Source: Antedon mediterranea (lineage: Eukaryota > Echinodermata > Crinoidea > Comatulida > Antedonidae). Taken from it: DNA of 64,000 bases. Of the stretch, positions 1 to 64,000 are shown piece after piece. The stretch's first letter is position 1. Each line of letters begins with the position of its first letter. The position numbers and the translations under genes were made by a program. Location: assembly GCF_964355755.1 (NCBI RefSeq), contig NC_092680.1, forward strand, positions 15,167,001 through 15,231,000. Reading direction: 5' to 3'. Under the pieces are notes generated by a model. It did no database searches. It was not told where the DNA came from and saw only the letters and a list, made by a program, of their open reading frames with translations.

Positions 1-1511
1 TGGGATTCCACAGATAGTACAGAAATTATCATTTTGTAAAATGTTCTCCTGCCATTTACTGTATGTAATCCTACTCATAGTCTATTAGTATATCACAATA
101 AATGTGATTTATGTTATTGGAAATGTAAATTACATTCACAAACGTGATTCTACAGTCATAAGATCAAGAAAAAAAATTAACAATGTAGGCCTACATATAG
201 GCCTGCTACAAATAAGTACGGTATGTTAGTAAATGTCATCCATGTGGAGCTACGTAGGTGATTTAAAGATGTATCACCCCCGCTAAAAAAAAACATGAAA
301 AAATGAAGATTAATAAAATCAGATTTTGAATATGCCATTTTGTAGGTTTAATAAATTTAATCACTTCTGCAGAAAAAAAAATGAAACAAAATAATGTTTT
401 CCTTTATAAAAAGACAAATAAATGGTTAAATTAAACTAAAAACCCATTGGCTGGCAGCCAATTTGACTATTTAGGCCTATTTGCTTTAAAATACTGATTT
501 TTTTCAGGTAAATAATTTGCTTTGTGATCCAATTTTTGGTCAAAGTGATAACTATTAATTATGGAACATTAAAAACAAAGTCAACAACCAAATTTGGAAC
601 AATTGCTTCTTTCAGGGGGACAATATTATTTGTTGGTATCTTAAATATATTAATATGATGCGTTAAGAGTTTAATTCGCATAGTTTCTTTCTAGACTCCA
701 TTATATTTACTATAACTATACAAAACATTTTTAAACTTTGTTTTCATTAGATACATAAACATTTATCAGTATAATATTATTTAGTCTCCATTTTTTAAAT
801 AATTTTTTTTTTCATATACGTTTTTTTTCTTTCACTATATCTTAGTTAAAACATGACAATATCACCTAACTATCACAAAAAGAACAGATTAATAGTATTG
901 TTATTTAACATCTCAGTAGCAAAACTATACCAAGACAATTACATCTAATCAGAAATATCTATAATTAATAGTGCGATGATGGTTACAACATAACCATTTA
1001 TTTTTTGTACTATTTTTCTTCTTCTGTTATTCTGTTTTCCTCTTTTTTCCTTCATTTTTTCCTTCGCTTTATAATAGGGACAGAACGTACCATTCTTTAT
1101 GAGGACCCATCCATCCATCAGACAAGATAATATTTTTCTTTGAAAACAAAATTTTGTTAACGAGTTCAGTTTAAAAACGGTAATATTCGTTAATCAATCA
1201 ATAATACATTAGTATCATATCAATTATTCCAAATATTTGTTTAATGGTGAATATAGCGTAATTACCGTGTATACATTAGATAAACCAATACATTGTTATG
1301 TTCTTTCTGAGGTTGTGCATGCATACATTTTGTTAATAAACACATAAGAGATCATTGTTTTAGTTACCGACCGACATTATTCTCATCGGTTTCATCCACG
1401 TGACAGATGTTATTAATAAACAAACGTGATGTTATAACATTTACTCTGCTTGTTTTAAATAGTCTCACTTTGGCACTGGAATGTTGTCGTTGTCGTCGTC
1501 GTCGTCGAATG
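1..1511. other. AT-rich intergenic DNA, no gene seen
   Basis: No coding region with recognisable motifs was found on either strand. The sequence is AT-rich with homopolymer runs. It lies downstream of the minus-strand GPCR, so its right end may contain the GPCR 3' UTR, but I could not identify a decisive polyadenylation site. A short (GTC)n tract at about 1484-1507 abuts the GPCR stop codon. Confidence 0.6.
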
Positions 1512-2450
1512 TTATGGTGAAATGTCGTCGTCGTTGTTGCAGTGTTGTTCAAATGTGGATGCCGGCTCATTTACAAATCTTGACGTCAAACATAGCATAC
1601 ACTTAACGCAACACCACATTTTAAATAGATTATGTTTAAAATGTTCTCCAATGAATGTGTACAACACCGGATTTATTACACCATGAGAGATGAGCATGCC
1701 AACAGCCACTACAGTATTAACATCTGTAAAGGTTGTAATAATATAAAATGGCGAAAACAATATTACGAATGATAAAGTTATAGAAATAGCGAGAATGAGC
1801 GAATGCTTTGATGATCTTCTCGTTGGGTTGTTTTCGACCTGCTGTGTTGAAGCCATGGTACACACAATCATAAAATAACAGAAGACAATTGTAATCAACG
1901 GTATTGCATAGTTCATGACAAATATATAGAACTTAAATTTTTCGAAAAGTTGGATTTGACAGTAATTAATGCCGTTCAATCGTAAAATGTATGTAAGTAT
2001 CCACAGTGGTATGGAAACTAATCCTGAAACTATGAAAGTTATAAAACAAACACATTTTGCGGCTTTTTGTGTACGGTAAGTGTTCGATGAAATGCAAGGT
2101 ACGATGGCGAAACATCTATCAAGGCTTAACACAACAATGATATAAACAGTGTTCAAATTTTTCCAAAATTGTACGCCTTGATAAATCACACAAAATGTGT
2201 AAGAAGGGTTAAAAATACAAGCAAATAATCTCCACCAAAGTGTACTACCAAAAACAAATACACCACTTATAAAGTCCAGAACAGCCAGGTTGAAAATGAA
2301 CACATTTTGAATATTTTGCAAATTTTTAAACATTAAAATTATTACAATGATTAGCAGGTTGAACGATATTCCAACAATAGATGCTGCATATTTGAAAATT
2401 GGAGTATCAACCTCAAAAGAAGAACAACTTTTCGAATTATTATCAGTCAT
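1512..2450 (-). CDS. class A (rhodopsin-type) G protein-coupled receptor, intronless
   Basis: This 312-residue single-exon reading frame starts at the ATG at 2450; the frame is open further upstream but has no ATG there. It has seven hydrophobic segments and class A landmarks. These are N31 in TM1, the LAVLD motif with D59 in TM2, and C87 at the start of TM3, which could pair with C164 in the second extracellular loop. Pro184 lies in TM5, an FSPF motif with P234 in TM6, and NPVLY (260-264) in TM7. A cysteine-rich membrane-proximal tail (280-287) could be palmitoylated, and N4 is a possible glycosylation site. The usual DRY is DRC at 111-113, and the TM6 CWxP motif lacks its tryptophan. The C-terminal Asn/Asp run is encoded by a (GTC)n microsatellite. 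The family is clear, but the ligand is not: a peptide-type receptor is plausible, and an orphan lineage-specific receptor is equally possible. It would act at the plasma membrane through heterotrimeric G proteins. Confidence 0.85.
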   Translation of the reverse strand: MTDNNSKSCSSFEVDTPIFKYAASIVGISFNLLIIVIILMFKNLQNIQNVFIFNLAVLDFISGVFVFGSTLWWRLFACIFNPSYTFCVIYQGVQFWKNLNTVYIIVVLSLDRCFAIVPCISSNTYRTQKAAKCVCFITFIVSGLVSIPLWILTYILRLNGINYCQIQLFEKFKFYIFVMNYAIPLITIVFCYFMIVCTMASTQQVENNPTRRSSKHSLILAISITLSFVILFSPFYIITTFTDVNTVVAVGMLISHGVINPVLYTFIGEHFKHNLFKMWCCVKCMLCLTSRFVNEPASTFEQHCNNDDDISP

Positions 2451-2643
2451 TGTAATACTGGGGATACAGACAGCGCAATAACTTCGATTGATTCTGTTAA
2501 CAAGCAATTCGTAATTATGATTATGGCTATATACAAACACACCTTAAACACGAGTTGTCATTGCCAATGCGAAATATTATAATTGTCTCAACCAATAAGA
2601 AATATCCATTTCTGAACTATAACCTAAAAAAAGAACAACAAAA

Positions 2644-2935
2644 AGCCCAAGCTTTGTTACAGTATAACAAATGAGTTAAGATAATTACATTATAAAAAAG
2701 TATCTTAAGATAAACACATGTTAAAATATCAATACATGTACTATTTCATTTGATAACATTAGGCTAAGTAGTTGACCAATGTAAATGTTCTTTAATTAAA
2801 AATTACTTCACTTTTTTATTTTATTTTTTTAAATTTTCATTATACATCTAACATCCAATGGCTAATTACGGAACACATAACATAAAATTCCCAAAGTACA
2901 GTAAAATAACGATTGGGTACGCCCACGTTAAAACT
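2644..2935. repeat. dispersed/duplicated segment, copy A
   Basis: This segment begins with agcccaagctttgttacag and ends near aacgattgggtacgcccacg. It aligns over almost its whole length, with scattered substitutions and small indels, to 4686-4972 in the same orientation. It lies about 190 bp upstream of the GPCR start codon, so it may overlap that gene's promoter or 5' UTR. No coding potential was seen. Confidence 0.75.
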
Positions 2936-3181
2936 AGGGGAAACTGGGGAAATGCAAATTGTCTCGCTGGTCTGTTTTCTTCTCTGTCGTGTGCTATTAT
3001 AATTTAGTTGCCTACCTATTTTTTAATTCTATCATCTTTGTGACGAACGATTTTTTTCGACACCGCGTTTTAAGCCATGCGAATCTAATATAAGTATAAT
3101 TCAGTGTTATGATCAACATTCTTGGATATATTTTGCAATACTCCCGATGTGTGTTATTCCGACTCTACAGCTCACAATGTC

Positions 3182-3223
3182 CGTCGGTTGGTCGGTTGGT
3201 CCGGGTTGGTCGGTCGGTCGGTA
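3182..3223. repeat. GGTCGGTT-type simple repeat
   Basis: A short run of ggtcggtt and ggtcggtc units. It shows no other structure. Confidence 0.8.
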
Positions 3224-3314
3224 AACACTCAAATTTGAGCACGCCTATAGGGCCTTGTTCTCCTTTAGTGCTCCGATAGCAGCTGCCATGTCAATATTTT
3301 TATTTGTAGATGAC

Positions 3315-3730
3315 CTTTAGCTTGGGTGGTGAAGCTGTAGCTTGGTGGTTAAGTGGTGCTTGCCATCCAATCCCAAGGTCCAAGGTTCAATCCTAGTGCC
3401 ACAGTTTAAATTCACGACTATTTAAACTCCATTCCCTAAGCCTAACATAAGTAGGAGTGGAGTTGTGGCCTGGTGGTTATGATGCTTGGCTGCCAATCCA
3501 AGGGTCCTGGGTTCAAGTCCTGTCATATGTCAGGATTTTTTCTAATGACAATTTACAACTCCACTCCCAAAGACTTGTAATATAGACTTTGTTGATGTAA
3601 AGCATTGTGTGTACATTGTGTTTGTCTCGTGAATGGATTGCCACCTTTAAGAAGGATAGTGATTGAATTTGCTTATGGTTATCCTTGGCAATTTGCCTAA
3701 ATATATAAAATAAAAATAAATAAAAATAGT
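3315..3730 (+). mobile_element. tRNA-derived SINE-like element with two tRNA-like heads
   Basis: Two RNA polymerase III-type promoter modules follow each other. The first has an A-box-like tagcttggtgg (about 3338-3348) and a B-box-like ggttcaatcc (3384-3393). The second has tggcctggtgg (3466-3476) and gggttcaagtcc (3509-3520). Distances between the boxes fit tRNA-like heads. The unit ends in an A-rich tail made of aaataaa repeats near 3705-3730. A dimeric tRNA-SINE, or two nested insertions, would both explain this. The exact ends and any target duplication were not resolved. Confidence 0.6.
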
Positions 3731-4685
3731 ACGGTATTATAAAATAGTTTATCCATCCTGTAATTGTCGAATTACTCGCTGTTAGGTGCATATGAAATAA
3801 AACAAAACATTATAATAAACATAAACGCGTCGAGTTCGATATTATACACATAATATGATTTGAATGAACAGTATTTTTAAACGACGAGACCTTCCTAGAA
3901 TTTGTCTTGTCAGCCATTTTGAATTTGAGTAAAACATATACGACATTACTATCCTGCATATCATGATTACTATGAATTAGTAATTAATGTTCTCCAAGGG
4001 CAGATGAGTCAGTCAATTTATATTCAGCTTATAAGCATTATGAGGAGACAATTTCTACTACGCACAGTATATATCCTTATTATCTAAGCCATATAGGCCT
4101 ACCGTCCGTTTGCTTTTTCCCTTAAGAAGATTTGGCCAATTTTGACCAATAGGCCTATAAGATAGGCCTACAGTTACAGGCCTAATTGACATTGAGTATA
4201 CCAATAACTAAATTTCAGGTACATTTGTAGAGGACGTAGGGGGATCAGAACTAAGCTATTATTATTATTATAAATATTAAATAAAAGTTAGAATAGTATA
4301 TAGAAATATATCAAGAAGTAAAATAAACGGAAATAATAGTATAGACAATACGCAAAATAAATCATAAAACGTGTAAGCTGATTGGGACAGACAATGATTT
4401 TTCAAACAGATTTAAATGGTTGAGTGATTGTTTCACATGGTTGGACCGGAATTGACTTTGTGTACGTTTTACAAACGGGAAATGTTATTATATGAATGTA
4501 ATACTAAAACAGCAATGATATTGATTTGGCAAATTGTTCATATATTGAAACATAATGTAAATGATTTAGTTAATGGAGGTTGGCAATTTTTAGATTGTTA
4601 GTTCTGGCAACTCTGAAATGTTAAGATGTTATAATTGGAACAGACCGTTTTGTAAAATAATTTTTTGTAGATTAGAGACACCGAA
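3731..4685. other. AT-rich intergenic DNA, no gene seen
   Basis: No reading frame with recognisable motifs. The region contains short taggccta words and runs of att repeats (about 4258-4275). It lies between the SINE-like element and copy B of the duplicated segment. Confidence 0.55.
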
Positions 4686-4972
4686 AGCCCAAACTTTGTT
4701 ACAGTATAAGAACTGAGGTAAGATAAATACATTAAAAAAAAGTATTTTAAGGAAAACACATGTTAAAATATTTTCTATTTTATTTGATAACATTAAGTAG
4801 TTGACCAATATAAATGTTCTTAATTAAAAATTATTAATTCACTTTTTTATTTTATTTATTTTTATTTTATTTATACATCCAAAATCCAATGGCGAATTAC
4901 AGAATACATAACAATAATGCAATTCACAAAGTACAGTAAAATAACGATTGGGTATGCCCACGTTACAACTAT
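4686..4972. repeat. dispersed/duplicated segment, copy B
   Basis: Same-orientation copy of 2644-2935, sharing agtacagtaaaataacgatt and the flanking order of blocks throughout. Differences are substitutions and short indels in the A/T runs. Unlike copy A, it is not next to a receptor reading frame. Confidence 0.75.
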
Positions 4973-5122
4973 AACAACCACATAGGCCTACATACAGTAT
5001 ACAATAAAGATAAAAGTGTTTACAATATTAATAATTATGTGACTGAATGTTAGGGCGTTTGTTGAATGAGTGAATGTATCTAGTGGGTAAAAATCTGTGA
5101 TAATACCATATATGACTCTGTT

Positions 5123-5144
5123 GATATATATATATATATATATT
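5123..5144. repeat. (TA)n microsatellite
   Basis: A run of about eleven alternating TA dinucleotides in otherwise featureless DNA. Confidence 0.85.
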
Positions 5145-5344
5145 GCAATAGACCACGATGTCAAATGGAACGACAAAACTCGCAAAGACAAAGAAAACCA
5201 CTGGGAATTACTACTTAAAACCACAAAACCTTTTGGACTTAACATTAGGAACATACTTCCAGATTGGTAAAATTATTCCATTGACTACCAAAATTTAAGT
5301 TTCAATATTAACCACCATTTAAGCTGTTTTTTAGTCTCATTCCA

Positions 5345-5640
5345 AAATTGTTTATATCTCTACCAAGCTACCTTCTTTGTTTTCTACTCTTATTCAGACT
5401 CCACCCTGGCTCCCTTTGTTATATTTCTTTTATTCCCTGTCCACCCAGGCAGCACTTGCCAGCTTTATACTATGACGTTATCCAAATTCCTTCACTTGCA
5501 CTGATAAGGGCTAGTGTTGCACGAAAGCTCTGCTAACTTTTCTGGCTGTTTACTTTATCGATTTGATTTAGCTTTTCGCTTTTTATTTTTGTATCTCCAT
5601 TGAGATCCAGCCACTGATACCCACAGCATTGTAATTTTTT
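5345..5640 (+). repeat. possible interspersed-repeat fragment
   Basis: The segment around gggctagtgttgcacgaaag (about 5509-5528), followed by a gctctgctaacttttctggc block, resembles the end of a dispersed repeat rather than unique DNA. It contains a short open frame of 62 codons with no known domain. I cannot assign a family from the sequence alone; a degenerate retroelement 3' end is one possibility. Confidence 0.35.
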
Positions 5641-5885
5641 TCAGTAATTTGCCTTTGGATTTTTAGTTGAGTATTGCTGCTGCAGCTGCTGAGCTCTGTC
5701 TGATAACAAAGGTGGCGCTATTTATTAATTTATTAACAAAATTATAAATAAACGAACGAGAGAGGAGAGAGTACAGAGAATAAAGTTCAACTACTACAAT
5801 TCAAGGCCTAAATCTTGCTAGTTAGGATTTTAAACGGTGATAATTTGGCTTGTTAACGTTTATATCGTTATTTATTTATTTAAAA

Positions 5886-6442
5886 CTACTAGGGCCTAGG
5901 CCTATTAGGGAAGGCCTCTAGCTACTAGGCTAGGCCTACACCTAGCTAGGCTAGGCTAGGCCTAGAGACTAGGCCTAGCCTAGGCCCCTAGGCCTAACTA
6001 GCTAGGCTATTTATAGAGTAGGAGCCGAAGAATAGCAGCAGCACGGATGATCACCGAAATGTCTATAATATGGCCTAGGCATAGGGCCTAGACGCGTATA
6101 TTCCTCTAGCCTCTAATTTTAGTTACTAATTTTGATACCTGCATGGTCCATGGATGGCTACTTCTCTATTAGGCCTAGAACTTAGAAGCCTAGCCTAACC
6201 TAAGTATTATTATTTATTTTATTAAAGAAAAAGGGGCCTAGCCTAGGCCTACTAACTCTTGTCTAAGAGTCAAGAGGCCTAGCCTAGAGTAGGCTATATA
6301 CGCTAGGCGAATATATACCTAGCCCTACTACATAGAGTAGGCCTACTGCTGGCTTCTAGATTGATTCGAGACATTAGTAGTAGTTTCATTAATAAACAAT
6401 GTTTTTTATTTTATTTCTTCAAAGCTGAAAAAAATAAAAAAG
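5886..6442 (+). promoter_or_regulatory. SUGP1 upstream region with dense taggccta words
   Basis: About 430 bp immediately upstream of the SUGP1 start codon is packed with partly palindromic aggcctag and ctaggctag words. By position it must hold the promoter and 5' UTR. No TATA box or transcription start can be fixed from the sequence. The region just before the ATG is A-rich (aaaaaataaaaaag). Confidence 0.4.
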
Positions 6443-9400
6443 ATGGCATATCGTGCAAACAGAGGAAGAGGTGGTTTCCAAAGTAATAAATTGCAAACAA
6501 TTAATCAGCAAGAAAAGATGCTTGCTGCAAAAAAGAAAGAAATTCTACTAAAACTGGAAGAGAAAAAGAAAAAAAAGTTGGCAGAAGAGGAGGCAAAACT
6601 TGCTTCACTGGCAACTTCAAGGTAGATATAGTTTTTTCGGCTGAACACGTAAAGGTGAACGATAGAGTGACGACAATAAAATAAACATACATTTTTCTTA
6701 TGTCAGAAAACAAAAGAATAATAATTTGGAAAAATTTCATCCTGGAACTATAGGATAACCATTTATGTTGTCTAAATAATATTTTTTTAAATAGAATCAA
6801 ATGATGTTATGTCAATAATCAATAATATGAATCGTCATTCGTCACAGCACTTATCGTCGATCGTTATCGTGCTAGTATAAATTGACCTAAGTATATTTAA
6901 TGGATGAAGTTAACATTTTATTAATTTGCGTAACAGTAGAGGTTAACGATATCCGTTTGATGATGGAAATGGTATCCAAGAAAATCATTAAAGAACTAGA
7001 TTTGTTTTGGCCTCTTACATTGCACTTGCTTGCATTTGTTTTTTATTGTTTCTCTTAAATAACTTTTAAAGTTACCATTTTGTTTTTTTATTATTCTGTG
7101 CAAATAATGATTTATTCCTTTAATGTAATACTCTTTCCAGTTAACATTTTGCGTTGCACGTTTGGAAATAACGATATGTAAATAAAGTTAATTATGGCCC
7201 AAAACATTTAACATGGTGAACCTGTATTTTGTGCATTCATAGGTACCTTAATTTACCTTTTTGAACTTAGTGTGAGATATCCCATTTTTTAATGAATTGA
7301 CATTGATTACTTTTAGTTTTTATTTTTCTGAACAGCATCCCATTGCCAGTATTGCCAGCAGCACCAGCTCCATCACTCAAGAAAAATGAGACGCCATCTC
7401 CATCTAAGCCTCAAAGTCAGCCTCCAAGTCAGCCTCCAAGTGCTGGTCAGAATACATTCAGTAATGATGGCAGCTTCTTGGAGCAATTTCGAAAGATGCA
7501 AGAAGCAGCTGCTAATAAGGAAGAGAAATCTCTCATCTCAATTGCAAACACAAATCCGCCACCACCTCCTCCTCCATTAGGTAAGACTGTATTGATGAAA
7601 TAATGACTGAGTTTATTCTTGCTCTCATGTATTTCCTTTTGATTCGGATAGGTCATCCATGTAACAATACATACAGAACTAAAGAAAAACAAATCAGACA
7701 TCTTCCATAATCACATCTAAAAAATGAATTTGCACCAACGCTGGTGAAGGTTGGATTGTGGAAGTACATTGCATGTTTTTAATAATTAAACAATTACCAC
7801 TGTCATTTAATTAATTCGCTTTTTGAATGAATGCAGTTCCTCCAGTATTCATAAAATAAGGGAATGTTTTCTGAGTATCAGTATACTAAGTATTTGTATG
7901 CAAAAGGTCCTAGCAATGTACCCATGTAAATACATATTTAATCATCATGAGTTCAAACGGACAAGCTCCTCCATAGCAGCCACAGTTCAGCGTCTACCAT
8001 AGTAAACTATGATCAACACACCGGGAGACAATAACATACTCTTTTTTAATAGTGTTCTTTATTGTGCACATATTCATTGATGTAGAGTGTACAAACATCT
8101 TTACGTACCATCCAAAGGATGAGGCCATGGGAGTATATTGCCTATCAATAGATATATGACACAGATAGGCTACTCCGTATACACCATTACGTATCGTTCT
8201 CACCACGGTTGGTTAATACACCCTGGCTAAGTTATTGTTATACTGTGTTATTAACTAGGATTTTGTTTTATAAACTTACTACACTATTAATTAATTTGTT
8301 ATTGTTGATACAGATTTACGGGTAGAGCCTCCAGCCCCCTTACCTGTCACTCACTACCCACCTCCTCCAATTCCAAATACATACATCAAATCAGCGGCAC
8401 CAGTAGCGCCACCGTCTATGATGTTCTCAAAACCAGCAGTATTTCAGGATTCTGATAGTGACGAGGAACAAGACTCGTCAGGAAAAAGTAAGTATATCTA
8501 TCAAGACAAACAAATCTCCATTTTTTTATGTTCAGAGAGATTGAAAATTTGTATTTAACTTTCCATGAATACCCTGGTTTGCCAGTGGCGTAACACAGAG
8601 GTTTAGGCTCTATCAAGTATTTTGGGGTTTAGCCAGTGGGTGCTCATAGTCGTTACACCACTGTGGTTTGTGTGTTCCCTTAAAGCTGGTTTACATTGTA
8701 GAAAAGTAGTCCACTTTTTGTAGTTTTACCTTGAAAACAATATGCATTCAAATCAAGTAATAATTATACATTACTACCATTCAAATCAGATTCTATAGAT
8801 AATATTTTGTATAAATTCTCAGCAAATATTTCACCAATTTACATGAATATTATAATTTAAATATTGAGTGATTTAGTTGAAAGCGGGAAAAGAAAATACC
8901 AACTTATAATTAATATTAATGAAAAAACATTTTCAATTTAAAAACCTTTTATTTACAAATTCTACTAAAAATTAAAATTGAGAAAGCCTTGGGTAGCTTT
9001 TCTCTTCTCTGCTTTCACCCCCTCTGGGGTTCATGTGCTGATACTCATAGGAGGCTTTAAGTCTTACCGCCAGAGGATCCTGACTTGAGAAAACTTATTG
9101 AGACATTTGCAAAAAGTGTAGCAGAGGGAGGAACGGTGATTGAAGACATAGCAACCAAAAACCACAGAGGAAACCCAAAGTATCGGTAAGGCTTGATGAA
9201 ATCTGTATTCACACTACCAATGGAAATTACGTTAATTTTCTTGATTAATACTCGTCTCGGTTGGGGCAACTTTTTCTCATTCTCACAGATTTCCTCATCT
9301 TTATCGTTTAAAATTAATTAATTAAATTTCAGTATATCACCGGGCAGTTTAGAATTAATGTTCTTTGCCTGATGTGTTTATATATCCAGTATTAATATAA

Positions 9401-12400
9401 TAAATGGTTTTTGTGAAGATTATGTCTCTAAAAACAAGTTTTTTATTTAGTTTTCTTACGGATACAAGCTGTAAACTGCATGATTACTACCGGCAAAAAG
9501 TAGGTGAATACAGAATTAAGAAACAACAGGTGTTTGCAGACAAAACAGGTACATATAAATCAGCCTTGTAATAAGTGGCGTAACAGAGGGTACAAAGGTG
9601 CCTGGTTTAGCACTTCCAATGCTGGATAGTTGCATTGGGCTGCTCATGCTTTGGGGCCCCTGGGTTTAGCCAATGCGTGCTCATAGCCACCCAGTACGCC
9701 ACTGCTTGTAATTAACAATTCAGAGGAATAATAAATAAAATTTGATGTGTTAATTAATATTAATTTTAACTAACCTGACAGTATTTGACTGAATTTTTAT
9801 CAACACAATATCAAGCCAACACAATATAAGCTTTACAATTTTAATCATAAATCTTGGTTCACACTATGATGCAACAATGTTGGGAACCTGTATAAAAATA
9901 TGATATTCATCTAAAAAACTGTTTTGGTTTTTAGTTGCATGGTTAGCTAATAAAGACAATCCATCATCTAGTCAACCTTCAAACGACGACTCATTCCAAG
10001 GAAAGAGGAAGCGCAAGAGCCGTTGGGGTGAAACTAATTCTGACATAACGCCCCCTAAAATAGCTGTTGGTACTTTAAGCGTTGCCTCAGTTATGAATCC
10101 TGTGGGAATGGTGGGCACGTCGGAACTTAGTGACGAACAGAAGAAGCAATTCATTGAACAAAAACAAGTTTGTGTCTTTAATACATGTTGCCATTTTAAC
10201 AGTCCTAATAAATACCACACATAATACACACACGCCTAGGTTAGAATTAAGTCATTTATGCATGCTAGATCATTTTGGAGTATTGTTGATCTTTTCCGTT
10301 TCATATGATAATGGTAGTCTTGGCACCTACTACAATGTTTAATTCTAGCGCTTTACAAACAAAATGATCCATAAGATATCTTAAGATAACAAAAAAATAA
10401 AAGCAGGGAAACAATTTACACCGCTGCATTCTCCAGCACTTTGAAGCTCCCATATGAGAGAGCTCACCAAAACAGTATATTAGTGAAAAAGCTATATATC
10501 TATCCTATCCTATCCTACCAAAATAAGAAGAAAATAGATGCTTAATTAAGATTTTTTTTAAAACAACGACTGAAATTATTGCCTCTTTGTTTTAACAGGT
10601 AGCTTTTGTTCTTTGTAACTACAGTATTTTTAATTGTGTGTACATAACACAATGCATAGGTTATAGATTGAAAGCTGCTTGTGGTGAATCCATGGTAACT
10701 GTTCTTGATAGTCTTAATTCAAAATGCTACAGAATCCTATTAGATTTACTCTTGTGAAACTTTGCTCTATTTGTCTATTTGTGGATGATTAACATTATAT
10801 GTATACATTCAGATGCAAGCAATGTATGATGCAGTGATATCAAGACAGAAAGAACTGATGCAGCAACAGCAACATCATGAAGAGTTGAAACGTCAATATG
10901 AATATGACAGCGATGAAGACACAGAGGGCGGTACATGGGAACACAAACTGAGATCGAAGGAGATGAAAAAAACTCAAGGTTCATTAATTATTTCATGTTA
11001 GAGTTCGTGTAAAAAAAAGAAAAAATTAAATAAAACAATATATTTATTCAAAGTTGGTTCCCACCCTGACGTATTATTTTTTTCTTATTATGTTAAGGCA
11101 GAAATCATGAATAATGCATGACCCTAATTTTTTTCTATGATAAGAATTACTTCCTAAATATAACCTCACCCTCTTGATAATCTATTTCCACTATTACAAT
11201 ATTAACACGAATGATGTTGACGAGCATTAAACCCAGGGCACCAGTAAAGCCTATACCTCTTGACCGGTTCTAGGACACCTACCCCCTAGACAGTTACCCC
11301 CCGGATGTTTACCACCCGGACAACTACCCCCTTAGGACATCTACCCCCCCGGACAACTACCCCCTTAGGATAACAAGCCCCCGGACAACTCTCCCCCGGA
11401 CAACCACCCCTTTAGGACAACTACCCCCTTAGGATAACTACCTCCCGGTCAACTACCTCCCGGTCAACTACCCCCGGTCAACTAACCCCCCCCCCCCAAT
11501 CCAAAAGTAGACATAAAAATGAAATCATCTGTTTTTAACGGGTGTTTCGAAACTAGAGACCCGAGACCAGAGACCTGACACGAGACCCAATACGAAAAGG
11601 GAGACCTATATTTGGGTCTCCCTTTTCGTATATTAGGGTCTCCCTTTTCGTATAGTGTGGTCTCTCTTTTCGTATAGTGGGGTCTCCCTTTTCTTATAGT
11701 GGGGTCTCCCTTTTCTTATAGTGGGTCTCCTTTTTCGTATATTTGGGTCTCCCATTTTGTATAATTGGGTCTCCCTTTTCGTATATTTAGGTCTCCCTTT
11801 TCGTATATTTAGGTCTCCCTTTTCGTATATTAGGGTCTCCCTTTTCGTCGTATAGTGGGGTCTCCCTTTTCGTATAGTAGGGTCTCCCTTTTCGTACGTG
11901 GGTCTCCCTTTTCGTATTGGGTCTCGGGTCTCTGGTCTCGGGTCTCTAGTTTGAAACACCCGTTTTTAACCGATTATTCTGTTTAACAGCACGCTAGAAC
12001 CTAGATGTGCTAGATTTAAAGTACCGTATTTATTGAAAAAACGGCCTGGGCTGTTTATTGTTTAGATGGTTTTTAGGTAGACATTTATTGGAAGAAAGTT
12101 GTTTATTCAATGGGAGGGGGTATAATCTAATGAAAATAGACGCCGATTATTCCATATGATGTTTCATGGGAGTGACATGGTCACCGTTTATTTGAGGGGA
12201 ATTTATTTAAAGATCGCCGTTTATTCGGTGAGTGAACATTGAGGTCAAATATCAAAAGTGATATTATTCTTCAAGTGTACAAAAATACATATATGACAAA
12301 TTTGAGACAAAAATTAATTCTTTTAAGACCAGTGGTTATCGAAGCATTGTCCTGACGCAAAAATTATTATTATTATTCCCAGTCTTTACAGTAAATACAG

Positions 12401-15397
12401 GGAGTACTATATAATACGTTCGACTATCCTATGATCATGTGTGACAATCTTCAGTTTATACCAGGCTATATTTATGTTCAATCTTTTACTTTTGTTTACA
12501 ATAATGAATAGTAATTCGTCAAAGTAACGAATTAAAATATAGTTATTAATTCCTATTATACACTGTTGCAGAGTCAGGTTGTTGAATGGTCTGGGTGGTA
12601 GTTGTCCGTCCGGGGGGTAGTTGTTCTAAAGGGATAGTTTTCTGGGTGGTAGTTGTCCAGGGGTTAGTTGTCCTACGGAGGTAGTTGTCCTAAAAGATTA
12701 TTTGCCCTCGGAGTATTGTCCAGGTAGGAGGTAGTTGTCCTACGGGGAGTATTGTGTCAGAGGTAGTTGTCCGCGGGGTAATTACCCGGGGGGGGGGGGT
12801 GGTAATTCTCTGGGGGTAATTGTTCTTAGGGGGTAATTGTCCGGGGGATAGTTGTCCAGGGGTTAGTTGTCCAGGGGTTAGTTGTCCTACGGAGGTAGTT
12901 GTCCTAAAACCTAAAAGATTATTTGCCCTCGGAGTATTGTCCAGGAAGTAGTTGTCCTACTTATTATTATGTCAGAGGTAGTTGTCCACGGGGTAATTAC
13001 CGGGGGGGGGGGGGGTAATTGTTCCCAGGGGGTAATTGTTCCCAGGGGGTAATTGTTCCCAAGGGGTAATTGTCCCCAGGGGTAATTGTCCGGGGGTAGT
13101 TTTCCAGGGGGTAGTTGTCCTAAGGGGGTTGTTGTCCTAAGGGGTATTTGTCCGGGGGTATTTGTCCGGGGGTAGTTGTCCGGGGGTAGTTGTCCTAAGG
13201 GGGTAGTTGTCCTAAGGGGGTAGTTGTCCTAAGGGGGTAGTTGTCCTAAGGGGGTAGTTGTCCTAAGGGGGTAGTGGTCCAGGTGGTGGTTGTCCGGGGG
13301 GGGTAGTTTTCCGGGGGATAGTTTTCCGGGGGTAGTTTTCCAGGGGGTAAATGTCCAGGGGGTGAATATCCAGATATGCTCTTGACCAACTGTTTACATG
13401 AGGTATTTGATCTCTGTCCATGCTTTACAGTATATAGCGATCCCTATAATTTCATAATTAATCTCATGAATTATTCATGATTTCTGCCTTAGTCTCATAG
13501 GAGAAACATTAATGCTACCTGGATGCCTATATTAGTGATATAGCTAGCATTGGACAAAAGGGGAAAAGGTTATAAAAAATAATTTTTTTTTTCGTTGTGC
13601 AGAGTATGCTGAGAAGTTAACAACCTTTGGCAGAGGCAAGCATCATCTTGGAGATTTTCTACCGCCAGAAGAACTTAACAAATTTATGGAAACACTGAAT
13701 TCTTTGAAAGAAGGTCGAACACCTGACTACTCGGACTATAAGGAGTTTAAATTACAGGCTGATAACATAGGTAAAGAAATATTTTTGGTATAAAGGTGAG
13801 GATACCAAAAAAAAAACCCATCTCAAAAGGAATCCCCCTTCCCCCACCCTCTGTGGTTTGAGTAACCTCGAAAAGAAGTCTATCTCGTTAAGATAATTAT
13901 ATGGCCGGCTTCTTTTTAAGATATTATGTGGGCTTCTTTTTGAGGTAGACCGTATTTGAATGTCAAAGGAAATGTATGATCAATATTTTAATTACCTTAA
14001 ACTCTTAATTATCTCAACAATCAAGCCTCATATATTTATTCTACAATTTCCTGTTTTCCAAATGGTAATTTTATTGCATCTCTTCTTGTCTGTTGCTTCT
14101 GCTGCTTGGCAAATATGTAAAATTTGCTGGGGATGTCTCAAAAGTCCTATTATTAGTAGCAATTATTAGTAATATTTAATGCATTCATTTCGATAAATAA
14201 AATGAAGTATATGGCAGAAATAAGCCAGGCCCACAGCTTTCTACTATTTGTTTGAAATTATACATTTTAAGTTTTTATTTTCTTTGTGTAGGTTTCCAAA
14301 TGTTACAGAAGCTAGGCTGGAAAGATGGAGAAGGACTTGGGTCAGAGGCTCAGGGAATAACCGCTCCAGTTAACAGGTGCGTCCTATACTAAATATTTAA
14401 TATTTATTAGTGGCAATATAGTGCATATTAATTAGTATCTGTATTCAAATAAAAACATCAATATATCAAAATTATGATAAACAATGATATTAAACAGACT
14501 AAAATCCAAGAACGTGATTAGTCAAAAGGGCATCACATGACTATGGTTAGTGAAGCAATTCATTGAGTAAAAACAAGTTTGTGTCTTTAATAAATATTTC
14601 TTTTTTAACATTCTCACTAAATACCACACAATGCTATAAATAATAGTACTACTAGTAGGTTTAGCGTTAATGCACTCATTGCAGTGAATTTCGCAACAAA
14701 AGACTCTCAGTTAACAACATTTGTTTTGAATTCATTTGTAATGTATTTAGTGAATATTGTAAGAACAAGGAATCATTTTGTAGTATTTTTTGCTAGAGCA
14801 AATCATGAATTGTAAGCCATATATTAAACAGGCAATGTCTGGCTATCTTGCCTGTGGTGGTCAAATGGTGTGACTTACTGTAGGCTAGAAATGTCATTCT
14901 CTGCACATGTTATACCCATCATTTATTGGTAAAGATGGAAGTGAAATTCACACACTTGTGTTTGATAGCAAAGTATAAATTAGCTAAAAAAAAAGTCTGG
15001 AATGGAGTTTTACAACTTTCACATTTGAAATATAGGGCAGCACAAAGGTCAGACAACCAAGGCTTGGGTATTGAGAGGCCAGCTGACTTAACCAAGGAGG
15101 ATGCTGATAATGAGTATGATGCTTACCGTAAACGAATGATGTTAGCCTACAGGTTTAGGCCTAACCCTCTGGTGAGTATTTACATTTTGTTTAAAATTAT
15201 AATACATTATATCATGGTTTGTTTTGTATAATAATAAATATATAATAATAAATGCCTTTAAATTTACTTATTTTTACAAAAATTAAAAAACATAATTATT
15301 TGTTTTAGCTTGTTTACACAGTTACTCCTGATAAAAATAATAAAATGACATTTCCATTTTTTTTTTTCAGAATAATCCAAGGCGTCCTTATTACTAG
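6443..15397 (+). CDS. SUGP1: SURP and G-patch domain-containing protein 1 (splicing factor), 11 exons
   Basis: Inferred coding exons are 6443-6621, 7336-7580, 8314-8487, 9074-9185, 9451-9548, 9935-10167, 10813-10978, 13603-13770, 14292-14376, 15036-15171 and 15371-15397. All have GT/AG introns and join in phase to 540 residues. Domains in order are a basic coiled N-terminus (1-60), a proline-rich stretch (about 61-200), one SURP module (about 203-258) and a KRKRKSRW motif (293-300). That motif fits a nuclear signal and a UHM-ligand motif. After it come a DSDED...GTWEH block, the [16 protein letters not shown] block, a G-patch (about 457-503, with [15 protein letters not shown]) and the terminal [17 protein letters not shown]1 acts in the nucleus in branch-site recognition with SF3B1; its G-patch activates the helicase DHX15 (family knowledge). 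The human protein is about 645 residues with two SURP modules, and only one is found here. The exon 6 donor (gtttgt) and exon 4 acceptor are weak matches to consensus, so those two edges are the least certain. Confidence 0.94.
8583..8663. mobile_element. hAT-type MITE in SUGP1 intron 3
   Basis: An 81-bp element begins CAGTGGCGTAAC and ends GTTACACCACTG, forming terminal inverted repeats. The 8 bp before it (tggtttgc) and after it (tggtttgt) match at 7 of 8 positions, as expected for a hAT target duplication. It has no coding capacity. A relative lies at 9573-9704. Confidence 0.75.
9573..9704. mobile_element. hAT-type MITE in SUGP1 intron 5
   Basis: This 132-bp relative of the element at 8583 starts AAGTGGCGTAAC and ends GTACGCCACTG. 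It shares internal words such as gggtttagcca and gctcatag with that element. It is flanked by a perfect 8-bp direct repeat, CTTGTAAT (9565-9572 and 9705-9712). Confidence 0.8.
10499..10518. repeat. (CTATC)n microsatellite
   Basis: About four pentanucleotide units within SUGP1 intron 6. Confidence 0.8.
11537..11975. repeat. nested inverted repeat with 22-bp minisatellite core
   Basis: Arms of about 70 bp carry aacgggtgtttc, actagagacccgagaccag and cccaatacgaaaagggagac on the left, and their reverse complement on the right. They enclose roughly fourteen units of gggtctcccttttcgtata (about 20-23 bp each). The structure sits in the middle of the foldback element. The open frame across it on the minus strand is a by-product of the repeat. 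Confidence 0.85.
12045..12245. repeat. repeat with spaced TTTATT words, copy 1
   Basis: A segment with recurrent gtttattNNN words includes tttgaggggaatttatttaa. A related stretch occurs in inverted orientation at about 57735-57860 in PPIB intron 1, sharing the same 18-bp core. It is probably a dispersed repeat of unknown class. Confidence 0.5.
14552..14635 (+). pseudogene. decayed copy of the SUGP1 exon 6/intron 6 boundary
   Basis: This stretch in intron 9 aligns with 10142-10225. It shares gaagcaattcattga, then aaaacaagtttgtgtcttta, and further on aaataccacaca. In the copy the Gln codon after FIE has become a stop. It is an intragenic partial duplication that spans a splice donor. It is not expected to be used as an exon. 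Confidence 0.7.
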
Positions 15398-16288
15398 AAA
15401 GATTGACAAGAATTGAACAGTTTTTTTTATTAATGTAGATATTTAATGAAATCAAAGTGAACAAACATTTAAATAATAATAATACAGTACACATATGAAC
15501 AGAGACTTTGATTAGCGTTATATTTATAACACACCTACAGTGTAAGTAGATTCTTGATTGGACAAGTGTGAGTCACATAATTTAAAGTAAATTTACTGTA
15601 GAATTCTCGCGAGTGCAGTATTGAGTACTGTAATTTTGTTTTGCGTATATAGCATACGGATGATATATGCATACTGGCATACAGCTTGTGTTTTAGCACA
15701 CAATCATATACAATTTTGTTTAGATTGAATTTTACATGGATATAATCTAACCTAGTTTGTATTCAAAATAACTGTGGCATTAACTTTTCCAAAAACTAGA
15801 CTAAATGGTTTTCACAATGTAATTTAAAGATGCATTTATGGGTTCATTGAAATTCTGATTTCGAGAAAGTTCTACTTCGAATTTTCTCCAATTGATCAAT
15901 ATATGGATATAGTTGTTGTTCTCACACAAACATTGTGAATTTACTATCCTTTAATATTGTAAATAATAGCGCTGTTTTATCAATGAAGGCCCTTCCTTTC
16001 CCTCTGAAAGATTACTGGAAATTAGTGACAATAGTCAACACTTCCAATCGATCGCTTACCATTAAACTGACCCCTTGCTTGTTTTACAACAAATTCTGGC
16101 CGCAGAATGAATTTTAAATAGTATAAAGAAATCTACAGATATCCAGGAATTTGGGATATTCCAGAAGTCTTTGTATTTGTTGGTTGTAATCTATGTTGAT
16201 TTTGATATACTAATGTACAAGAACAAGTTTATTATTATGTTATTAATTAAATGAATGATGATGATTAAAATGTTTTTTGCGTTGTTGT
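15398..16288. other. SUGP1 3' region, up to the tRNA array
   Basis: AT-rich sequence immediately after the SUGP1 stop codon. No canonical AATAAA was located after the stop, and a variant polyadenylation signal may be used. No other gene was recognised. The tRNA array spacer sequence starts abruptly near 16289. Confidence 0.5.
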
Positions 16289-16360
16289 TGAGTATTCGAA
16301 AGAGTTAAAGAGAAATAATTTATGGAAAATTCGAAGTATGTGTGAATTAAAAACACAAAT

Positions 16361-16432
16361 TAGAAGAGCGAGGTTTCGATCCTCGGACCTCTGGGTTATG
16401 GGCCCAGCACGCTTCCGCTGCGCCACTATGCT
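16361..16432 (-). tRNA. tRNA-iMet(CAT), first copy of the array, degenerate
   Basis: This leftmost gene keeps the CAT anticodon and the ATCGAAA T loop. Substitutions in both acceptor strands (AGCATAG against CTCTTCT) leave mismatches, so it is probably less functional than the interior copies. Confidence 0.85.
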
Positions 16433-17844
16433 GGATGATTAAAAGAAAGGGTTAAAGAGAAATAATTTACGGAAAATTCGAAATATACGTGTGAATTAAA
16501 AGCAAAACTTAGCAGAGCGAGGTTTCGATCCTCGGACCTTTGGGTTATGGGCCCAGCACGCTTTCGCTGCGCCACTCTGCTGGTTGAGTATTCGAAAGAG
16601 TTAAAGAGAAATAATTCATGGAAAATGCGAAATACGTGTGAATTAAAAACACAAATTAGCAGAGCGAGGTTTCGATCCTCGGACCTCTGGGTTATTGGCC
16701 CAGCACGCTTCCGCTGCGCCACTCTGCTGGATGAGTATAAGAAAGAGTTAAAGAGAAATAATTTATGGAAAATTCGAAGTATGTGTGAATTATAAACACA
16801 AATTAGCAGAGCGAGGTTTCGATCCTCGGACCTCTGGGTTATGGGCCCAGCACGCTTCCGCTGCGCCACTCTGCTGGTTGAGTATTAGAAAGAGTTAAAG
16901 AGAAATAATTTATGGAAAATTCGAAATACGTGTGAATTAAAAACACAAATTAGCAGAGCGAGGTTTCGATCCTCGGACCTCTGGGTTATGGGCCCAGCAC
17001 GCTTCCGCTGGGCCACTCTGCTGGATGATTATAAGAAAGGGTTAAAGAGAAATAATTTATGGAAAATTCGAAATATACGTGTGAATTAAAAATAAAACTT
17101 AGCAGAGCGAGGTTTCGATCCTCAGACCTCTGGGTTATGGGCCCAGCACGCTTCCGCTGCGCCACTCTGCTGGCTGAGAGTATAAGAAAGAGTTGAAGAG
17201 AAATAATTTATGGAAAATTCGAAGTACGTGTGAATTAAAAACACAAATTAGCAGAGCGAGGTTTCGATCCTTGGACCTCTGGGTTATGGGCCCAGCACGC
17301 TTCCGCTGCGCCACTCTGCTGGCTGAGTATTCGAAAGAGTTAAAGAGAAATAATTTATGGAAAATTCGAAATACGTGTGAATTAAAAACACAAATTAGCA
17401 GAGCGAGGTTTCGATCCTCGGACCTCTGGTGGGTTATGGGCCCAGCACGCTTCCGCTGCGCCACTCTGCTAGTGAGTATTCGAAAGAGTTAAAGAGAAAT
17501 AATTTATGGAAACTTCGAAATACGTGTGAATTAAAAACAAAATGTAGCAGAGAGCGAGGTTTCGATCCTCGGACCTCTGGGTTATGGGCCCAGCACGCTT
17601 CCGCTGCGCCACTCTGCTGGATGAGAGTATAAGAAAGAGTTAAAGAGAAATAATTTTTGGAAAATTCGAAGTACGTGTGAATTAAAAACACAAATTAGCA
17701 GAGCGAGGTTTCGATCCTCGGACCTCTGGGTTATGGGCCCAGCAGGCTTCCGCTGCGCCACTCTGCTGGATGAGTATAAGAAAGGGTTAAAGAGAAATAA
17801 TTTATGGAAAATTCGAAATATACGCGTGAATTAAAAACAAAACT

Positions 17845-17916
17845 TAGCAGAGCGAGGTTTCGATCCTCGGACCTCTGGGTTGTGGGCCCAGCAAGCTTCC
17901 GCTGCGCCACTCTGCT
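17845..17916 (-). tRNA. tRNA variant, anticodon CAC (from iMet)
   Basis: The anticodon loop reads CCCACAA, so U36 has become C and the anticodon is CAC (Val). Most copies of this type (17845, 18.6, 19.1, 20.6, 22.1, 22.5, 23.4 and 23.8 kb) also carry GCTTGC in place of GCGTGC. That breaks a D-stem pair and creates a HindIII site. Two further copies (26.65 and 30.74 kb) have the CAC anticodon with a different D-arm change. They are probably non-functional initiator derivatives. Confidence 0.85.
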
Positions 17917-18420
17917 GGTTGAGTATTCGAAAGAGTTAAAGAGAAATAATTTATGGAAAATTCGAAGTACGTGTGAATTAAAAACACAAATTAGCAGAGC
18001 GAGGTTTCGATCCTCGGACCTCTGGGTTATGGGCACAGCACGCTTCCGCTGCGCCACTCTGCTGGATGAGTATAAGAAAGAGTTAAAGAGAAATAATTTA
18101 TGGAAAATTCGAAGTACGCGTGAATTAAAAACACAAATTAGCAGAGTGAGGTTTCGATCCTCGGACCTCTGGGTTATGGGCCAAGCACGCTTCCGCTGCG
18201 CCACTCTGCTGGATGAGTATAAGAAAGAGTTAAAGAGAAATAATTTATGGAAAATTCGAAGTACGTGTGAATTAAAAACAGAAATTAGCAGAGCGAGGTT
18301 TCGATCCTCGGACCTCTGGGTTATGGGCCCAGCACGCTTCCGCTGCGCCACTCTGCTGGATGAGTATAAGAAAGAGTTAAAGAGAAATAATTTATGGAAA
18401 ATTCGAAGTACGTGTGAATT

Positions 18421-18425
18421 AAAAA
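18421..18425 (-). terminator. Pol III T-run terminator of the representative copy
   Basis: On the minus strand a run of five T lies 8-12 nt beyond the tRNA 3' end. Most units have TTTTT or two TTTT runs in this place. Units with the trailer TTTGTGTTTATAATTC lack a run of four here, and would depend on the TTTT about 35 nt downstream. Confidence 0.8.
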
Positions 18426-18432
18426 CACAAAT

Positions 18433-18504
18433 TAGCAGAGCGAGGTTTCGATCCTCGGACCTCTGGGTTATGGGCCCAGCACGCTTCCGCTGCGCCACTC
18501 TGCT
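18433..18504 (-). tRNA. tRNA-iMet(CAT), representative canonical copy
   Basis: The gene is 72 nt. It has acceptor AGCAGAG/CTCTGCT with A1:U72, and a D arm GCGC...GCGT containing the A box TGGCGCAGCGG. The anticodon arm is CTGGG-CCCATAA-CCCAG (C33, anticodon CAT, three G:C pairs), and the T arm is CGAGG-ATCGAAA-CCTCG. These are hallmarks of animal cytoplasmic initiator tRNA, which brings methionine to the start codon in the eIF2 ternary complex. It has no intron and no encoded CCA. Most units in the array carry this sequence or a one-base variant. Confidence 0.98.
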
Positions 18505-18532
18505 GGATGAGTATAAGAAAGAGTTAAAGAGA

Positions 18533-18544
18533 AATAATTTATGG
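18533..18544 (-). promoter_or_regulatory. conserved TATA-like box upstream of each tRNA gene
   Basis: CCATAAATTATT lies at about -40 to -29 relative to the tRNA 5' end and recurs in almost every spacer, with occasional CATGAATT changes. Its position fits upstream TATA-like elements that help TFIIIB placement at some tRNA genes in insects, plants and fission yeast. A role here is inferred; the spacer could also be conserved simply through homogenisation. Confidence 0.5.
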
Positions 18545-18968
18545 AAAATTCGAAGTACGTGTGAATTAAAAACACAAATTAGCAGAGCGAGGTTTCGATC
18601 CTCGGACCTCTGGGTTGTGGGCCCAGCAAGCTTCCGCTGCGCCACTCTGCTGGTTCAGTATTCGAAAGAGTTAAAGAGAAATAATTTATGGAAAATTCGA
18701 AGTACGTGTGAATTAAAAACACAAATTAGCAGAGCGAGGTTTCGATCCTCGGACCTCTGGGTTATGGGCCCAGCACGCTTCCGCTGCGCCACTCTGCTGG
18801 ATGAGTATAAGAAAGGATTAAAGAGAAATAATTTATGGAAAATTCGAAATATACGTGTGAATTAAAAGCAAAATTTAGCAGAGCGAGGTTTCGATCCACG
18901 GACCTCTGGGTTATGGGCCCAGCACGCTTCCGTTGCGCCACTTTGCTGGATGAGTATAAGAAAGGGTT

Positions 18969-19047
18969 AAGTTTATTCCATTCTGTAAGGGGCGGGTTTC
19001 CCGCTGTTGAATGAGTTTGAATAAAATAAATAAAATAAAATAAAATA
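18969..19047. mobile_element. short retroelement-like 3' end inserted in the tRNA array
   Basis: The normal spacer is interrupted by about 78 bp unrelated to the array: ccattctgtaaggggcgggt, then gaatgagtttgaat, then an (aaaat)n tail. A unique stretch ending in a short A-rich repeat is typical of a 5'-truncated SINE or LINE end. It is the only clear foreign insertion inside the array. Part of the spacer (gttaaagagaaat) was lost or altered at the junction. Confidence 0.55.
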
Positions 19048-20131
19048 AAGAGAATTTATGGAAAATTCGAAATATACGTGTGAATTAAAAACAAAACTTA
19101 GCAGAGCGAGGTTTCGATCCTCGGACCTCTGGGTTGTGGGCCCAGCAAGCTTCCGCTGCGCCACTCTGCTGGTTGAGTATTCGAAAGAGTTAAAGAGAAA
19201 TAATTTATGGAAAATTCGAAGTACGTGTGAATTAAAAACACAAATTAGCAGAGCGAGGTTTCGATCCTCGGACCTCTGGGTTATGGGCCCAGCACGCTTC
19301 CGCTGCGCCACTCTGCTGGATGAGTATAAGAAAGAGTTAAAGAGAAATAATTTATGGAAAATTCGAAGTACGTGTGAATTAAAAACACAAATTAGCAGAG
19401 CGAGGTTTCGATCCTCGGACCTCTGGGTTATGGGCCCAGCACGCTTCCGCTGCGCCACTCTGCTGGATGAGTATAAGAAAGAGTTAAAGAGAAATAATTT
19501 ATGGAAAATTCGAAGTACGTGTGAATTAAAAACACAAATTAGCAGAGCGAGGTTTCGATCCTCGGACCTCTGGGTTATGGGCCCAGCACGCTTCCGCTGC
19601 GCCACTCTGCTGGATGAGTATAAGAAAGAGTTAAAGAGAAATAATTTATTGAAAATTCGAAGTACGTGTGAATTAAAAACACAAATTAGCAGAGCGAGGT
19701 TTCGATTCTCGGACCTCTGGGTTATGGGCCCAGCACGCTTCCGCTGCGCCACTCTGCTGGATGAGTATTCGAAAGAGTTAAAGAGAAATAATTCATGGAA
19801 AATGCGAAATACGTGTGAATTAAAAATAAAATTTAGCAGAGGGCGAGGTTTCGATCCTCGGACCTCTGGGTTATGGGCCCAGCACGCTTTCAATGCTCCA
19901 TTCTGCTGGTTGAGTATTAGAAAGAGTTAAAGAGAAATAATTTATGGAAAATTCGAAGTACGTGTGAATTAAAAACACAAATTAGCAGAGCGAGGTTTCG
20001 ATCCTCGGACCTCTGGGTTATGGGCCCAGCACGTTTCCGCTGCGCCACTCTGCTGGATGAGTATAAGAAAGGATTAAAGAGAAATAATTTATGGAAAATT
20101 CGAAATATACGTGTGAATTAAAAATAAAATT

Positions 20132-20197
20132 TAGCAGAGGGCGAGGTTTCGATCCTCGGACCTCTGGGCCCACACGATTCCGCTGCGCCACTCTGCT
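20132..20197 (-). pseudogene. tRNA-iMet pseudogene lacking the anticodon loop
   Basis: The acceptor and T arm remain, but about six bases including the CAT are missing (ctctgggcccacacg on the plus strand). The same deletion recurs near 21.78, 23.11, 25.61 and 28.71 kb. Related forms with ctctggaccca lie near 24.44 and 25.18 kb. These units were carried along in the tandem duplications. Confidence 0.85.
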
Positions 20198-23100
20198 GGA
20201 TGAGAGTATAAGAAAGAGTTAAAGAGAAATAATTTTTGGAAAATTCGAAGTACGTGTGAATTAAAAACACAAATTATCAGAGCGAGGTTTCGATCCTCGG
20301 ACCTCTGGGTTATGGGCCCAGCACGCTTCCGCTGCGCCACTCTGCTGGATGAGTATAAGAAAGGGTTAAAGAGAAATAATTTTTGGAAAATTCGAAGTAC
20401 GTGTGAATTAAAAACACAAATTAGCAGAGCGAGGTTTCGATCCTCGGACCTCTGGGTTATGGGCCCAGCACGCTTCCGCTGCGCCACTCTGCTGGATGAG
20501 TATAAGAAAGGGTTAAAGAGAAATAATTTATGGAAAATTCGAAATATACGTGTGAATTAAAAACAAAACTTAGCAGAGCGAGGTTTCGATCCTCGGACCT
20601 CTGGGTTGTGGGCCCAGCAAGCTTCCGCTGCGCCACTCTGCTGGTTGAGTATTCGAAAGAGTTAAAGAGAAATAATTTATGGAAAATTCGAAGTACGTGT
20701 GAATTAAAAACACAAATTAGCAGAGCGAGGTTTCGATCCTCGGACCTCTGGGTTATGGGCCCAGCACGCTTCCGCTGCGCCACTCTGCTGGATGAGTATA
20801 AGAAAGGATTAAAGAGAAATAATTTATAGAAAATTCGAAATATACGTGTGAATTAAAAGCAAAATTTAGCAGAGCGAGGTTTAGATCCACGGACCTCTGG
20901 GTTATGGGCCCAGCCCGCTTCCGTTGCGCCACTTTGCTGGATGAGTATAAGAAAGGGTTAAAGAGAAATAATTTATGGAAAATTCGAAATATACGTGTGA
21001 ATTAAAAACAAAACTTAGCAGAGCGAGGTTTCGATCCTCGGACCTCTGGGTTATGGGCCCAGCACGCTTCCGCTGCGCCACTCTGCTGGATGAGTATAAG
21101 AAAGAGTTAAAGAGAAATAATTTATGGAAAATTCGAAGTACGTGTGAATTAAAAACACAAATTAGCAGAGCGAGGTTTCGATCCTCGGACCTCTGGGTTA
21201 TGGGCCCAGCACGCTTCCGCTGCGCCACTCTGCTGGATGAGTATAAGAAAGAGTTAAAGAGAAATAATTTATGGAAAATTCGAAGTACGTGTGAATTAAA
21301 AACACAAATTAGCAGAGCGAGGTTTCGATCCTCGGACCTCTGGGTTATGGGCCCAGCACGCTTCCGCTGCGCCACTCTGCTGGATGAGTATTCGAAAGAG
21401 TTAAAGAGAAATAATTCATGGAAAATGCGAAATACGTGTGAATTAAAAATAAAATTTAGCAGAGGGCGAGGTTTCGATCCTCGGACCTCTGGGTTATGGG
21501 CCCAGCACGCTTTCAATGCTCCATTCTGCTGGTTGAGTATTAGAAAGAGTTAAAGATAAATAATTTATGGAAAATTCGAAGTACGTGTGAATTAAAAACA
21601 CAAATTAGCAGAGCGAGGTTTCGATCCTCGGACCTCTGGGTTATGGGCCCAGCACGCTTCCGCTGCGCCACTCTGCTGGATGAGTATAAGAAAGGATTAA
21701 AGAGAAATAATTTATGGAAAATTCGAAATATACGTGTGAATTAAAAATAAAATTTAGCAGAGGGCGAGGTTTCGATCCTCGGACCTCTGGGCCCACACGA
21801 TTCCGCTGCGCCACTCTGCTGGATGAGAGTATAAGAAAGAGTTAAAGAGAAATAATTTTTGGAAAATTCGAAGTACGTGTGAATTAAAAACACAAATTAT
21901 CAGAGCGAGGTTTCGATCCTCGGACCTCTGGGTTATGGGCCCAGCACGCTTCCGCTGCGCCACTCTGCTGGATGAGTATAAGAAAGGGTTAAAGAGAAAT
22001 AATTTATGGAAAATTGGAAATATACGTGTGAATTAAAAACAAAACTTAGCAGAGCGAGGTTTCGATCCTCGGACCTCTGGGTTGTGGGCCCAGCAAGCTT
22101 CCGCTGCGCCACTCTGCTGGTTGAATATTCGAAAGAGTTAAAGAGAAATAATTTATGGAAAATTCGAAGTACGTGTGAATTAAAAACACAAATTAGCAGA
22201 GCGAGGTTTCGATCCTCGGACCTCTGGGTTATGGGCCCAGCACGCTTCCGCTGCGCCACTCTGCTGGATGAGTATAAGAAAGGATTAAAGAGAAATAATT
22301 TATGGAAAATTCGAAATATACGTGTGAATTAAAAGCAAAATTTAGCAGAGCGAGGTTTCGATCCACGGACCTCTGGGTTATGGGCCCAGCACGCTTCCGC
22401 TGCGCCACTTTGCTGGATGAGTATAAGAAAGGGTTAAAGAGAAATAATTTATGGAAAATTCAAAATATACGTGTGAATTAAAAACAAAACTTAGCAGAGC
22501 GAGGTTTCGATCCTCGGACCTCTGGGTTGTGGGCCCAGCAAGCTTCCGCTGCGCCACTCTGCTGGTTGAGTATTCGAAAGAGTTAAAGAGAAATAATTTA
22601 TGGAAAATTCGAAATACGTGTGAATTAAAAACACAAATTAGCAGAGCGAGGTTTCGATCCTCGGACCTCTGGGTTATGGGCCCAGCACGCTTCCGCTGCG
22701 CCACTCTGCTAGATGATTATAAGAAAGGGTTAAAGAGAAATAATTCATGGAAAATGCGAAATACGTGTGAATTAAAAATAAAATTTAGCAGAGGGCGAGG
22801 TTTCGATCCTCGGACCTCTGGGTTATGGGCCCAGCACGCTTTCAATGCTCCATTCTGCTGGTTGAGTATTAGAAAAAGTTAAAGAGAAATAATTCATGGA
22901 AAATGCGAAATACGTGTGAATTAAAAACACAAATTAGCAGAGCGAGGTTTCGATCCTCGGACCTCTGGGTTATGGGCCCAGCACGCTTCCGCTGCGCCAC
23001 TCTGCTGGATGAGTATAAGAAAGGATTAAAGAGAAATAATTTATGGAAAATTCGAAATATACGTGTGAATTAAAAATAAAATTTAGCAGAGGGCGAGGTT

Positions 23101-26100
23101 TCGATCCTCGGACCTCTGGGCCCACACGATTCCGCTGCGCCACTCTGCTGGATGAGAGTATAAGAAAGAGTTAAAGAGAAATAATTTTTGGAAAATTCGA
23201 AGTACGTGTGAATTAAAGACACAAATTATCAGAGCGAGGTTTCGATCCTCGGACCTCTGGGTTATGGGCCCAGCACGCTTCCGCTGCGCCACTCTGCTGG
23301 ATGAGTATAAGAAAGGGTTAAAGAGAAATAATTTATGGAAAATTGGAAATATACGTGTGAATTAAAGACAAAACTTAGCAGAGCGAGGTTTCGATCCTCG
23401 GACCTCTGGGTTGTGGGCCCAGCAAGCTTCCGCTGCGCCACTCTGCTGGTTGAATATTCGAAAGAGTTAAAGAGAAATAATTTATGGAAAATTCGAAGTA
23501 CGTGTGAATTAAAAACACAAATTAGCAGAGCGAGGTTTCGATCCTCGGACCTCTGGGTTATGGGCCCAGCACGCTTCCGCTGCGCCACTCTGCTGGATGA
23601 GTATAAGAAAGGATTAAAGAGAAATAATTTATGGAAAATTCGAAATATACGTGTGAATTAAAAGCAAAATTTAGCAGAGCGAGGTTTCGATCCACGGACC
23701 TCTGGGTTATGGGCCCAGCACGCTTCCGCTGCGCCACTTTGCTGGATGAGTATAAGAAAGGGTTAAAGAGAAATAATTTATGGAAAATTCAAAATATACG
23801 TGTGAATTAAAAACAAAACTTAGCAGAGCGAGGTTTCGATCCTCGGACCTCTGGGTTGTGGGCCCAGCAAGCTTCCGCTGCGCCACTCTGCTGGTTGAGT
23901 ATTCGAAAGAGTTAAAGAGAAATAATTTATGGAAAATTCGAAATACGTGTGAATTAAAAACACAAATTAGCAGAGCGAGGTTTCGATCCTCGGACCTCTG
24001 GGTTATGGGCCCAGCACGCTTCCGCTGCGCCACTCTGCTAGATGATTATAAGAAAGGGTTAAAGAGAAATAATTCATGGAAAATGCGAAATACGTGTGAA
24101 TTAAAAATAAAATTTAGCAGAGGGCGAGGTTTCGATCCTCGGACCTCTGGGTTATGGGCCCAGCACGCTTTCAATGCTCCATTCTGCTGGTTGAGTATTA
24201 GAAAAAGTTAAAGAGAAATAATTCATGGAAAATGCGAAATACGTGTGAATTAAAAACACAAATTAGCAGAGCGAGGTTTCGATCCTCGGACCTCTGGGTT
24301 ATGGGCCCAGCACGCTTCCGCTGCGCCACTCTGCTGGTTGCTGAGTATTAGAAAGAGTTAAAGAGAAATAATTTATGGAAAATTCGAAATACGTGTGAAT
24401 TAAAAACACAAATTAGGAGAGCGAGTTTTCGATCCTCGGACCTCTGGACCCATACGCTTCCGCTGCGCCACTCTGCTGGATGAGTATTAGAAAGAGTTGA
24501 AGAGAAATAATTTATGGAAAATTTGACATACGTGTGAATTAAAAAAAAAATTAGCAGAGCGAGGTTTCGATCCTCGGACGTCTGGGTTATGGGCCCAGCA
24601 CGCTTCCGCTGCGCCACTATGCTGGATGAGAGTATAAGAAATAGTTAAAGAGAAATAATTTATGGAAAATTCGAAGTACGCGTGAATTAAAAACACAAAT
24701 TAGCAGAGCGAGGTTTCGATCCTCGGACTTCTGGGTTATGGGCCCAGCACGCTTCCGCTGCGCCACTCTGCTGGCTGAGTATACGAAAGAGTTAAAGAGA
24801 AATAATTCATGTAAAATTCGAAATACGTGTGAATTAAAACCACAAGTTAGCAGAGCGAGGTTTCGATCCTCGGACCTCTGGGTTATGGGCCCAGCACGCT
24901 TCCGCTGCGCCACTCTGCTGGATGAGTATAAGAAAGAGTTAAAGAGAAATAATTTATGGAAAATTCGAAGTACGTGTGAATTAAAAACACAAATTAGCAG
25001 AGCGAGGTTTCGATCCTCGGACCTCTGGGTTATGGGCCCAGCACGCTTCCGCTGCGCCACTCTGCTGGATGAGTATTCGAAAGAGTTAAAGAGAAATAAT
25101 TGATGGAAAATGCGAAATACGTGTGAATTAAAAATAAAATTTAGCAGAGAGCGAGGTTTCGATCCTCGGACCTCTGGACCCACACGCTTCCGCTGCGCCA
25201 CTCTGCTGGATGAGAGTATAAGAAAGAGTTAAAGAGAAATAATTTTTGCAAAATTCGAAGTACGTGTGAATTAAAAACACAAATTAGCAGAGCGAGGTTT
25301 CGATCCTCGGACCTCTGGGTTATGGGCCCAGCACGCTTCCGCTGCGCCACTCTGCTGGATGAGTATAAGAAAGGGTTAAAGAGAAATAATATATGGAAAA
25401 TTCGAAATATACGTATGTGTGAATTAAAAGCAAAACTTAGCAGAGCGAGGTTTCGATCCACGGACCTCTGGGTTATGGGCCCAGCACGCTTCCGCTGCGC
25501 CACTCTGCTGGTTGAGTATTCCAAAGAGTTAAAGAGAAATAATTTATGGAAAATGCGAAATACGTGTGAATTAAATAAAATTTGGCAGAGAGCGAGGTTT
25601 CGATCCTCGGACCTCTGGGCCCACACGCTTCCGCTGCGCCACTCTGCTGGATGAGTATAAGAAAGAGTTAAAGAGAAATAATTTACGGAAAATTCGAAGT
25701 ATGTGTGAATTAAAAACACAAATTAGCAAAGCGAGGTTTCGATCCTCGGACCTCTGGGTTATGGGCCCAGCACGCTTCCGCTGCGCCACTCTGCTGGATG
25801 AGTATTAGAAAGAGTTAAAGATAAATAATTTATGGAAAATTCGAAGTACGTGTGAATTAAAAACACAAATTAGCAAAGCGAGGTTTCGATCCTCGGACCT
25901 CTGGGTTATGGGCCCAGCACGCTTCCGCTGCGCCACTCTGCTGGCTGAGTATTCGAAAGAGTTAAAGAGAAATAATTTATGGAAAATTCGAAATACGTGT
26001 GAATTAAAAACACAAATTAGCAGAGCGAGGTTTCGATCCTCGGACCTCTGGGTTATGGGCCCAGCACGCTTCCGTTGCGCCACTCTGCTGGGTGAGAGTA

Positions 26101-29100
26101 TAAGAAAGAGTTAAAGAGAAATAATTTATGGAAAATTCGAAGTACGTGTGAAATAAAAACACAAATTAGCAAAGCGAGGTTTCGGTCCTCGGACCTCTGG
26201 GTTATGGGCCCAGCACGCTTCCGCTGCGCCACTCTGCCGGATGAGAGTATAAGAAAGAGTTAAAGAGAAATAATTTATGGAAAATTCGAAGTACGTGTGA
26301 ATTAAAAACACAAATTAGCAGAGCGAGGTTTCGATCCTCGGACCTCTGGGTTATGGGCCCAGCACGCTTCCGCTGCGCCACTCTGCTGGCTGCGTATTAG
26401 AAAGAGTTAAAGAGAAATAATTTATGAAAAATTCAAAATACGTGTGAATTAAAAACAAAATTTAGCAGAGAGCGAGGTTTCGATCCTCGGACCTCTGGGG
26501 TATGGGCCCAGCACGCTTCCGCTGCGCCACTCTGCTGGATGAGTATAAGAAAGGGTTAAAGAGAAATAATTTATGGAAAATTCGAAATATACGTGTGAAT
26601 TAAAAACAAAACTTAGCAGAGCGAGGTTTCGATCCTCGATCGGACCTCTGGGTTGTGGGCCCAGCACGCCTCCGCTGCGCCACTCTGCTGGTTGAGTATT
26701 CGAAAGAGTTAAAGAGAAATAATTTATGGAAAATTCGAAGTATGTGTGAATTAAAAACACAAATTAGAAGAGCGAGGTTTCGATCCTCGGACCTCTGGGT
26801 TATGGGCCCAGCACGCTTCCGCTGCGCCACTATGCTGGATGATTAAAAAAAAGGGTTAAAGAGAAATAATTTACGGAAAATTCGAAATATACGTGTGAAT
26901 TAAAAGCAAAACTTAGCAGAGCGAGGTTTCGATCCTCGGACCTCTGGGTTATGGGCCCAGCACGCTTTCGCTGCGCCACTCTGCTGGTTGAGTATTCGAA
27001 AGAGTTAAAGAGAAATAATTCATGGAAAATGCGAAATACGTGTGAATTAAAAATACAAATTAGCAGAGCGAGGTTTCGATCCTCGGACCTCTGGGTTATT
27101 GGCCCAGCACGCTTCCGCTGCGCCACTCTGCTGGATGAGTATAAGAAAGAGTTAAAGAGAAATAATTTATGGAAAATTCGAAGTATGTGTGAATTATAAA
27201 CACAAATTAGCAGAGCGAGGTTCCGATCCTCGGACCTCTGGGTTATGGGCCCAGCACGCTTCCGCTGCGCCACTCTGCTGGTTGAGTATTAGAAAGAGTT
27301 AAAGAGAAATAATTTATGGAAAATTCGAAATACGTGTGAATTAAAAACACAAATTAGCAGAGCGAGGTTTCGATCCTCGGACCTCTGGGTTATTGGCCCA
27401 GCACGCTTCCGCTGCGCCACTCTGCTGGTTGAGTATTCCAAAGAGTTAAAGAGAAATAATTGATGGAAAATTTGAAATACTTGTGAATTAAAAACACAAA
27501 TTAGCAGAGCGAGCTTTCGATCCTCGGACCTCTGGGTTATGGGCCCAGCACGCTTCCGCTGCGCCACTCTGCTGGATGAGTATTAAAAAGAGTTAAAGAG
27601 AAATAATTTATGAAAAATTCGAAATACGTGTGAATTAAAAACACAAATTAACAGAGCGAGGTTTCGATCCTCGGACCTCTGGGTTATGGGACCAGCACGT
27701 TTCCGCTGCGCCACTCTGCTGGTTGAGTATTAGAAAGAGTTAAAGAGAAATAATTTATTGAAAATTCGAAATACGTGTGAATTAAAAACACAAATTAGCA
27801 GAGCGAGGTTTCGATCCTCGGACCTCTGGGTTATGGGCCCAGCACGCTTCCGCTGCGCCACTCTGCTGGTTGAGTATTAGAAAGAGTTAAAGAGAAATAA
27901 TTTATGGAAAATTCGAAATACGTGTGAATTAAAAACACAAATTAGCAGAGCGAGGTTTCGATCCTCGGACCTCTGGGTTATGGGACCAGCACGCTTCCGC
28001 TGCGCCACTCTGCTGGATGAGTATTAGAAAGAGTTAAAGAGAAACAATTTATGGAAAATTCGAAATACGTGTGAATTAAAAACACAAATTAGGAGAGCGA
28101 GGTTTTGATCCTCGGACCTCTGGGTTATGGGCCCAGCACGCTTCCGCTGCGCCACTCTGCTGGATGAGTATTAGAAAGAGTTAAAGAGAAATTATGTATT
28201 GAAAATTCGAAATACGTGTGAATTAAAAACACAAATTAGCAGAGCGAGGTTTCGATCCTCGGACCTCTGGGTTATGGGCCCAGCACGCTTTCGCTGCGCC
28301 ACTCTGCTGGATGAGTATTAGAAAGAGTTAAAGAGAAATAATTTATGGAAAATTCGAAATATACGTGTGAATTAAAAGTAAAACTTAGCAGAGCGAGGTT
28401 TCGATCCTCGGACCTCTGGGTTATGGGCCCAGCACGCTTCCGCTGCGCCACTCTGCTGGATGAGTATAAGAAAGGGTTAAAGAGAAATAATTTATGGAAA
28501 ATTCGAAATATACGTGTGAATTAAAAGGAAAACTTAGCAGAGCGAGGTTTCGATCCTCGGACCTCTGGGTTATGGGCCCAGCACGCTTCCGCTGCGCCAC
28601 TCTGCTGGTTGAGTATTAGAAAGAGTTAAAGAGAAATAATTCATGGAAAATTCGAAATACGTGTGAATTAAAAACAAAATTTAGCAGAGAGCGAGGTTTC
28701 GATCCTCGGACCTCTGGGCCCACACGCTTCCGCTGCGCCACTTTGCTGGATGAGTATTCGAAAGAGTTAAAAAGAAATAATGTATTGAAAATTCGAAATA
28801 CGTGTGAATTAAAAACACAAATTAGCAGAGTGAGGTTTCGATCCTCGGACCTCTGGGTTATGGGCCCAGCACGCTTTCGCTGCGCCACTCTGCTGGATGA
28901 GTATTAGAAAGAGTTAAAGAGAAATAATTTATGGGAAATTCGAAATACGTGTGAATTAAAAACACAAATTAGCAGAGCGAGGTCTCGATCCTCGGACTTC
29001 TGGGTTATGGGTCCAGCACGCTTCCGCTGCGCCACTCTGCTGGATGAGTATCAGAAAGGGTTAAAGAGAAATAATTTATGGACAATTCGAAATATACGTG

Positions 29101-29265
29101 TGAATTAAAAGCAAAACTTAGCAGAGCGAGGTTTCGATCCTCGGACCTCTGGGTTATGGGCCCAGCACGCTTCCGCTGCGCCACTCTGCTGGTTGAGTAT
29201 TCGAAAGAGTTAAAGAGAAATAATTCATGGAAAATGCGAAATACGTGTGAATTAAAAACACAAAT

Positions 29266-29337
29266 TAGCAGAGCGAGGTTTCGATCCTCGGACCTCTGGG
29301 TTATTGGCCCAGCACGCTTCCGCTGCGCCACTCTGCT
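29266..29337 (-). tRNA. tRNA variant, anticodon AAT on an intact initiator body
   Basis: Only position 34 differs from the canonical gene (loop CCAATAA, anticodon AAT). All stems, C33, A1:U72 and the T loop are intact. Fourteen copies of this type occur, near 16.69, 27.10, 27.39, 29.30, 29.59, 31.19, 31.49, 31.93, 32.23, 33.67, 36.22, 38.63, 43.30 and 45.09 kb. If A34 were modified to inosine, the anticodon could read AUU, AUC and AUA. It might equally be an uncharged by-product. Confidence 0.88.
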
Positions 29338-30150
29338 GGATGAGTATAAGAAAGAGTTAAAGAGAAATAATTTATGGAAAATTCGAAGTATGTGTGAATT
29401 ATAAACACAAATTAGCAGAGCGAGGTTTCGATCCTCGGACCTCTGGGTTATGGGCCCAGCACGCTTCCGCTGCGCCACTCTGCTGGTTGAGTATTAGAAA
29501 GAGTTAAAGAGAAATAATTTATAGAAAATTCGAAATACGTGTGAATTAAAAACACAAATTAGCAGAGCGAGGTTTCGATCCTCGGACCTCTGGGTTATTG
29601 GCCCAGCACGCTTCCGCTGCGCCACTCTGCGGGTTGAGTATTCCAAAGAGTTAAAGAGAAATAATTTATGGAAAATTTGAAATACTTGTGAATTAAAAAC
29701 ACAAATTAGCAGAGCGAGGTTTCGATCCTCGGACCTCTGGGTTATGGGCCCAGCACGCTTCCGCTGCGCCACTCTGCTGGATGAGTATTAAAAAGAGTTA
29801 AAGAGAAATAATTTATGGAAAATTCGAAATACGTGTGAATTAAAAACACAAATTAACAGAGCGAGGTTTCGATCCTCGGACCTCTGGGTTATGGGAACAG
29901 CACGTTTCCGCTGCGCCACTCTGCTGGTTGAGTATTAGAAAGAGTTAAAGAGAAATAATTATTTATTGAAAATTCGAAATACGTGTGAATTAAAAACACA
30001 AATTAGCAGAGCGAGGTTTCGATCCTCGGACCTCTGGGTTATGGGCCCAGCACGCTTCCGCTGCGCCACTCTGCTGGTTGAGTATTAGAAAGAGTTAAAG
30101 AGAAATAATTTATGGAAAATTCGAAATACGTGTGAATTAAAAACACAAAT

Positions 30151-30184
30151 TAGCAGAGCGAGGCTTCCGCTGCGCCACTCTGCT
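30151..30184 (-). pseudogene. tRNA-iMet pseudogene, 34-bp remnant
   Basis: The middle of the gene, from the T loop to the D loop, is deleted. This leaves the acceptor strands and part of the D arm. An identical remnant lies exactly 2631 bp further at 32782-32815, so both derive from one event before the block was duplicated. Confidence 0.85.
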
Positions 30185-33100
30185 GGATGAGTATTAGAAA
30201 GAGTTAAAGAGAAATAATGTATTGAAAATTCGAAATACGTGTGAATTAAAAACACAAATTAGCAGAGCGAGGTTTCGATCCTCGGACCTCTGGGTTATGG
30301 GCCCAGCACGCTTTCGCTGCGCCACTCTGCTGGATGAGTATTAGAAAGAGTTAAAGAGAAATAATTTATGGAAAATTCGAAATATACGTGTGAATTAAAA
30401 GTAAAACTTAGCAGAGCGAGGTTTCGATCCTCGGACCTCTGGGTTATGGGCCCAGCACGCTTCCGCTGCGCCACTCTGCTGGATGAGTATAAGAAAGGGT
30501 TAAAGAGAAATAATTTATGGAAAATTCGAAATATATGTGTGAATTAAAAGGAAAACTTAGCAGAGCGAGGTTTCGATCCTCGGACCTCTGGGTTATGGGC
30601 CCAGCACGCTTCCGCTGCGCCACTCTGCTGGTTGAGTATTAGAAAGAGTTAAAGAGAAATAATTCATGGAAAATTCAAAATATACGTGTGAATTAAAAAC
30701 AAAACTTAGCAGAGCGAGGTTTCGATCCTCGATCGGACCTCTGGGTTGTGGGCCCAGCACGCCTCCGCTGCGCCACTCTGCTGGTTGAGTATTCGAAAGA
30801 GTTAAAGAGAAATAATTTATGGAAAATTCGAAATATACGTGTGAATTAAAAACAAAACTTAGCAGAGCGAGGTTTCGATCCTCGATCGGACCTCTGGGTT
30901 ATGGGCCCAGCACGCTTCCGCTGCGCCACTCTGCTGGATGATTAAAAGAAAGGGTTAAAGAGAAATAATTTACGGAAAATTTGAAATATACGTGTGAATT
31001 AAAAGCAAAACTTAGCAGAGCGAGGTTTCGATCCTCGGACCTCTGGGTTATGGGCCCAGCACGCTTCCGCTGCGCCACTCCGCTGGTTGAGTATTCGAAA
31101 GAGTTAAAGAGAAATAATTCATGGAAAATGCGAAATACGTGTGAATTAAAAACACAAATTAGCAGAGCGAGGTTTCGATCCTCGGACCTCTGGGTTATTG
31201 GCCCAGCACGCTTCCGCTGCGCCACTCTGCTGGATGAGTATAAGAAAGAGTTAAAGAGAAATAATTTATGGAAAATTCGAAGTATGTGTGAATTATAAAC
31301 ACAAATTAGCAGAGCGAGGTTTCGATCCTCGGACCTCTGGGTTATGGGCCCAGCACGCTTCCGCTGCGCCACTCTGCTGGTTGAGTATTAGAAAGAGTTA
31401 AAGAGAAATAATTTATGGAAAATTCGAAATACGTGTGAATTAAAAACACAAATTAGCAGAGCGAGGTTTCGATCCTCGGACCTCTGGGTTATTGGCCCAG
31501 CACGCTTCCGCTGCGCCACTCTGCTGGTTGAGTATTCTAAAGAGTTAAAGAGAAACAATTTATGGGAAATTCGAAATACGTGTGAATTAAAAACACAAAT
31601 TAGCAGAGCGAGGTCTCGATCCTCGGACTTCTGGGTTATGGGTCCAGCACGCTTCCGCTGCGCCACTCTGCTGGATGAGTATCAGAAAGGGTTAAAGAGA
31701 AATAATTTATGGACAATTCGAAATATACGTGTGAATTAAAAGCAAAACTTAGCAGAGCGAGGTTTCGATCCTCGGACCTCTGGGTTATGGGCCCAGCACG
31801 CTTCCGCTGCGCCACTCTGCTGGTTGAGTATTCGAAAGAGTTAAAGAGAAATAATTCATGGAAAATGCGAAATACGTGTGAATTAAAAACACAAATTAGC
31901 AGAGCGAGGTTCCGATCCTCGGACCTCTGGGTTATTGGCCCAGCACGCTTCCGCTGCGCCACTCTGCTGGATGAGTATAAGAAAGAGTTAAAGAGAAATA
32001 ATTTATGGAAAATTCGAAGTATGTGTGAATTATAAACACAAATTAGCAGAGCGAGGTTTCGATCCTCGGACCTCTGGGTTATGGGCCCAGCACGCTTCCG
32101 CTGCGCCACTCTGCTGGTTGAGTATTAGAAAGAGTTAAAGAGAAATAATTTATAGAAAATTCGAAATACGTGTGAATTAAAAACACAAATTAGCAGAGCG
32201 AGGTTTCGATCCTCGGACCTCTGGGTTATTGGCCCAGCACGCTTCCGCTGCGCCACTCTGCGGGTTGAGTAATCCAAAGAGTTAAAGAGAAATAATTTAT
32301 GGAAAATTTGAAATACTTGTGAATTAAAAACACAAATTAGCAGAGCGAGGTTTCGATCCTCGGACCTCTGGGTTATGGGCCCAGCACGCTTCCGCTGCGC
32401 CACTCTGCTGGATGAGTATTAAAAAGAGTTAAAGAGAAATAATTTATGGAAAATTCGAAATACGTGTGAATTAAAAACACAAATTAACAGAGCGAGGTTT
32501 CGATCCTCGGACCTCTGGGTTATGGGACCAGCACGTTTCCGCTGCGCCACTCTGCTGGTTGAGTATTAGAAAGAGTTAAAGAGAAATAATTATTTATTGA
32601 AAATTCGAAATACGTGTGAATTAAAAACACAAATTAGCAGAGCGAGGTTTCGATCCTCGGACCTCTGGGTTATGGGCCCAGCACGCTTCCGCTGCGCCAC
32701 TCTGCTGGTTGAGTATTAGAAAGAGTTAAAGAGAAATAATTTATGGAAAATTCGAAATACGTGTGAATTAAAAACACAAATTAGCAGAGCGAGGCTTCCG
32801 CTGCGCCACTCTGCTGGATGAGTATTAGAAAGAGTTAAAGAGAAATAATGTATTGAAAATTCGAAATACGTGTGAATTAAAAACACAAATTAGCAGAGCG
32901 AGGTTTCGATCCTCGGACCTCTGGGTTTTGGGCCCAGCACGCTTTCGCTGCGCCACTCTGCTGGATGAGTATTAGAAAGAGTTAAAGAGAAATAATTTAT
33001 GGAAAATTCGAAATATACGTGTGAATTAAAAGTAAAACTTAGCAGAGCGAGGTTTCGATCCTCGGACCTCTGGGTTATGGGCCCAGCACGCTTCCGCTGC

Positions 33101-36100
33101 GCCACTCTGCTGGATGAGTATAAGAAAGGGTTAAAGAGAAATAATTTATGGAAAATTCGAAATATATGTGTGAATTAAAAGGAAAACTTAGCAGAGCGAG
33201 GTTTCGATCCTCGGACCTCTGGGTTATGGGCCCAGCACGCTTCCGCTGCGCCACTCTGCTGGTTGAGTATTCGAAAGAGTTAAAGAGAAATAATTTATGG
33301 AAAATTCGAAATATACGTGTGAATTAAAAACAAAACTTAGCAGAGCGAGGTTTCGATCCTCGATCGGACCTCTGGGTTATGGGCCCAGCACGCTTCCGCT
33401 GCGCCACTCTGCTGGATGATTAAAAGAAAGGGTTAAAGAGAAATAATTTACGGAAAATTCGAAATATACGTGTGAATTAAAAGCAAAACTTAGCAGAGCG
33501 AGGTTTCGATCCTCGGACCTCTGGGTTATGGGCCCAGCACGCTTCCGCTGCGCCACTCTGCTGGTTAAGTATTCGAAAGAGTTAAAGAGAAATAATTCAT
33601 GGAAAATGCGAAATACGTGTGAATTAAAAACACAAATTAGCAGAGCGAGGTTCCGATCCTCGGACCTCTGGGTTATTGGCCCAGCACGCTTCCGCTGCGC
33701 CACTCTGCTGGATGAGTATAAGAAAGAGTTAAAGAGAAATAATTTATGGAAAATTCGAAGTATGTGTGAATTATAAAAACAAATTAGCAGAGTGAGGTTT
33801 CGATCCTCGGACCTCTGGGTTATGGGCCCAGCACGCTTCCGCTGCGCCACTCTGCTGGTTGAGTATTAGAAAGAGTTAAAGAGAAATAATTTATGGAAAA
33901 TTCGAAATACGTGTGAATTAAAAACACAAATTAGCAGAGCGAGGTTTCGATCCTCGGACCTCTGGGTCATGGGCCCAGCACGCTTCCGCTGCGCCACTCT
34001 GCTGGTTGAGTATTAGAAAGAGTTAAAGAGAAATAATTTATGGAAAATTCGAAATACGTGTGAATTAAAAACACAAATTAGCAGAGAGCGAGGTTTCGAT
34101 CCTCGGACCTCTGGGTTATGGGCCCAGCACGCTTCCGCTGCGCCACTCTGCTGGTTGAGTATTAGAAAGAGTTAAAGAGAAATAATTTATGGAAAATTCG
34201 AAATACGTGTGAATTAAAAACACAAATTAGCAGAGCGAGGTTTCGATCCTCGGACCTCTGGGTTATGGGCCCAGCACGCTTCCGCTGCGCCACTCTGCTG
34301 GATGAGTATTAGAAAGAGTTAAAGAGAAATAATTTATGGAAAATTCGAAATACGTGTGAATTAAAAACACAAATTAGCAGAGAGCGAGATTTCGATCCTC
34401 GGACCTCTGGGTTATGGGCCCAGCACGCTTCCGCTGCGTCACTCTGCTGGTTGAGTATTATAAGTAAGAGTTAAAGGGAAATAATTTATGGAAAATTCGA
34501 AATACGTGTGAATTAAAAACACGTGAATTAAAAACACAAATTAGCAGAGCGAGGTTTCGATCCTCGGACCTCTGGGTTATGGGTCCAGCACGCTTCCGCT
34601 GCGCCACTCTGCTGGTTGAGTATTAGAAAGAGTTAAAGAGAAATAATTTATGGAAAATTCGAAATACGTGTGAATTAAAAACACAAATTAGCAGAGCGAG
34701 GTTTCGATCCTCGGACCTCTGGGTTATGGGCCTAGCACGCTTCCGCTGCGCCACTCTGCTGGATGAGTATTAGAAAGAGTTAAAGAGAAATAATTTATGG
34801 AAAATGCGAAATACGTGTTAATTAAAAACAAAAATTAGCAGAGCGAGGTTTCGATCCTCGGACCTCTGGGTTATGGGCCCAGCACGCTTCCGCTGCGCCA
34901 CTCTGCTGGATGAGTATTAGAAAGGGTTAAAGAGAAATAATTCATGGAAAATGCGAAATACGTGTGAATTAAAAACACAAATTAGCAGAGAGGGAGGTTT
35001 CGATCCTCGGACCTCTGGGTTATGGGCCCAGCACGCTTCCGCTGCGCCACTCTGCTGGTTGAGTATTTTAGAAAGAGTTAAAGAGAAATAATTTATGGAA
35101 AATTCGAAATACGTGTGAATTAAAAACACAAATTAGCAGAGAGCGAGGTTTCGATCCTCGGACCTCTAGGTTATGGGCCCAGCACGCTTCTGCTGCGCCA
35201 CTCTGCTGGTTGAGTATTTTAGAAAGAGTTAAAGAGAAATAATTTATGGAATATTCGAAATACGTGTGAATTAAAAACACAAATTAGCAGAGCGAGGTTT
35301 CGATCCTCGGACCTCTGGGTTATGGGCCCAGCACGCTTCCGCTGCGCCACTCTGCTGGATGAGTATAAGAAAGAGTTAAAGAGAAATAATTTATGGAAAA
35401 TTCGAAGTATGTGTGAATTATAAACACAAATTAGCAGAGCGAGGTTTCGATCCTCGGACCTCTGGGTTATGGGCCCAGCACGCTTCTGCTGCGCCACTCT
35501 GCTGGTTGAGTATTAGAAAGAGTTAAAGAGAAATAATTTATGGAAAATTCGAAATACGTGTGAATTAAAAACACAAATTAGCAGAGCGAGGTTTCGATCC
35601 TCGGACCTCTGGGTCATGGGCCCAGCACGCTTCCGCTGCGCCACTCTGCTGGTTGAGTATTAGAAAGAGTTAAAGAGAAATAATTTATGGAAAATTCGAA
35701 ATACGTGTGAATTAAAAACACAAATTAGCAGAGAGCGAGGTTTCGATCCTCGGACCTCTGGGTTATGGGCCCAGCACGCTTCCGCTGCGCCACTCTGCTG
35801 GTTGAGTATTAGAAAGAGTTAAAGAGAAATAATTTATGGAAAATTCGAAATACGTGTGAATTAAAAACACAAATTAGCAGAGCGAGGTTTCGATCCTCGG
35901 ACCTCTGGGTTATGGGCCCAGCACGCTTCCGCTGCGCCACTCTGCTGGATGAGTATTAGAAAGAGTTAAAGAGAAATAATTTATGGAAAATTCGAAATAC
36001 GTGTGAATTAAAAACACAAATTAGCAGAGAGCGAGGTTTCGATCCTCGGACCTCTGGGTTATGGGCCCAGCACGCTTCCGCTGCGTCACTCTGCTGGTTG

Positions 36101-39100
36101 AGTATTATAAGAAAGAGTTAAAGAGAAATAATTTATGGAAAATTCGAAATACGTGTGAATTAAAAACACGTGAATTAAAAACACAAATTAGCAGAGCGAG
36201 GTTTCGATCCTCGGACCTCTGGGTTATTGGCCCAGCACGCTTCCGCTGCGCCACTCTGCTGGATGAGTATAAGAAAGAGTTAAAGAGAAATAATTTATGG
36301 AAAATTCGAAGTATGTGTGAATTATAAACACAAATTAGCAGAGCGAGGTTTCGATCCTCGGACCTCTGGGTTATGGGCCCAGCACGCTTCCGCTGCGCCA
36401 CTCTGCTGGTTGAGTATTAGAAAGAGTTAAAGAGAAATAATTTATGGAAAATTCGAAATACGTGTGAATTAAAAACATAAATTAGCAGAGCGAGGTTTCG
36501 ATCCTCGGACCTCTGGGTCATGGGCCCAGCACGCTTCCGCTGCGCCACTCTGCTGGTTGAGTATTAGAAAGAGTTAAAGAGAAATAATTTATGGAAAATT
36601 CGAAATACGTGTGAATTAAAAACACAAATTAGCAGAGAGCGAGGTTTCGATCCTCGGACCTCTGGGTTATGGGCCCAGCACGCTTCCGCTGCGCCACTCT
36701 GCTGGATGAGTATTAGAAAGAGTTAAAGAGAAATAATTTATGGAAAATTCGAAATACGTGTGAATTAAAAACACAAATTAGCAGAGAGCGAGGTTTCGAT
36801 CCTCGGACCTCTGGGTTATGGGCCCAGCACACTTCCGCTGCGTCACTCTGCTGGTTGAGTATTATAAGTAAGAGTTAAAGGGAAATAATTTATGGAAAAT
36901 TCGAAATACGTGTGAATTAAAAACACGTGAATTAAAAACACAAATTAGCAGAGCGAGGTTTCGATCCTCGGACCTCTGGGTTATGGGTCCAGCACGCTTC
37001 CGCTGCGCCACTCTGCTGGTTGAGTATTAGAAAGAGTTAAAGAGAAATAATTTATGGAAAATTCGAAATACGTGTGAATTAAAAACACAAATTAGCAGAG
37101 CGAGGTTTCGATCCTCGGACCTCTGGGTTATGGGCCTAGCACGCTTCCGCTGCGCCACTCTGCTGGATGAGTATTAGAAAGAGTTAAAGAGAAATAATTT
37201 ATGGAAAATGCGAAATACGTGTTAATTAAAAACAAAAATTAGCAGAGCGAGGTTTCGATCCTCGGACCTCTGGGTTATGGGCCCAGCACGCTTCCGCTGC
37301 GCCACTCTGCTGGATGAGTATTAGAAAGGGTTAAAGAGAAATAATTCATGGAAAATGCGAAATACGTGTGAATTAAAAACACAAATTAGCAGAGAGGGAG
37401 GTTTTGATCCTCGGACCTCTGGGTTATGGGCCCAGCACGCTTCCGCTGCGCCACTCTGCTGGTTGAGTATTTTAGAAAGAGTTAAAGAGAAATAATTTAT
37501 GGAAAATTCGAAATACGTGTGAATTAAAAACACAAATTAGCAGAGAGCGAGGTTTCGATCCTCGGACCTCTAGGTTATGGGCCCAGCACGCTTCTGCTGC
37601 GCCACTCTGCTGGTTGAGTATTTTAGAAAGAGTTAAAGAGAAATAATTTATGGAAAATTCGAAATACGTGTGAATTAAAAACACAAATTAGCAGAGCGAG
37701 GTTTCGATCCTCGGACCTCTGGGTTATGGGCCCAGCACGCTTCCGCTGCGCAACTCTGCTGGATGAGTATAAGAAAGAGTTAAAGAGAAATAATTTATGG
37801 AAAATTCGAAGTATGTGTGAATTATAAACACAAATTAGCAGAGCGAGGTTTCGATCCTCGGACCTCTGGGTTATGGGCCCAGCACGCTTCTGCTGCGCCA
37901 CTCTGCTGGTTGAGTATTAGAAAGAGTTAAAGAGAAATAATTTATGGAAAATTCGAAATACGTGTGAATTAAAAACACAAATTAGCAGAGCGAGGTTTCG
38001 ATCCTCGGACCTCTGGGTCATGGGCCCAGCACGCTTCCGCTGCGCCACTCTGCTGGTTGAGTATTAGAAAGAGTTAAAGAGAAATAATTTATGGAAAATT
38101 CGAAATACGTGTGAATTAAAAACACAAATTAGCAGAGAGCGAGGTTTCGATCCTCGGACCTCTGGGTTATGGGCCCAGCACGCTTCCGCTGCGCCACTCT
38201 GCTGGTTGAGTATTAGAAAGAGTTAAAGAGAAATAATTTATGGAAAATTCGAAATACGTGTGAATTAAAAACACAAATTAGCAGAGCGAGGTTTCGATCC
38301 TCGGACCTCTGGGTTATGGGCCCAGCACGCTTCCGCTGCGCCACTCTGCTGGATGAGTATTAGAAAGAGTTAAAGAGAAATAATTTATGGAAAATTCGAA
38401 ATACGTATGAATTAAAAACACAAATTAGCAGAGAGCGAGGTTTCGATCCTCGGACCTCTGGGTTATGGGCCCAGCACGCTTCCGCTGCGTCACTCTGCTG
38501 GTTGAGTATTATAAGAAAGAGTTAAAGAGAAATAATTTATGGAAAATTCGAAATACGTGTGAATTAAAAACACGTGAATTAAAAACACAAATTAGCAGAG
38601 CGAGGTTTCGATCCTCGGACCTCTGGGTTATTGGCCCAGCACGCTTCCGCTGCGCCACTCTGCTGGATGAGTATAAGAAAGAGTTAAAGAGAAATAATTT
38701 ATGGAAAATTCGAAGTATGTTTGAATTATAAACACAAATTAGCAGAGCGAGGTTTCGATCCTCGGACCTCTGGGTCATGGGCCCAGCACGCTTCCGCTGC
38801 GCCACTCTGCTGGTTGAGTATTAGAAAGAGTTAAAGAGAAATAATTTATGGAAAATTCGAAATACGTGTGAATTAAAAACACAAATTAGCAGAGCGAGGT
38901 TTCGATCCTCGGACCTCTGGGTCATGGGCCCAGCACGCTTCCGCTGCGCCACTCTGCATGCTGGTTGAGTATTAGAAAGAGTTAAAGAGAAATAATTTAT
39001 GGAAAATTCGAAATACGTGTGAATTAAAAACACAAATTAGCAGAGAGCGAGGTTTCGATCCTCGGACCTCTGGGTTATGGGCCCAGCACGCTTACGCTGC

Positions 39101-42100
39101 GCCACTCTGCTGGATGAGTATTAGAAAGAGTTAAAGAGAAATAATTTATGGAAAATTCGAAATACGTGTGAATTAAAAACACAAATTAGCAGAGAGCGAG
39201 GTTTCGATCCTCGGACCTCTGGGTTATGGGCCCAGCACGCTTCCGCTGCGTCACTCTGCTGGTTGAGTATTATAAGTAAGAGTTAAAGGGAAATAATTTA
39301 TGGAAAATTCGAAATACGTGTGAATTAAAAACACGTGAATTAAAAACACAAATTAGCAGAGCGAGGTTTCGATCCTCGGACCTCTGGGTTATGGGTCCAG
39401 CACGCTTCCGCTGCGCCACTCTGCTGGTTGAGTATTAGAAAGAGTTAAAGAGAAATAATTCATGGAAAATTCGAAATACGTGTGAATTAAAAACACAAAT
39501 TAGCAGAGCGAGGTTTCGATCCTCGGACCTCTGGGTTATGGGCCTAGCACGCTTCCGCTGCGCCACTCTGCTGGATGAGTATTAGAAAGAGTTAAAGAGA
39601 AATAATTTATGGAAAATGCGAAATACGTGTTAATTAAAAACAAAAATTAGCAGAGCGAGGTTTCGATCCTCGGACCTCTGGGTTATGGGCCCAGCACGCT
39701 TCCGCTGCGCCACTCTGCTGGATGAGTATTAGAAAGGGTTAAAGAAAAATAATTCATGGAAAATGCGAAATACGTGTGAATTAAAAACACAAATTAGCAG
39801 AGAGGGAGGTTTCGATCCTCGGACCTCTGGGTTATGGGCCCAGCACGCTTCCGCTGCGCCACTCTGCTGGTTGAGTATTTTAGAAAGAGTTAAAGAGAAA
39901 TAATTTATGGAAAATTCGAAATACGTGTGAATTAAAAACACAAATTAGCAGAGAGCGAGGTTTCGATCCTCGGACCTCTAGGTTATGGGCCCAGCACGCT
40001 TCTGCTGCGCCACTCTGCTGGTTGAGTATTATAAGTAAGAGTTAAAGGGAAATAATTTATGGAAAATTCGAAATACGTGTGAATTAAAAACACGTGAATT
40101 AAAAACACAAATTAGCAGAGCGAGGTTTCGATCCTCGGACCTCTGGGTTATGGGTCCAGCACGCTTCCGCTGCGCCACTCTGCTGGTTGAGTATTAGAAA
40201 GAGTTAAAGAGAAATAATTCATGGAAAATTCGAAATACGTGTGAATTAAAAACACAAATTAGCAGAGCGAGGTTTCGATCCTCGGACCTCTGGGTTATGG
40301 GCCTAGCACGCTTCCGCTGCGCCACTCTGCTGGATGAGTATTAGAAAGAGTTAAAGAGAAATAATTTATGGAAAATGCGAAATACGTGTTAATTAAAAAC
40401 AAAAATTAGCAGAGCGAGGTTTCGATCCTCGGACCTCTGGGTTATGGGCCCAGCACGCTTCCGCTGCGCCACTCTGCTGGATGAGTATTAGAAAGGGTTA
40501 AAGAAAAATAATTCATGGAAAATGCAAAATACGTGTGAATTAAAAACACAAATTAGCAGAGAGGGAGGTTTCGATCCTCGGACCTCTGGGTTATGGGCCC
40601 AGCACGCTTCCGCTGCGCCACTCTGCTGGTTGAGTATTTTAGAAAGAGTTAAAGAGAAATAATTTATGGAAAATTCGAAATACGTGTGAATTAAAAACAC
40701 AAATTAGCAGAGAGCGAGGTTTCGATCCTCGGACCTCTAGGTTATGGGCCCAGCACGCTTCTGCTGCGCCACTCTGCTGGTTGAGTATTTTAGAAAGAGT
40801 TAAAGAGAAATAATTTATGGAAAATTCGAAATACGTGTGAATTAAAAACACAAATTAGCAGAGCGAGGTTTCGATCCTCGGACCTCTGGGTTATGGGCCC
40901 AGCACGCTTCCGCTGCGCCACTCTGCTGGATGAGTATAAGAAAGAGTTAAAGAGAAATAATTTATGGAAAATTCGAAGTATGTGTGAATTATAAACACAA
41001 ATTAGCAGAGCGAGGTTTCGATCCTCGGACCTCTGGGTTATGGGCCCAGCACGCTTCCGCTGCGCCACTCTGCTGGTTGAGTATTAGAAAGAGTTAAAGA
41101 GAAATAGTTTTATGGAAAATTCGAAATACGTGTGAATTAAAAACACAAATTAGCAGAGCGAGGTTTCGATCCTCGGACCTCTGGGTGATGAGCCCAGCAC
41201 GCTTCCGCTGCGCCACTCTGCTGGTTGAGTATTAGAAAGAGTTAAAGAGAAATAATTTATGGAAAATTCGAAATACGTGTGAATTAAAACCACAAATTAG
41301 CAGAGAGCGAGGTTTCGATCCTCGGACCTCTGGGTTATGGGCCCAGCACGCTTCCGCTGCGCCACTCTGCTGGATGAGTATTAGAAAGAGTTAAAGAGAA
41401 ATAATTTATGGAAAATTCGAAATACGTGTGAATTAAAAACACAAATTAGCAGAGAGCGAGGTTTCGATCCTCGGACCTCTGGGTTATGGGCCCAGCACGC
41501 TTCCGCTGCGTCACTCTGCTGGTTGAGTATTATAAGTAAGAGTTAAAGGGAAATAATTTATGGAAAATTCGAAATACGTGTGAATTAAAAACACGTGAAT
41601 TAAAAACACAAATTAGCAGAGCGAGGTTTCGATCCTCGGACCTCTGGGTTATGGGTCCAGCACGCTTCCGCTGCGCCACTCTGCTGGTTGAGTATTAGAA
41701 AGAGTTAAAGAGAAATAATTTATGGAAAATTCGAAATACGTGTGAATTAAAAACACAAATTAGCAGAGCGAGGTTTCGATCCTCGGACCTCTGGGTTATG
41801 GGCCTAGCACGCTTCCGCTGCGCCACTCTGCTGGATGAGTATTAGAAAGAGTTAAAGAGAAATAATTTATGGAAAATGCGAAATACGTGTTAATTAAAAA
41901 CAAAAATTAGCAGAGCGAGGTTTCGATCCTCGGACCTCTGGGTTATGGGCCCAGCACGCTTCCGCTGCGCCACTCTGCTGGATGAGTATTAGAAAGGGTT
42001 AAAGAGAAATAATTCATGGAAAATGCGAAATACGTGTGAATTAAAAACACAAATTAGCAGAGAGGGAGGTTTCGATCCTCGGACCTCTGGGTTATGGGCC

Positions 42101-45100
42101 CAGCACGCTTCCGCTGCGCCACTCTGCTGGTTGAGTATTTTAGAAAGAGTTAAAGAGAAATAATTTATGGAAAATTCGAAATACGTGTGAATTAAAAACA
42201 CAAATTAGCAGAGAGCGAGGTTTCGATCCTCGGACCTCTAGGTTATGGGCCCAGCACGCTTCTGCTGCGCGACTCTGCTGGTTGAGTATTTTAGAAGGAG
42301 TTAAAGAGAAATAATTTATGGAAAATTCGAAATACGTGTGAATTAAAAACACAAATTAGCAGAGCGAGGTTTCGATCTTCGGACCTCTGGGTTATGGGCC
42401 CAGCACGCTTCCGCTGCGCCACTCTGCTGGATGAGTATAAGAAAGAGTTAAAGAGAAATAATTTATGGAAAATTCGAAGTATGTGTGAATTATAAACACA
42501 AATTAGCAGAGCGAGGTTTCGATCCTCGGACCTCTGGGTTATGGGCCCAGCACGCTTCCGCTGCGCCACTCTGCTGGTTGAGTATTAGAAAGAGTTAAAG
42601 AGAAATAATTTATGGAAAATTCGAAATACGTGTGAATTAAAAACACAAATTAGCAGAGCGAGGTTTCGATCCTCGGACCTCTGGGTCATGGGCCCAGCAC
42701 GCTTCCGCTGCGCCACTCTGCTGGTTGAGTATTAGAAAGAGTTAAAGAGAAATAATTTATGGAAAATTCGAAATACGTGTGAATTAAAAACACAAATTAG
42801 CAGAGAGCGAGGTTTCGATCCTCGGACCTCTGGGTTATGGGCCCAGCACGCTTCCGCTGCGCCACTCTGCTGGTTGAGTATTAGAAAGAGTTAAAGAGAA
42901 ATAATTTATGGAAAATTCGAAATACGTGTGAATTAAAAACACAAATTAGCAGAGCGAGGTTTCGATCCTCGGACCTCTGGGTTATGGGCCCAGCACGCTT
43001 CCGCTGCGCCACTCTGCTGGATGAGTATTAGAAAGAGTTAAAGAGAAATAATTTATGGAAAATTCGAAATACGTGTGAATTAAAAACACAAATTAGCAGA
43101 GAGCCAGGTTTCGATCCTCGGACCTCTGGGTTATGGGCCCAGCACGCTTCCGCTGCGTCACTCTGCTGGTTGAGTATTATAAGAAAGAGTTAAAGAGAAA
43201 TAATTTATGGAAAATTCGAAATACGTGTGAATTAAAAACACGTGAATTAAAAACACAAATTAGCAGAGCGAGGTTTCGATCCTCGGACCTCTGGGTTATT
43301 GGCCCAGCACGCTTCCGCTGCGCCACTCTGCTGGATGAGTATAAGAAAGAGTTAAAGAGAAATAATTTATGGAAAATTCGAAGTATGTGTGAATTATAAA
43401 CACAAATTAGCAGAGCGAGGTTTCGATCCTCGGACCTCTGGGTTATGGGCCCAGCACGCTTCCGCTGCGCCACTCTGCTGGTTGAGTATTAGAAAGAGTT
43501 AAAGAGAAATAATTTATGGAAAATTCAAAATACGTGTGAATTAAAAACACAAATTAGCAGAGCGAGGTTTCGATCCTCGGACCTCTGGGTCATGGGCCCA
43601 GCACGCTTCCGCTGCGCCACTCTGCTGGTTGAGTATTAGAAAGAGTTAAAGAGAAATAATTTATTGAAAATTCGAAATACGTGTGAATTAAAAACACAAA
43701 TTAGCAGAGCGAGGTTTCGATCCTCGGACCTCTGGGTTATGGGCCCAGCACGCTTCCGCTGCGCCACTCTGCTGGTTGAGTATTAGAAAGAGTTAAAGAG
43801 AAATAATTTATGGAAAATTCGAAATACGTGTGAATTAAAAACACAAATTAGCAGAGCGAGGTTTCGATCCTCGGACCTCTGGGTTATGGGCCCAGCACGC
43901 TTCCGCTGCGCCACTCTGCTGGTTGAGTATTTTAGAAAGAGTTAAAGAGAAATAATTTATGGAAAATTCGAAATACGTGTGAATTAAAAACACAAATTAG
44001 CAGAGAGCGAGGTTTCGATCCTCGGACCTCTAGGTTATGGGCCCAGCACGCTTCTGCTGCGCGACTCTGCTGGTTGAGTATTTTAGAAGGAGTTAAAGAG
44101 AAATAATTTATGGAAAATTCGAAATACGTGTGAATTAAAAACACAAGTTAGCAGAGCGAGGTTTCGATTCTCGGACCTCTGGGTTATGGGCCCAGCACGC
44201 TTCCGCTGCGCCACTCTGCTGGATGAGTATAAGAAAGAGTTAAAGAGAAATAATTTATGGAAAATTCGAAGTATGTGTGAATTATAAACACAAATTAGCA
44301 GAGCGAGGTTTCGATCCTCGGACCTCTGGGTTATGGGCCCAGCACGCTTCCGCTGCGCCACTCTGCTGGTTGAGTATTAGAAAGAGTTAAAGAGAAATAA
44401 TTTATGGAAAATTCGAAATACGTGTGAATTAAAAACACAAATTAGCAGAGCGAGGTTTCGATCCTCGGACCTCTGGGTCATGGGCCCAGCACGCTTCCGC
44501 TGCGCCACTCTGCTGGTTGAGTATTAGAAAGAGTTAAAGAGAAATAATTTATGGAAAATTCGAAATACGTGTGAATTAAAAACACAAATTAGCAGAGAGC
44601 GAGGTATCGATCCTCGGACCTCTGGGTTATGGGCCCAGCACGCTTCCGCTGCGCCACTCTGCTGGTTGAGTATTAGAAAGAGTTAAAGAGAAATAATTTA
44701 TGGAAAATTCGAAATACGTGTGAATTAAAAACACAAATTAGCAGAGCGAGGTTTCGATCCTCGGACCTCTGGGTTATGGGCCCAGCACGCTTCCGCTGCG
44801 CCACTCTGCTGGATGAGTATTAGAAAGAGTTAAAGAGAAATAATTTATGGAAAATTCGAAATACGTGTGAATTAAAAACACAAATTAGCAGAGAGCGAGG
44901 TTTCGATCCTCGGACCTCTGGGTTATGGGCCCAGCACGCTTCCGCTGCGTCACTCTGCTGGTTGAGTATTATAAGAAAGAGTTAAAGAGAAATAATTTAT
45001 GGAAAATTCGAAATACGTGTGAATTAAAAACACGTGAATTAAAAACACAAATTAGCAGAGCGAGGTTTCGATCCTCGGACCTCTGGGTTATTGGCCCAGC

Positions 45101-46543
45101 ACGCTTCCGCTGCGCCACTCTGCTGGATGAGTATAAGAAAGAGTTAAAGAGAAATAATTTATGGAAAATTCGAAGTATGTGTGAATTATAAACACAAATT
45201 AGCAGAGCGAGGTTTCGATCCTCGGACCTCTGGGTTATGGGCCCAGCACGCTTCCGCTGCGCCACTCTGCTGGTTGAGTATTAGAAAGAGTTAAAGAGAA
45301 ATAATTTATGGAAAATTCGAAATACGTGTGAATTAAAAACACAAATTAGCAGAGCGAGGTTTCGATCCTTGGACCTCTGGGTCATGGGCCCAGCACGCTT
45401 CCGCTGCGCCACTCTGCTGGTTGAGTATTAGAAAGAGTTAAAGAGAAATAATTTATTGAAAATTCGAAATACGTGTGAATTAAAAACACAAATTAGCAGA
45501 GCGAGGTTTCGATCCTCGGACCTCTGGGTTATGGGCCCAGCACGCTTCCGCTGCGCCACTCTGCTGGTTGAGTATTAGAAAGAGTTAAAGAGAAATAATT
45601 TATGGAAAATTCGAAATACGTGTGAATTAAAAACACAAATTAGCAGAGAGCGAGGTTTCGATCCTCGGACCTCTGGGTTATGGGCCCAGCACGTTTCCGC
45701 TGCGCCACTCTGCTGGTTGAGTATTATAAGAAAGAGTTAAAGAGAAATAATTTATGGAAAATTCGAAATACGTGTGAATTAAAAACACGTGAATTAAAAA
45801 CACAAATTAGCAGAGCGAGGTTTCGATCCTCGGACCTCTTGGTTATGGGTCCAGTACGCTTCCGCTGCGCCACTCTGCTGGTTGAGTATTCCAAAGAGTT
45901 AAAGAGAAATAATTTATTGAATTTCGAAATACGTGTGAATTAAAAACACAAATTAGGAGAGCGAGGTTTCGGTCCTCGGACCTCTCGGTTATGGGCCCAG
46001 CACGCTTCCACTGCGCCACTCTGCTGGTTGAGTATTAGAAAGAGTTAACGACAAATAATTTATGGAAAATTCGAAATACGTGTGAATTAAAAACACAAAT
46101 TAGCAGAGCGAGGTTTCGATCCTCGGACTTCTGGGTTATGGGCCCAGTACGCTTCCGCTGCGCCACTCTGCTGGTTGAGTATAAGAAAGAGTTAAAGAGG
46201 AATAATTTATGGAAAATTCGAAATATACATGTGAATTAAAAGCAAAACTTAGCAGAGCGAGGTTTCGATCCTCGGACTTCTGGGTTATGGGCCCAGCACG
46301 CTTCCGCTGCGCCACTCTGCTGGTTGAGTATTAGAAAGAGTTAAAGTGGAATAATTTATGAAAAATTCGAAATACGTGTGAATTAAAAACACAAATTAGG
46401 AGAGCGAGGTTTCGATCCTCGGACCTCTGGGTTATGGGCCCAGCACGCTTCCGCTGCGCCACTCTGCTGGATGAGTATTAGAAAGAGTTAAAGAGAAATA
46501 ATTTTTTGAAAATGCGAAATACGTGTGAATTAAAAACACAAAT

Positions 46544-46615
46544 TAGCAGAGCGAGTTCTCGATCCTCGGACCTGTGGGTTATGAGCCCAGCACGCTTCCG
46601 CTGCGCCACTCTGCT
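46544..46615 (-). tRNA. tRNA-iMet(CAT) variant with U33
   Basis: The loop is CTCATAA, so the initiator-type C33 is replaced by the U33 found in ordinary tRNAs. An outer anticodon-stem change (CCCAC) weakens one pair. Similar copies lie near 47.17 and 47.76 kb, all at the right edge of the array. A related form is at 41.19 kb. Confidence 0.8.
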
Positions 46616-47812
46616 GGTTGAGTATTAGAAAGAGTTAAAGAGAAATAATTTATGGAAAATTCGAAATACGTGTGAATTAAAAACACAAATTAGCAGAGCG
46701 AGGTTTCGATCCTCGGACCTCTGGGTTATGGGCCCAGCACGCTTCCGCTGCGCCACTCTGCTGGATGAGTATTCCAAAGAGTTAAAGAGAAATAATTTAT
46801 GGAAAATTCGAAACACGTGTGAATTAAAAACACAAATTAGGAGAGCGAGGTTTCGATCCTCGGACCTCTGGGTTATGGGCCCAGCACGCTTCCGCTGCGC
46901 CACTCTGCTGGTTGAGTATTAGAAAGAGTTAAAGTGGAATAATTTATGGAAAATTCGAAATACGTGTGAATTAAAAACACAAATTAGGAGAGCGAGGTTT
47001 CGATCCTCGGACCTCTGGGTTATGGGCCCATCACGCTTCCGCTGCGCCACTCTGCTGGATGAGTATTAGAAAGAGTTAAAGAGAAATAATTTATTGAAAA
47101 TGCGAAATACGTGTGAATTAAAAACACAAATTAGCAGAGCGAGTTTTCGATCCTCGGACCTGTGGGTTATGAGCCCAGCACGCTTCCGCTGCGCCACTCT
47201 GCTGGTTGAGTATTAGAAAGAGTTAAAGAGAAATAATTTATGGAAAATTCGAAATACGTGTGAATTAAAAACACTAATTAGCAGAGCGAGGTTTCGATCC
47301 TCGGACCTCTGGGTTATGGGCCCAGCACGCTTCCGCTGCGCCACTCTGCTGGATGAGTATTCCAAAGAGTTAAAGAGAAATAATTCATGGAAAATTCGAA
47401 ACACGTGTGAATTAGAAACACAAATTAGGAGAGCGAGGTTTCGATCCTCGGACCTCTGGGTTATGGGCCCAGCACGCTTCCGCTGCGCCACTCTGCTGGT
47501 TGAGTATTAGAAAGAGTTAAAGTGGAATAATTTATGGAAAATTCGAAATACGTGTGAATTAAAAACACACATTAGGAGAGCGAGGTTTCGATCCTCGGAC
47601 CTCTGGGTTATGGGCCCAGCACGCTTCCGCTGCGCCACTCTGCTGGTTGAGTATAAGAAAGAGTTAAAGAGGAATAATTTATGGAAAATTCGAAATATAC
47701 GTGTGAATTAAAAGCAAAACTTAGCAGAGCGAGGTTTCGATCCTCGGACCTGTGGGTTATGAGCCCAGCACGCTTCCGCTGCGCCACTCTGCTGGTTGAG
47801 TATAAGAAAGAG

Positions 47813-50595
47813 TTTTTTTTTCTCTTTTGTGATTAACCACCACCTTTATTCATTCAATATTTCATACATATTTCGTTGACATTTAATTTTCATACATTAA
47901 ATTTCCGTTTTCTACTTTTTTCGTTATTTTCTTATTTTTACTCTTTTAACCTTTATACATATAGTGTTTTGATTATATGCATACACAAACCTTAAAAACC
48001 TACACTTCATTTTGTACATGATATAATACTGTACATTTTAAAATACAAATATGGATGCCACTTATAAGTTACAACATGCCTAGTGTATTCATATCTTTTA
48101 TAATATATTTAAACTGAATCCAAGGATTCCGGCATACAGGTTTTTGAAGTTCAGTTTTAATTTTAATTATGTATATTACGTACACAGCTATTGAATACAA
48201 TTGATTTTTTAAATTGACATTTACTTCCTAACAGGAGTTCTTTGAACGAGCTACTGCCGTTATCTAGCTTTTTAAATATATTGTCATTTTTTTCCACAGT
48301 ACTGTATTTGATTACGTCTACAATAATAAAACATATGTTTTTCGTCTTCAATGACTCCACAATTGTTACATATGTTATTATTTTTCAGTTTCCAGTTATA
48401 CAGTTTTAGATTTGTAGGTACAATTCTATTTAGTAATCTATAATTCAATTGGGCAAATTTCTTAATTTTTTCGTTTTTCACTTTTCTTTTCCAGACATCA
48501 CACCAATTTGATATCTTCATTAAATATGTTATTCCATTTAAGTATGCTTTTCGGAGGAATAAAAACATTATTAACAAAGTTAGAATAAACATCTTTTGTT
48601 GTCATCTTAATTATATTGTTGATATTGTATTCTAGATTCACATTCATATATTGGTTCATATTTGGCATATTATGTTTAATTATACTTAACCACTCTTTTG
48701 GAATAGCTCTAGTTAAAGAAACATATTCAGCTATCCAGTTTTTCTTAGTACGAAGTTGTTTAATTATTTCTATAGGTTTCATTAGACGATTGAAAATAAT
48801 TATATCTCCAATTTGATTAAAACCTGCATCTATCCAGTTCTTAAAGAATAGTGGTTTGTTTCTATATTTAATAAAATTATTACCCCATAGGTTTTGCTTT
48901 ATCACTTCTTCATACTTGTTAATTGTACCTTCAGTATTCATATTATTAAATTCAACAACACTTTAGAACATTATAATAAAAAGATGATATATCATCTAAG
49001 CCCATGTTATTTTTAAAATTGATATTTGACATACTTAAAATTAGTTGTTTGGTTCCAAATTTGTTAAAATAGAATAGTGGTAAGATTTTCCATCTTACGT
49101 GTTTTCTACACAGTAATTTTCTTGCCCATATCATTTTCAGAGAGTTTATGTGTAATGCGAAATCAGGCATACATATGCCCCCTTTAATCATTTTACCGAT
49201 TAAAGTTTTTTTCTTTATTTTTTCAGTTTTTCCATTCCATAAAAAGTTATATATCAATTTATTTATTTTAAAAATAACATCATCTGGTACATCAATTATA
49301 CATGCATTGTATGTTAGTTTAGACAAAGCTAAACTTTTTAAAATGGTAACATTGCCAAAAAAGGTTAGGTTTCTTCCTTTCCATGTATTGAGTAGCATTT
49401 CTAAGTTTGCCACCTTACTATTCCAATTTAATTCACTGCATTTGTTCTCATTATATCCCACATAAATACCCAAAATCTTAATTGGTTCATTAACCCAATT
49501 TAGACTGCATGGTTTTTCAATTTTGTTTATATTTTTGCCAATCCATATAGCGTTGTTTTTTTTATTATTTAAATTCATACCAGACACTTTACCAAACTTA
49601 TTAACAATGTTTAAACCAATCTCTATACTTTTTTCATTTCCAACAAAGAGTACAGTGTCATCTGCCAGATGCGCAATGCGAACTTCCTCACCATTATCAT
49701 TGTTAGGTAAAGATATTCCTTTATAGCATTTATCTTTTCTTATATTACACGCCATAATTTCTACTACTAAAATAAAGAGTAACGCCGACAATGGGCAACC
49801 CTATCTTATTCCGCATTCCATTTCCAAACTTTCTGATATCCAACCATTATTAACAATAACACATTCAGTTTCACTATAAATTGTATTTACCCATTTTAAA
49901 AAGGAGTCTCCAAAATTAAATTTTTTTAGTACCTTAAACATAAAATCTCTATTTACAGAATCAAAGGCTTTTCTAAAATCAAGGGATAGAATAGCTCCTT
50001 CGATTTGTTCTTCTGTTGTATAATACAGAATATCATTAATTAGACGGACGTTTTCTCCAGCGAATCGTCCCTTTTGGTCGTTGTCAACTACATTTCCAAT
50101 TACTTTATGAAGTCTCATACATAGAATTTGAGTTAAAATTGTGTAGTCTGTATTTAATAAAGTGATAGGACGCCAGTTTTCAAGCAATTTTTTATCACCT
50201 TTTTTTGTATAATAGGCTTATAATACCACGTTTCTGTGTTGAACTCATTTCATTGTTAAAATAACATGCATTTAGAGCGTCACAAACAATGTGTTTAATG
50301 TCATCCCAGAAATGTAAATAAAACTCAACGGTCAAGCCATCACATCCGGGAGTTTTATTTAATTTCATTTTTTTAATTGCATTGGTACATTCATTTAGTG
50401 TGACAATACCTTCACATATCCCCTTTTCTTCTTCAGTTAAACTCGTTACATTTGATTTATCTAAGTAAGTGTTTTTTTTTAACGGGATATACCCTTATTT
50501 GCATATAGATGCCTATAAAATCTAAAATCTTCATGGGCTCCCGGATTATATCTTTGGTTTTCATAAAGTTTTAGAAAACTCTACTCTCTTGGTGG
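47813..50595 (-). pseudogene. 5'-truncated L1/Tx1-like non-LTR retrotransposon (LINE), decayed
   Basis: Reading leftwards, fragments encode the end of a linker region (KLYENQRYNPG, about 50575). Then come reverse transcriptase blocks KTPGCDGLT (about 50345), ENWRPITLLN (50180), SLDFRKAFDSVN (50000), GCPLSALLFIL (49790) and HLADDTVLF (49660), with LADD at the catalytic site. A C-terminal CNNCGVIEDEKHMFYYC zinc-binding motif (C-x2-C-x7-H-x4-C) lies near 48350. The copy is dead: an in-frame TAG replaces the usual Gln before GCPLS, and frameshifts lie near 50200, 48955, 48560 and 50490. The endonuclease domain is absent. The 3' end is a T-run on the plus strand (47813-47821), the poly(A) tail, sitting 19 bp upstream of the last tRNA gene. 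No target duplication was found at the other end. The clade is inferred from motif style. Confidence 0.92.
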
Positions 50596-50714
50596 CAGCA
50601 TTTCCTGAATACCGCCCTCAATACTAACCACTGACTTTGTCACACAATCAATCGATCCAGAAAGAACAATAAGTTTGTACACCACCTATTCGCGACCCAG
50701 ATACCATTTATTAC
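50596..50714 (+). promoter_or_regulatory. PPIB proximal promoter/5' UTR region
   Basis: Only about 110-120 bp separates recognisable LINE sequence from the PPIB start codon. The promoter core and 5' UTR must therefore lie here or within LINE-derived DNA. No TATA box or consensus ER-stress element was identified by eye. Confidence 0.4.
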
Positions 50715-60433
<9,719 letters not shown>

Positions 60434-61945
60434 ATAATAGCATATTGTTGTTTTTTAGATGATGAATTTATTTTTCATAAATGATCGGTTGAGCTCAGAG
60501 TTCAACTCATAAGAATTTACTTTTGTTTGTTCATTTTCTGTGGTCGTCACCTGAGTTCTTTATAACATTTATACATCAAGCACATATTTTTAACTAAAGG
60601 ACCGATTTATAGTGAAGAATAAGTTTATCATCTATTAATTAACAAGCTGTAATGAATTTGTTGTAATTGTTTTTTTTAATTTAAACTCTTTAATAACCTT
60701 TCCTTAGTCTTTTACATATGCATTTAATTTTACACTGAAATTAATGATTATTGAAAGTTTTATTTAATTTAGACTTCCAATATTTATTAAAATAAATGAG
60801 TTTTTGTATTTGATAATTGAATATCCTTAATCGATCTATATTGGACAGCCATACTTTTTTAAATACTTTATCTGTATGTCATACGTGTCATGTCTGCTGC
60901 CAACAAGCAATAACATCAGTGTTCAATGTTTAATTTGTGAAGAAGTGTGATCATGTGTAATCTCGATGGTTTCATAATTATATATTTTTTTTGCAGTTCT
61001 GCTAATGTATACTAGGTACTATTTAATATAATACCATATATATTTATATGGCCTGTCATTGGTAAAGTAAAGATGGGTGCAAACAACTATTTTTTTGCGG
61101 TATACAATCTTTTTAAGATGAGAATAGCATAATACCTAGTATTTACAATCTCAAATATCTTTATGCAAAGATCAATGTATTCAATATGGTCTTCTTCCCT
61201 AATGATAAGAATCTTACTGTTATAATGTATACATGTTACAGTTTAGCAGTATTGTAATCTTATGTTTCCTTCTGAAATAAACTGACTTCTTTCTGGTAAA
61301 AAGTTGTTTTTTGTTAGATTACTGTCTCAATAAAATTTTATTTTTTACAAAAGCTAATTGTGAAATTGCAGACTTGTAATAAGACCTGTTTCTGCTGAAT
61401 AGTCCGTTTATTTCAAAATGAATTTAAAATATAATTTTTATATAGATAGTCGACGGAAACCTATGGGATATGGACGTGCCCAGTTAGTTAATTCAAATGT
61501 TATTGCAGTGTAGTTGACTCGAGGTCAGCGGCTGTTAATCACATGACCGTTATTTTGCATTGCAGCTAAAAGTTGCACAGTAATATCTGGCGTTCAGTTC
61601 TAACACTGAATCCATTGGATGTTTTTAACCATTATTGTTAGGCTGCCATTTAAGCGTTTACTTATAATTTGTCCTGTTTCTTCTCCCAGGAAATTGGAGT
61701 AATTTATTCAGAGTTATAATAACCAGTTATTTTTTGGCAGCAGAAACAGGACATAGTTGAAATGTGAAAAAATAATGCATGGCAGATAATACAAAATTAA
61801 GGATACACTTTTATGACTACCAATACATACCAATATATTGAGCCCAATCATGCTTAATTATTTACCAAGGTAACTTGGTTTCAATGGCATAGTTACTGCT
61901 AACGTTGGTCGGTAGTAACTTACCCAGGTAAATGACTGAGCATAA
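60434..61945 (+). other. PPIB 3' UTR and downstream DNA
   Basis: AT-rich sequence after the PPIB stop. AATAAA signals at about 61276 and 61329 are candidates for cleavage and polyadenylation. An 11-bp inverted repeat (GTCCTGTTTCT, 61671-61681 and 61742-61752) may mark a small non-autonomous element, but no target duplication was found. No gene was recognised. Confidence 0.45.
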
Positions 61946-62111
61946 ATGCCAATTTACACAGATGAGCAGTAATAGTAATAATAATGTAGAATCTACGTTA
62001 TTCCTTATGACCATTTACACACACACACCACTCAGGATAGATACAGACTGTAGGTGGACAAGCTATGCGGTTTTCTGCTTACTGTTACAACTCGTCTGTG
62101 TAAATTGGCCT
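61946..62111. mobile_element. 166-bp MITE with TAA target duplication
   Basis: The ends ATGCCAATTTACACAGA and CTGTGTAAATTGGCCT form inverted repeats of about 27 bp with a few mismatches. TAA flanks both sides (61943-61945 and 62112-62114), a three-base duplication as in PIF/Harbinger-type elements. The 60-codon frame across it is incidental. Confidence 0.65.
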
Positions 62112-62114
62112 TAA

Positions 62115-64000
62115 GAGGTTCTTGTCTATTTACAGATCATAACCTTCTGATTGTCTAAAATACAGTATTCATGTTACTACAACCTATAAGAACGATTGTT
62201 TTTGCTATTTTAACTTGAAAAAAACACACAACAAATGTTTTTTCTACACTTTTATTTCTTCACTTCCTCTCGCTATATTTGGTATCTGATCTTTTCATAC
62301 ACACATCATTTTGAACCATATTAATTGTTCACTTTCTACATAAACACATCCGGTCTAACACCTGACCAGTGCAGTTATAAGTTGATAATTTTCAGTTCTC
62401 AAAAACCAAGACAGACTTCATAAATGTGTAACAATACAGAATTCACTACTACTTACTCACTATCAAGATTGTCTAGTGGAAAAGGGGGTACAGAGGAAAA
62501 AACATTTTTTACCTATCTTGCTCAAAATCCTGTCATTGAAGAAATGTAACATAGGATATACGCAATAAAGAGTAGTATTAATATAATGTAGTACGCGGTA
62601 TATTTTCCCATGGTGCAGTCCACGTTTTACTGAGTCTGTATATTCACACGGTTAAAATAAACATTGCTTATCTTTTCAAAATTAATAATTAGCAGGATAA
62701 AACTAAATCTATAAAACCATATGTCAATTACAAGAGAACTTTGAAATATGGTTTGTTATATTTTATGTAAGCCTTTGAAATGAAATTATTAAAAATTCCA
62801 TACACCAGATGGGGACAAAATGCTACACAATCCAATTCCAAATTGTACAAGCATTCTCATGTATTTGGTACATTTCATGACTGTTTGGGAACTATTTCTT
62901 ACCAAGTAGACTTTCCCCAATCATGAATTTGAATCATTCATGAAATTTTTTTAACCAATATTGATGCTGTAACACTCTTATTAGGAACGACCTCCGCAAA
63001 GGATGACGGAATTCTAAATTGTAATTCTAAACAGGTAATTGCACATTCCCACGAATTTGTATCCCTCTTTTCATGGAATGGTCAAATCAATTGGCAAATA
63101 TTTCAATATTAAACTAAATATCGTAAATGGGCAAACACAGGAATTACATATGATGTTGAACTAAATGATTTTATAATGAAATATAGTATAAAAACAGTAC
63201 TGAAAACAACTAAATAAATGATCATACAGTCACTATTAAATCTAAACAGAATATAAAATAGCAAATCAATTCTGATATTTAAAGAATACAACAATTATTA
63301 TATTGAATTCAATTTAAATAATAAAAAAAAAGATTATTGTATACAAAATTGTATTGTATTAATTAATTAATTGGGTAATGTTGTTTTCATTATTTACAAC
63401 ATATTTATACAAGTTTATTAATAATATATGGAGTCAAAATTACTATAAATTAACCATTTTGAAATAATTAATACCATCATTAAGTTATACCCAACATATA
63501 ACATAGGCCTACATCTAATATTGTAAGTTCAAATATCAATGAACAGAATCTAAAAAGGATTGAATTTTATATTACCCATTGTTGTTTCACAAGAATGACC
63601 CTCTTAGTGTCTGCAATTGAGGAATTCTACTGCAGCACACCCTTTTTAGCCTACTAGTACTAATTGTACTTGGGTTTAATGAAACAGTATGTACCTTTGA
63701 TTTCTTTCCTAGATTTTTATGCTAAATTATTTAATTTTCTATAGTATTTTATTATCAAAATGACCAAATTCTCTGACTATCCATGCAAGTAAAGGTCTTT
63801 TAAACTATACTGGGAATAAGTCTTAAAAAATGAAAATAGTAACACTGTTTTAAATAATTAAATATGCATATAAAATATAACTGATAACATGAACATTAGT
63901 TGATAAAGTATAACCAATCCAGTTTGTCATAACCCTTGTATCATTACCCACAAAGTTAAACCCGTTTCACATGGCCTAGAAAATGTGATTTTACACACAC
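62115..64000. other. AT-rich DNA, no gene recognised
   Basis: No reading frame with recognisable motifs and no clear exon. The minus-strand reading of about 62240-62265 (gaaataaaagtgtagaaaaa) could be the 3' end of a minus-strand gene whose coding part lies beyond this window, but nothing else supports this. Confidence 0.4.

What the first reader, a model, noticed from the sequence alone, without database searches (positions are those of the whole stretch)
16289..47813. Giant single-type tandem array of about 210 initiator tRNA-Met genes
A run of roughly 31.5 kb consists of nothing but a 147-150 bp unit, each with one 72-nt initiator tRNA-Met gene on the same strand. Tandem tRNA clusters are known in animals, but this dosage of the one tRNA that sets translation initiation is striking. 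It is organised like 5S rDNA. Retained stems, promoter boxes and T-run terminators in most copies suggest that many units can be transcribed.
Basis: partly seen in the sequence, partly recalled or inferred. Interest (0 to 1): 0.88.

Follow-up and report, generated by a model that had tools for sequence, protein, structure and literature searches.

The report
Giant array of start-tRNA genes
A chromosome of an unnamed eukaryote carries about two hundred head-to-tail copies of the tRNA that starts protein synthesis, but many other tRNAs of the same genome are stacked in the same way, so the array is one example of a known kind of organisation, notable mainly because the ordinary methionine tRNA seems to have only two genes.

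Summary
The array is real. A 72-nt initiator-type tRNA-Met consensus has 212 hits in the window, all on the minus strand within 16361-47793, mostly 147 or 149 bp apart. Not all are good genes: 63 of 212 equal the consensus, 48 carry indels and 72 pass a strict test of stems, invariant residues and CAT anticodon. Anticodon variants AAT (14), CAC (10) and CAA (1) occur.

The window's own genome (354 Mb, 18 contigs) shows that arrays of other tRNAs are common: Lys-TTT (229 hits in one run), Cys (124), Lys-CTT, Ser, Phe, Gly, Gln and, by similarity, Val, Thr and Arg. What sets the initiator apart is that only 2 elongator-Met genes were found against 250 initiator copies, and that tRNA diversity is 0.38 of spacer diversity, against 0.90-0.98 in the Lys-TTT, Cys and Ser-GCT arrays.

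Best reading: a 5S-like tandem array grown by block duplication, whose consensus is protected at array level while single copies decay. Use in egg or embryo is plausible but untested.

The parts
16289..47813 (-). Tandem array of 212 initiator tRNA-Met units, about 147 bp each
16804..16875 (-). Example of a consensus-identical initiator tRNA-Met copy (one of 63)
16657..16728 (-). Example of an initiator-bodied copy with anticodon AAT (one of 14)
17845..17916 (-). Example of a copy with anticodon CAC (one of 10)
32891..32962 (-). The single copy with anticodon CAA
19020..19049 (.). AATAA microsatellite inside the only 223-bp unit
30163..30184 (-). Stub copy, 22 nt matched; the same break recurs at 32794
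32794..32815 (-). Second stub copy with the same break
34508..34537 (.). First of ten 15-bp spacer duplications that mark the 165-bp units
47722..47793 (-). Outermost copy at the 5' side of the tRNA sense; about 20 bp of unit flank follow, then unrelated sequence

Best explanation
A genuine initiator tRNA-Met tandem array organised like 5S rDNA: one Pol III gene with internal A and B boxes and a T-run terminator per unit. Shown: it is made of repeated blocks of units, and it is one of many tRNA arrays in this genome. Inferred: it grew by unequal exchange or similar block duplication. Inferred: selection protects the consensus of the array as a whole, since variants that spread widely are nearly all in the spacer, while single copies are free to break. 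Inferred: a subset (72 strictly intact copies plus an unknown share of mildly altered ones) supplies initiator tRNA, far more genes than steady demand needs, so copy number reflects recombination and perhaps a burst demand in oocyte or early embryo.
For: Anatomy. Boxes in 170 of 212, terminators in 210 of 212. Blocks: identical units recur at lags of 9 units (units 18-56) and 16 units (units 118-195), and odd units recur in register. Constraint: tRNA over spacer diversity 0.38 (site bootstrap 0.25-0.60) here and 0.35 (0.24-0.50) in a second initiator array on C1, against 0.90 (0.57-1.40) Lys-TTT, 0.98 (0.68-1.46) Cys, 0.96 (0.55-1.60) Ser-GCT. Alleles in more than 10 units: 1 in tRNA, 17 in spacer, Fisher p 0.0002, a guide only because sites are linked. 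C1 and C11 consensuses agree at 72 of 72 tRNA positions and differ by 5 substitutions and 6 gap columns in the spacer. [quoted passage not shown]
Against: Rare alleles are as dense in tRNA as in spacer (60 over 72 sites against 64 over 75, alleles in up to 5 units), and 6 of 26 distinct single mutants are intact against 9.8 expected at random, p 0.16: no filter on individual copies is seen. Broken types have spread: 34 copies share a 2-nt insertion, AAT and A36G single mutants are in 10 and 8 copies. Bootstrap ranges of the constrained and drifting arrays touch (0.60 against 0.57 for Lys-TTT). No transcript data.
Confidence: 0.6

Rival explanations
1. Gene-dosage adaptation: selection for more initiator tRNA drove the amplification, and most copies are used.
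For: Most copies keep both boxes (170 of 212) and a terminator (210 of 212); the tRNA part is less diverse than the spacer; initiator tRNA is described as rate limiting for growth in a commentary (passage of PMC11500080).
Against: 140 of 212 copies fail the strict test; other tRNAs are amplified as much; elongator Met, needed at many more codons (recalled), has two genes; single mutants show no filter.
Confidence: 0.15
2. Tandem satellite by accident: recombination amplifies tRNA units anywhere in this genome, the array is silent or nearly so, and the few dispersed initiator genes (C2, C8) do the work.
For: Arrays of several tRNA types, some with tRNA as diverse as spacer (Lys-TTT, Cys, Ser-GCT); defects spread by block duplication; perfect dispersed copies exist on C8 and C2; an Arabidopsis Ser/Tyr tRNA array is silent in most tissues (passages of PMC12308677).
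Against: The initiator arrays on C11 and C1 keep an identical tRNA consensus and a low tRNA to spacer diversity ratio.
Confidence: 0.2
3. Chromatin or boundary role: the Pol III factor binding sites matter and the tRNA product does not.
For: A human tRNA tandem repeat binds CTCF and is proposed as a boundary (passages of PMC4041453); boxes are kept in 170 of 212.
Against: Common variants avoid the whole tRNA and not only the boxes; no boundary data.
Confidence: 0.04
4. Assembly artefact that inflates a short array.
For: Reads were not available to me; the array is longer than many long reads.
Against: 137 distinct units among 212, with several kinds of higher-order block; a second, differently diverged array on another contig.
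Confidence: 0.04

Closest known systems
[quoted passage not shown] original paper not read)
   Same: tRNA genes in tandem, transcribed by Pol III; initiator tRNA gene used as reporter there
   Different: Xenopus units hold several tRNA genes (recalled); here one gene per 147-bp unit and no expression data
Entamoeba tRNA gene arrays (PMC2652664, abstract read)
   Same: Many tRNA types in tandem arrays across one genome
   Different: Entamoeba units hold up to 5 tRNA genes and arrays exceed 10% of the genome; here mostly one gene per unit, and this array is 0.009% of the genome
Large tRNA clusters of Nematostella, zebrafish and stickleback (PMC2888827, passages read)
   Same: Clusters of fifty and more members; 65-89% of tRNA genes clustered in these species
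   Different: Neighbours are mostly of different type in Nematostella and zebrafish; no initiator array of this size in the passages read
Human 1q23.3 tRNA tandem repeat (PMC4041453, passages read)
   Same: Tandem repeat carrying tRNA genes, variable copy number
   Different: 7.3-kb units, 9-43 per allele, with CTCF binding
Arabidopsis Ser/Tyr tRNA cluster (PMC12308677, passages read)
   Same: Tandem tRNA array with intact and broken copies
   Different: Mixed types; silent in most tissues, active in root tip
Tandem 5S rDNA (recalled)
   Same: One Pol III gene per short unit, head to tail, homogenised
   Different: The gene is an initiator tRNA

Membership tests
Eukaryotic initiator tRNA-Met | CAT anticodon, A-U first pair, three G-C pairs beside the anticodon loop, A in place of T in the T loop (features recalled) | tested here: met
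   Consensus has all of them; 63 of 212 copies identical, 72 of 212 strictly intact; the elongator-Met gene of this genome differs
Eukaryotic initiator tRNA-Met | Starts translation in the cell | not testable with these tools
   No RNA or protein assay
Pol III type 2 gene | A box TRGYnnAnnnG and B box GWTCRANNC (consensus recalled) | tested here: met
   A box in 190, B box in 191, both in 170 of 212
Pol III type 2 gene | T-run terminator shortly after the gene | tested here: met
   T run of 4 or more within 40 nt in 210 of 212
5S-like tandem gene array | Head-to-tail one-gene units on one strand, more alike within than between arrays | tested here: met
   212 of 212 on one strand; mean unit identity 0.935; 131 of 131 distinct window units in one clade apart from 24 C1 units, support 0.93
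Entamoeba-type array | Units with several tRNA genes | tested here: not met
   One gene per unit in this array; a two-gene Glu/Tyr unit exists elsewhere in the genome
Oocyte-type tRNA array | Active in oocyte or embryo, silent in soma | not testable with these tools
   No expression data

The most novel reading that the evidence does not exclude
A dedicated germline or early-embryo bank of initiator tRNA, the counterpart of oocyte 5S arrays, in a genome that stores many tRNA types in arrays but keeps elongator methionine at two genes: 92 strictly intact initiator genes of 250 copies found against 2, about 46 to 1. A bolder extension that the data do not exclude: the spread anticodon variants (AAT, CAC, CAA), which would pair with near-cognate start codons, are made and allow some non-AUG initiation.
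Probability: 0.2. Interest if true: 0.8.

Novelty: new member of a known kind. Interest (0 to 1): 0.55.

Why it matters
This genome offers a natural experiment: tRNA arrays of comparable make, some with a constrained tRNA part (iMet, Ser-AGA, Gln, Phe) and some drifting (Lys-TTT, Cys, Ser-GCT), let one ask when tandem tRNA copy number is selected and when it is a by-product of recombination. The contrast of initiator (250 copies found) with elongator Met (2) breaks the expectation that tRNA gene number tracks demand, and the variants in the array are built-in barcodes for testing stage-specific expression.

Tried and rejected
Rejected: the initiator alone is amplified. Rejected: the 147-bp unit reflects nucleosome length, since other arrays have units of 137, 138, 146, 166, 174, 176, 177-183 and 220 bp. 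Weakened: bulk demand. Not decisive: the single-mutant test, 6 of 26 intact against 9.8 expected, p 0.16. Not decisive: CpG decay as a sign of germline methylation. In the tRNA part CpG transitions are no more frequent than others (0.0088 against 0.0123, 208 units) and array CpG o/e is 1.16 against 0.64 in the flanks, but over the whole unit CpG transitions are in excess (0.036 against 0.013), the drifting Lys-TTT array shows no excess either, and Ser-AGA and Cys do; I draw nothing from it. The minimum-energy fold of the bare tRNA was not a cloverleaf; not counted either way, as modifications and tertiary contacts are left out. A fuzzy regular-expression scan timed out.

Counts mended on review: my first indel count (18 of 212) was a proxy for more than 8 mismatches; alignment gives 48 of 212. 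A first count of 82 intact copies did not ask for CAT; 72 does. One search reports 73 of 208 identical because it skips insertion columns; 63 of 212 is right. Best-explanation confidence lowered from 0.62 to 0.60 because the CpG argument was withdrawn.

Genome counts are lower bounds, since only part of the candidates are scored: 9 of 11, 63 of 35763, 34 of 94, 24 of 73, 37 of 389, 37 of 38, 3 of 4; searches also list only part of their matches. The species stays unknown: the COX1 family search did not complete; the frequent TAGGCCTA motif made me think of an echinoderm-like animal, from recall only. The search for dispersed copies of the spacer did not complete.

No paper listed in my ten searches (open-access library, at most 20 rows seen each) has a title or shown abstract that names an initiator-only array of this size.
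Full report
What is there. The window has a 31.5-kb run, 16289-47813, of a unit of about 147 bp. The 72-nt consensus has 212 hits, all on the minus strand and all in this run; TRF sees the same array. Unit length is 147 bp in 106 and 149 bp in 66 of 212, with 137 distinct units. ARAGORN genes; Rfam has 197 tRNA hits above its gathering score, of which 150 were shown.

What it encodes. The consensus has the CAT anticodon with C before it, an A-U first pair, three G-C pairs beside the anticodon loop and A in the first T-loop position, which I recall as marks of the animal initiator; the elongator-Met gene of this genome is quite different. By alignment, 63 of 212 copies equal the consensus, 164 have no indel and 48 do, 34 of them a 2-nt insertion; the anticodon is CAT in 178, AAT in 14, CAC in 10, CAA in 1 and lost in 9. 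72 of 212 pass a strict test of all stems, 21 set positions and CAT. A and B boxes both match in 170 of 212, and a T run of at least four follows within 40 nt in 210 of 212. Many units could be transcribed, but about two thirds have at least one flaw by this rule, which is structural and not a test of function.

How it grew. Identical units recur at set distances, best at 9 units in one part and 16 in another, and odd units recur in register: two stubs with the same break (30163, 32794) and ten 165-bp units. I infer unequal exchange or a like process. A second array of 33 hits lies on C1 with a related spacer. In a tree of 155 distinct units (units with 25 or more gaps dropped), 131 of 131 window units form one clade, support 0.93; the next two nodes add 3 and 8 of the 24 C1 units, support 0.74 and 0.76. 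Spacer diversity is 0.20 in C1 and 0.08 here (every fourth window unit used). I infer that the window array is the younger.

Is it constrained. tRNA diversity is 0.38 of spacer diversity (site bootstrap 0.25-0.60; 208 of 212 units used) and 0.35 in the C1 array (29 of 34). With the same script: Ser-AGA 0.31, Gln 0.37, Phe 0.43, Lys-CTT 0.52 (ranges below 1), and Lys-TTT 0.90, Cys 0.98, Ser-GCT 0.96, Gly 0.78 (ranges including 1); for Ser-AGA, Gln, Phe, Gly and Ser-GCT only a sampled stretch of the array was used, 18 to 27 units. Alleles in more than 10 units number 1 in the tRNA and 17 in the spacer. Against this, rare alleles are equally dense in both parts and distinct single mutants are intact no more often than random ones, 6 of 26 against 9.8. 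The two fit together if selection acts on the bulk of the array and not on each copy. Linked sites make the p-value a guide only. CpG statistics gave no consistent answer.

The rest of the genome. The window is C11:15167001-15231000 of a genome of 354 Mb in 18 contigs. Lys-TTT lies at C8:23635020-23675180 in 176-bp units (229 hits in the run), Cys at C2:14174780-14191626 in 137-bp units (124 hits), Lys-CTT at C3:8097906-8102039 in 146-bp units (33 hits). ARAGORN on sampled stretches shows arrays of Ser-GCT (24 of 24 calls), Ser-AGA (37 of 41), Phe (24 of 25), Gly (17 of 17), Gln with two anticodons (22 of 22) and one two-gene Glu/Tyr array in 422-bp units (16 and 14 of 30). By similarity to recalled human-like tRNAs only: Val C10:15256417-15279692 and Thr C4:34616334-34623270, Arg C7:22274255-22282124, a mixed His and Trp cluster from C1:11501537, and smaller Asn and Asp groups. 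Ala, Ile, Leu and Pro turned up in few places in the lists shown. Searches score only part of their candidates, so absence is not shown. The dedicated elongator-Met search scored 3 of 4 candidates: two perfect genes and one 82% hit. Initiator copies found: 212 here, 33 and 1 on C1, 3 on C2, 1 on C8, 250 in all; 72, 17, 0, 2 and 1 pass the strict test, 92 of 250.

What it means. In this genome arrays are common, so an array as such needs no initiator-specific cause. Yet both initiator arrays look constrained while the larger Lys-TTT array drifts, and elongator Met, which I recall is needed at many more codons, has two genes. Copy number thus does not track demand. My best reading is a recombination-driven 5S-like array whose consensus is kept because some of its output matters, perhaps in egg and embryo. 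[quoted passage not shown] the Cell paper itself was not read). An Arabidopsis array shows the other option, silence in most tissues (passages of PMC12308677).

Known relatives. Tandem tRNA arrays are known: Entamoeba (abstract of PMC2652664); clusters of fifty and more in Nematostella and teleosts (passages of PMC2888827); a human tandem repeat whose authors call homogeneous tRNA tandem repeats uncommon outside Entamoeba (passages of PMC4041453); plant clusters of up to 110 genes and 1-34 iMet copies per plant species (passages of PMC12652284). A sea cucumber survey counts 90 Met genes; the words cluster and tandem do not occur in its main text (find in PMC8580430). None of the passages I read describes an initiator-only array of this size. 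I call it a new member of a known kind in an unusual setting.

Limits. No expression, no reads, no species name. The copy number rests on an assembly I cannot check; 137 distinct units among 212 argue against simple assembly stutter.

Noticed in passing
window 11273-11490 and 12613-13373: Minisatellites that are reverse complements of each other (GGACAACTACCCC and GGGGTAGTTGTCC) lie on either side of a 22-bp repeat array at 11607-11917; perhaps the ends of one mobile element.
   Followed up: no
window 53539-54824: A 105-bp satellite, 12 copies, 96% match.
   Followed up: no
window 48952-50217, minus strand: Pieces of a reverse transcriptase (Pfam RVT_1 in two adjoining ORFs) about 1 kb beyond the far end of the array.
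   Followed up: partly
window 55703-56158, plus strand: ISXO2-like (IS1595) DDE transposase domain, E 1.5e-20.
   Followed up: partly
window 1512-2543, minus strand: Rhodopsin-family 7-TM receptor, E 8.5e-23.
   Followed up: partly
window 9904-10224 and 14884-15231, plus strand: Two exon-like ORFs that look to me like a SUGP1-type splicing factor (recalled; no Pfam hit), ending about 1 kb before the array.
   Followed up: partly
L031 (G000:C10:14320000-14326999): A two-gene array: Glu on the minus and Tyr on the plus strand in a 422-bp unit.
   Followed up: partly
L010 (G000:C2:9924500-9933500), 3482-5189: Three initiator tRNA copies about 770-870 bp apart with a shared upstream stretch that differs from the array spacer.
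   Followed up: partly
window array, e.g. 16657-16728 (AAT), 17845-17916 (CAC), 32891-32962 (CAA): Initiator-bodied copies whose anticodons would match near-cognate start codons; AAT and CAC types recur in many units.
   Followed up: partly
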